Assembly (NCBI GenBank): GCA_947172415.1
Contig: OX359197.1
Coordinates: forward strand, 6,139,673 to 6,203,672
Direction: 5' to 3'
Source: Chondrosia reniformis
Lineage: Eukaryota > Porifera > Demospongiae > Chondrillida > Chondrillidae
Length of the DNA: 64,000 nt
The position numbers were made by a program, and so were the translations under genes. Position 1 is the stretch's first letter. Each line of letters starts with the position of its first letter. Shown piece after piece: positions 1-64,000 of this stretch. The notes under the pieces are model-generated. The model searched no databases and was not told the origin of the DNA. It was given only the letters and a program-made list of their open reading frames with translations.

Positions 1-530
1 CTACCTGGACACATCTCTATGGTGGTTGCGGTTCCCATAGAGGTTGGTAGCGCTTAGACTCTGAAGCTGTCTCCTAATCGGTTGGTGCCATAGAGACGTG
101 CTCACCAATAATCCGGATTTCGGGGGGGTTCCACGTAATGTGGGATTGGCATCTGATATCTTAGGATTCATATGAGTCGGCCATATCGAGAAGAACTGGT
201 TCTTCTCACGCAAGTGACACCCAAAGCTCAACTCGGCAGAGCGTTACCACCGATCCCGGCCTCTGAGCGTCGTGGATGGTAGCGTTCGGTATGGTCCAAT
301 TTTTTTCCTTTGGAGTTTCTTTAGCAATCGATTGGCGATTTTTCACTTTAGCGACATCCATATATTATAATATGGACAGATACTACTTCAAAACAATCAA
401 GTATTACAGAGTGAATATCCACGTGCATTAAAATCTTTAAAAGCGTTCTCGTCATTCAAATATACATATAACAGTAACGTATTTTCAATATTCCCTTCTC
501 TAGGTCGGCCATTTATATTATTACGAAACT
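1..530 (-). repeat. Truncated inverted copy of the satellite-embedded 1.05 kb element
   Basis: Reverse complement of the 5' half of the element found eight times at 21-48 kb; it runs off the left edge of the window. Positions 1 to about 305 match the right-hand copies almost base for base, including the same 76-codon open frame. From about 310 to 530 the match falls sharply, although landmarks remain: a CTTTGG block near 309, an ATCCATATAT hairpin near 357 and a GGTCGGCC block near 504. After about 530 ordinary 169 bp monomers begin. Confidence 0.85.
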
Positions 531-2045
531 CCCGTACATTAAATTTCTATACAAGAATCTAATGTACATTTAGTGCTGTAACTCTGTCAATTGGAAAGAT
601 GTGAAGCTGAAACTTGGTGTTAGCATTCACAGACATCCTTAAAGCATATCCAAAGAGTTTTACAAATTTTGATGTGCACTCATATTTGTCCTATCTCTCA
701 CCATACATTAAATTTGTATAGCAGAATCTAATGTACATTTAGTGCTGTAACTCTGTCAATTGGAGAGATGTGAAGCTGAACCTTGCTGTCAGCATTCACA
801 GACATACATAAAGCATATCCAAAGAGTTTTACAAATTTTGATGTTCACTCATATTTGCCCTATCTCTCACCATACGTATATTAAATTTGTATAGCAGAAT
901 CTAATGTACATTTATTGCTGTAACTCTGTCAATTGGAAAGATGTGGAGCTGAAACTTGTTGTCAGCATTCACAGCTATCCTTAAAGCATATCCAAAGAGT
1001 TTTACAAATTTTGATGTTCACTCATATTTGCCCTATCTCTCACCATACATTAAATTTGTATAGCAGAATCTAATGTACATTTAGTGCTGTAACTCTGTCA
1101 ATTAGAAAGATGTGAAGCTGAAACTTGGTGTTAGCATTCACAGACGTACATAAAGCATATCCAAAGAGTTTTACAAATTTTGATGTTCACTCATATTTGC
1201 CCTATCTCTCACCATACATTAAATTTTATGCAAGAATCTAATGTACATTTAGTGCAATAACTCTATCAATTGGAAAGATGTGAAGCTGAAACTTGGTGTC
1301 AGCATTCACAGACGTACATAAAGCATATCCAAAGAGTTTTACAAATTTTGATGTTCACTCATATTTGCCTTATCTCTCACCATACATTAAATTTGTATAG
1401 CAGAATCTAATGTACATTTAGTGCTGTAACTCTGTCAATTGGAGAGATGTGAAGCTGAAACTTGCTGTCAGCATTCACAGACATCCATAAAACATATCCA
1501 AAGAGTTTTACAAATTTTGATGTTCACTCATATTTGCCTTATCTCTCACCATACATTAAATTTGTATAGCAGAATCTAATGTACATTTAGTGCTGTAACT
1601 CTGTCAATTGGAAAGATGTGAAGCTGAAACTTGCTGTCAGCATTCACAGACATCCTTAAAGCATATCCAAAGAGTTTTACAAATTTTGATGTTCACTCAT
1701 ATTTGCCTTATCTCTCACCATACATTAAATTTGTATAGCAGAATCTAATGTACATTTAGTGCTGTAACTCTGTCAATTGGAGAGATGTGAAGCTGAAACT
1801 TGCTGTCAGCATTCACAGACATCCATAAAACATATCCAAAGAGTTTTACAAATTTTGATGTTCACTCATATTTGCCTTATCTCTCACCATACATTAAATT
1901 TGTATAGCAGAATCTAATGTACATTTAGTGCTGTAACTCTGTCAATTGGAAAGATGTGAAGCTGAAACTTGCTGTCAGCATTCACAGACATCCTTAAAGC
2001 ATATCCAAAGAGTTTTACAAATTTTGATGTTCACTCATATTTTCC
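531..2045 (-). repeat. 169 bp satellite array, minus orientation
   Basis: About nine tandem monomers of 169 bp in the reverse orientation to the main 20-48 kb field. Each carries the reverse complement of the shared block TCTGTGAATGCTGACA and of the block GGTGAGAGATAGGGCAAA. Neighbouring monomers differ at a few positions. No gene seen. Confidence 0.9.
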
Positions 2046-3753
2046 CTACATATGGTGAGAGATAGGGAAAATGTAAAGATTTATGAAAATTTCAAATTCT
2101 CATTGGAAATGTTTCATACATGTCTGTGAATGCTGACACCAAGTTTGAGCCTCATATCTTTCCATTTGACAGAGTTAGAGCACCAAATGTACATTTATAT
2201 ACTGGTATACCAAATTAATGTATAGTGAGAGATAGGGCAAATGTAAAGATTTATGAAAATTTCAAATTTTTCTTGGAAATGTTTCATACATGTCTGTGAA
2301 TGCTGACACCAAGTGTGAGCTTCATATCTTTCCATTTGACAGAGTTAGAGCACCAAATGTACATTAATAGACTGGTATACTAAATTAATGTATTTTGAGA
2401 GATAGGGCAAATGTAAATATTTATGAAAATTTCAAATTCTCATTGGAAATGTTTCATACATGACTGTGAATGCTGACACCAAGTTTGAGCTTCATATCTT
2501 TCCATTTGACAGAGTTAGAGCACAAAATGTACATTAATAGACTGGTATACTAAATTAATGTATTTTGAGAGATAGGGCAAATGTAAATATTTATGAAAAT
2601 TTCAAATTCTCATTGGAAATGTTTCATACATGACTGTGAATGCTGACACCAAGTTTGAGCTTCATATCTTTCCATTTGACAGAGTTAGAGCACAAAATGT
2701 ACATTAATAGACTGGAATACTAAATTAATGTATGGTGAGAGATAGGGCAAATGTAAAGATTTATGAAAATTTCAAATTCTCATTGGAAATGTTTCATACA
2801 TGTCTGTGAATGCTGACACCAAGTTTGAGCCTCATATCTTTCCATTTGACCGAATTAGAGCACCAAATGTACATTTATATACTGGTATACCAAATTAATG
2901 TATTGTGAGAGATAGGGCAAATGTAAAGATTTATGAAAATTTCAAATTTTTCTTGGAAATGTTTCATACATGTCTGTGAATGCTGACACAAAGTTTGAGC
3001 TTCATATCTTTCCATTTGACAGAGTTAGAGCACCAAATGTACATTAAGAGACTGGTATACTAAATTAATGTATTTTGAGAGATAGGGCAAATGTAAATAT
3101 TTATGAAAATTTCAAATTCTCATTGGAAATGTTTCATACATGACTGTGAATGCTGACACCAAGTTTGAGCTTCATATCTTTCCATTTGACAGAATTAGAG
3201 CACCAAATGTACATTTATATACTGGTATACTAAATTAATGTATAGTGAGAGATAGGGCAAATGTAAATATTTATGAAAATTTCAAATTCTCATTGGAAAT
3301 GTTTCATACATGTCTGTGAATGCTGACACCAAGTTTGAGCTTCATATCTTTCCATTTGACAGAGTTAGAGCACCAAATGTACATTAATAGACTGGAATAC
3401 TAAATTAATGTATTGTGAGAGATAGGGCAAATGTAAAGATTTATGAAAATTTCAAATTCTCATTGGAAATGTTTCATACATGACTGTGAATGCTGACACA
3501 AAGTTTGAGCTTCTTATCTTTCCATTTGACAGAATTAGAGCACCAAATGTACATTTATATACTGGTATACTAAATTAATGTATAGTGAGAGATAGGGCAA
3601 ATGTAAATATTTATGAAAATTTCAAATTCTCATTGGAAATGTTTCATACATGTCTGTGAATGCTGACACAAAGTTTGAGCTTCATATCTTTCCATTTGAC
3701 AGAGGTAGAGCACCAAATGTACATTAAAAGACTGGAATACCAAATTAATGTAC
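2046..3753 (+). repeat. 170 bp satellite array, plus orientation
   Basis: About ten monomers of close to 170 bp in plus orientation, starting head-to-head with the previous block at the motif CCCTACATATGGTGAGAG. They form a subfamily distinct from both the left minus block and the right field (TTTATGAAAATTTCAAATTC in place of TTTCATCAAAATTTCAAAAA), so the left array has its own history. Confidence 0.9.
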
Positions 3754-4259
3754 GTATCTCTCACCATACATTAAATTTGTATGCAAGAATCTATTGTACA
3801 TTTAGTGCTGTAACTCTGTCAATTAGAAAGATGTGAAGCTGAAACTTGGTGTTAGCATTCACAGACATCCTTAAAGCATATCCAAAGAGTTTTACAAATT
3901 TTGATGAGCACTCATATTTGTCCTATCTCTCACCATACATTAAATTTGTATAGCAGAATCTAATGTACATTTAGTGCTGTAACTCTGTCAATTGGAGAGA
4001 TGTGAAGCTGAACCTTGCTGTCAGCATTCACAGACATCCATAAAACATATCCAAAGAGTTTTACAAATTTTGATGTTCACTCATATTTGCCTTATCTCTC
4101 ACCATACATTAAATTTGTATAGCAGAATCTAATGTACATTTAGTGCTGTAAGTCTGTCAATTGGAAAGATGTGGAGCTGAAACTTGCTGTCAGCATTCAC
4201 AGACATCCTTAAAGCATATCCAAAGAGTTTTACAAATTTTGATGTTCACTCATATTTGC
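3754..4259 (-). repeat. 169 bp satellite block, minus orientation
   Basis: Three monomers of the minus-oriented subfamily, joined to the preceding plus block at GTACGTATCTCTCACC and followed by another orientation switch at CCCTACGTATGGTGAGAG. Confidence 0.88.
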
Positions 4260-4440
4260 CCTACGTATGGTGAGAGATAGGGCAAATGTAAAGATTTATG
4301 AAAATTTCAAATTCTCATTGGAAATGTTTCATACATGTCTGTGAATGCTGACACCAAGTTTGAGCTTCATATCTTTCCATTTGACAGAGTTAGAGCACCA
4401 AATGTACATTTATATACTGGTATACCAAAATAATGCATCA
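4260..4440 (+). repeat. Terminal satellite monomer, plus orientation
   Basis: One monomer of the plus-oriented left subfamily; satellite homology stops near 4,435 in front of a short TA microsatellite at about 4,465-4,480. Confidence 0.8.
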
Positions 4441-4477
4441 TCAAAGCTTTAGGTTAATGTAGTGTATATATATATAT

Positions 4478-4645
4478 ATCAGATCTTAAAATGCCCAATT
4501 TTTTCTATCAAGACACATACGTACAATTTTCCAGTTTTGAGATGTATTGGAAATACTGCATATATGTGTTTGAAAATATTTTGGGATCAGAAGAATTTTC
4601 TTTGGCTGACGATTGGCAAAATTTCACTTTAACCACATCCATTTT
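4478..4645 (-). repeat. Decayed relic of the 1.05 kb element lacking its core
   Basis: In reverse orientation the sequence follows parts of the element that normally lie on both sides of the GC-rich core: first the block AGTTTTGAGATGTATTGGAA, identical to the element's 3' half, then TTCTTTGGCTGACGATTGGC, which resembles the flank beside the core's other end. The core between them is absent. It could be a copy that never received the core or one that lost it. The 82-codon open frame here is not considered coding. Confidence 0.6.
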
Positions 4646-4752
4646 ACATTATTACAGTAAATTAAAGGTACATTATTATCACAGCTATCAAAGGTACATA
4701 ATCATGAGTATAATATATAGCTGGAACCAAATTCATTGAAGTCAATCATAAA

Positions 4753-6110
4753 CTAATTGTGTGGTCCCGGGGTCTCGTAAGTCCATTGTATTATTGAGTC
4801 TGGGAATGGGAACCAGTTTGATATTCCAACTGGGCTATTGGAGAGACCAAACTGAGTTCCCACTTTCAGAATCCAATAGCAGTTGTTCACAGAATCACTG
4901 GCAACATCATCAATCTTATCAATAAAGTAGCCTAAACCATCATTGAAATAGGTACTCTAGTAAGAAGAAAAACACAAAAGTGATCCTTAAATTGTATAAT
5001 TCTATCAAGAGATCAATATAATTGGACATATAAGTATAATCTTGTTGTATATATATGATGCACCCTTACTTGAAATCTGTATCTGGAATTGATGTTTGCT
5101 GCAATTTCCATAACACTTTGTCCATTTAGTTTACGAGGAATTTTAAGATTTAGAAAGCCTGGAGAAATTTTATCACTGCATGAAGCATTATATGTTATTC
5201 CATACTGAACATCAATCAGTGAAGGCGGCCATCTTGGTATCCTAAATACATAGCATGCACACGTACAGCTATATACATTTCATTTTCAATTATATGACCA
5301 TGTTTATACAGTGTATAAAGTAGTATTATATATATACAGTGCAAGTATATATATATATAACATGCATTTGCATGTATATGTATTAGTTATAACACCTCCA
5401 TGAGGGATGTCACTGATTTATAAGCAGAGGCAAGATTGAGGGCCCGAGTGGGCAGTGCTTATCAATTAGCGACATCCCGTAATGGGGGTGTTTTAAGTGA
5501 TTTATTTATTGGAGAGTGATTAAATCTTAAGATATATATAAGCGCTATCTAATAAGACATAATCGCTGTCTGAAACAAAAGTGTCACCTCTCACAACAAA
5601 TAGCAATTTTATAGTCACTCAATAAACATATATAGCAATCACCTAGCAATGGCAAATAATGAAATAATAACAAACGTAATTATTATATATTTGTTATATT
5701 CATTCAAATTCTTTAAGCCTTAATTCTATAAATTATATACTACACTACAATATGCATGAATAATCCAATTGCACACCATTTTTCAACATGTTATCTACAT
5801 ACTTTAGAGTATAAGGCTATACAAATAGGGAACTAAACTTAGTGAGAGCTTTGGATGAGGATACAAGAGTTTTCTCTTTCTTCTTCTTCTTAGACAGGGA
5901 ATTTCACCCTTCATCAGTGACCTGGGAATCTTTGTCTTCTTCTTGATCTTTTGTGAGTCCTTGACTTATTTATATACATACACAGTTAATGCATAACAAT
6001 AAAAGTGAATCAGATCATACAACATGTATACAAACTGACGTTGCACTTTCTGCCTCTACCAAAGTGACTCCACAACTGAGGAAAAGGATAACTAACAGTG
6101 AAGCCTGCAT
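4753..6110 (-). CDS. Small secreted protein with a transcobalamin C-terminal-like (DUF4430-type) domain
   Basis: Three exons by hand joining: 6110-6040, 5241-5070, 4956-4753, giving 148 residues with matching phases (2 and 0). Exon 1 reads MQASLLVILFLSCGVTLVEA, a textbook signal peptide, so export is expected. Exons 2-3 carry a single domain: LNGQSVMEIAANINSRYRFQ, then STYFNDGLGYFIDKIDDVAS, NNCYWILKVG, GISNWFPFPDSIIQWTYE. The order (hydrophobic 'SVMEIA' helix, 'GYFIDKIDDV', 'YWILKV', 'GISN' and 'IIQWTYE') is that of the C-terminal domain of transcobalamin and intrinsic factor, where it helps hold cobalamin; the N-terminal alpha/alpha barrel is missing. Ligand binding is therefore unproven. 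The first donor (GTCAGT) is acceptable but not strong, so exon 1 is the least certain part. Confidence 0.6.
5391..5492. mobile_element. MITE-like foldback in intron 1 of the DUF4430-type gene
   Basis: Inverted ends AACACCTCCATGAGGGATGTC and GACATCCCGTAATGGGGGTGTT flank about 60 bp that itself pairs partly (TTATAAGCA with TGCTTAT). Roughly 102 bp, no coding capacity. Non-autonomous DNA transposon by structure; superfamily not assigned. Confidence 0.55.
5816..5970 (-). repeat. Dispersed repeat family 2, copy 1
   Basis: Reverse-complement relative of 56,995-57,180, sharing AGCTTTGGATGAGGATACAA-like sequence, CTTCATCAGTGACC and GGGAATCTTTGTCTTCTTCT. A shorter relative lies at 18,846-18,985. The shared TCATCAGTGACC segment resembles the centre of foldback family 1. 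Confidence 0.6.
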
Positions 6111-6514
6111 CTCTATGAGTTTATCAAGCTCCAACTCTCACAATTGTGAACAAGTGTTTTAAAAAATATATTCATCCTGCTTACTTATATAGCCCACACC
6201 TTCGATCCTGTACTTCCTGTAGGAACCCACATGCACCTTCCTATGCACTCCCTGTAACCCACAATTATCTTTCCCTTGCACTCCAAAAAATCATTTTTAT
6301 TCACATTCCATGTATGGCTGTGTTGTATACTTACTTCCAGATTGAAAGTCCCAAACAGTACATTACATGAGCATTTCTACACTGATTAGCTAGGGAAAGC
6401 ATGTTAACAATTGAACCTCAAGGTTATCAAAAAAATAAAATATTACTGGCAGTATTCAATTAGCAGGTCATGCTGTACTTCCTAATTGAACTCCCGAACA
6501 ACACATTAGATGAA

Positions 6515-6567
6515 CCATAGATTATCTAACCTATACACTACCATAGCGTAGGTTAGATAATCTATGG
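6515..6567. mobile_element. 53 bp hairpin insertion with ATGA target duplication
   Basis: Perfect 19 bp inverted arms (CCATAGATTATCTAACCTA and its complement) around a 15 bp loop. ATGA occurs at 6,510-6,513 and again at 6,568-6,571. A related sequence at 6,352-6,395 reads straight through the site (ATTACATGAGCATTTCTACA against ATTAGATGA-hairpin-ATGAGCATTCCTACA) and so serves as a paralogous empty site. Confidence 0.65.
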
Positions 6568-6612
6568 ATGAGCATTCCTACACTGATTAGCTAGGGAGTC
6601 ATGAAATAGCCT

Positions 6613-6760
6613 TGTGGCAATTGTAGCTCAGCTAGAGCACTGGTGGCCATAACCATGCAGCTGTACATGTCCTGGGTTCAATTTCCAGCATGCAACTGCA
6701 CATGTGTTTCTCTTTATTTTAGGATGATTATAATTATTTGTGATTTAAATATCAATCTAA
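6613..6760 (+). mobile_element. tRNA-derived SINE, copy 1
   Basis: Contains a good internal RNA polymerase III A box (TAGCTCAGCTAGAGCACTGG, from 6,624) and a B box (GGTTCAATTTC, 6,675) at tRNA-like spacing, followed by an unrelated AT-rich tail with GATTATAATTATTTGTGATT. A second copy lies at 60,657-60,790 with the same head and tail order. It does not fold as an intact tRNA cloverleaf and is therefore called a SINE rather than a tRNA gene. Confidence 0.6.
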
Positions 6761-6960
6761 AGTACATCAAATTCATATGGTTCCCAATCGGAAATATATA
6801 TGCATGAGATGGAGACACCCAGGTATTTGTGTGTGTCATGTATATAGCTCTAAATTTACCATTATAAAAATTCAAAAATATAACCTCAATTGACCTCCAC
6901 TATAACCCAATTTGTTAACATACTACAATCAAATAAAAAAGTGAAGATATATAAATTGTT

Positions 6961-9900
6961 CTATACTAGTAGGTGTGAGGGTTTTCGGCCTGGCCACGCC
7001 TCCTTGGCATATTTCTTTCTGTGTGGTTCTGTTGGTGACAGCTGAAGAGGTTCTCCAGTGGGAGACAAGGGAACAGCTCGAGGAAGAGGAAGGATGACAG
7101 AAGACATTTCTGTGAGAAGTAGAGATGAAATGAAATCCTATATATGGGTATAGGTATACACATGGTATTACCTTTAACATGCATCTCAAGTAAGCAGCTG
7201 AACTAATTATATACTATTCAAATTATAGCTGTATACAACCTAACTCTCTCTCTCTCTCTCTACAATCTGGTATAAATCCTTAAAATCTTAAATAGCAGCT
7301 ATTCAGAATTTGCAGCTGTTTCTTGTACAAGTGTATACAGTTTTGTCCAAATTTGTACACTTAGTACAAGAAACAGCTGAAAATAATCCAAATTCTGAAT
7401 AGCTTTTATGTGAGATTTTAAGGGTTTATACCAGATTGTGTTAATATATAATTAAATATTGTCTTTGATAAATCAGTTCATATAAACTACATTGGTTCAA
7501 CTATGTATATAAATGATTCAATTAACAAAGGAAGAAGACCGACTTTCATGTACTGCTGCACTTATATCAAAGCTTTTGATATCATAAAACCTTACAGATA
7601 CTCCTCCCACATTGTCAGATTCTAGAAGTGCATACTGATATAAAGGATAGATTCCCAAAAACACATATTTGGCTTTGTGGTCAATGATCAAAGACTATAA
7701 GAAACTTGTCTATATATATCATTCTAAGCAACACCTCTACAGTTGCTATGGTGACAGTACTATAGAAATGGCTTTAAGATGTCTTCTTTTGACCACAGTC
7801 TTTTTTGGATGAAGTCAATGAAAGTTACCTTTCTGTTCAGGCTGATCTACCGGTGGAGCTGCAGACACAGGTTTGATTCCCAAACTGCTTGTAGAAAATG
7901 TGAACACGGACTCTCCCATTTGGTTGCTGTGTATTTCAGACGGATCCAGTCCAGTATCAGAATACAGGGATGATGTAGATGGGCGTGTAAATGGTTTAGT
8001 GGGTGTGGTCCCGGTGGGACTGACTTCAGGGAAAGGATCAGATCTGTCTAATTTCATTCTCTGTTAAAGAAATAGAACAGTCTAACACAGTAAGATCTCT
8101 GAGCGGGGTGAGCATGAAATCTCTAACATTATTTCTTAAATACATAAAATAGGATGAAAGCATTCTATTTCAAAGTTTAGGAGGGATTTTATCAGCTACA
8201 TGCAGGGGGCATTTAAAAAGTCTGAAAAGAGGTCAATTATTTGTAGATGTTTCTAGGTTGATAAATTAAATTCTGATACTTGTCATTGACTCAGTCAAAT
8301 AGAATTTGTGTTTTAAGGAAAAAGTAATAAAGATTGCATGAGGAACCTTTGAAGGGATGACAGTAGTCTGAACCATATTGCGAAACCTTCCTATAGATGG
8401 ATCAATGTCCTCTAAAGGAGAAAGAGATAAATATAATTTACTAATGAGAATCCAAAGGAAGTTATATAAAAGTACCGTTACTATACTAGACACGACTATA
8501 GATCTCCTATACTAGAGCCTATAGGCATTCACTATGTAAAAATTTCTAGGATTTAAATATATTAATTCATGTTAACTAATTTTTATTAATTTTTGTATCT
8601 TAAGACATACACTTATACTTTCACTGTACTAATTTATCAAGTTATTCATTATTTCCCTTTCCCCTCACACCCCCTTCTCAATTGTGTTGTAATCTAAACT
8701 AGGACCATTGTAAAGTAGCCAATGGCTAAGAGGCTGAATAATGCTTATTGAATTGAATTGAGTTGAAAAATAAGCAGTTGGCTTAAATATGCTATCCAGT
8801 CAAGGGGACAAAGTTGGTATGAAACTGTATCAAAAACTCTATAGCCTATAGGCATTAATAATTTCTAGGAAAACAACCTATTCCATGTACGTATATCAAC
8901 TATATCTACACATATATATATATACCATATATATATATATATAGGAAAATTACATATGAAATTCTCTTTAACAAACCTGGGTTGATAATTTCTTCAGTAT
9001 CTGAAAAGTTAACTGTTTGTGATCTTCTCTTTCTCCTGATTGGTGCATCCTCTTCTGTGATTCCCAACATTGATATCTGCTTATTATGAGCAGTGTTGAA
9101 TTGAGTAAGATCCTGTTCGTTATCAAACAATTACAATACACATTAAACACATTACTACTGTACATATCACATATGGAACACAACAAAATCATCTCAGAAA
9201 ATTTGACATACATTTGATATCTTTGGAAAGGGTCATCTTTTGACTTTGGGAGCGTCTAGAGACGCAGTTTTTTGGTTCTTCTTTCTGCCAAACGTTTCAA
9301 CCCTGGGGGTCTTCTTCAGTGACTGGAGCAGTGGAGCAGACCCTCAGGGTCGAAACGTTTGGCAGAAAGAAGAACCAAACCAACCAACCAACCAAAAAAA
9401 CTGTGTATCTAGATGCTTCCAAAGTTGAAAGATGACCCTTTCCAAAGATAAGTTCGATGCAGTTAGAAGAAATCCTTATTCTATACATTTGATAGTAGGT
9501 GAATTAATATACAAGCTAAACATGGTTTAAGGTTGAAAAGGACTTCACTAAGGCCACAGCTGTACTCTCTGGTGCAATATTGAGTCCAATGAAGAAGAAA
9601 TAAATTATAGATTATTGAGAAATGCTCAAGCAAAAGGTGTTAAGCAGGACAATTGCTGATTTTTGGGAATATTCCAGAATTATAAATTACACATGTACAC
9701 AAAAACATTGTCTTGTACTGCTTCACATACATCCATTTCAGTTTCATCCTCGGGCAGTCCCAACAAGCCAGACCCGCTCTGATCTCCATCAGTATCTACA
9801 AATACTTGAACTGGTTTGGGTTTTTCCCTTAGTATATAGGTCCTGGTGCTGGCACCAAACGATATAGTACTGTCCACTGGGAGCTCCTGGGGCTTCAAGG

Positions 9901-10803
9901 GCTCTAAGCGAGTCCTTCCCAAGAGGGTACCATGTACTGGGGAAGAAAAATTGCCGTCATCATCCTCACTTAAAAGACCATTGATAAATAATAGTAGTGG
10001 GAGATAAACCCACTTAAGAAAGATACACCCGCTTAAGATGAACTTGCTTAAGATGAAATTTCAGTTAAGATAACATTTCATTGCAGTCCTATACTTTCCA
10101 TAGTTATAATGCTTCTGTCAGTGTGAAATAATGTAATGAATGTACAAGCAAAGTGAAAGTAAGTGATTTGTCCATCAAAATATAATACATAAACATTTTT
10201 CATTGCCTAAATTACTGCCAGTTTCCAAAGGCCCAACAAGATGACTTACCACTTTTAAGGTCAACAATAAAGAACCTTTCAAGGTGTTTGTGGTAGACCA
10301 GGGCTGCATGGAAGCGAGAGCAGGAGGAGTGGTCCAGTGGAAAGTCACACTTATCCTTATTGCGGCCAAAAATGTAACACTTCTTGTCATCTATCAGTAA
10401 TTTCTAAAAGAATCAGAAACAATTTTCCACCCTATGTGAATCAATAACAGTGCATGTAAGGAAATCAATAAGTATTGCTTCATAGGACATATGGATTGCA
10501 ACACAGGTCAGTATGTATACGTATGTACCAGTGGCTTGAGATATATACATGTACGTACAGCCACAAAATACATACACAACAAAAGATACTACAGTTAGGA
10601 GCAGTTAGTACTATTCCTGTCCAATAGCAGTTGATAGGTTACGTCGGCTCACCTGTAAAAGACTACCATTCTTCAAGACATCTAAATGCATTCCAGCTGG
10701 GGGTTTCCCCGCCCTAGTAGACGCATTTACAAAAATATCCTGAGAGTGAGGAATTGATTGATTGTAATTCTTACCAGCTTGGAATTTTGTACGGTTCTTC
10801 CAT
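6961..10803 (-). CDS. PPP1R8: Nuclear inhibitor of protein phosphatase 1 (NIPP1), complete
   Basis: Eight coding exons: 10803-10775, 10713-10653, 10403-10250, 9936-9731, 9112-8977, 8411-8347, 8060-7829, 7109-6961; all phases match, giving 343 residues, close to vertebrate NIPP1. NIPP1 is a nuclear regulatory subunit of PP1 that also binds phosphorylated splicing and chromatin proteins through its FHA domain. Seen here: WAGKPPAGMHLDV at the N-terminus; an FHA domain at about residues 20-110 with FGRN and CDFPLDHSSCSRFHAALVYH; the block FGASTRTYILREKP; LLGLPEDETEMD; the basic RRKRR stretch followed by TVNF at 183-186; EEIINPEDIDPSIGRFRNMV; and the conserved C-terminus KKYAKEAWPGRKPS. The PP1-docking RVxF site is degenerate (TVNF). 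The first coding exon is only 29 nt, followed by a 61 bp intron. Shares a divergent promoter region with the Nup153-like gene. Confidence 0.95.
7263..7438. mobile_element. Foldback element in the last NIPP1 intron
   Basis: Two arms of about 75 bp in inverted orientation: CAATCTGGTATAAATCCTTA at the left and the complement ending TTTATACCAGATTG at the right, with internal matches CTATTCAGAATTTG and CAGCTGTTTCTTGTACAAGT. No coding capacity. MITE-like; it follows a (CT)n tract at about 7,243-7,260. Confidence 0.6.
8640..8765 (+). repeat. Probable retroelement 3' end with TTGAA tail
   Basis: The segment ATTGTAAAGTAG, AATGGCTAAGAGGCTGAATA and the tail TTGAATTGAATTGAG resemble the 3' end of a non-LTR retroelement. 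A relative at 59,404-59,476 shares ATTGTAAAGTAG and AATGGTTAATAGGCT but ends in (TTGA)n. No reverse transcriptase sequence is present. Confidence 0.35.
9221..9447. mobile_element. Foldback family 1, best-preserved copy (227 bp)
   Basis: Perfect 20 bp terminal inverted repeats, CTTTGGAAAGGGTCATCTTT at 9,221-9,240 and its complement at 9,428-9,447, followed inward by further pairing segments (CGTCTAGAGACGCAG, GGTTCTTCTTTCTGCCAAAC, CAACCCTGGGGGTCTTCTTC). The centre holds CAGTGACTGG. It lies in a NIPP1 intron. Relatives are at 18,279-18,425, 51,590-51,830, 61,190-61,240 and 63,236-63,347. Confidence 0.7.
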
Positions 10804-11135
10804 TAAGTTGCGAGAAAGTTGGAAGAAAACAAGAAATCGTAAAATCTAGTCGTTTCCGTTAGAATTCGTTTCACCTCATGACGTCACCATCAGTAAGCGC
10901 ACATTGGCGCAAGATAAAATGGCGCAAGAGCTAAAATTGGTGTGCTCGTAATGAAATGCTGCCAGTTTAGTGATTTAGGCTATTAAAGACATTTCAAAAG
11001 AAACGTAGCTCGTGAATACAGTGCCGTGTGTCTGAAGAAGTGTAGTTTATTTGTTTAAAGTTGATTCTTGACGAACTATTTCATAGTTCAAATTGAACTT
11101 CTTTGTAGCTTAATTTATTCCTTTTTTATATCGTC
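10804..11135. promoter_or_regulatory. Divergent promoter region between NIPP1 and the Nup153-like gene
   Basis: Only 332 bp separate the two start codons, which point away from each other. The interval contains a perfect palindromic CRE/ATF-type site TGACGTCA at 10,879-10,886, an ATTGG (inverted CCAAT) within ATTGGCGCAAG near 10,904 that also resembles an E2F core, and AAAATGGCGCAAG near 10,916 resembling a YY1 core. No clear TATA box. This is typical of bidirectional housekeeping promoters. Actual start sites cannot be seen. Confidence 0.6.
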
Positions 11136-14100
11136 ATGGCGAACCATGGATGGAAGATGAAATCCTTACAGAAAAGAAAGCCATCCAAACCATATGATCG
11201 TCCAAAGGTTAGCATTTTCACATAAATCTTAGGTCAAACGAGGAAGTGAGTATGCGCGTATTTGTGTAACATTCGGACAAGCATGCAAATTTCAAGAAAC
11301 TGTACGGTTAGGTTAATTGTTAAGGACACGTGATGTTTGTGACATCCCCGCTATTTTGAGTATACAATACTTTGTGTAGAGCTTTATTTCGAAAGTGAAG
11401 GATATTTTCAACCCATGGTCCTGGACAAGAAGCTCAAGATCAGAAGAAGCGAAAGATGAAGTAGAGGTTGATTCAGAGAGTCCTACAAGCAGCCAACAAG
11501 GTGAACGACAGCCATCAGCATTTAGAAGCCCACGAACAACAATTGGAGGGCCCAGTAGAGTAGATTACACACCCTCTGTTAAGGACTATAACCCTTTAAA
11601 CGACCCCAGGAATCTCTCCTTCAGGAGTAAAGCTACCATTGGTACTCTCTCAACCGATGTCTTCAAAGATGACAAGATTCGAAACATATTTGGGGAACCG
11701 CTGCAACCTGACGACATGGTTGACGTCATGAGCACCAAGTCTACCTGTGGATCTGATGTTAGTTCACAAAGCATCGGAGAGGAAGAAAAAGCAGATAACG
11801 AAAGTATGTCGTCTTCCGTTGAAGAGACATTTCCTCCTTCTGATGGTAACACTGGAAAATTGGTGCTCAAAGAAGTACTTGCTCCAAGTACAAAGGTGTC
11901 ACCTAAAGGGAAATCCCCTCTCAGTGGCAGTTCAAGACTGGGTTTGCAGTCTTCACCTCAGTCTCTGAATATCCATCAATCAATGATAAGGGGAGACCCC
12001 CTTTTATCTAAGAGTTTGTTTTCATCCTCAGAGAGGTTCACTGATGAGAGGCGTGACCATCAAGTTGCCACACCCCTCCCAGCCTTAGATAGATCATCAA
12101 GGAATGCTTCTCCAGTCTCTCTTGTAAACAGAGGACACAAAGCTTCACCATCGTTTTCACTGCCGGCATATATAACCCCAGTGAGAGTAAGTTATACAGA
12201 TTTATAATGTGGTCCAAAGAGTTAAACACTACCAGTTATATAAAGGGTGTGTCTTATCCTGCTTCATATTTTGTTACTATAGCAACGGAGTACCATGAGT
12301 CGAAGTTCCTTTAATTCCCCCTATTATCAATCAGGAAAGTCATCTTATTTTTCTTCTACTACAGTAAGTTCCAGTACAAATATACGTACGTATGTAAGAA
12401 TATACGTATGTAGCAAGTTAGAAGCTGTGATAGTAGTTTATTAGTATTTTAATTGTATGTCAATTCTGATTTATCTCACTGTAGAAATCCCCTTTTAAAA
12501 GGTCAAGGCCTGAATCTCCCTCTTCTCCTGAAGTGAGTTGTTTTATGAATGCTATGGTTCTCCTGAGCTTAAGTTTTATGATCCTCTCCCTCGATCTCTC
12601 TTGTGGATGTGTAGTTACCGCCGATACGTCAGACTGTCACTGCCACGCCCGCTGGTAGCACCTCCTCCACCACACAAACTGCAAAGAGGATACTGCAGAC
12701 TCTTCAAACAGTTACATCACCAGTCCAGGTGAGGTCACATGACCTTTTGACCATATATGGGTGACATCATAGGATAGTATATATGACCTCTATACACCTA
12801 GGTATTGCATATATGTAGATAATTACAGTGGAATCGCATTAATTTGGCTACGGTTTAACTCAAACTTCATGCTAAATCGAACAAAGTTCGAAGTCCTTGG
12901 ACAAGTGCTGTACAAATGTATAGAAAAGTCTCTCATTAGTTTGAATGTCAATCAGCGAATCGCATTAACTGGAAATATTTAGAAGAACATAAAATGTACA
13001 TTTAACGTAATGGAGACTCAATAAATCATAGCTCCATCGTTTCTGACTCCCTTCATAGCCTTTCAAGGAAAGGACAGGCACCACTAAAACACATGCAAGT
13101 TACAGGGAACTTGCATGCGGCCATTTTTCGTGCAACGTGCAGATTATTTTTCTATTAACACATTCACTATCACTGTTATAACCTTTTGATTGTATTGATA
13201 TACATGCTCCACTAAATTCTTATTGAATTTCATTACTTTCAATAACTGGAACTTTCCGTGATGTCCCCAGTTAATGAGATTTCACTTTATGTATACATAC
13301 AACATACATACGTATTAAAGAGGTTATATATGTATGTTTGTGTGTGTGTGTGTGCGTGTGAGGGAGAACCTCCTCCAAAATTCTTCACTTAATCTCTCCT
13401 CATTCTATTAGCTTTCATATGTGCTGCCACCAAAGCCACCGCTCCAGCCTGTTGCTAAGAGACGGCGGGGTAACCTTGATGCCAGAGCCCCTCCAGTGGC
13501 CTCCTTGGTTACGCCCAGCATAGCCTCTGTTACTCTTAGGAATTCATCCACTGAACAAGTGAGATATTGTATCTACGTATGTGTTAAGATACATTCACCT
13601 ATGTACGTACTACAGTGCGTTACATACGTAGTTCTTAATTATAAACTTTATTATCTTTCTTTACCATAGTCTCTATTAGCTGGCAGTAGAGATTCTGCTC
13701 CTGAAGGTCCTGGTCACAACCAATCTACCTCTCTTCTGTCACAGTCCCACATGGTGCGGCATGCCTCAGCAGACCAATCTATTTCCAAAGGTCATGAAGG
13801 TCAAAGGTCAAAGGGGCCCTCCCCAAAGAGGGGACCTCACCAGGTCCAACACCAAGAGGTTTGCACATCTAGTATTATACATGTCTAGTTTAAGATCTAA
13901 ATACGTACATACTTATGTAAATATGTATGTACTTCGCTCCATTGGCCCATTTTTATGTACGTATATACGTACATAATATGTATTTACTTGAGAGTCATAT
14001 GTAGTTTTACTTCCATTTCCTCCCTAGAACCCCTTTGATCTTCCCCCACCTATCTCTCTTCCTGCACTGAAGAACATGGCTCCATTTTCTATTGGTATTG

Positions 14101-17100
14101 TTTCCAAGCCAACCACGTCACATGTCGATCACATGACCCAGTCAACAGCTGTGACTATGAGCTCTCCCAAAGTGCAGTTCTCTCCAACAGTATCCAGTCC
14201 AGTGATACTAAATATTTCTCCTGATTTCAAAATTCCCAACATGGTAACTAAGGGAACTGTATCACCTAGCAACAGTAACGACTTTATTTTTGCGACACCA
14301 ACTCAGAAGTCCTCACCAAAAATAAATGTACAAAATGACAACAAGGTACATATCATCTGAAGTGCCTAGCAACAGTCCTGCATCCATGTTTTTTTGAAAC
14401 AAATACCTGTTAAGTTTCTAAAGACGCATCTTGGTAACATATTTGCATATACGTATGTGCATCTACGTACGTGCGTACTTACGTATATTTATTAAAGAGG
14501 ATTTAACGTTCACTTTCCTGTCTCTCATTTCAGCAGTTTATGTTCAGCCCTCCAGGCACGGCGGTAGGCATGGTGCGATCATCCATGCCCACCGCCATCT
14601 CCTCTTCTCCTCCTTCAATGCCGTCACTCAGTTCTGCTGATTTTTCTGTCAAGGTCATGTCAGACGGAAAGTCACTTATCTCTCAGGAGAGTACTAAGAA
14701 AGAAACTCTGAAATCAGATCTAAAATATGGTGAGGAGTGAGTGTGGCAGAGCAACATTTCATCTTGCCAACGTTTCCTTTCCTTTGTGTTCCTCAGGGAA
14801 GCCAACTGAGCCATCCAGTGTAATAGATCTAGATGAGAGTGATAATGACAGTGGTGCTGCCTCCAAACCGGGAAAACCTTCAGAGCCACTTGAAAGGCAG
14901 CCAATCAAGCCAAAACTAGTGGTATTGTGCGCATGTGGATATGTGTGTACTCACGTCCTTGTTAGGTCCTAGCGCCATTTTTTACACCTAGGGTATAAGG
15001 TGTGTTAGGTCCTAGTCTATGAAAGGAATTAACTGAAATGTAAACTTTATACGTATCAGGATCTTTATTCTGACATATCTTCGGTAGATCTATTTAGAGA
15101 GTGAATCTTGCATAGATTATATATGCATGTTGGATGATGGGAAATTAGCGAATTCGCTATCTTTAGGTGTACATTCTACCATTTTGATTTCAGATCACCT
15201 CCAGATACCCACTCCCAGTATTAGCAGTTACATACATACATGTATTTATAATAGATATTTATACACAATTTACTTTTATGTGTAGCTTACGAATTTTGCT
15301 TCTGGTAATATGTGGAGCTGTGACAGTTGTCTTCTTCAAAACAAGGAAGGGGACACTGAGTGTATGGCTTGTAAAGCCAAAAGGCCAGGCTCAGAGAAGG
15401 TACAGGTTGGGACACCTGGTCATTATGAACACTAACTCTCGGTCATTACACTCTTACCTTTCTGTTGCAACCCTAATCTCCATGGCAATGTATAAATGGC
15501 TGTTTAATATTACTGTAGGCACCTCTTAGGCAGTCCCAAACAGCTGCTGAAGGAGGCTGGACCTGTGACACTTGTATGGTACCAAACGGGAAGGAGGCAG
15601 AACAGTGTGTCTGCTGCTCTGCTAGTAAACCAGGCTCTAAAAACACTGCACCAAAGGTTAATATGTACATACATACGTATATGTATATTTATCTATATAC
15701 GTACATGTACGTACATACAGTACTGAAAATAGGTAGTAGTTGGTCATTGGCCAATTTCCAAGCAAACATTCCTTGGTGCAGAAATTCTATGTTACAATCG
15801 GCCATTTTGTCTGAGCACAAAATTGCTTTTGTTTAGGCTCAGTTGTTGCTAGGTGACTAATATAATAGATTTCCTGGCTGGTATCAATTCCTATTCCCAA
15901 TTGTGTGAATTTGTACCACTTCAGTTTTATGAGTAACTTATTATTTCTGTGGTTATCCACCCATCATTAGACCTCTTCTGTGACGAGCACTCTGATGAAG
16001 CTACCAGTGACAGCGGCTGCTGAAGGAGGTTGGACCTGTGACACTTGTATGGTACCAAACGAGAAGGAGGCAGAACAGTGTGTCTGCTGCTCTGCTAGTA
16101 AACCGGGCTCTAAAAATGCTTTGGAGGTATAGACATATGTTACTACGTATGTGCATTGTTTTTATGTAAATTGTGTGAAATACTGTATATTTGTACTGAA
16201 GTATTGCCGAGTTGAGAACATTCATGTATGTATGTATGTACTGCTATACTTACAAAAATGGCTCCTTACATGCAGTAAACATGCTCAAGTATGCTGTAGG
16301 ACTGCACAGATTTTTAATATTCCTAGATCTACGTACCAAAATATTCTAGAAACTGCTAGAATGGTGGTGTACCTACGTATTTCTCTACAGGCTCCTCCCC
16401 CTTCAAGTCAATCGGCCTCCTCAGCTAGCGGATTTAAGATAAATGTTTCATTGCCTAAATTCAACTCCAATGAGAAGAACCTATCTGGTGGGTTGAATGT
16501 ACCAGAAGGTGGATTTAAGCTTCCTGCATTCCAAACATCAACTATTCCAAGTGAGAGCAAACCTGCCGAACCTGAGAAGAACTTGCAGAAAACTGTAACC
16601 TTTGCTTTAGGAGAAGCAACCAAGAGTCAAACTACACAGTCTTCAGAAAAGATAACTGTCCCTACTGGTCAAGGGTTGAAGTTGGGTGGATCCGGAGGAT
16701 TGAAGTTGGGTGGATCCGAAGGATTGAAATTGGGTGGATCTGAAGGATTGAAATTGGGTGGATCTGCAGGATTGAAATTAGGTGGATCCGAAGGATTGAA
16801 ATTGGGTGGATCCGAAGGATTGAAATTGGGTGGATCTGCAGGATTGAAATTGGGTGGATCCGAAGGATTGAAGTTGGGTGGATCCGAAGGATTGAAGTTG
16901 GGTGGATCCGAAGGATTGAAGTTGGGTGGATCCGAAGGATTGAAGTTGGGTGGATCTGAAGGATTGAAGTTGGGTGGATCCGAAGGATTGAAGTTGGGTG
17001 GATCTGAAGGATTGAAGTTGGGTGGATCCGAAGGATTGAAGTTGGGTGGATCTGCAGGATTGAATTTGGATCAAGGTAACTTGAAGTTGTCAGGTAATGC

Positions 17101-20100
17101 TTCATTTAAGGGCGGTATTCTCAAGCTAGGAGCTTTGAGCAAGCAAGATTCATCAACTACATCCAAGTCTACTTTACTGTCTTCATCCTCAGGAAACCAG
17201 TTTGAACAAAATCTGTCCAAACAATCTACTGGTATGTATTAAAAGGTTACCTGATTAATGTAATAATGATGCTGTTTAAATTTAGGTTTTCATTCAAAAT
17301 TGATATGTTCTCCCACTGTAGCCCCCAGTGGGCCTTTATTTGGTACAGTGCCCCAGTCAGCTAATACTTCAACTCCCTCAATAAATGATACTCCATCCTT
17401 TCTCAGTGCCTTTAAAAAGGAAGGTGGTGGCAGTATATTTTCTTCCCAGTCACAGCAAGGTAAATAACATGACAGCCACAATACACATTTTTGATTTCAA
17501 ACTAAAAAGATTTTATTTATTACATTTATATGCGTATATTTAGGAGGCTCGTCAGTTTCTAATGGATCCAGTTTAACAGGAGGAAATCTCTTTAACTCTC
17601 AACAGACTAAGTCTGAAAAGGGACCAGTAGGAAGTTCTGTCTCTATTATAGGGAACAATCTTCAGTTAGGACTCCCCAGCACCTCACAGTCTGGCAGTCT
17701 CCAGTTGGGACTCCCCAGCACCTCGCAGTCTGGCAGTCTTCAGTTAGGACTCCCCAGCACCTCACAGTCTGGCAGTCTCCAGTTGGGACTCCCCAGCACC
17801 TCGCAGTCTGGCAGTCTTCAGTTAGGACTCCCCAGCACCTCACAGTCTGGCAGTCTCCAGTTGGGACTCCCCAGCACCTCACAGTCTGGCAGTCTCCAAT
17901 TGGGACACCCCAGTACCTCACAGTCTGGCAGTCTCCAATTGGGACACCCCAGTACCTCACAGTCTGGCAGTCTCCAATTAGGACTCCCCAGTACCTCACA
18001 GTCTGGCAGTCTCCAGTTGGGACTCCCCAGTACCCCACAGTCTGGCAGTCTTCAGTTGGGACTCCCCAGCACCTCGCAGTCTGGCAGTCTTCAGTTGGGA
18101 CACCCCAGTACCTCACAGTCTGGCAGTCTCCAGTTGGGACTCCCCAGCACCTCGCAGTCTGGCAGTCTTCAGCTGGGACATTCCAGTACCTCGCAGTCTG
18201 GGGGTGTTACTTTACAATTGAATCAGTCCTCAGGAGGATCAGGTATGCAATTCAATTCACCCAGTCAGAATCTTTGAGATGGTTCATCATCCAGAGACAC
18301 AGTTTGTTTCTTAAGAATTGGATGTTTCGTCCCTGGTGGTCTTCTTGGGATCCCGGGGTTGAAATGTTCGATTCTCAAGAAATAAACTGCATCTCTAGAT
18401 GCTCAAAAGACTAAAGATGAACCATTAAGCATGGTTAAATTAGAAAAATTTAGCTCCATTGTTGCCAGAAGATATTTTTTTGATACATACGTACCTCTAT
18501 TTGCAGTCAGTTTGCATTGCTCTTGTCTTTATATGTATGTACAACTTCATTTGTTAGGTCCGTCTCTGTTTGCAAGTGGGGGATTGTTTAAGGAGCCTTT
18601 GGCACCTTTAAGCTTGTCTGGGCAGCAGAGTGCCCCACCCAACCAAACACCTTCCATCAATCCCTTCTTCAGTGGAGGGTTATCTGCTACAGCTTCTCCC
18701 TCAAATGCCAATCCTTTCCAAGCAGGTACACACATATATACATACATACATACATACATACATATGACTTGTCTATAATGCCATATTCCAAACCTATGTA
18801 TGACACTAAGGAACATGAATAAAATAGACTAAAACACAATTTTGTTAGACTAATGACTTAGGGCAAACCTATAGAGCTTTGGATGAGGATACAGTTAGGC
18901 TTCTTTTCTTCCCTCTCCACTGGGCCAGTTGGGTTTCTCTGTTGGGCCAGATGACTGTTTCAGGCCATAGGTACGTAGGTCATTCTTATGTGTTGGATTT
19001 CAAATTTATTTAAATATAAATAAATAGTATTTAGTATTTAAGTATTTAAATATAATATAAGTATTTATTCTTGTATTTAAATATAATATAATATAAATAC
19101 TTGTGGTTAAGGATATCAGACTATGGGTGGACAGATTGCCAATGGATTATGATGTACGTAACTAAAAAAAGTCCATTTTAATACTGATCTGTGTAATTTT
19201 ATGCATATAGATCAGTTTCGCTTGTGGACAATACTAACTTAGTACCTCCATGTGTGACCGACTGCTACTACGCTATGTCCACTCTGTAAAGGTTGTAGCA
19301 CTGTCACCCTGGCGTACATATTCATCACATGGTGTTGAGCATTTCTACAGTTTGTTTTGATATTTTTAGATGTCTTGTCAAAGGTCCTCAAGTTATGTGA
19401 TTTCCGGTAGAAATTGGATGAAATAGAGCCTTTTCTAATTATTTATATTTAAATTACTAAATTTAAAGTGAAGTGCGGGAGTTAGTAACATTAAAGTCAA
19501 TCCAAAGGCTTTGATAAAGAAATGAATAATCACTGGTAGATATTACACCAACTACCAGATCAGCCCATCAGAGGCCAAAACAGCTGTCAGTGGGTTCTCT
19601 GATAATTTTTGTCATCTTGTATGACTGGGAGGCGATCACTAGTTGCCATTCAATAGGACTTTGGTCTCCCAAGCAAGATATGACTTTGGTCTCCCAAGCA
19701 AGATATGACTTTGGTCAATTGGGTGCTTGACGTAATACGTATCTTTCAGTGGTTATTCATTTCGTCAAATTGTATAATATCCTTCATTTTGACTAAACCA
19801 GAATTGGAACTTGTTAGAACAGTTTTAGTCACTTTCATGCATTATATATTTTTCCACAAAACTAAATTCAAATGAATGTTATATTTAAGTACATTCCATC
19901 TCTTTTAGGAGTGCAAGGACAAGGGAGCTTTAGTACTCAGAACTCACTAACCTTTGGAATTAACCCAATGAACAGAAGTAGCGAAATGTTGCAATTCGGT
20001 GGACAAGGAGGCACTGCTCCAAGCGGGGCCCAGAATCCATTTCAAGTTAGCAAACCTCCCATGTTTAATGCCAGCTCGCCGCCAGTGATCAACTTTGCTA

Positions 20101-20219
20101 ACACTAACAACGCCTTAAACATGTTTTCTCCTGGGGGAGGCTTGCAAAGTGGAATTGGCACTCCATCAACAGCAGGAAGGCCCATCAAACAGGCAAGACG
20201 AAGAGCTGGCAGGAAGTAG
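11136..20219 (+). CDS. NUP153: Nup153-type nucleoporin, complete
   Basis: Eighteen coding exons: 11136-11207, 11380-12186, 12283-12363, 12485-12532, 12615-12728, 13412-13558, 13670-13858, 14028-14345, 14534-14729, 14797-14921, 15286-15399, 15519-15656, 15971-16126, 16391-17231, 17322-17459, 17544-18242, 18558-18725, 19909-20219. The frame is open throughout, giving 1,553 residues; human NUP153 is about 1,475. Nup153 is a nuclear-basket FG nucleoporin acting in import/export and basket anchoring. Seen: a short amphipathic segment SFISKVKDIFNPWSW near residue 25; the N-terminal motifs SPYYQSGKSSY and TAKRILQTLQ; three RanBP2-type zinc fingers at about 700-835 (W-x-C-x2-C-x3-N-x6-C-x2-C; vertebrates usually have four); a low-complexity C-terminal half with sparse FG; and a basic C-terminus PIKQARRRAGRK. 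Two coding minisatellites expand the disordered half. Fingers 2 and 3 come from a recent exon duplication. Confidence 0.93.
16677..17060 (+). repeat. Coding minisatellite: 24 bp unit, 16 copies, in the Nup153-like gene
   Basis: Sixteen in-frame copies of the 8-residue unit GLKLGGS(E/A/G), at about residues 931-1060. Most differences are GGATCC/GGATCT switches and GAA/GCA changes. The antisense frames (147 and 98 codons) are by-products of a 24 bp period and are not genes. Confidence 0.95.
17662..18207 (+). repeat. Coding minisatellite: 39 bp unit, 14 copies, in the Nup153-like gene
   Basis: Fourteen in-frame copies of the 13-residue unit LGLPSTSQSGSLQ with H/L, S/P and a few other changes, in the exon 17544-18242. 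The antisense 156-codon frame is a by-product. Confidence 0.95.
18279..18425. mobile_element. Foldback family 1 relative in a Nup153-like intron
   Basis: Inverted halves GATGGTTCATCA...GTTTGTTTCTTAAGAATTGG and CTCAAGAAATAAACTGCATC...AAAGATGAACCATT surround a GGTCTTCTTGGGATCCCGGG centre. It begins less than 40 bp after the exon donor at 18,242. Confidence 0.6.
18846..18985 (-). repeat. Dispersed repeat family 2, partial copy
   Basis: Shares GAGCTTTGGATGAGGATACA with the copy at 5,816-5,970, and CTCCACTGGGCCAG with the complement of 56,995-57,180. It lies in the long last intron of the Nup153-like gene (18,726-19,908), where nothing else was recognised apart from short AT-rich tracts and a TGACTTTGGTCTCCCAAGCA duplication near 19,650-19,710. 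Confidence 0.5.
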
Positions 20220-20394
20220 ATTATATCAAAGTCTTTTCAATGGGAATGTCTGACTACTAATGAACTTGTATGAATACATGTATATCACTTTTATCGTTTA
20301 TTTGTAACTTATAAGATCATACACACTATTCTTGTATCCATGGTATATAGTATTACTTGTACGTTCATTATTAAATCAACTAATTTATTGTGCA
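20220..20394 (+). other. 3' flank/UTR of the Nup153-like gene
   Basis: AT-rich sequence after the stop codon; an ATTAAA near 20,368 could serve as a polyadenylation signal. Satellite homology begins right after it. Confidence 0.35.
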
Positions 20395-21011
20395 ACTATA
20401 GGCAAATTTTAAAATTTCAAAAACTCATTGGACATACTTCATTGGTTTCTGTGAATGCTGACACAAAGTCACAGCTTCATATCTTTAAATTTGATAGAGT
20501 TACAGCACTCATGTACATTAAATTCTGGTATACAAAGTTAATGTATGGTGAGAGATAGGGCAAATTTTAAGTTTCATCAAAATTTCAAAAACTCATTGGA
20601 CATGCTCTATAGATGTCTGTGAATGCTGACACAAAGATTTAGCTTCATATCTCTCCATTTGATAGAGTGACAGCCCTCAATGTACATTAAATTCTGGTAT
20701 ACAAAGTTAATGTATGGTGAGAGATAGGGCAAATTTTAAGTTTCATCAAAATTTCACCAACTCATTGAACATACTTCATAGGTGTCTGTGAATGCTGACA
20801 TAAAGTCACAGCTTCATATCTTTCCGTTTGATAGAGTGACAGCCCTCAATGAACATTAAATTCTGGTATACAAAATTAATGTATGGTGAGAGATAGGGCA
20901 AATTTTAAGTTTCATCAAAATTTCACAAACCCATTGGATATGCTCTATAGGATGTCTGTGAATGCTGACAGAAAGATTTAGCTTCATATCTCTCCATTTG
21001 ATAGAGTTACA

Positions 21012-22055
21012 GAACTACAGTTAATGTAATGTTTTGTTAGAGAAAATTGCGTAATACTATATATGGCCGACCGTTAGAAGGTCTAATATTATAAGAAAGA
21101 CAAAATTCCATATTATATATGAAAATCTAGAATGCTTTCCAATTTTTTATACATAGGGATATGCACTGTGTAGTACTTGATTGTTATTGAAGTACTATCT
21201 ATCCATATATTTTATATGGATCTCGTTGAAGTGAAATTTCGTCAATCGACAGCCAACGAAACTCCAAAGAAAAAAAGTTGGACCATACCGAACGCTACCA
21301 TCCACGACGCTCATAGGCCGGGATCGGTGGTAACGCTCTGCCGAGTTGAGCTTTGGGTGTCACTTGCGTGAGAAGAACCAGTTCTTCTCGATATGGCCGA
21401 CTCATATGAATCCTAAGATATCAGATGCCAATCCCACATTACGTGGAACCCCCCCGAAATCCGGATTATTGGTGAGCACGTCTCTATGGCACCAACCGAT
21501 TAGGAGACAGCTTCAGAGTCTAAGCGCTACCAACCTCTATGGGAACCGCAACCACCATAGAGATGTGTCCAGGTAGGCCTACTATATAAGGTTTTTCGCT
21601 TCTATTTATATGAAGTTTTGTCCAAAGAAAACGGTTGTGGTTGGGACCTTTTTTAATATATTTCTCGTTATTTCCAGATCAGTGAATTCTTTCAAGCAAG
21701 TTTAAAGACATAGGCAGTATTTGTGGTTCACCTGAAAACTGGGAAAAGCGAAAAAAATCCTGTAAGTGTCTTGATGGGCCGAGGAGAACGACTTTTCTCA
21801 TCCCAATTATTTTCGAAAAATCGTCACTTTAATTCCAGACCAGGGAATCGTTCAAAGCAATTTTACACACATATGCAGTATTTCCAATACATCTCAAAAC
21901 TGTGGCAAATGGATAAAAGCCTGTATGTGTCTTGGTGGAGGGAGGAGAGCGACTTTTCATGATACAGAAAACTAGATATAGTGAGAGGTCCGATATTTAT
22001 CGCCTATACGATATTAACGTCTATGATCGATATTTCAACTAGGCCGGTTTTATTA
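21012..22055 (+). repeat. Satellite-embedded element, copy 1 (short form)
   Basis: About 1,044 bp of non-monomer sequence. The 5' part (about 21,012-21,265) is AT-rich with a hairpin ATCCATAT/ATATGGAT. The GC-richer core is about 21,275-21,617. The 3' part holds two degenerate copies of a roughly 160-170 bp unit beginning TTCCAGATCAG (21,672) and TTCCAGACCAG (21,833). The element ends at GGCCGGTTTTATTA, where monomer sequence resumes at GATGTCTGTGAATG. This copy lacks 10 bp present in copies 2 and 4-8. Confidence 0.85.
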
Positions 22056-25000
22056 GATGTCTGTGAATGCTGACACAAAGATTTAGCTTCATATCTCTCC
22101 ATATAAAGTTAATGTATGGTGAGAGATAGTGCAAATTTTAAGTTTCGTCAAAATTTCAAAAACCTAATGGACATGTTCTATAGATGTTTGTGAATGCTGA
22201 CACAAACAGTTAGCTTCATATCTCTCCATTTGATAGAGTGACAGCCCTCAATGTACATTAAATTCTTGTATACAAAGTTAATGTATGGTGAGAGATAGGG
22301 CAAATTTTAAGTTTCATCAAAATTTCAAAAACCCAATGGACATGTTCTATAGATGTTTGTGAACGCTGACACAAAGAGTTAGCTTCATATCTCTTCATTT
22401 GATGGAGTGATAGCCCTCAATGAACATTAAATTCTGTAATACAAAGTTAATGTATGGTGAGAGATAGTGCAAATTTTAAGTTTCGTCAAAATTTCAAAAA
22501 CCTAATGGACATGTTCTATAGATGTTTGTGAATGCTGACACAAACAGTTAGCTTCATATCTCTCCATTTGATAGAGTGACAGCCCTCAATGTACATTAAA
22601 TTCTTGTATACAAAGTTAATGTATGGTGAGAGATAGGGCAAATTTTAAGTTTCATCAAAATTTCAAAAACCCAATGGACATGTTCTATAGATGTTTGTGA
22701 ACGCTGACACAAAGAGTTAGCTTCATATCTCTTCATTTGATGGAGTGATAGCCCTCAATGAACATTAAATTCTGTAATACAAAGTTAATGTATGGTGAGA
22801 GATAAGGCAAATTTTAAGTTTCGTCAAAATTTCAAAAACCCAATGGACATGTTCTATAGATGTCTGTGAATGCTGACACAAAGAGTTAGCTTCATATCTC
22901 TCCATTTGATAGAGTGACAGCCCTCAATGTACATTAAATTCTTGTATACAAAGTTAATGTATGGTGAGATATAAGGAAATTTTAAGTTTCATCCAAATTT
23001 CAAAAACCCAATGGACATGTTCTATAGATGTTTGTGAACGCTGACACAAAGAGTTAGCTTCATATCTCTTCATTTCATGGAGTGATAGCCCTCAATGAAC
23101 ATTAAATTCTGTAATACAAAGTTAATGTATTGTGAGAGATAAGGCAAATTTTAAGTTTCGTCAAAATTTCAAAAACCTAATGGACATGTTCTATAGATGT
23201 TTGTGAATGCTGACACAAAGAGTTAGCTTCATATCTCTCCATTTGATAGAGTGACAGCCCTCAATGTACATTAAATTCTTGTATACAAAGTTAATGTATG
23301 GTGAGAGATAGGGCAAATTTTAAGTTTCGTCAAAATTTCAAAAACCCAATGGACATGTTCTATAGATGTTTGTGAACACTGACACAAAGAGTTAGCTTCA
23401 TATCTCTTCATTTGATGGAGTGATAGCCCTAAATGAACATTAAATTCTGTTATATAAAGTTAATGTATGGTGAGAGATAGGGCAAATTTTAAGTTTCGTC
23501 AAAATTTCAAAAACCCAATGGACATGTTCTATAGATGTCTGTGAATGCTGACACAAAGAGTTAGCTTCATATCTCTTCTTTTGATGGAGTGATAGCCCTC
23601 AATGAACATTAAATTCTGTTATACAAAGTTAATGTATGGTGAGAGATAGGGCAAATTTTAAGTTTCGTCAAAATTTCACAAACCCATTGGACATGTTCTA
23701 TAGATGTCTGTGAACGCTGACACAAAGATGTAGCTTCATATCTCTCCATCTGATCGAGTGATAGCTCTCCATGTACATTAAATTCTGTTATACAAAGTTA
23801 ATGTATGGTGAGAGATAGGGCAAATTTTAAGTTTCATCAAAATTTCACAAACCCAATGGACATGTTCTATAGATGTTTGTGAATGCTGACACAAAGAGTT
23901 AGCTTCATATCTCTTCATTTGATGGAGTGATAGCCCTCAATGAACATTAAATTCTGTTATACAAAGTTAATGTATGGTGAGAGATAGGGCAAATTTTAAG
24001 TTTCATCAAAATTTGAAAAACTCATTAGACATGCTCTATAGATGTTTGTGAATGCTGACACAAACAGTTAGCTTCATATCTCTCCATTTGATAGAGTGAC
24101 AGCCCTCAATGTACATTAAAATCTGGTATACAAAGTTAATGTATGGTGAGAGATAGGGCAAATTTTAAGTTTCGTCAAAATTTCAAAAACCCAATGGACA
24201 TGTTCTATAGATGTTTGTGAATGCTGACACAAAGAGTTAGCTTCATATCTCTCCATTTGATAGAGTGACAGCCCTCAATGTACATTAAATTCAGGTATAA
24301 AAAGTTAATTTATGGTGAGAGATAGGGCAAATTTTAAGTTTCATCAAAATTTGAAAAACTCATTGGACATGCTCTATAGATGTCTGTGAATGCTGACAGA
24401 AAGATTTAGCTTCATATCTCTCCATTTGATAGAGTTACAGAACTACAGTTAATGTAATGTTTTGTTAGAGAAAATTGCGTAATACTATATATGGCCGACC
24501 GTTAGAAGGTCTAATATTATAAGAAAGACAAAATTCCATACTATATATGAAAATCTAGAATACTTTCCAATTTTTTATACATAGGGATATGCACTGTGTA
24601 GTACTTGATTGTTATTGAAGTACTATCTATCCATATATTTTATATGGATCTCGTTGAAGTGAAATTTCGTCAATCGACAGCCAACGAAACTCCAAAGAAA
24701 AAAAGTTGGACCATACCGAACGCTACCATCCACGACGCTCATAGGCCGGGATCGGTGGTAACGCTCTGCCGAGTTGAGCTTTGGGTGTCACTTGCGTGAG
24801 AAGAACCAGTTCTTCTCGATATGGCCGACTCATATGAATCCTAAGATATCAGATGCCAATCCCACATTACGTGGAACCCCCCCGAAATCCGGATTATTGG
24901 TGAGCACGTCTCTATGGCACCAACCGATTAGGAGACAGCTTCAGAGTCTAAGCGCTACCAACCTCTATGGGAACCGCAACCACCATAGAGATGTGTCCAG

Positions 25001-27071
25001 GTAGGCCTACTATATAAGGTTTTTCGCTTCTATTTATATGAAGTTTTGTCCAAAGAAAACGGTTGTGGTTGGGACCTTTTTTAATATATTTCTCGTTATT
25101 TCCAGATCAGTGAATTCTTTCAAGCAAGTTTAAAGACATAGGCAGTATTTGTGGTTCACCTGAAAACTGGGAAAAGCGAAAAAAATCCTGTAAGTGTCTT
25201 GATGGGCCGAGGAGAACGACTTTTCTCATCCCAATTATTTTCGAGAAATCGTCAATTTATTCCACTTTAATTCCAGACCAGGGAATCGTTCAAAGCAATT
25301 TTACACACATACGCAGTATTTCCAATACATCTCAAAACTGTGGCAAATGGATAAAAGCCTGTATGTGTCTTGGTGGAGGGAGGAGAGCGACTTTTCATGA
25401 TATAGAAAACTAGATATAGTGAGAGGTCCGATATTTATCGCCTATACGATATTAACGTCTATGATCGATATTTCAACTAGGCCGGTTTTATTAGATGTCT
25501 GTGAATGCTGACACAAAGATTTAGCTTCATATCTCTCCATTTGATAGAGTGACAGCCTTCAATGTACATTAAATTCTGGTATACAAAGTTAATGTATGGT
25601 GAGAGATAGGGTAAATTTTAAGTTTCATCAAAATTTCAAAAACCCAATGGACATGTTCTATAGATGTTTGTGAATGCTGACACAAAGAGTTAGCTTCATA
25701 TCTCTCCATTTGATAGAGTGACAGCCCTCAATGTACATTAAATTCTTGTATACAAAGTTAATGTATGGTGAGAGATAGGGCAAATTTTAAGTTTCGTCAA
25801 AATTTCAAAAACCCAATGGACATGTTCTATAGATGTTTGTGAACACTGACACAAAGAGTTAGCTTCATATCTCTTCATTTGATGGAGTGATAGCCCTAAA
25901 TGAACATTAAATTCTGTTATATAAAGTTAATGTATGGTGAGAGATAGGGCAAATTTTAAGTTTCGTCAAAATTTCAAAAACCCAATGGACATGTTCTATA
26001 GATGTCTGTGAATGCTGACACAAAGAGTTAGCTTCATATCTCTTCTTTTGATGGAGTGATAGCCCTCAATGAACATTAAATTCTGTTATACAAAGTTAAT
26101 GTATGGTGAGAGATAGGGCAAATTTTAAGTTTCGTCAAAATTTCACAAACCCATTGGACATGTTCTATAGATGTCTGTGAACGCTGACACAAAGATGTAG
26201 CTTCATATCTCTCCATCTGATCGAGTGATAGCTCTCCATGTACATTAAATTCTGTTATACAAAGTTAATGTATGGTGAGAGATAGGGCAAATTTTAAGTT
26301 TCATCAAAATTTCACAAACCCAATGGACATGTTCTATAGATGTTTGTGAATGCTGACACAAAGAGTTAGCTTCATATCTCTTCATTTGATGGAGTGATAG
26401 CCCTCAATGAACATTAAATTCTGTTATACAAAGTTAATGTATGGTGAGAGATAGGGCAAATTTTAAGTTTCATCAAAATTTGAAAAACTCATTGGACATG
26501 CTCTATAGATGTTTGTGAATGCTGACACAAACAGTTAGCTTCATATCTCTCCATTTGATAGAGTGACAGCCCTCAATGTACATTAAAATCTGGTATACAA
26601 AGTTAATGTATGGTGAGAGATAGGGCAAATTTTAAGTTTCGTCAAAATTTCAAAAACCCAATGGACATGTTCTATAGATGTTTGTGAATGCTGACACAAA
26701 GAGTTAGCTTCATATCTCTCCATTTGATAGAGTGACAGCCCTCAATGTACATTAAATTCTGGTATAAAAAGTTAATTTATGGTGAGAGATAGGGCAAATT
26801 TTAAGTTTCATCAAAATTTGAAAAACTCATTGGACATGCTCTATAGATGTCTGTGAATGCTGACAGAAAGATTTAGCTTCATATCTCTCCATTTGATAGA
26901 GTTACAGAACTACAGTTAATGTAATGTTTTGTTAGAGAAAATTGCGTAATACTATATATGGCCGACCGTTAGAAGGTCTAATATTATAAGAAAGACAAAA
27001 TTCCATACTATATATGAAAATCTAGAATACTTTCCAATTTTTTATACATAGGGATATGCACTGTGTAGTAC
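21177..27071 (+). repeat. 5,895 bp higher-order unit, first copy
   Basis: Contains most of element copy 1 (short form), 3,428 bp spacing, element copy 2 (long form) and 2,467 bp spacing. The next block repeats this order at exactly the same distances and shares rare variants, for example the truncated monomer after each short element (CTCCATATAAAGTTAATG) and CATTAGACATGCTC. Confidence 0.85.
24440..25493 (+). repeat. Satellite-embedded element, copy 2 (long form)
   Basis: Same structure as copy 1 but with the additional ATTTATTCCA segment in the 3' half, which breaks the 79-codon frame seen in copies 1 and 3. Confidence 0.85.
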
Positions 27072-27950
27072 TTGATTGTTATTGAAGTACTATCTATCCA
27101 TATATTTTATATGGATCTCGTTGAAGTGAAATTTCGTCAATCGACAGCCAACGAAACTCCAAAGAAAAAAAGTTGGACCATACCGAACGCTACCATCCAC
27201 GACGCTCATAGGCCGGGATCGGTGGTAACGCTCTGCCGAGTTGAGCTTTGGGTGTCACTTGCGTGAGAAGAACCAGTTCTTCTCGATATGGCCGACTCAT
27301 ATGAATCCTAAGATATCAGATGCCAATCCCACATTACGTGGAACCCCCCCGAAATCCGGATTATTGGTGAGCACGTCTCTATGGCACCAACCGATTAGGA
27401 GACAGCTTCAGAGTCTAAGCGCTACCAACCTCTATGGGAACCGCAACCACCATAGAGATGTGTCCAGGTAGGCCTACTATATAAGGTTTTTCGCTTCTAT
27501 TTATATGAAGTTTTGTCCAAAGAAAACGGTTGTGGTTGGGACCTTTTTTAATATATTTCTCGTTATTTCCAGATCAGTGAATTCTTTCAAGCAAGTTTAA
27601 AGACATAGGCAGTATTTGTGGTTCACCTGAAAACTGGGAAAAGCGAAAAAAATCCTGTAAGTGTCTTGATGGGCCGAGGAGAACGACTTTTCTCATCCCA
27701 ATTATTTTCGAAAAATCGTCACTTTAATTCCAGACCAGGGAATCGTTCAAAGCAATTTTACACACATATGCAGTATTTCCAATACATCTCAAAACTGTGG
27801 CAAATGGATAAAAGCCTGTATGTGTCTTGGTGGAGGGAGGAGAGCGACTTTTCATGATACAGAAAACTAGATATAGTGAGAGGTCCGATATTTATCGCCT
27901 ATACGATATTAACGTCTATGATCGATATTTCAACTAGGCCGGTTTTATTA
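26907..27950 (+). repeat. Satellite-embedded element, copy 3 (short form)
   Basis: Exactly 5,895 bp downstream of copy 1 and sharing its 10 bp deletion, as expected from a tandem duplication of the whole block. Confidence 0.85.
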
Positions 27951-30900
27951 GATGTCTGTGAATGCTGACACAAAGATTTAGCTTCATATCTCTCCATATA
28001 AAGTTAATGTATGGTGAGAGATAGTGCAAATTTTAAGTTTCGTCAAAATTTCAAAAACCTAATGGACATGTTCTATAGATGTTTGTGAATGCTGACACAA
28101 ACAGTTAGCTTCATATCTCTCCATTTGATAGAGTGACAGCCCTCAATGTACATTAAATTCTTGTATACAAAGTTAATGTATGGTGAGAGATAGGGCAAAT
28201 TTTAAGTTTCATCAAAATTTCAAAAACCCAATGGACATGTTCTATAGATGTTTGTGAACGCTGACACAAAGAGTTAGCTTCATATCTCTTCATTTGATGG
28301 AGTGATAGCCCTCAATGAACATTAAATTCTGTAATACAAAGTTAATGTATGGTGAGAGATAGTGCAAATTTTAAGTTTCGTCAAAATTTCAAAAACCTAA
28401 TGGACATGTTCTATAGATGTTTGTGAATGCTGACACAAACAGTTAGCTTCATATCTCTCCATTTGATAGAGTGACAGCCCTCAATGTACATTAAATTCTT
28501 GTATACAAAGTTAATGTATGGTGAGAGATAGGGCAAATTTTAAGTTTCATCAAAATTTCAAAAACCCAATGGACATGTTCTATAGATGTTTGTGAACGCT
28601 GACACAAAGAGTTAGCTTCATATCTCTTCATTTGATGGAGTGATAGCCCTCAATGAACATTAAATTCTGTAATACAAAGTTAATGTATGGTGAGAGATAA
28701 GGCAAATTTTAAGTTTCGTCAAAATTTCAAAAACCCAATGGACATGTTCTATAGATGTCTGTGAATGCTGACACAAAGAGTTAGCTTCATATCTCTCCAT
28801 TTGATAGAGTGACAGCCCTCAATGTACATTAAATTCTTGTATACAAAGTTAATGTATGGTGAGATATAAGGAAATTTTAAGTTTCATCCAAATTTCAAAA
28901 ACCCAATGGACATGTTCTATAGATGTTTGTGAACGCTGACACAAAGAGTTAGCTTCATATCTCTTCATTTCATGGAGTGATAGCCCTCAATGAACATTAA
29001 ATTCTGTAATACAAAGTTAATGTATTGTGAGAGATAAGGCAAATTTTAAGTTTCGTCAAAATTTCAAAAACCTAATGGACATGTTCTATAGATGTTTGTG
29101 AATGCTGACACAAAGAGTTAGCTTCATATCTCTCCATTTGATAGAGTGACAGCCCTCAATGTACATTAAATTCTTGTATACAAAGTTAATGTATGGTGAG
29201 AGATAGGGCAAATTTTAAGTTTCGTCAAAATTTCAAAAACCCAATGGACATGTTCTATAGATGTTTGTGAACACTGACACAAAGAGTTAGCTTCATATCT
29301 CTTCATTTGATGGAGTGATAGCCCTAAATGAACATTAAATTCTGTTATATAAAGTTAATGTATGGTGAGAGATAGGGCAAATTTTAAGTTTCGTCAAAAT
29401 TTCAAAAACCCAATGGACATGTTCTATAGATGTCTGTGAATGCTGACACAAAGAGTTAGCTTCATATCTCTTCTTTTGATGGAGTGATAGCCCTCAATGA
29501 ACATTAAATTCTGTTATACAAAGTTAATGTATGGTGAGAGATAGGGCAAATTTTAAGTTTCGTCAAAATTTCACAAACCCATTGGACATGTTCTATAGAT
29601 GTCTGTGAACGCTGACACAAAGATGTAGCTTCATATCTCTCCATCTGATCGAGTGATAGCTCTCCATGTACATTAAATTCTGTTATACAAAGTTAATGTA
29701 TGGTGAGAGATAGGGCAAATTTTAAGTTTCATCAAAATTTCACAAACCCAATGGACATGTTCTATAGATGTTTGTGAATGCTGACACAAAGAGTTAGCTT
29801 CATATCTCTTCATTTGATGGAGTGATAGCCCTCAATGAACATTAAATTCTGTTATACAAAGTTAATGTATGGTGAGAGATAGGGCAAATTTTAAGTTTCA
29901 TCAAAATTTGAAAAACTCATTAGACATGCTCTATAGATGTTTGTGAATGCTGACACAAACAGTTAGCTTCATATCTCTCCATTTGATAGAGTGACAGCCC
30001 TCAATGTACATTAAAATCTGGTATACAAAGTTAATGTATGGTGAGAGATAGGGCAAATTTTAAGTTTCGTCAAAATTTCAAAAACCCAATGGACATGTTC
30101 TATAGATGTTTGTGAATGCTGACACAAAGAGTTAGCTTCATATCTCTCCATTTGATAGAGTGACAGCCCTCAATGTACATTAAATTCAGGTATAAAAAGT
30201 TAATTTATGGTGAGAGATAGGGCAAATTTTAAGTTTCATCAAAATTTGAAAAACTCATTGGACATGCTCTATAGATGTCTGTGAATGCTGACAGAAAGAT
30301 TTAGCTTCATATCTCTCCATTTGATAGAGTTACAGAACTACAGTTAATGTAATGTTTTGTTAGAGAAAATTGCGTAATACTATATATGGCCGACCGTTAG
30401 AAGGTCTAATATTATAAGAAAGACAAAATTCCATACTATATATGAAAATCTAGAATACTTTCCAATTTTTTATACATAGGGATATGCACTGTGTAGTACT
30501 TGATTGTTATTGAAGTACTATCTATCCATATATTTTATATGGATCTCGTTGAAGTGAAATTTCGTCAATCGACAGCCAACGAAACTCCAAAGAAAAAAAG
30601 TTGGACCATACCGAACGCTACCATCCACGACGCTCATAGGCCGGGATCGGTGGTAACGCTCTGCCGAGTTGAGCTTTGGGTGTCACTTGCGTGAGAAGAA
30701 CCAGTTCTTCTCGATATGGCCGACTCATATGAATCCTAAGATATCAGATGCCAATCCCACATTACGTGGAACCCCCCCGAAATCCGGATTATTGGTGAGC
30801 ACGTCTCTATGGCACCAACCGATTAGGAGACAGCTTCAGAGTCTAAGCGCTACCAACCTCTATGGGAACCGCAACCACCATAGAGATGTGTCCAGGTAGG

Positions 30901-32966
30901 CCTACTATATAAGGTTTTTCGCTTCTATTTATATGAAGTTTTGTCCAAAGAAAACGGTTGTGGTTGGGACCTTTTTTAATATATTTCTCGTTATTTCCAG
31001 ATCAGTGAATTCTTTCAAGCAAGTTTAAAGACATAGGCAGTATTTGTGGTTCACCTGAAAACTGGGAAAAGCGAAAAAAATCCTGTAAGTGTCTTGATGG
31101 GCCGAGGAGAACGACTTTTCTCATCCCAATTATTTTCGAGAAATCGTCAATTTATTCCACTTTAATTCCAGACCAGGGAATCGTTCAAAGCAATTTTACA
31201 CACATACGCAGTATTTCCAATACATCTCAAAACTGTGGCAAATGGATAAAAGCCTGTATGTGTCTTGGTGGAGGGAGGAGAGCGACTTTTCATGATATAG
31301 AAAACTAGATATAGTGAGAGGTCCGATATTTATCGCCTATACGATATTAACGTCTATGATCGATATTTCAACTAGGCCGGTTTTATTAGATGTCTGTGAA
31401 TGCTGACACAAAGATTTAGCTTCATATCTCTCCATTTGATAGAGTGACAGCCTTCAATGTACATTAAATTCTGGTATACAAAGTTAATGTATGGTGAGAG
31501 ATAGGGTAAATTTTAAGTTTCATCAAAATTTCAAAAACCCAATGGACATGTTCTATAGATGTTTGTGAATGCTGACACAAAGAGTTAGCTTCATATCTCT
31601 CCATTTGATAGAGTGACAGCCCTCAATGTACATTAAATTCTTGTATACAAAGTTAATGTATGGTGAGAGATAGGGCAAATTTTAAGTTTCGTCAAAATTT
31701 CAAAAACCCAATGGACATGTTCTATAGATGTTTGTGAACACTGACACAAAGAGTTAGCTTCATATCTCTTCATTTGATGGAGTGATAGCCCTAAATGAAC
31801 ATTAAATTCTGTTATATAAAGTTAATGTATGGTGAGAGATAGGGCAAATTTTAAGTTTCGTCAAAATTTCAAAAACCCAATGGACATGTTCTATAGATGT
31901 CTGTGAATGCTGACACAAAGAGTTAGCTTCATATCTCTTCTTTTGATGGAGTGATAGCCCTCAATGAACATTAAATTCTGTTATACAAAGTTAATGTATG
32001 GTGAGAGATAGGGCAAATTTTAAGTTTCGTCAAAATTTCACAAACCCATTGGACATGTTCTATAGATGTCTGTGAACGCTGACACAAAGATGTAGCTTCA
32101 TATCTCTCCATCTGATCGAGTGATAGCTCTCCATGTACATTAAATTCTGTTATACAAAGTTAATGTATGGTGAGAGATAGGGCAAATTTTAAGTTTCATC
32201 AAAATTTCACAAACCCAATGGACATGTTCTATAGATGTTTGTGAATGCTGACACAAAGAGTTAGCTTCATATCTCTTCATTTGATGGAGTGATAGCCCTC
32301 AATGAACATTAAATTCTGTTATACAAAGTTAATGTATGGTGAGAGATAGGGCAAATTTTAAGTTTCATCAAAATTTGAAAAACTCATTGGACATGCTCTA
32401 TAGATGTTTGTGAATGCTGACACAAACAGTTAGCTTCATATCTCTCCATTTGATAGAGTGACAGCCCTCAATGTACATTAAAATCTGGTATACAAAGTTA
32501 ATGTATGGTGAGAGATAGGGCAAATTTTAAGTTTCGTCAAAATTTCAAAAACCCAATGGACATGTTCTATAGATGTTTGTGAATGCTGACACAAAGAGTT
32601 AGCTTCATATCTCTCCATTTGATAGAGTGACAGCCCTCAATGTACATTAAATTCTGGTATAAAAAGTTAATTTATGGTGAGAGATAGGGCAAATTTTAAG
32701 TTTCATCAAAATTTGAAAAACTCATTGGACATGCTCTATAGATGTCTGTGAATGCTGACAGAAAGATTTAGCTTCATATCTCTCCATTTGATAGAGTTAC
32801 AGAACTACAGTTAATGTAATGTTTTGTTAGAGAAAATTGCGTAATACTATATATGGCCGACCGTTAGAAGGTCTAATATTATAAGAAAGACAAAATTCCA
32901 TACTATATATGAAAATCTAGAATACTTTCCAATTTTTTATACATAGGGATATGCACTGTGTAGTAC
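27072..32966 (+). repeat. 5,895 bp higher-order unit, second copy
   Basis: Tandem repeat of 21,177-27,071. All stretches compared by eye are identical or nearly so. Very recent duplication or an assembly duplication. Confidence 0.85.
30335..31388 (+). repeat. Satellite-embedded element, copy 4 (long form)
   Basis: Exactly 5,895 bp downstream of copy 2, with the same long-form 3' half. Confidence 0.85.
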
Positions 32967-33855
32967 TTGATTGTTATTGAAGTACTATCTATCCATATAT
33001 TTTATATGGATCTCGTTGAAGTGAAATTTCGTCAATCGACAGCCAACGAAACTCCAAAGAAAAAAAGTTGGACCATACCGAACGCTACCATCCACGACGC
33101 TCATAGGCCGGGATCGGTGGTAACGCTCTGCCGAGTTGAGCTTTGGGTGTCACTTGCGTGAGAAGAACCAGTTCTTCTCGATATGGCCGACTCATATGAA
33201 TCCTAAGATATCAGATGCCAATCCCACATTACGTGGAACCCCCCCGAAATCCGGATTATTGGTGAGCACGTCTCTATGGCACCAACCGATTAGGAGACAG
33301 CTTCAGAGTCTAAGCGCTACCAACCTCTATGGGAACCGCAACCACCATAGAGATGTGTCCAGGTAGGCCTACTATATAAGGTTTTTCGCTTCTATTTATA
33401 TGAAGTTTTGTCCAAAGAAAACGGTTGTGGTTGGGACCTTTTTTAATATATTTCTCGTTATTTCCAGATCAGTGAATTCTTTCAAGCAAGTTTAAAGACA
33501 TAGGCAGTATTTGTGGTTCACCTGAAAACTGGGAAAAGCGAAAAAAATCCTGTAAGTGTCTTGATGGGCCGAGGAGAACGACTTTTCTCATCCCAATTAT
33601 TTTCGAGAAATCGTCAATTTATTCCACTTTAATTCCAGACCAGGGAATCGTTCAAAGCAATTTTACACACATACGCAGTATTTCCAATACATCTCAAAAC
33701 TGTGGCAAATGGATAAAAGCCTGTATGTGTCTTGGTGGAGGGAGGAGAGCGACTTTTCATGATATAGAAAACTAGATATAGTGAGAGGTCCGATATTTAT
33801 CGCCTATACGATATTAACGTCTATGATCGATATTTCAACTAGGCCGGTTTTATTA
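32802..33855 (+). repeat. Satellite-embedded element, copy 5 (long form)
   Basis: Long form; the monomer sequence immediately downstream follows that of copies 2 and 4 for about 250 bp and then diverges. Confidence 0.85.
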
Positions 33856-36800
33856 GATGTCTGTGAATGCTGACACAAAGATTTAGCTTCATATCTCTCC
33901 ATTTGATAGAGTGACAGCCTTCAATGTACATTAAATTCTGGTATACAAAGTTAATGTATGGTGAGAGATAGGGTAAATTTTAAGTTTCATCAAAATTTCA
34001 AAAACCCAATGGACATGTTCTATAGATGTTTGTGAATGCTGACACAAAGAGTTAGCTTCATATCTCTCCATTTGATAGAGTGACAGCCCTCAATGTACAT
34101 TAAATTCTTGTATACAAAATTAATGTTTGGTGAGAGATAGGGCAAATTTTAAGTTTCATCAAAATTTCAAAAACCCAATGGACATGTTCTATAGATGTTT
34201 GTGAATGCTGACACAAAGAGTTAGCTTCATATCTCTTCATTTGATGGAGTGATAGCCCTTAATGAACATTAAATTCTGGTATACAAAGTTAATGTATTGT
34301 GAGAGATAGGGCAAATTTTAAGTTTCGTCAAAATTTCAAAAACCCAATGGACATGTTCTATAGATGTTTGTGAATGCTGACACAAAGAGTTAGCTTCATA
34401 TCTCTCCATTTGATGGAGTGATAGCCCTCAATGAACATTAAATTCTGTTATACAAAGTTAATGTATGGTGAGAGATAGGGCAAATTTTAAGTTTCGTCAA
34501 AATTTCAAAAACCTAATGGACATGTTCTATAGATGTTTGTGAATGCTGACACAAAGAGTTAGCTTCATATCTCTCCATTTGATAGAGTGACAGCCCTCAA
34601 TGTACATTAAATTCTTGTATACAAAGTTAATGTTTGGTGAGAGATAGGGCAAATTTTAAGTTTCATCAAAATTTCAAAAACCCAATGGACATGTTCTATA
34701 GATGTTTGTGAACGCTGACACAAAGAGTTAGCTTCATATCTCTTCATTTGATGGAGTGATAGCCCTCAATGAACATTAAATTCTGGTATACAAAGTTAAT
34801 GTATAGTGAGAGATAAGGCAAATTTTAAGTTTCGTCAAAATTTCAAAAACCCAATGGACATGTTCTATAGATGTCTGTGAATGCTGACACAAAGAGTTAG
34901 CTTCATATCTCTCCATTTGATAGAGTGACAGCCCTCAATGTACATTAAATTCTTGTATACAAAGTTAATGTATGGTGAGAGATAAGGAAATTTTAAGTTT
35001 CATCCAAATTTCAAAAACCCAATGGACATGTTCTATTGATGTTTGTGAATGCTGACACAAAGAGTTAGCTTTATATCTCTCCATTTGATAGAGTGACAGC
35101 CCTCAATATACATTAAATTCTGGTATACAAAGTTAATGTATTGTGAGAGATAGGGCAAATTTTAAGTTTCATCAAAATTTCACAAACCCAATGGACATGT
35201 TCTATAGATGTTTGTGAACGCTGACACAAAGAGTTAGCTTCATATCTCTCCATTTGATGGAGTAATAGCCCTCAATGAACATTAAATTCTGTTATACAAA
35301 GTTAATGTATGGTGAGAGATAGGGCAAATTTTAAGTTTCGTCAAAATTTCACAAACCCATTGGACATGTTCTATAGATGTCTGTGAACGCTGACACAAAG
35401 ATGTAGCTTCATATATATCTCTCCATCTGATCGAGTGATAGCTCTCCATGTACATTAAATTCTGGTATACAAAGTTAATGTATGGTGAGAGATAGGGCAA
35501 ATTTTAAGTTTCATCAAAATTTCAAAAACCCAATGGACATGTTCTATAGATGTTTGTGAACGCTGACACAAAGAGTTAGCTTCATATCTCTTCATTTGAT
35601 GGAGTGATAGCCCTCAATGAATATTAAATTCTGGTATACAAAGTTAATGTATGGTGAGAGATAGGGCAAATTTTAAGTTTCGTGAAAATTTCACAAACCC
35701 ATTGGACATGTTCTATAGATGTCTGTAAACGCTGACACAAAGATGTAGCTTCATATCTCTCCATCTGATCGAGTGATAGCTCTCCATGTACATTAAATTC
35801 TGGTATACAAAGTTAATGTATGGTGAGAGATAGGGCAAATTTTAAGTTTCATCAAAATTTCAAAAACCCAATGGACATGTTCTATAGATGTTTGTGAATG
35901 CTGACACAAAGAGTTAGCTTCATATCTCTTCATTTGATGGAGTGATAGCCCTCAATGAATATTAAATTCTGGTATACAAAGTTAATGTATGGTGAGAGAT
36001 AGGGCAAATTTTAAGTTTCGTGAAAATTTCACAAACCCATTGGACATGTTCTATAGATGTCTGTAAACGCTGACACAAAGATGTAGCTTCATATCTCTCC
36101 ATCTGATCGAGTGATAGCTCTCCATGTACATTAAATTCTGGTATACAAAGTTAATGTATGGTGAGAGATAGGGCAAATTTTAAGTTTCATCAAAATTTGA
36201 AAAACCCAATGGACATGTTCTATAGATGTTTGTGAATGCTGACACAAAGAGTTAGCTTCATATCTCTCCATTTGATGGAGTGATAGCCCTCAATGTACAT
36301 TAAATTCTGTTATACAAAGTTAATGTATGGTGAGAGATAGTGCAAATTTTAAGTTTCGTCTAAATTTCACAAACCCATTGGACATGTTCTATAGATGTCT
36401 GTAAACGCTGACACAAAGATGTAGCTTCATATCTCTCCATCTGATCGAGTGATAGCTCTCCATGTACATTAAATTATGGTATACAAAGTTAATGTATTGT
36501 GAGAGATAGGGCAAATTTTAAGTTTCATCAAAATTTCAAAAACCCAATGGACATGTTCTATAGATGTTTGTGAATGCTGACACAAAGAGTTAGCTTCATA
36601 TCTCTTCATTTGATAGAGTGATAGCCCTCAATGAACATTAAATTCTGTTATACAAAGTTAATGTATGGTGAGAGATAGGGCAAATTTTAAATTTCATCAA
36701 AATTTGAAAAACTCATTGGACATGCTCTATAAATGTTTGTGAATGCTGACACAAACAGTTAGCTTCATATCTCTCCATTTGATAGAGTGACAGCCCTCAA

Positions 36801-39800
36801 TGTACATTAAAATCTGGTATACAAAGTTAATGTATGGTGAGAGATTGGGGAAAATTTTAAGTTTCGTCAAAATTTCACAAACCCATTGGACATGTTCTAT
36901 AGATGTCTGTGAACGCTGACACAAAGATGTAGCTTCATATCTCTCCATCTGATCGAGTGATAGCTCTCCATGTACATTAAATTCTGGTATACAAAGTTAA
37001 TGTATAGTAAGAGATAGGGCAAATTTTAAGTTTCATCAAAATTTCAAAAACCCAATGGACATGTTCTATAGATGTTTGTGAATGCTGACACAAAGAGTTA
37101 GCTTCATATCTCTCCATTTGATAGAGTGACAGCCCTCAATGTACATTAATTTCTGGTATAAAAAGTTAATGTATGGTGAGAGATAGGGCAAATTTTAAGT
37201 TTCATCAAAATTTCACCAACTCATTGAACATACTTCATAGGTGTCTGTGAATGCTGACATAAAGTCACAGCTTCATATCTTTCCGTTTGATAGAGTGACA
37301 GCCCTCAATGAACATTAAATTCTGGTATACAAAATTAATGTATTGAGAGAGATAGGGTAAATTTTAAGTTTCATCAAATTTCAAAAACCCAATGGACATG
37401 TTCTATAGATGTTTGTGAATGCTGACACAAAGAGTTAGCTTCATATCTCTCCATTTGATGGAGTGATAGCCCTCAATGAACATTAAATTCTGGTATATAA
37501 AGTTAATGTATGGTGAGAGATAGGGGAAATTTTAAGTTTCGTCAAAATTTCAAAAACCCAATGGACATGTTCTATAGATGTCTGTGAATGCTGACACAAA
37601 GAGTTAGCTTCATATCTCTTCATTTGATGGAGTGATAGCCCTCAATGAACATTAAATTCTGTTATACAAAGTTAATGTATTGTGAGAGATAAGGCAAATT
37701 TTAAGTTTCATCAAAATTTCAAAAACCCAATGGACATGTTCTATAGATGTTTGTGAACGCTGACACAAAGAGTTAGCTTCATATCTCTTCATTTGATGGA
37801 GTGATAGCCCTCAATGAACATTAAATTCTGTTATACAAAGTTAATGTATGGTGAGAGATAGGGCAAATTTTAAGTTTCGTCAAAATTTGAAAAACTCATT
37901 GGACATGCTCTATAGATGTTTGTGAATGCTGACACAAACAGTTAGCTTCATATCTCTCCATTTGATAGAGTGACAGCCCTCAATGTACATTAAAATCTGG
38001 TATACAAAGTTAATGTATTGTGAGAGATAGGGCAAATTTTAAGTTTCATCAAATTTCAAAAACCCAATGGACATGTTCTATAGATGTTTGTGAATGCTGA
38101 CACAAAGAGTTAGCTTCATATCTCTCCATTTGATGGAGTGATAGCCCTCAATGAACATTAAATTCTGGTATATAAAGTTAATGTATGGTGAGAGATAGGG
38201 CAAATTTTAAGTTTCATCAAAATTTCAAAAACCCAATGGACATGTTCTATAGATGTCTGTGAATGCTGACACAAAGAGTTAGCTTCATATCTCTTCATTT
38301 GATGGAGTGATAGCCCTCAATGAACATTAAATTCTGTTATACAAAGTTAATGTATTGTGAGAGATAAGGCAAATTTTAAGTTTCATCAAAATTTCAAAAA
38401 CCCAATGGACATGTTCTATAGATGTTTGTGAATGCTGACACAAAGAGTTAGCTTCATATCTCTTCATTTGATGGAGTGATAGCCCTCAATGAACATTAAA
38501 TTCTGTTATACAAAGTTAATGTATGGTGAGAGATAGGGCAAATTTTAAGTTTCGTCAAAATTTGAAAAACTCATTGGACATGCTCTATAGATGTTTGTGA
38601 ATGCTGACACAAAGAGTTAGCTTCATATCTCTCCATTTGATAGAGTGACAGCCCTCAATGTACATTAAAATCTGGTATACAAAGTTAATGTATTGTGAGA
38701 GATAGGGCAAATTTTAAGTTTCATCCAAATTTCAAAAACCCAATGGACATGTTCTATAGATGTTTGTGAATGCTGACACAAAGAATTAGCTTCATATCTC
38801 TCCATTTGATGGAGTGATAGCCCTCAATGTACATTAAATTCTGTTATACAAAGTTAATGTATGGTGAGAGATAGTGCAAATTTTAAGTTTCGTGAAAATT
38901 TCACAAACCCATTGGACATGTTCTATAGATGTCTGTAAACCCTGACACAAAGATGTAGCTTCATATCTCTCCATCTGATCGAGTGATAGCTCTCCATGTA
39001 CATTAAATTCTGGTATACAAAGTTAATGTATGGTGAGAGATAGGGCAAATTTTAAGTTTCATCAAAATTTCAAAAACCCAATGGACATGTTCTATAGATG
39101 TCTGTGAATGCTGACACAAAGAGTTAGCTTCATATCTCTTCATTTGATGGAGTGATAGCCCTCAATGAACATTAAATTCTGTTATACAAAGTTAATGTAT
39201 GGTGAGAGATAGGGCAAATTTTAAGTTTCATCAAAATTTGAAAAACTCATTGGACATGCTCTATAAATGTTTGTGAATGCTGACACAAACAGTTAGCTTC
39301 ATATCTCTCCATTTGATAGAGTGATAGCCCTCAATGAACATTAAATTCTGGTATATAAAGTTAATGTATGGTGAGAGATAGGGCAAATTTTAAGTTTCGT
39401 CAAAATTTCACAAACCCATTGGACATGTTCTATAGATGTCTGTGAACGCTGACACAAAGATGTAGCTTCATATCTCTCCATCTGATCTAGTGATAGCTCT
39501 CCATGTACATTAAATTCTGGTATACAAAGTTAATGTATGGTGAGAGATAGGGCAAATTTTAAGTTTCATCAAAATTTCACCAACTCATTGAACATACTTC
39601 ATAGGTGTCTGTGAATGCTGACATAAAGTCACAGCTTCATATCTTTCCGTTTGATAGAGTGACAGCCCTCAATGAACATTAAATTCTGGTATACAAAATT
39701 AATGTATGGTGAGAGATAGGGCAAATTTTAAGTTTCATCAAAATTTCAGAAACTCATTGGATATGCTCTATAGGATGTCTGTGAATGCTGACAGAAAGAT

Positions 39801-39834
39801 TTAGCTTCATATCTCTCCATTTGATAGAGTTACA

Positions 39835-40888
39835 GAACTACAGTTAATGTAATGTTTTGTTAGAGAAAATTGCGTAATACTATATATGGCCGACCGTTAG
39901 AAGGTCTAATATTATAAGAAAGACAAAATTCCATACTATATCTGAAAATCTAGAATACTTTCCAATTTTTTATACATAGGGATATGCACTCTGTAGTACT
40001 TGATTGTTATTGAAGTACTATCTATCCATATATTTTATATGGATCTCGTTGAAGTGAAATTTCGTCAATCGACAGCCAACGAAATTCCAAAGAAAAAAAG
40101 TTGGACCATACCGAACGCTACCATCCACGACGCTCACAGGCCGGGATCGGTGGTAACGCTCTGCCGAGTTGAGCTTTGGGTGTCACTTGCGTGAGAAGAA
40201 CCAGTTCTTCTCGATATGGCCGACTCATATGAATCCTAAGATATCAGATGCCAATCCCACATTACGTGGAACCCCCCCGAAATCCGGATTATTGGTGAGC
40301 ACGTCTCTATGGCACCAACCGATTAGGAGACAGCTTCAGAGTCTAAGCGCTACCAACCTCTATGGGAACCGCAACCACCATAGAGATGTGTCCAGGTAGG
40401 CCTACTATATAAGGTTTTTCGCTTCTATTTATATGAAGTTTTGTCCAAAGAAAACGGTTGTGGTTGGGACCTTTTTTAATATATTTCTCGTTATTTCCAG
40501 ATCAGTAAATTCTTTCAAGCAAGTTTATAGACATAGGCAGTATTTGTGGTTCACCTGAAAACTGGGAAAAGCGAAAAAAATCCTGTAAGTGTCTTGATGG
40601 GCCGAGGAGAACGACTTTTCTCATCCCAATTATTTTCGAGAAATCGTCAATTTATTCCACTTTAATTCCAGACCAGGGAATCGTTCAAAGCAATTTTACA
40701 CACATACGCAGTATTTCCAATACATCTCAAAACTGTGGCAAATGGATAAAAGCCTGTTTGTGTCTTGGTGGAGGGAGGAGAGCGACTTTTCATGATACAG
40801 AAAACTAGATATAGTGAGAGGTCCGATATTTATCGCCTATACGATATTAACGTCTATGATCGATATTTCAACTAGGCCGGTTTTATTA
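39835..40888 (+). repeat. Satellite-embedded element, copy 6 (long form)
   Basis: Separated from copy 5 by about 6 kb of monomers. A few private substitutions (GAAATTCCAAAG, CTCTGTAGTACTTG, CTCACAGGCC), one of which changes Thr to Ile in the 64-codon frame while the rest of the core is unchanged. Confidence 0.85.
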
Positions 40889-43643
40889 GATGTCTGTGAA
40901 TGCTGACACAAAGATTTAGCTTCATATCTCTCCATTTAATGGAGTGACAGCCCTCAATGAATATTAAAGTCTGGTAATGCATGTTGAGAAATAAGGGAAA
41001 TTTTAAGTTTCATCAAAATTTGAAAAACTCATTGGACATGCTCTATAGATGTCTGTAAATGCTGACACAAAGATGTAGCTTCATATCTCTCCATTTGATA
41101 GAGTGACAGCCCTCAATGTACATTAAATTCTTGTATACAAAGTTAATGTATGGTGAGAGATAGGGCAAATTTTAAGTTTCATCAAAATTTCAAAAACCCA
41201 ATGGACATGTTCTATAGATGTTTGTGAATGCTGACACAAAGAGTTAGCTTTATATCTCTCCATTTGATAGAGTGACAGCCCTCAATGTACATTAAAATCT
41301 GGTATACAAAGTTAATGTATGGTGAGAGATAGGGCAAATTTTAAATATCATCAAAATTTCAAAAACCCAATGGACATGTTCTATAGATGTTTGTGAATGC
41401 TGACACAAAGAATTAGCTTCATATCTCTCCATTTGATAGAGTGACAGCCCTCAATGTAAATTAAAATCTGGTATACAAAGTTAATGTATGGTGAGAGATA
41501 GGGCAAATTTTAAGTTTCATCAAAATTTCAAAAACCCAATGGACATGTTCTATAGATGTTTGTGAACGCTGACACAAAGAGTTAGCTTCATATCTCTTCA
41601 TTTAATGGAGTGATAGCCCTCAATGTACATTAAATTCTGGTATACAAAGTTAATGTATGATGAGAGATAGGGCAAATTTTAAGTTTCATCAAAATTTGAA
41701 AAACTCATTGGACATGCTCTATAGATGTTTGTGAATGCTGACACAAAGAGTTAGCTTTATATCTCTCCATTTGATAGAGTGACAGCCCTCAATGTACATT
41801 AAAATCTGGTATACAAAGTTAATGTATGGTGAGAGATAGGGCAAATTTTAAATATCATCAAAATTTCAAAAACCCAATGGACATGTTTTATAGATGTTTG
41901 TGAATGCTGACACAAAGAGTTAGCTTCACATCTCTCCATTTAATAGAGTGACGGCCCTCAATGTACATTAAATTCTTGTAGACAAAGTTAATGTATGGTG
42001 AGAGATAGGGCAAATTTTAAGTTTCATCAAAATTCAAAAACCCAATGGACATGTTCTATAGATGTTTGTGAATGCTGACACAAAGAGTTAGCTTCATATC
42101 TCTCCATTTGATAGAGTGACAGCCCTCAATGTACATTAAATTCTGGTATACAAAGTTAATGTATGATGAGAGATAGGGCAAATTTTAAGTTTCATCAAAA
42201 TTTCAAAAACCCAATGGACATGTTCTATAGATGTTTGTGAATGCTGACACAAAGAGTTAGCTTTATATCTCTCCATTTGATAGAGTGACAGCCCTCAATA
42301 TACATTAAAATCTGGTATACAAAGTTAATGTATTGTGTGAAATAGTGCAAATTTTAAATATCATCAAAATTTCACAAACCCAATGGACATGTTCTATAGA
42401 TGTTTGTGAATGCTGACACAAAGAGTTAGCTTCATATCTCTCCATTTGATGGAGTGATAGCCCTCAATGTACATTAAATTCTGTTATACAAAGTTAATGT
42501 ATGGAGAGAGATAGTGCAAATTTTAAGTTTCGTGAAAATTTCACAAACCCATTGGACATGTTCTATAGATGTCTGTAAACGCTGACACAAAGATGTAGCT
42601 TCATATCTCTCCATCTGATCGAGTGATAGCTCTCCATGTACATTAAATTATGGTATACAAAGTTAATGTATGGTGAGAGATAGGGCAAATTTTAAGTTTC
42701 ATCAAAATTTCAAAAACCCAATGGACATGTTCTATAGATGTTTGTGAATGCTGACACCAAGAGTTAGCTTCATATCTCTTCATTTGATAGAGTGATAGCC
42801 CTCAATGAATATTAAATTCTGGTATACAAAGTTAATGTATGGTGAGAGATAGGGCAAATTTTAAGTTTCGTCAAAATTTTAAAAACCCAATGGACATGTT
42901 CTATAGATGTTTGTGAATGCTGACACAAAGAGTTAGCTTCATATCTCTTCATTTGATAGAGTGATAGCCCTCAATGAACATTAAATTCTGTTATACAAAG
43001 TTAATGTATGATGAGAGATAGGGCAAATTTTAAGTTTCATCAAAATTTGAAAAACTCATTGGACATGCTCTATAGATGTTTGTGAATGCTGACACAAAGA
43101 GTTAGCTTCATATCTCTCCATTTGATAGAGTGACAGCCCTCAATGTACATTAAAATCTGGTATACAAAGTTAATGTATGGTGAGAGATAGGGCAAATTTT
43201 AAGTTTCGTCAAAATTTCACAAACCCATTGGACATGTTCTATAGATGTCTGTGAACGCTGACACAAATATGTAGCTTCATATCTCTCCATCTGATCGAGT
43301 GATAGCTCTCCATGTACATTAAATTCTGGTATACAAAGTTAATGTATGGTGAGAGATAGGGCAAATTTTAAGTTTCATCAAAATTTCACCAACTCATTGA
43401 ACATACTTCATAGGTGTCTGTGAATGCTGACATAAAGTCACAGCTTCATATCTTTCCGTTTGATAGAGTGACAGCCCTCAATGAACATTAAATTCTGGTA
43501 TACAAAATTAATGTATGGTGAGAGATAGGGCAAATTTTAAGTTTCATCAAAATTTCACAAACCCATTGGATATGCTCTATAGGATGTCTGTGAATGCTGA
43601 CAGAAAGATTTAGCTTCATATCTCTCCATTTGATAGAGTTACA

Positions 43644-44697
43644 GAACTACAGTTAATGTAATGTTTTGTTAGAGAAAATTGCGTAATACTATATATGGCC
43701 GACCGTTAGAAGGTCTAATATTATAAGAAAGACAAAATTCCATATTATATATGAAAATCTAGAATGCTTTCCAATTTTTTATACATAGGGATATGCACTG
43801 TGTAGTACTTGATTGTTATTGAAGTACTATCTATCCATATATTTTATATGGATCTCGTTGAAGTGAAATTTCGTCAATCGACAGCCAACGAAACTCCAAA
43901 GAAAAAAAGTTGGACCATACCGAACGCTACCATCCACGACGCTCATAGGCCGGGATCGGTGGTAACGCTCTGCCGAGTTGAGCTTTGGGTGTCACTTGCG
44001 TGAGAAGAACCAGTTCTTCTCGATATGGCCGACTCATATGAATCCTAAGATATCAGATGCCAATCCCACATTACGTGGAACCCCCCCGAAATCCGGATTA
44101 TTGGTGAGCACGTCTCTATGGCACCAACCGATTAGGAGACAGCTTCAGAGTCTAAGCGCTACCAACCTCTATGGGAACCGCAACCACCATAGAGATGTGT
44201 CCAGGTAGGCCTACTATATAAGGTTTTTCGCTTCTATTTATATGAAGTTTTGTCCAAAGAAAACGGTTGTGGTTGGGACCTTTTTTAATATATTTCTCGT
44301 TATTTCCAGATCAGTGAATTCTTTCAAGCAAGTTTAAAGACATAGGCAGTATTTGTGGTTCACCTGAAAACTGGGAAAAGCGAAAAAAATCCTGTAAGTG
44401 TCTTGATGGGCCGAGGAGAACGACTTTTCTCATCCCAATTATTTTCGAGAAATCGTCAATTTATTCCACTTTAATTCCAGACCAGGGAATCGTTCAAAGC
44501 AATTTTACACACATACGCAGTATTTCCAATACATCTCAAAACTGTGGCAAATGGATAAAAGCCTGTTTGTGTCTTGGTGGAGGGAGGAGAGCGACTTTTC
44601 ATGATACAGAAAACTAGATATAGTGAGAAGTCCGATATTTATCGCCTATACGATATTAACGTCTATGATCGATATTTCAACTAGGCCGGTTTTATTA
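43644..44697 (+). repeat. Satellite-embedded element, copy 7 (long form)
   Basis: Long form; its 5' end shares CATATTATATATG and GAATGCTTTCC with copy 1, while the 3' half shares AAGCCTGTTTGTGTC with copies 6 and 8. Confidence 0.85.
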
Positions 44698-46971
44698 GAT
44701 GTCTGTGAATGCTGACACAAAGATTTAGCTTCATATCTCTCCATTTAATGGAGTGACAGCCGTCAATGTACATTAAATTCTGTTATACAAAGTTAATGTA
44801 TGGAGAGAGATAGTGCAAATTTTAAGTTTCGTCAAAATTTCAAAAACCTAATGGACATGTTCTATAGATGTTTGTGAATGCTGACACAAAGAGTTAGCTT
44901 CATATCTCTCCATTTGATAGAGTGACAGCCCTCAATGTACATTAAATTCTTGTATACAAAGTTAATGTATGGTGAGAGATAGGGCAAATTTTAAGTTTCA
45001 TCAAAATTTCAAAAACCCAATGGACATGTTCTATAGATGTTTGTGAATGCTGACACAAAGAGTTAGCTTCACATCTCTCCATTTAATAGAGTGACAGCCC
45101 TCAATGTACATTAAATTCTTGTATACAAAGTTAATGTATAGTGAGAGATAGGGCAAATTTTAAGTTTCATCAAAATTCAAAAACCCAATGGACATGTTCT
45201 ATAGATGTTTGTGAATGCTGACACAAAGAGTTAGCTTCATATCTCTCCATTTGATGGAGTGACAGCCCTCTATGTACATTAAATTCTGGTATACAAAGTT
45301 AATGTATGATGAGAGATAGGGCAAATTTTAAGTTTCATCAAAATTTCAAAAACCCAATGGACATGTTCTATAGATGTTTGTGAACGCTGACACAAAGAGT
45401 TAGCTTCATATCTCTTCATTTAATGGAGTGATAGCCCTCAATGTACATTAAATTCTGGTATACAAAGTTAATGTATGATGAGAGATAGGGCAAATTTTAA
45501 GTTTCATCAAAATTTCAAAAACCCAATGGACATGTTCTATAGATGTTTGTGAACGCTGACACAAAGAGTTAGCTTCATATCTCTTCATTTAATGGAGTGA
45601 TAGCCCTCAATGTACATTAAATTCTGGTATACAAAGTTAATGTATGGTGAGAGATAGGGCAAATTTTAAGTTTCATCAAAATTTCACAAACCCAATGGAC
45701 ATGTTCTATAGATGTTTGTGAACGCTGACACCAAGAGTTAGCTTTATATCTCTTCATTTGATATGATAGAGTGACAGCCCTCAATATGTATACATTAAAA
45801 TCTGGTATACACAGTTAATGTATGGTGAGAGATAGGGCAAATTTTAAGTTTCATCAAAATTTCAAAAACCCAATGGACATGTTCTATAGATGTTTGTGAA
45901 CGCTGACACCAAGAGTTAGCTTTATATCTCTCCATTTGATAGAGTGACAGCCCTCAATATGTATACATTAAAATCTGGTATACACAGTTAATGTATTGTT
46001 TGAGATAGTGCAAATTTTAAATATCATCAAAATTTCACAAACCCAATGGACATGTTCTATAGATGTTTGTGAATGCTGACACAAAGAATTAGCTTCATAT
46101 CTCTCCATTTGATAGAGTGACAGCCCTCAATGTAAATTAAAATCTGGTATACAAAGTTAATGTATGGTGAGAGATAGGGCAAATTTTAAGTTTCGTCAAA
46201 ATTTCACAAACCCATTGGACATGTTCTATAGATGTCTGTGAACGCTGACACAAGGATGTAGCTTCATATCTCTCCATCTGATCGAGTGACAGCTCTCAAT
46301 GTACATTAAATTCTGGTATTCAAAGTTAATGTATGATGAGAGATAGGGCAAATTTTAAGTTTCATCAAAATTTCAAAAACCCAATGGACATGTTCTATAG
46401 ATGTTTGTGAATGCTGACACAAAGAGTTAGCTTCATATCTCTTCATTTAATGGAGTGATAGCCCTCAATGTACATTAAATTCTGGTATACAAAGTTAATG
46501 TATGGTGAGAGATAGGGCAAATTTTAAGTTTCATCAAAATTTCAAAAACCCAATGGACATGTTCTATAGATGTTTGTGAACGCTGACACCAAGAGTTAGC
46601 TTTATATCTCTCCATTTGATAGAGTGACAGCCCTCAATATGTATACATTAAAATCTGGTATACACAGTTAATGTATTGTGTGAGATAGTGCAAATTTTAA
46701 ATATCATCAAAATTTCACAAACCCAATGGACATGTTCTATAGATGTTTGTGAATGCTGACACAAAGAATTAGCTTCATATCTCTCCATTTGATAGAGTGA
46801 CAGCCCTCAATGTAAATTAAAATCTGGTATACAAAGTTAATGTATGGTGAGAGATAGGGCAAATTTTAAGTTTCGTCAAAATTTCACAAACCCATTGGAC
46901 ATGTTCTATAGATGTCTGTGAACGCTGACACAAGGATGTAGCTTCATATCTCTCCATTTGATAGAGTTACA

Positions 46972-48025
46972 GAACTACAGTTAATGTAATATTTTGTTAG
47001 AGAAAATTGCGTAATACTATATATGGCCGACCGTTAGAAGGTCTAATATTATAAGAAAGACAAAATTCCATACTATATTTGAAAATCTAGAATACTTTCC
47101 AATTTTTTATACATAGGGATATGCACTGTGTAGTACTTGATTGTTATTGAAGTACTATCTATCCATATATTTTATATGGATCTCGTTGAAGTGAAATTTC
47201 GTCAATCGACAGCCAACGAAACTCCAAAGAAAAAAAGTTGGACCATACCGAACGCTACCATCCACGACGCTCATAGGCCGGGATCGGTGGTAACGCTCTG
47301 CCGAGTTGAGCTTTGGGTGTCACTTGCGTGAGAAGAACCAGTTCTTCTCGATATGGCCGACTCATATGAATCCTAAGATATCAGATGCCAATCCCACATT
47401 ACGTGGAACCCCCCCGAAATCCGGATTATTGGTGAGCACGTCTCTATGGCACCAACCGATTAGGAGACAGCTTCAGAGTCTAAGCGCTACCAACCTCTAT
47501 GGGAACCGCAACCACCATAGAGATGTGTCCAGGTAGGCCTACTATATAAGGTTTTTCGCTTCTATTTATATGAAGTTTTGTCCAAAGAAAACGGTTGTGG
47601 TTGGGACCTTTTTTAATATATTTCTCGTTATTTCCAGATCAGTGAATTCTTTCAAGCAAGTTTAAAGACATAGGCAGTATTTGTGGTTCACCTGAAAACT
47701 GGGAAAAGCGAAAAAAATCCTGTAAGTGTCTTGATGGGCCGAGGAGAACGACTTTTCTCATCCCAATTATTTTCGAGAAATCGTCAATTTATTCCACTTT
47801 AATTCCAGACCAGGGAATCGTTCAAAGCAATTTTACACACATACGCAGTATTTCCAATACATCTCAAAACTGTGGCAAATGGATAAAAGCCTGTTTGTGT
47901 CTTGGTGGAGGGAGGAGAGCGACTTTTCATGATACAGAAAACTAGATATAGTGAGAGGTCCGATATTTATCGCCTATACGATATTAACGTCTATGATCGA
48001 TATTTCAACTAGGCCGGTTTTATTA
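46972..48025 (+). repeat. Satellite-embedded element, copy 8 (long form)
   Basis: Last copy, near the right edge of the satellite field and about 640 bp before the GCKR start codon. Confidence 0.85.
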
Positions 48026-48665
48026 GATGTCTGTGAATGCTGACACAAAGATTTAGCTTCATATTTCTCCATTTGATAGAGTGGCAGCCCTCAATGTACA
48101 TTAAATTCTGGTATACAAAGTTAATATATGGTGAGAGATAGGGCAAATGTTAAGTTTCATTAAAAATTTATGAATTGTATGAATTACTCTGAATCTGAAT
48201 AGTTCAAATTTCTATATATATGCTAAATACTGTTTTTTAAAGAAACCTCCAAAAATGTTTTTTGTCTATACGTAAATAGCTACATACATTAACTTTGTAT
48301 ACTAGAATTTTATGAACATTTAGGGCTGTAACTCTATAAAATAGGAAGATATATATGAAGCTAATAGTTGGTGTCAGCATTCACAGACCTCCAACAAAAC
48401 ATGTTCAATGAGTTTTTGAAATTTTGATGGATACTTATAAATTGCCCTATATCTCACCATCGAGAGACTGAGCAAATTTTAAGTTCCATCAAAATTTCAA
48501 AACCTCATTGGACAAACTCCATATGTGTCTGTGAATGCTGACACAAAGTCACAGCTTCATATCTTTAAGTTTGAGTTTGATAGAGTTACAGCCCTCAATC
48601 TGGAAAGTTAATGCAAGGCCAGAATTGCGCCATTTTTTTAAACCGGAAATAATTAACTGTTAAAA

Positions 48666-51600
48666 ATGTCCGCTAGCGTTCCCGTAACGGAGAGGCCTAA
48701 TTCAGTAACCCAGGACATCGACCTTGCTACTCCAAAAGGTTAAATCAATGATAGGGTATAAGGTATTGCAAACTATAGTGGCGCTGAATTCCCAATACTT
48801 CATATTCTAAGCCACTGCATTTTGCAGTGTAATTGACATATATATGATGCATTTGTATATCTACCTTGTAGGCATTGTGGGTCTTTTGAATCAGTGTGAT
48901 TCTCAAATCTTCACAGGATGGGATACTTGTAAGGTAATACGAAATGTCGTCAGTACTCTATGGATGATTGTAGTCTCGTGTAGCCCTTTAGAAACGAGAC
49001 TAACTTTTTCAGAATGCATACCTGCCCAGCCCACACTCTTATTGCATTAACGTATTCCATTACTCATAACATGTTTTGATTTCTATTGTTCTATAGACCA
49101 TATATAGTGATGATGTTGCCATGGTAATCTCAAGGCTGTCCCAGATTTCATATGAAATATTACAAGTAATATCCTATAATAATTACATGATAACTTTTGA
49201 AACTCTTAAGGATACAATTTATTATCTCTGTACTTCAGGCACCTGGCGAGGGGTTGGTAGTGTTGAGTGGTTGCGGAACGTCGGGTCGTCTAGCATTTAT
49301 AACCTCTGTGAGTTTTGTTGTCATAGCAAAAGTTGTGTATCACACTCTTGTGCTACCATAGGAACCAGAAGGGATTGAATAGCAACTTATTCTGGCATAT
49401 TTACTGAATATGCTTTTATTTCTTCCTAACAGAGATATTTCAACAAAATGTGCAGCAAAGATAACGTGGAGCCTTCTGTATATGAATACATAATAGCTGG
49501 AGGAGATAGGTAAAGACTGAATTACTGTAAATCCCTTTATTTAAGCGGAACCAAAAAGTTAGCGAAACTGGATTTTACCCCTACATAGCAGAATTTAATA
49601 TTAGTGACTTACAAAATGCATGTAAGTTTTGTTAGTTAATTACTGTAATAAATAATTACAGTAGCACTCTATTTAGTAGTAATACTATATTTAGCGAACT
49701 CTAATTTTAGCGGTAATTGTCAAATCACTAATATAGCTAAATTTAAAAGCATGCTAATAATAAGGGATTTACAGTATTTAGAATTGCTTTTCTAATGCAA
49801 CTATATATTTCTCCTGACTTCAGTGCCCTTCTGAAGTCCCAGGAAGCATATGAAGACAGTTTTCAAACAGGAGTGGATTCTTTAGCTCAGGTTTGCAATG
49901 CTTTACTATCATAGTATGCTACTTGTGTACCTGACTACATAATGTGAAGGTTATGCAACATCAGATGAGAGTTATGCAACACCAAACTATTTGCATGTAA
50001 CAGAATGGAGGACAGTTGTGCAATATTATGATAACTAATCTTTGTGACCATTGGTTGTGTGTTTCTCTCTCTGTTCTTTCATAGTGTACAAAAGGGAAGA
50101 GAAGGGTCTTGTTTATTGGAATAACTTGTGGATTTTCAGCTTCTTTTGTTGCCGGGCAACTGTATCACTGTCTACAGCATAGTGATGTATTTGTTCCAGT
50201 ATTACTAGGATTTAATCCCACATCTCTGGCCCAGTGAGACATGTAATGTGACAGTGTAAATGTAATACTACTAGCAGTCCATTTAGATGTGGGGTATAAT
50301 CAAGTCTTCATGAAGTATTATATCTATGAATGTGATGCTTCTTCCATATATAGAAAGATTTCAATCAGAGGAACTGAACTGACCTTTTCTGATGTTGCAA
50401 AACAGCTGGAAGATGCAGTTAGAGAAGGGAAAGGTTTTATACTGAATCCTATTGTAGGAGTCAGTACATGCATTTAGACATGCATCTTTCATAGCTTGAC
50501 CAAATTTCACTAACTGTCAACTAGGTACCTTTATCTCCTCTGTAGCCGGAAGCTGTCACTGGATCCACTAGAATGAAAAGTGGATCTGCCACTAAATTGC
50601 TTTTAGAGGTTATATTCTCATGCGGACATCATTTGCTGAGAGAGAAGAGAAAAGAAGAAAAATCATTGATTTCAAAAGAGTTGGTGTATTCACCTATCAC
50701 TGCCCCTCCCCCTCATCTCTCACCTATCACTGCCCCTCCCACTTATCTCTCACCCATCACTGCCCCTCCCCCCTCATCTCTCACCCATCACTGCCCCTCC
50801 CCCCTCATCTCTCACCCATCACTGCCCCTCCCCCCTCATCTCTCACCCATCACTGCCCCTCCCCCCTCATCTCTCACCCATCACTGCCCCTCCTCCCTAT
50901 TCTCTCACCTATCACTGCCCCTCCCACTTATCTCTCACCTATCACTCCCCCTCCCCCTCCCCTCTTACCTGTCGCTGCCCCTCCTCTCCCCCTCCCCTCT
51001 TACCTGTCGCTGCCCCTCCTCTCCCCCCTCCCCTCTTACCTATCACTGCCCCTCCCCCTCCCCTCTTACCTGTCGCTGCCCCTCCTCTCCCCCCTCCCCT
51101 CTTACCTGTCGCTGCCCCTCCCCCCTCCCCTCTTACCTGTCGCTGCCCCTCCCTTCTCATCTCTCACCTATCACTGCCCCTCCCCCTCATGTCTCACCTA
51201 TCACTGCCCCTCCCCTCTCATCTGTCATACATGTTTGCTCAAATATTTTCAGAATCATTTGGAGGTGTTTGCAGACCTATGAGACTGTTTACCGTCAAAC
51301 GTATCTCCATGGTAACGTCATGGAGATACTCATAAAGGCTGCACATGTTAGCCTCTCGACAGGCGGTCATGTGTACTACATCAGTGGTGGATCTCTGGGC
51401 ATAGTAGCACTAATTGATGCCTCAGAATGTCCACCCACCTATGGAGCTGGTAAGAGCAATGGTATAGTCACCCTTCAACATGTGATCCACTACTTTGCAC
51501 TCACTCTCTAGCATTTACAGATATTAAAGCTTTCCTTTATAATGGATACACATCTTTGGGAAATAAGGATGGAGTTATCAACAGCAAGGTTAGGAGATAG

Positions 51601-53438
51601 GTGTAGTTTTTTTTATGAAAAACCTCTTCTTACTGACCAAAAAAACCTTCCCCTTGAGGATCACATGACAGGAAATGAGACAATGTGTCTATAAATAGGC
51701 TAGTGAAGACCCAATCCATGAGATACTGATGAAGACCCTCAGGGTCGAAGCATTTGACCAAAAAATTAAAACCAAAACTGCATTTGTAGACACTAAAAGA
51801 GTCAAAAAATGTACCTTCCAAAGAAGACGTATGAAATTCTCATATTTCTCTGAAACTTACTTGCTAATTGCTATTCCTTATGGCTTCCATTATGATTCGT
51901 ATACTCATTAATTACTATAATAAGATGTATCTTTACTGGTTGCAGGATGCTGATGACTGTTATTTTATTGGATGGAGAGACTTTAAAGAGAGAAATATCC
52001 CAAAGTTGCAACCAAATGATTTGGTGATATTCATATTCACTGAAACTTCAAGTATGTACATTGTCATTGGCCAATAAATCAGTGACCAATTAATATCTTG
52101 CTTTCTATTGTATATATGTGACTATTTAGAGGAAGAGATGTATGAAGAAATGATGCTTTTATCTCAACAAGTGAGAGAGAAGGGATCTAAGACAGTCCTA
52201 TTATTACCAGGCAACAGTAAAACAGTTAGTTCATATAACATATTTACTATACCCATTGTAACCTTCAATTAACTGCTATTTATGTTACACATATATCAGC
52301 ATTAGGTAGGTTAAAATGACTTCTTTAGTTGGTGTATAGTCTAGTTGCATGCAGTCTACTTAGGACTGTCAACCAACTTCATTAATAATGTCTTTTTCTA
52401 CAGATGAATCTGAAGCTGACAGTTGACATTGAAGTAGTCCTACAGTTGGACTGGGAGGTGGTGGAACGGCTGTGGCCCTTTGATGTGGCAGATCAAAGGA
52501 TCCTGCTCACAGAACTAGCTTTGAAGTGGTTACTGAATGCAGTCACAACTGGCGCTCATATTATGAAAGGCAAAGTGCTCGGCAACAAAATGGTTGACCT
52601 ACAAGTTAGCAACACAAAGCTGTATCACAGATCAATACGGATCATCCAGGTAGGGAGGGGGGCATTATAAAGGATGACTACTGTGTGTGATGGGTAGGGT
52701 TGGATGGAGGTAGTGAACATTGCAGCATTCCTCTCTATAGTGGATAATTGGGATCCCTAGCAAGATGTATGTACATAATGAAAATATTAAGGGTGACTAG
52801 TTGTGAGGATTTTGATCCCCGAGCCAAGACCTCTGTTACTTGAATGGTTTAACATAATATTTTCAACAGTATTTGCATGTCAGTAGACATGGCTGGTAAT
52901 GTTTAGCAGCAAATACCCTGCCACTTCATATTGTACGTATATGATTAGAAAAATGTTTAAATACATTACAGTTACTAAGTAGTGAAGATTGCATTAAAAA
53001 TATATATCTAGGAGGGGCAAGGGAGGGGCAGTTTTTAAATTACTGTATGTTATTTGTTTTGGATGTGTATTCCAACCCTACAGGACTGTACTGGAGTGGG
53101 TAGACCTGCGGCTGAAAGATGTCTTCTGTCCTCCATATACAGTACAGATCAGCCATCTGATGCACTCTTCAGCTGTGAGGTTGCACAACACTTAAAAATG
53201 GCAACCGGGCAGGAGAAGGTAACTGCTTCAAGTTATATATACTCAATGCCAACATTGAGAATGGGGAGATCTGATCTCCCTTTATTTTATATAGATTGTT
53301 CCTGTGGCTATTTTACTGGCAAATGGTAGATTTTCCCTGGATGAAGCAAGAACTGCTATTCAACAGGAACCAGTATTGAGAAAGGCTTTCAATGTTACAT
53401 GTATGCACACATCTAGTAGCCATCACATTAAGCAATGA
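48666..53438 (+). CDS. GCKR: Glucokinase regulatory protein homologue (double SIS domain, MurQ-related), complete
   Basis: Sixteen exons: 48666-48738, 48872-48933, 49097-49165, 49239-49307, 49433-49509, 49824-49890, 50085-50233, 50354-50453, 50546-50683, 51275-51449, 51512-51588, 51946-52051, 52130-52224, 52404-52649, 53084-53218, 53295-53438; phases match, 593 residues (human about 625). GCKR binds and inhibits glucokinase in a fructose-phosphate-dependent manner and derives from the MurNAc-6-phosphate etherase family. Seen: N-terminal VTERPNSVTQDID; a first SIS domain with LVVLSGCGTSGRLAF (about residue 75) and YIIAGGD; the MurQ signature TGSTRMKSGSATKLLLE (about 226); a second SIS domain with GGHVYYISGGSLGIVALIDA; FIFTETS; and the C-terminal region WLLNAVTTGAHIMKGKVLGN with LQVSNTKLYHR. 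Whether it regulates a glucokinase or only binds sugar phosphates in this organism cannot be told. Confidence 0.93.
50684..51274 (+). repeat. Pyrimidine-rich minisatellite filling a GCKR intron
   Basis: A 591 bp intron. About 500 bp of it is almost pure pyrimidine on the plus strand, in two unit types: a 31 bp unit containing CACCCATCACTGCCCCTCCC and a shorter type containing CTTACCTGTCGCTGCCCCTC. Overlapping open frames of 312, 220 and 72 codons here are by-products. The acceptor was placed at TTTGCAG (51,274) because it alone restores the GCKR frame. Confidence 0.85.
51590..51830. mobile_element. Foldback family 1 relative in a GCKR intron
   Basis: Contains GATGAAGACCCTCAGGGTCG and CATTTGACCAAAAAATTAAA, followed by ACTGCATTTGTAGACACTAA, matching the order of the 9.2 kb copy in degenerate form. 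Its left arm (TACTGACCAAAAAAACCTTC) is poorly preserved. Confidence 0.5.
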
Positions 53439-53601
53439 TAATACCCTTTTTGAAACCATTAAATTATGTGCAATTTTGAAAAAATCAGACATGGACCAAT
53501 CAGCTCAGCTAATAAGAAACAGGAAACAGGAAGTTACAAAGAGTACATACAATGAATATAAAAATAAAATTTGTGCAATCAAGAGACAATGAATCAGGAA
53601 A
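53439..53601. other. Convergent intergenic region between GCKR and the KLF gene
   Basis: Only 163 bp lie between the two stop codons. ATTAAA near 53,458 and AATAAA near 53,565 on the plus strand are possible GCKR polyadenylation signals; no obvious signal for the KLF gene was seen. The 3' UTRs may overlap. Confidence 0.4.
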
Positions 53602-54592
<991 letters not shown>

Positions 54593-55367
54593 CTGTGAGC
54601 AAAAGATGAAAGGTCGTATTTCAATTTAGCAACTAGGTGTAAATAATTAAAAGTTCTCCAATTATCACAACACTGTAATTATTCAGGCTGAAAGGGATTC
54701 AAGACACTTGGTTGTTTGGGCTAAAACGTTTTAAATCAACTCAATTATCAACCTCAAAAAGGTCATTTTCCGAAAGGTCATTGGGTGAATGACCTCTGGG
54801 CGGCTTATAAACAAAAGCTCCAAAAAACAAGAATGAATCTTAAGTGACACATTGTACTTGTAAACTTAGGGCATACCTGTAACACGTTTGATAGGACAAT
54901 GACGGGAGTTTATCGATATTCAAGACTTCTTCAAATCAACTGGCGGGTAGGAAAGGATATTTCGAAAGCCAGCTGCTGTTGTCTGCGATGTCAATAACAG
55001 GGATATTGACTAAATGGCCTTTAGCTTGGTTCAGAGCACACGGCGAAGTGATTATCTACTTTAGAAATGATGTTATGCACTTTTGTGTATCGTGAATATT
55101 GGGATCAGGTAAATTTGAACCCCAAATCACGAAATGTTCACATGCTAGCTTGTATAGAAATCACATGCTCGCGGGACAACCCAGCGCACACCCCCAAACA
55201 GATGACCTTATATGTCGCGCATGAATAGCGAACCCCGTCGACACGTTCTTTTCACGAATATACACATAAAATAAATGAGGTCAGGAAATTAAAATGACAC
55301 GAACAGTTTATAAAACTGCCAAATGAAGTTAAAAAGGGCGATAATTAGCCAAATATATATGTTCGAT
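54593..55367 (-). other. Upstream region of the KLF gene and 3' flank of the coiled-coil gene
   Basis: About 775 bp without a convincing coding exon. It probably holds the KLF 5' UTR exon and promoter. A CACACCCCCAAAC stretch near 55,186 resembles the CACCC box bound by KLF proteins, which would allow autoregulation (inference). Confidence 0.35.
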
Positions 55368-58300
55368 TCAATTATTAGCCACTGGGTATAATAAAGAATT
55401 ATCATAGAGTTCCTTGGATATAAATTGTTGTACATAATGGACCTTTGCTTCCATTGTTCTCTTGACATCAAACACTCTTTTTCTTGATGATCTGGTAGAG
55501 TTAACATAGCTTTCCATCACCGACCTGGCCCAGTTCATCCAAGTGGTGTGGTAGTCACTTGTGGCTAGTGTCAGCTCTCCTTCTGATAGCATTAGCTAGA
55601 AGTAGTGAAAGTGTTCATTACAGGACAGACACATTAGTTAGGCAGCTTAGTCATTCACAGTTGTGTTATCACAAATCACAAAGGAATCTTTTTAACTACA
55701 TTTTCAAAGCAGTTTAACCCCATGATATTGTGGTGTAGTAGATAGACGTTTTTAAGTTGAGATTTGGATACATTAAACAGATCCAAGGTGATCGCCTATA
55801 TTGGTATGAATATGGTATATATCACAGACTATATTGCCATGGTAACTCAGTAATGATTTGCACATACAAAACATTAAAATGCATACATAAGACAACAAAG
55901 ACTATTATATCATGGTTTATGACTGTAAAGGTCAGTCGAGGGCATGTTGAGGTGTGTTTGCTATTATTAAATAACTACTAACACTATATATGACATCATT
56001 AGATGGTGAAATCCCAAACGGGGCAGAGGTCATGACCCATGACCTTTGAACCGTAGCACTAGCTATACTGTATGTGTATATGTATGGGAGGTAGATATAC
56101 AGAATAATACAGTATATAGACCTGTTTTTGATCTCTAATGGATACTTCCATATCAACTCTCTTGTCTAGTTCTCTCAGTGCAAGAGATTTCCACTTGAGC
56201 TGATCCTCCTGTAGATATTTGTATTCCTTGGCCAAGTCCTGATTTGCTGACATGTAATTTACCAGAGCTTCCTGTAGCATGACAGAAAACACATACACGG
56301 TATCCATGGATACAGACCAGACAAACATACAAATGTACTTGTGAGTGGTTGGTTGGTTCAAATATGAAGTTTGTGACATTATTATCACAATGATACATCT
56401 CTCATAATGAGATGTTTTTCTTGGAGTGTTTCAAAGCCATTTCAAGGTCATTTCCAAGTTGAAATACAGTTCACCTCATATTCTTAACATTACCATATTA
56501 ATTAAAGTGTGATTTAATCCTCAATGTCAAAAACCGACCCATCTCTCATGTCCCTGCTGATCACAAATTTACTTTAAGAGACACAGTTATTCCATTTCTT
56601 TAGAAGGAACTCAGCCAAGTAGAAATGATTGAGAAGACTCAATTTAATAGAAAACTCTACAACTTTAAACTTCCATTGACTTGAAGGGTTGCTAAACAAA
56701 CCAGGAATTCATATCTGCTCTAATCAGCAATCTGTTATACCAGTAGAGACTGGGTGTGATGCAAGTCTGGTGCTATATAAGTACATGGACTGTGAACCCA
56801 TATTTCAGGTGTATGAATGTCTGCGTCCCTGATTACCTTATAAGTAATCTTTAGTTGAATTAGGACTTGGAAGTGGAGCAGAATAAAGTGGGTGTCAAGG
56901 CAAACTGACAATGACTGACCAAATGATACTATTTAGAAGCTCTGCATTATGTCATTAGTTGAGAGTACATTTTACCACTGATGTAACTTCCCAGAGCTGG
57001 TACAGTACATGCCAAGTCAAGGGCTCACAAAAGATCAAGAAGAAGACAAAGATTCCCAGGGTCACTGATGAAGAGTGGAATTCCCAGAAACAGCTGTCTG
57101 GCCCAGTGGAGAATAGAAGGAGAAGGAGAAACCCTTGTATCCTCATCCGAAGCTTTCACTAGGTTTAATTCTCTATATAGGTCTTTACTCTAAGGTAGAT
57201 GTAGCATGTAAGAAAAATGGTGTGTCAGGTATTCATGTTTATTCAGTCTAATACGATATATTTGTAACAAATGACAAACAGTTTCACGTACAATTGAATA
57301 TAATTTAAAATTTATGAAATCCAGTTCATCTGGTAGTTCTTGGTTACATTTCACAATTTGATTCGAAATTTGAATCAGTCTAATACTGTCACTTGGGAAC
57401 CTAGTTTGTCAGGCTGTATTAGATGGGTGACTGGATTATCGAGATTAAGAGGTTAATTTTTGGGACTTGGTCAAGCGACCATCCTAGAGAGGTGACCTTT
57501 CATAATGAGTTTCTACCATTCCTTTTGTGTATGTACGTAACTCATACAACATACGTACTCTTAATGTCTGTATTACATTCATGATTCATATTCAGATAAC
57601 TACTATATACGTATGTAAGTATATAGTATGTCTTCATCTAAATGCATACCTTCATTTGATGGATCTCAGACTGCTTCTTGGAGATGTATGAGCTGTAACT
57701 ATCTGCACAAGCACTTTGAAATTCTACAGAATATTATTATAAGGAATGAAACTACATACGAGGTCTAGATATTTCATTTAAGGACCTAATATACGTATGT
57801 AATACAATTATGTACGTACATGTATGTACATGTATATACATTTGTGTTCAAGTAGTAATTTCACTGAGACGACTATTCAAACTACAATCACATTATGAAT
57901 CAATTGCTAATATATTTAGCTAAATGGTAATAATAAACCACAACTATTTCCTTGATTACAATCATGATAATAAACCACAACTATTTCCTTGATTACAATC
58001 ATGATAAAAACCACAACTATTTCCTTGATTACAATCATGATAGGAAAGGCAGACTGTTGTGGCAACAAATATATAGTGCTTCCATGTTCTTAAGCATGAG
58101 TGTGTGCCATTCCATGTACATGTTCTTAAGCATGAGTGTGTACCATTCCATGTACGTGTTCTTAAGCATGAGTGTGTACCATTCCATGTACATGTTCTTA
58201 AGCATGAGTGTGTACCATTCCATGTACATGTTCTTAAGCATGAGTGTGTACCATTCCATATACATGTTCTTAAGCATGAGTGTGTACCATTCCATGTACA

Positions 58301-61300
58301 TGTTCTTAAGCATGAGTGTGTACCATTCCATGTACATGTTCTTAAGCATGAGTGTGTACCATTCCATGTACATGTTCTTAAGCACGAGTGTGTACCATTC
58401 CATGTACATGTTCTTAAGCATGAGTGTGTACCATTCCATGTACATGTTCTTAAGCATGAGTGTGTACCATTCCATGTACATGTTCTTAAGCATGAGTGTG
58501 TACCATTCCATGTACATGTTCTTAAGCATGAGTGTGTACCATTCCATGTACATGTTCTTAAGCATGAGTGTGTACCATTCCATGTACATGTTCTTAAGCA
58601 CGAGTGTGTACCATTCCATGTACATGTTCTTAAGCATGAGTGTGTACCATTCCATGTACATGTTCTTAAGCACGAGTGTGTACCATTCCATGTACATGTT
58701 CTTAAGCACGAGTGTGTACCATTCCATGTACATACTTATGACATCAACAGAATATATTATAAATTGGCTAAAACTACATATAATAATATGTACACAAGTA
58801 CGTATATACATATGTACATAATTAACTGATGAAACAACTGTAGCTATGGCTTGTTGTGTTTGTGTTAGTACCTTTTCTTTGCCTAAATAATGCACTGAGG
58901 TTCCTCTCCTCTTCTCTCGCCACTTGGATCTTGTGTTCCATCTCTTTAAGCTTCTCCTTCAGTGTAGAGATACATTCCTCGAGGGAGAGCAGTCGATCAT
59001 TCAATGCAGCTGTGACCTTCTTGAAATGCTGCCGTAAGAGGGGCAAGGAATATGTGATTATATATTAGATATACAGAACCATCACATCGGGACTATATAC
59101 TCAGTGTTAATCAGAGCTCACTTCAATGGATGCCTCCATTTCAGGAATCTCCTTTTCAAGCTTTTGGATCCGTAGTTGCTTCTGAAAACATAATTGCTAC
59201 AACAGGAAAAGAGGCATTCACAATGTATGCCAACAATACAGTTAATTAGGACCCTATTGGAGGAGGATACAATCAAGCCACAATTGTTAAAACTTAAATC
59301 TCATACATATACAAGGGGTAAGGATGGCAGAGGTGATATATGACATTGAATGTGTATCTAACCCATGCAGACCATACATATATGTATGTACATAAAGTGA
59401 TTAAGAATTGTAAAGTAGTACTGAAATGGTTAATAGGCTCCCCATCTTAAAAATGGTTGATTGATTGATTGATTGAAGAAGCAGACAATGTGAATTAGAC
59501 CCAGCCATGTAAGTGCATGTTTGTTTGTGTACATCTCATGTACGTACTGTATGTATAAGACCTACCTTTGCATCACCAAGTTGTGGAAGCATTCCCTTTT
59601 TAAAATGTTCAGAATCTTCATTACACTTCCTTTCAACCTCCCTCAACTTATGTAACTGATTTTCTTTGCCTCTTACAAGCTCCATCCACTTGTCATGCTC
59701 TTCAGTAGTCATATTAGTCTAAATAGAGAAGAATGAGATGGCAGGTGTACACAGACTGTGGAGATGGACACAAAGGTAGATGGATGGATATTTAATACAC
59801 AAAACACATATGTACGTTCATATAGGTACATTATATACGTACATACTGTAAGTACGTATATCTGCGTACTCTAAGTGTTTATCCCTATACGTACGTACGT
59901 ATTATAATTTATGAAAAAGATTGTTTAATAACCTTTGGATCTTAAGTATATATACGTATATGTGTAAATATTAAAGTATGTACGTACCTTTACTGTCTGG
60001 ACTTCTACCTTCTCTTCCCAGTCACCATAAGACTTGGCAGCCTACAGAGTTCAATAAACACACACTCACATGCTTTACATACATACGTATGTACACATAT
60101 ATGTACATACAAGCTCATATGTATGTACATGTATGAAAAATCTAAGATACCATTTTCCTACATGCTATATGCCTATTCTGTAAAAGAGCCTATAGGGGAA
60201 CTAAACCTGATGTATGTACCTTATGGATTTTAGTCTTGCAGCTGTTGATGACTTTGTCTAAATCCTCTCCATCTACTTGCAACTTAGATTCATAAATTGT
60301 CTTGATTTTTGCCTCATCCTTCATCTGAAACTCAAGAGCCTCAAGATTTGCCTTCAGATTCAGTTCTGTCTCCATCACTCTAGTCTCTTCCTCACTTGCC
60401 TTCTCCTTCAAAACTCCATGTCTGTATGAACATGTATTGAATACACATATACCTACGTATGCACTACATAGTCAGTTAGCACATCAGTCCATATATATAC
60501 ATACATATAAACAAATGAAAATATAAATATATCCCTGTTTGTCAGCTTGTACTGATAAATACGTAAAATCACCACTAATTACAGTATTAACTGTAATTAA
60601 TATTACCTACGTACTTCGTAGTTTGTATAACAGGGAAACATGAATGGAGCATTACTGTGGCAATTTTAGTTCAGTGACAGAGCACTGGTGATTATAACCA
60701 GCTGTCTCCTGGGTTTCATTTGTGTTTTCCCTCTTCATGATGTTTAAAAAATGATTACTTGTGGTTTGATTATCACTTTGATTATTCATTGATATTAAAC
60801 TGATAGATTTGTATACATGTACGTACATATGTATATATTAAGTTGTTATGCATGCCTACACATACATGTACGTATATTTACCTGTTGGTTGTGGTTATGA
60901 ACACCTCACTCGATACTTCAAGCTGCATATCCACCTTCTTCATCTCCTCTGAGATTCTCTGAATATCACGTATCGTCTCCTTGGTCTGTGCAATGACTGA
61001 GGCAACCTGTTCCCTCAGCTCCGAGCCCTCGTGATGCAACTCCTGGTTGAACTGCAGTAAATCTCTGAGTCTCCTGGAACAAGACTTTAGCTGACCTCGC
61101 TCTGCAGCCAGATCTCCCTCTAATTTCAGTTTCTACATATTATTATATACGTATACGTAAGCTTAGTGAGACCCAGTCACATCACATTCCACAGGTTGAA
61201 CATTTTACCCTAAGGGTCTTCATCAGCAAAATAAACAGTATGTACGTACGTATTACATATGTATGTACATGGAATAGGAGGTGTATCTTTGTAAGTGTTA

Positions 61301-64000
61301 GACTTCCAATTTAAAAATTCTTACCCTATGCCCAGTAATGTATTCCATATTTGTTTTTTTTTTAATTTTTAAAAAAGAGATTTATGATATATACATAAAT
61401 GCAACCATACTACATTTGCAGATATCAGGCAGTCCACCCCACTCATCAGATCAGTTATATATGAAGGTTCAAGAGTGTGTGACAGTCCCTAGCTGTAGGA
61501 TTGATATTACCTGGTGTTTAGTGTCCTCGGCTATGGTTTGGTGATGCTCTTTGGCTTCCTGAAACTCTTCTTCTAATTTGGTCTTCTTCTCCTGTGTCGC
61601 CACCTTCTCCTTCTCACAAGTAGCAACTCTTATTTCAGCCGCTTTCACCCTCTTCTCTGCAGACACAAGAATTGGCTAAAGGTTTGGATGTAGGGACCCA
61701 AATATGCATTGCTAAATTAAGCTAAGATCCATGCAGCAATTGTTATATAATCTTGAAAATCATACACTATCATGGTAAAAGTTGAGGGAAAATCCCATGA
61801 GATAAAAGGTAGTAGATATATTTTTTTCCTTGGGAAATTGATGACAGACAGCTAATAAGGAATGCAGCTAAACTTCCTAGTGCGATTTCCGACCTCCCTA
61901 TAGTAATCGGCATAATATTATATGTACATACAGAGAGTGTGACTACATATACGGATACTAGTGCTGATGTGATGAGACTATGAGGACTAACTGAGGAGGT
62001 CTAGCTGCTTAAGTTGTTCTTGTATAGAACTCTTGGTACTCTGTATGCACTTTTCTGTTTTGGACAAGTCTGCTTCCTGTCTCTGTAACCACTTCCTGAA
62101 ACACAGACACAGGAAGTATTCTGACAGACACTTATATAGTATAATTGCAGCACTCAATCAGAAAAGTACTCCAAACTATTAGTATAGTCCAGAGGGAGAG
62201 CATTCAGAAGTGAATTTCCATCCATTTTGAAGGAGTGTTTCTAGTCCCTTAAGTATCCAAATGAGATACGTAGCTGATCAAATATCAAGAGTCAGTACAC
62301 TATAAGCCAGCCGGTACAGTACGTATTCATGTACCCTTTAAATAAACCCACCATTTTAAGGATGTACAAATAGGAATATGCAAAATATACTTGCTAAAGG
62401 GTTCAAATGTATGGACAAGATACAGGGGCCACACTTCAAATGTACATACTGTACATATCTATATGACTCACTCTGTGTCATCTCTAGCTTGGTACAACTC
62501 CTTCTTTGTCTCCTCAATTTGCTTAAGACTGAGATTGACCTGCCTTTGAGTGGCACTATAAGTGGCCTCCTTCTCCCTCAAGGCCTCCTCGGCAAGGTTT
62601 AACTGCCTGGTCATCTACATATGTGTACATAAGAAAGGATAATAACACATTGTACATCTGTATTGCACGTGGGTGTGGCAAGGGGGAGGGGCTGGGTGGG
62701 GCGTGACATTATTGTATATAGTGTGACATACGTATGTACATACATGCATTGCTACATCGTAAAGTCACAATGTATGAACGTGTACATGCATGTAAAGTGA
62801 TTTTCAAACCACAAGTAACAATCAAATCAATCAATTAGTAGAAAACCAAATCACATTATCTAAATGCTTTAGTGACCTCTTTTTGCTGTTTCTCGATGTC
62901 ACCAATCTCCTCTTCCGCTTTGGCAGCTCTCTCCTCCATTGCAGGTATACCATTCTTAAGGTGGACACACCTCTCACTCAGAACTTTGTTCCTCTGAGCT
63001 AGAGGAACAGGAGATGTAGAATTCACAGGCTTAGCAAACACTCACTTCGCTCTTCTGCTAATTAGCATAAGGTCAGTGGAGAGCAGAAATGCACTTGTGT
63101 CTACACTCAGTGCAACTGCAAACTGAAGATTACATGTACGTAGTGCATATTGACCAATTTGTGCCCATTTCAAGACACTTTTATTTAGTATTGCTTAATA
63201 TAAATATACGAATAGGAATAAGTTTAATCTTTTAAATGGTTCATCTTTCATCTTTTGAGTGTCTAAAGATGTATGTACGTAGTTCAGTTTTAGAGAGATT
63301 GTTGTACATTTCGACCCTGAGGGTCTTCTTCAGCGACCCCTTTCCTTGTTAAACAACTCAAGCAGAGAAGTAGCAGCGAGTGTAATATGTAATACATTAG
63401 CCAGTAAGGCTACTCAATGTCTGCACTACATATGTAGTACATACCAACATCTGATAATCTGCTTTTTGCTTTGTAGAGGTGTCTCTGGTTGTAGCTAATG
63501 CTTCCCTTTAGTTCAGCAATGTCTTTGTTAGTCTTCTCGTGTTCCTCCTGAACCACTTGAGGAAGAAGAGTCAGCGTGAGTTGCTCCTCCTTGTTTAACA
63601 GCCCCAACAGAGACGTAGCCGCCTTCTCCTCTAAACTGCTCAGCTCCAGCGTCTCCAACCTACACACATCCACAGTCAATCACTTTTACTTGAAACAGAA
63701 TGATACATACACAAGTGCAGTTAAACCCCTTGTTGTCATTGCAAACAATGGTTCTTTAGGTGAGTTCCCATGGCAACAGAGTTACATACGTACATATACA
63801 ATAGAATATTTTTTACCTACTCAAACTTATATGTGGGTAAGGATCATTATTGTTGGTAGGACAGTATTATATCGAGCTATTCTGTTGACTTAGAATCTTC
63901 TGACCTCTCTAACTCCAAAACTATAATTAGATTCATAGTTTCAGCAATTAATTTGAGTACAACTTCAAACTCCATGTCACAGAAAATTCCAATGCCATAT
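55368..64000 (-). CDS. Long coiled-coil protein, 5' end outside the window
   Basis: Fifteen exons can be joined in frame: (64000)-63905, 63659-63445, 62998-62877, 62614-62472, 62095-61992, 61656-61511, 61132-60882, 60421-60220, 60041-59988, 59718-59566, 59181-59122, 59028-58872, 57723-57650, 56271-56122, 55595-55368. They give at least 717 residues, open to the right edge. Almost the whole protein is charged heptad-like helix, for example KRVKAAEIRVATCEKEKVAT, EKLKEMEHKIQVAREEERNL and LVRGKENQLHKLREVERKCN, so an extended coiled coil is expected. The C-terminal exon has TTWMNWARSVMESYVNSTRS and ends LLYPVANN. No catalytic or other globular motif was recognised. I could not assign a family: a cytoskeletal, ciliary or kinetochore coiled-coil protein are all possible. 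Introns hold several repeats. Confidence 0.8.
56995..57180 (+). repeat. Dispersed repeat family 2, best copy
   Basis: About 185 bp: AAGTCAAGGGCTCACAAAAG, AAGACAAAGATTCCCAGGGT, CACTGATGAAGAGTGGAATT, CCCAGTGGAGAATAGAAGGA, ATCCTCATCCGAAGCTTTCA. The complement matches 5,816-5,970 over most of its length. It lies in an intron of the coiled-coil gene; its 63- and 67-codon frames are not genes. Confidence 0.6.
57922..58040 (+). repeat. Three-copy tandem repeat, about 38 bp unit
   Basis: Three copies of AAACCACAACTATTTCCTTG followed by ATTACAATCATGATAA, directly upstream of the 36 bp minisatellite in the same intron. Confidence 0.85.
58083..58730 (+). repeat. 36 bp minisatellite, 18 copies, in a coiled-coil gene intron
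   Basis: Exactly 648 bp, 18 units of 36 bp (CATGTTCTTAAGCATGAGTG then TGTACCATTCCATGTA), differing mainly by GCATGA/GCACGA. Because 36 is divisible by three and the unit has few stops, three long frames (289, 286 and 241 codons) stay open on both strands; none is a gene. Confidence 0.95.
59404..59476 (+). repeat. Retroelement-like 3' end with TTGA tail
   Basis: Shares ATTGTAAAGTAG and a diverged AATGGTTAATAGGCT with 8,640-8,765 and ends in (TTGA)n. Confidence 0.3.
60657..60790 (+). mobile_element. tRNA-derived SINE, copy 2
   Basis: GTGGCAATTTTAGTTCAGTG, then CAGAGCACTGG (A-box region), CCTGGGTTTCATTT (decayed B box) and the tail GATTACTTGTGGTTTGATTA. It matches copy 1 at 6,613-6,760 in order and spacing. 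A possible reversed tail fragment lies near 62,795-62,835. Confidence 0.55.
61190..61240. repeat. Foldback family 1 fragment
   Basis: GAACATTTTACCCTAAGGGTCTTCATCAGC resembles the complement of the central GACCCTCAGGGTCGAAACGT segment. Short and weak. Confidence 0.35.
63236..63347. mobile_element. Half copy of foldback family 1
   Basis: Begins AATGGTTCATCTTTCATCTT, continues TTGAGTGTCTAAAGATG and ends CGACCCTGAGGGTCTTCTTC, AGCGACCCC. The left terminal arm and the centre are kept; the second arm is missing. In an intron of the coiled-coil gene. Confidence 0.55.

Follow-up and report, generated by a model that had tools for sequence, protein, structure and literature searches.

A uniform ~330-bp core within a satellite-embedded element dispersed through the genome of the sponge Chondrosia reniformis

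INTRODUCTION

How does one block within a repeated element stay almost unchanged while the DNA beside it drifts? The usual view is that satellites and mobile elements age as a whole. In the kidney sponge, Chondrosia reniformis (117.4 Mb in 15 contigs), a sharply delimited block of ~330 bases appears to be renewed or protected at ~880 places while its neighbors drift. Such a block offers a natural setting in which to test what bounds concerted evolution, be it function, an exchange hotspot, or mobility, and it may mean that an early-branching animal carries hundreds of nearly identical regulatory modules across its genome. Searches of the literature on Chondrosia satellite DNA or repeats and on sponge satellite DNA gave nothing on this repeat among the matches listed (title and start of abstract), which does not prove its absence in print. 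Here, we analyze the block, its flanks, and its satellite surroundings, starting from a window of 64,000 nucleotides (contig OX359197.1, positions 6,139,673 to 6,203,672).

RESULTS

Core copies in the window and across the genome

The first-pass annotation described nine nearly identical cores, and all nine are present: eight on the plus strand and one inverted. The plus-strand copies start at 21275 (the query copy), 24703, 27170, 30598, 33065, 40098, 43907, and 47235, with successive spacings of 3428, 2467, 3428, 2467, 7033, 3809, and 3328 bp. Over 343 bp, seven of these show no difference (the query and 24703 to 25045, 27170 to 27512, 30598 to 30940, 33065 to 33407, 43907 to 44249, and 47235 to 47577), and the copy at 40098 to 40440 has one mismatch (342/343). 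The inverted copy, at 1 to 302 on the minus strand, is truncated by the window edge and continues in locus L051; it shows 2 mismatches in 302 positions against 21275 to 21576 (300/302).

Repeat and copy mapping places the eight right-hand elements in a 169-bp satellite array at 20401 to 48600, and repeat analysis of the window reveals 169/170-bp arrays of two subfamilies in opposite orientation at 535 to 4263. As previously noted, the monomers around the left copy belong to a different subfamily: monA and monB on the left differ from monC on the right by ~20 to 25%.

Genome-wide, we count ~870 to 880 core copies, which are present on 14 of 14 large contigs; on C1, the only contig listed whole, clusters are spread along most of its length. 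A 30-mer from the center of the core occurs at 881 places with ≤3 mismatches, 853 of them exact, and a 30-mer from its left third occurs at 870 places. The corresponding figure for a 30-mer from the window's right flank is 656 places, only 187 of them exact. One core 30-mer had no exact match in viral or in bacterial/archaeal contigs.

Forty scored core places, out of 931 first-look candidates, show no differences, 32 of them across 343 bp and the other 8 across 342 bp, and come from 7 contigs. This uniformity favors a neutral account, in which one core sequence swept the family very recently and the invariance is only apparent. We regard that account as very unlikely, on grounds that emerge from the variation within the core and around it.

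A sharp identity step, with exceptions inside the core

Because the eight right-hand copies are alike across their entire 1.1 kb (98.0 to 99.8% identity to the query copy), the identity step is visible mainly against other flank types. Against these, the step that the first-pass annotation saw at one module holds genome-wide: flanks differ by 13 to 39% and the core by ~1 to 2%, with sharp edges. Among 26 copies, the majority fraction per 20 bp is 0.98 to 1.00 at 21260 to 21579, 0.92 at 21580 to 21599, and 0.63 to 0.96 elsewhere, which refines the limits of the module in the reference copy to 21258 to 21592 on the plus strand. The heavy divergence reported just outside the left core is also borne out: compared with the copy at 21275, the left copy differs at 3 of 319 core positions, 30 of 96 positions of the distal left flank, and 17 of 95 of the proximal left flank.

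The core is not invariant everywhere. Near-invariance applies to most copies and fails for those that bear insertions. In the left third, 96 places are longer by 3 to 33 bases (94 near 21337, as read off the listing), and in the center 139 places carry at least 2 additional bases, mostly TA among the 100 listed. Small insertions, several of which are tandem duplications, cluster at 21,397 to 21,448, close to the midpoint of the conserved block. Both variants, the longer left third and the TA insertion, are common to different chromosomes and flank types, a recurrence that argues against a single recent neutral sweep.

Mean pairwise divergence is 0.169 in the left flank, 0.014 in the core, and 0.285 in the right flank (44 representatives, 780 nonindependent pairs, with copies drawn largely from C1, C2, and the window). 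At 1.6% flank divergence the ratio of core to flank divergence is 0.24, and it drops to 0.05 to 0.06 at 28 to 39%, a trend that constant constraint alone does not predict. As flank divergence rises, core divergence reaches a plateau, the pattern expected of copies that overwrite one another. A few hypervariable sites, such as 21314 with three alleles, could add to this plateau.

Within eight arrays, 8 of 2,659 core sites and 56 of 4,510 flank sites are variable (ratio, 0.24; P = 2.2e-5). Fewer core changes even within young arrays support selection or constraint, one of the causes that the first-pass annotation had put forward, and such a deficit between neighboring young copies is contrary to neutral spread, which also leaves the sharp limits of the core unexplained.

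Architecture of the ~1-kb element

On its left, the core adjoins a flank at 21044 to 21257 (plus strand) with a shared left end, AATTGCGTAATACTATA.ATGGCCGACC, which is the same beside satellite of differing phase and orientation. Between types, the distal part of this flank differs by 26 to 38% and the proximal part by 0 to 18%. The right flank, at 21593 to 22045 (plus strand), contains a 161-bp repeat in 1.8 imperfect copies, and its first 100 bp differ by 28 to 41% between types. At 4495 to 4645 on the minus strand, alignment by eye identifies a decayed element without a core, in which the left flank is fused to the distal right flank.

The core is indeed rich in palindromes, with 8 inverted repeats with 6-bp arms versus 1.45 ± 1.38 in shuffled sequences (0 of 300 reach 8). 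Inverted repeats in the core include a 20-bp one, GAGAAGAAC-CA-GTTCTTCTC, at 21370 to 21389, and CACGTCTCTATGG/CCATAGAGATGTG at 21477 to 21567, with arms at 21477 to 21489 and 21555 to 21567. A TATA-box-like TATAAGG marks the core's right edge (21585 to 21591, plus strand) and is retained in 118 of 120 core records; a T7 run at the left edge (21270 to 21276, minus strand), a putative polymerase III (Pol III) terminator, is 6 or 7 bases long in 117 of 120.

The element shows no CpG depletion, as is typical of CpG-island-type promoters, in a CpG-depleted genome. Observed/expected CpG is 1.35 in the left flank, 0.87 in the core, and 0.96 in the right flank. Satellite, by contrast, stands at 0.12, with TG+CA at 1.46; the other DNA analyzed gives 0.49, and three window stretches give 0.26 to 0.40. 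Since the flanks keep CpG although they have diverged, youth alone is not sufficient to explain the retention, nor does neutral spread account for it. The element is perhaps an island free of methylation. The suggestion that the core is a protein-binding module is compatible with its palindromes and CpG retention.

Insertion and mobility

Another cause considered earlier, that the core inserted recently as a module of its own, is not supported: the single joined-flank form searched gave 0 matches, and the one core-less copy in the window, at 4495 to 4645, has no sister among the 40 scored places. The core is bracketed by an 11-bp direct repeat, TCCAAAGAAAA, which was considered as a target-site duplication and rejected, as the matching empty site occurs at 0 places with ≤3 mismatches.

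Alternatively, the whole unit could be a nonautonomous mobile element that requires its core in cis, with one machinery having recently mobilized all subfamilies and the flanks left free to vary. Its presence on all 14 large contigs fits this idea, as does its common left end, next to which the satellite differs in phase and can be inverted; the satellite runs in the same direction as the element in the window and in L042 and in the opposite direction in L041 and L048. On the other hand, no target-site duplication was recognized by eye at 12 block edges, no right end is constant among the copies compared, and the single core-only empty-site form searched was absent. The open frames of L042, the only gene-bearing interval listed, show no transposase by eye. 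Helentron/HINE elements are marked by subterminal inverted repeats (subTIRs), a 5′ inverted repeat and microsatellite, and a 3′ palindrome; reading by eye the inverted repeats of 21040 to 21660 and the ends of the copies compared, we recognized no shared subTIR. To our knowledge, cis requirements rarely fix ~330 consecutive bases, which we count against mobility, and mosaic copies, described below, require exchange as well. Satellite-carrying mobile elements do have a precedent (PMC7492417), and we consider mobility unlikely but a serious contender.

RNA and coding potential

A structured noncoding RNA was among the candidates named by the first-pass annotation; Rfam, folding energy, and covariation lend it no support. 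Rfam gave 0 matches in the window and only subthreshold ones at E ≤ 5 in 20900 to 22200 and in the variant copies at loci L073, L074, and L086. The folding energy of the core is unremarkable (z = −2.1 and −2.0 on the two strands). With few variants to draw on, covariation of the consensus structure does not rise above shuffles, of which 75 of 500 reach the observed value for cells paired and 242 of 500 for pairs changed on both sides.

A specific version of this idea is a high-copy-number Pol III gene on the minus strand, with a TATA-like box at 21588 to 21582, a start at ~21560, and the T7 terminator at 21276 to 21270, homogenized like 5S or rodent 4.5SH arrays. By consensus match, the two ends of the conserved block are a TATA-like box and a T run, and two double substitutions preserve pairs, at 21536/21561 and at 21336/21350 (the latter read off the alignment and counted on the plus strand). 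Against this, there is no Rfam match and no covariation in excess of shuffles, as above, the region upstream of the TATA-like box differs by 28 to 41% between types, and pair-keeping changes favor neither strand. We abandoned the lead of a minus-strand preference because, across the alignment of 56 haplotypes, the minus-strand pair is kept by 28 variant cells and broken by 20, versus 25 and 12 on the plus strand. A type 3 Pol III promoter was dropped too: by eye, no upstream motif is shared with one good host U6 gene, the other U6-like copy being degenerate. Overall, we judge an RNA gene improbable.

Two further candidates were rejected. A tRNA-derived short interspersed element (SINE) was considered, as the longer left third contains TCGAATC, which we take to resemble a Pol III B box, in 8 of 10 loci scanned; ARAGORN, run on the window and on these 10 loci with their long left third, detects no tRNA, and most copies lack that stretch. 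As for coding, stops occur in all six frames of the core, and its near-total positional invariance argues against a coding role.

Mosaic flanks and exchange

Flank types are recombined around one core. In L040, a left-proximal flank of type C (0/96 differences) is combined with a right flank of type 1 (5/100), and the core is 1 to 2 differences from either. L003 has an unusual left-proximal flank between type 1 distal left and right flanks; its core was chosen for identity. Such mosaics around the same core, together with the plateau in core divergence, support gene conversion or other nonallelic exchange, which had also been proposed as a cause. The four-gamete frequency is 0.25 for left-right pairs versus 0.22 within the left flank, with no clear excess, and L003 switches inside the left flank; exchange is thus not demonstrably confined to or centered on the core. 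Recurrent mutation can mimic some four-gamete patterns.

The core may itself drive conversion: a recurrent break or exchange hotspot within it would keep ~880 dispersed loci copying it despite flanks diverged by up to ~40%, and the insertion cluster at 21,397 to 21,448 would be repair footprints. This possibility seems to us doubtful.

DISCUSSION

Our preferred reading, held tentatively and at a little under an even chance, is that the core forms the working center of a ~1-kb element in 169-bp satellite arrays: promoter-like, protein bound, unmethylated, and kept uniform by concerted evolution. The core would act as a promoter-like DNA module bound by a protein, and the element would stay unmethylated within methylated satellite. 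Nonallelic exchange centered on the core would overwrite mutations, and copies with damaged cores would be kept or reamplified less often. We infer that a protein binds, that the element is unmethylated and transcribed, that exchange takes the form of gene conversion and is centered on the core, and any benefit that the host may draw.

Several known systems share parts of this pattern. In 5S rDNA or rodent 4.5SH arrays, hundreds of units carry one uniform block between variable spacers. The sponge core is likewise uniform, but it matches no known RNA family and shows no RNA-type covariation beyond shuffles, and its copies lie on all 14 large contigs. The CENP-B box of alpha satellite is a 17-bp protein-binding site conserved amid diverging satellite, whereas the sponge core spans ~330 bp and forms clusters along most of C1.

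Among mobile elements, the oyster Cg_HINE/Pearl/Helentron nonautonomous elements are described as satellite-like monomers of 140 to 180 bp between flanks of 50 to 100 bp, with constant orientation, subTIRs, and a 3′ palindrome (PMC7492417). Unlike these, the sponge element is a ~1-kb unit inside arrays, with satellite in either orientation and an internal hyperconserved block of ~330 bp; like them, it combines genome-wide dispersal, nonrepeat segments joined to satellite-like monomers, and modular recombination of segments. For the TCAST satellite-like and transposon-like elements of Tribolium, the abstract mentions no invariant module that stands out as the sponge core does (PMC3411249). TCAST is presented as satellite linked to a complex unit, dispersed among genes, with a proposed regulatory role; the sponge element resembles it in the tie between satellite repeats and a complex unit, in its dispersal, and in the regulatory role proposed.

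Copies of the core in the window and genome-wide

All nine copies of the core that the first-pass annotation placed in the window were borne out, eight on the + strand and one inverted. Seven of the eight + strand cores (the query among them) are identical over 343 bp, and the remaining one has a single mismatch; the inverted left core has 2 mismatches in 302. The heavy divergence described beside this left copy also held: against the reference, it differs at 3/319 positions in the core, 30/96 in the distal left flank, and 17/95 in the proximal left flank. The element that carries the reference core (21258 to 21592) spans about 21,044-22,045 of the window, with 169-bp satellite on either side. 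Also present are exons of an FG-repeat nucleoporin-like gene (11380-20219, +; named by eye) with two coding minisatellites (24-bp units at 16671-17069 and 39-bp units at 17659-18201), an open frame with a C2H2 zinc-finger end that by eye is like KLF-type proteins (53930-54625, -), and two long minisatellites (50690-51227, 31- to 36-bp units; 58083-58733, 18 copies of 36-bp units with 98% matches).

The genome searched comprises 117,379,552 bases in 15 contigs, of which the 17,451-base C15 is taken as the mitochondrial genome; PMC12181767 describes the genome of the kidney sponge Chondrosia reniformis as 117.37 Mb on 14 chromosomes, with mitochondrial DNA of 17.45 kb. The main text of that paper has one passage about the masking of repeats; the words or stems satellite, transpos-, methylat-, and centromer- do not occur in it. 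Genome-wide, a central core 30-mer occurs at 881 places with ≤3 mismatches (reversed control, 0) and at 853 places exactly, and a left-third core 30-mer occurs at 870 places with ≤3 mismatches. A right-flank 30-mer is found at 656 places with ≤3 mismatches, yet exactly at only 187; it was drawn from the window's flank type, and more diverged types escape the count. Counting the copies with extra left-third bases alone, each of contigs C1 to C14 holds cores. When 40 of 931 first-look candidates were scored by direct comparison, every one showed 100% identity (over 343 bp in 32 of them and 342 bp in 8). The core phenomenon is real, genome-wide, and more striking than the first-pass annotation reported.

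A step in identity along the element

Plotting identity along the element showed that the step between core and flanks holds beyond the window. Among 26 copies from contig C1 and the window, not selected for core identity and omitting 9 further copies from the 100%-identity set, the majority fraction, taken in steps of 20 bp, stays at 0.98-1.00 across 21,260-21,579, is 0.92 in the following step, and lies between 0.63 and 0.96 in the rest of the element. Fetched copies were chosen among exact central 30-mer places, a mild bias since 97% of places are exact. When contig C2 was added, 62 copies yielded 44 representatives, whose mean pairwise difference (780 pairs) is 0.169 in the left flank, 0.014 in the core, and 0.285 in the right flank. 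The left edge of the conserved zone is gradual: flank types differ by 0-18% in the proximal left flank and 26-38% in the distal. The right edge is more abrupt, with 28-41% between types at 21,600-21,700 (type 1, that of the reference copy, versus locus L040, 5%).

The core itself varies. Among 126 core records, which include ascertained and overlapping loci, there are 92 variable sites over 343 positions and 61 distinct forms. Additional bases occur at 96 places in the left third (3-33 bases), 139 in the center (at least 2; mostly TA among 100 listed), and 4 in the right third (at least 4), counts that are only roughly comparable, given thresholds of 3, 2, and 4 bases, respectively, and exact anchors. 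On reading the full listing, the additional left-third stretch lies near 21337 in 94 of the 96 places, a pattern resembling nested deletions, and the insertion is near 21313 in the other 2. Several central insertions duplicate adjacent letters (CCAAT, AT, GATT, a C run). The central insertions concentrate around the midpoint of the conserved block, which underlies a less likely, conversion-drive reading, in which the core would homogenize itself; this cluster was spotted post hoc, and some of the loci examined were picked for insertions.

Probable overwriting and constraint

Within eight arrays with at least two close copies, variable sites number 8/2659 in the core and 56/4510 in the flanks (ratio, 0.24; p = 2.2e-5). 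One array (L043) was excluded for a truncated copy and two (L037 and L038) post hoc, their type having a short right flank so that the alignment enters satellite; with these two included, the ratio is 0.08. Between arrays, the core/flank ratio drops as the flanks diverge (0.24, 0.20, 0.10, 0.07, 0.05, 0.06): core divergence is nearly flat at 0.8-0.9% while the flanks rise from 4% to 13%, and where the flanks stand at 28-39%, the core diverges by 1.3-2.4%. Constant constraint would hold this ratio level, so its fall points to overwriting, a trend that is support and not proof because the pairs are non-independent.

Mosaic copies bear on the extent of exchange. Locus L040 combines a left-proximal flank of type C (0/96 versus L041, a type C locus) with a type 1 right flank (5/100); its core has 1 difference from type 1 and 2 from type C. 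Locus L003, which was fetched for identity, has a core identical to the reference (0/316); its left-proximal flank is 31% off the reference, and its distal left (8%) and right (3-7%) flanks are type 1. L040 shares a TA insertion at 21414 with types 1 and C, whereas L049, whose flanks are otherwise type C, lacks it. Four-gamete site pairs have a frequency of 0.25 between the left and right flanks; within a single segment it is 0.22 (left flank), 0.20 (core), and 0.08 (right flank), indicating that exchange is not restricted to the core. The mechanism, which is partly shown, is exchange plus constraint.

Candidate functions of the core

Rfam, folding, and covariation did not support the proposal of a structured RNA. 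Rfam gave 0 threshold matches in the window, and a permissive search gave sub-threshold hits only. Core fold z scores are -2.10 and -2.02 (one per strand), and the DNA z score is -1.86 (+ strand); in 110-nt windows, the core reaches -2.2 at most, against a mean of -1.04 in 40 control windows (SD, 2.13, inflated by a single window at -11.84). Pairs changed on both sides occur at 21536/21561 and at 21336/21350, the latter read off the alignment and counted on the plus strand. When 56 distinct core forms were scored on the consensus structure of the minus strand, a clear excess over shuffles was not found: of 500 shuffles, 75 reached the observed value for cells paired, 242 for pairs changed on both sides, 58 for cells changed on both sides, 231 for further pair types, and 52 for the covariation score. 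Among the fetched loci, L106 has a degenerate U6-like copy (124-240) with no TATA box discernible by eye, and L105 a better U6 match.

Inverted repeats with 6-bp arms number 8 versus 1.45 ± 1.38, a count reached by 0 of 300 shuffles. Of 120 core records, which contain identity-picked copies and some places twice, 118 have TATAAGG at the right edge and 117 a left-edge A run (T run on the opposite strand) of 6-7. The limits of the conserved zone, gradual on the left and more abrupt on the right, fit a promoter on the + strand more readily than a pol III gene on the minus strand, because the latter would need conserved sequence upstream of TATA. Satellite has a CpG observed/expected ratio of 0.12 and other DNA one of 0.49, against 1.35, 0.87, and 0.96 in the element's left flank, core, and right flank, and TG+CA is 1.46 in satellite versus 0.96-1.02 in the element (window plus fetched loci, some partly overlapping; L010-L016 and L093 omitted as window repeats). 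Youth explains this retention poorly, because the flanks have diverged between types yet keep CpG. We infer a function for the core.

Mobility and comparison with known systems

The element's left end is constant beside satellite that differs in phase and orientation, which favors movement of the whole element at some point in the past. Right ends and block edges vary; a core-less copy (4495-4645) had no sister among the 40 scored of 898 candidates, and the single form of core empty site searched occurs at 0 places. At L042:1932-7851, two elements in the same orientation, both with the longer left third, lie 8 kb apart with gene-like DNA and no satellite between them. Three block-edge copies (L050:1149-1304, L091, and L043:918-1253) are left-truncated within the core at different points and adjoin sequence belonging to neither the satellite nor the element.

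In oyster Cg_HINE elements (PMC7492417), non-repeat segments are linked, as here, to satellite-like repeats; unlike in the sponge element, where we looked for it, repeat orientation in Cg_HINE is constant. We assign the sponge element to no known family. It behaves as do other repeat units under concerted evolution, with a uniform block that is unusually long and sharply bounded.
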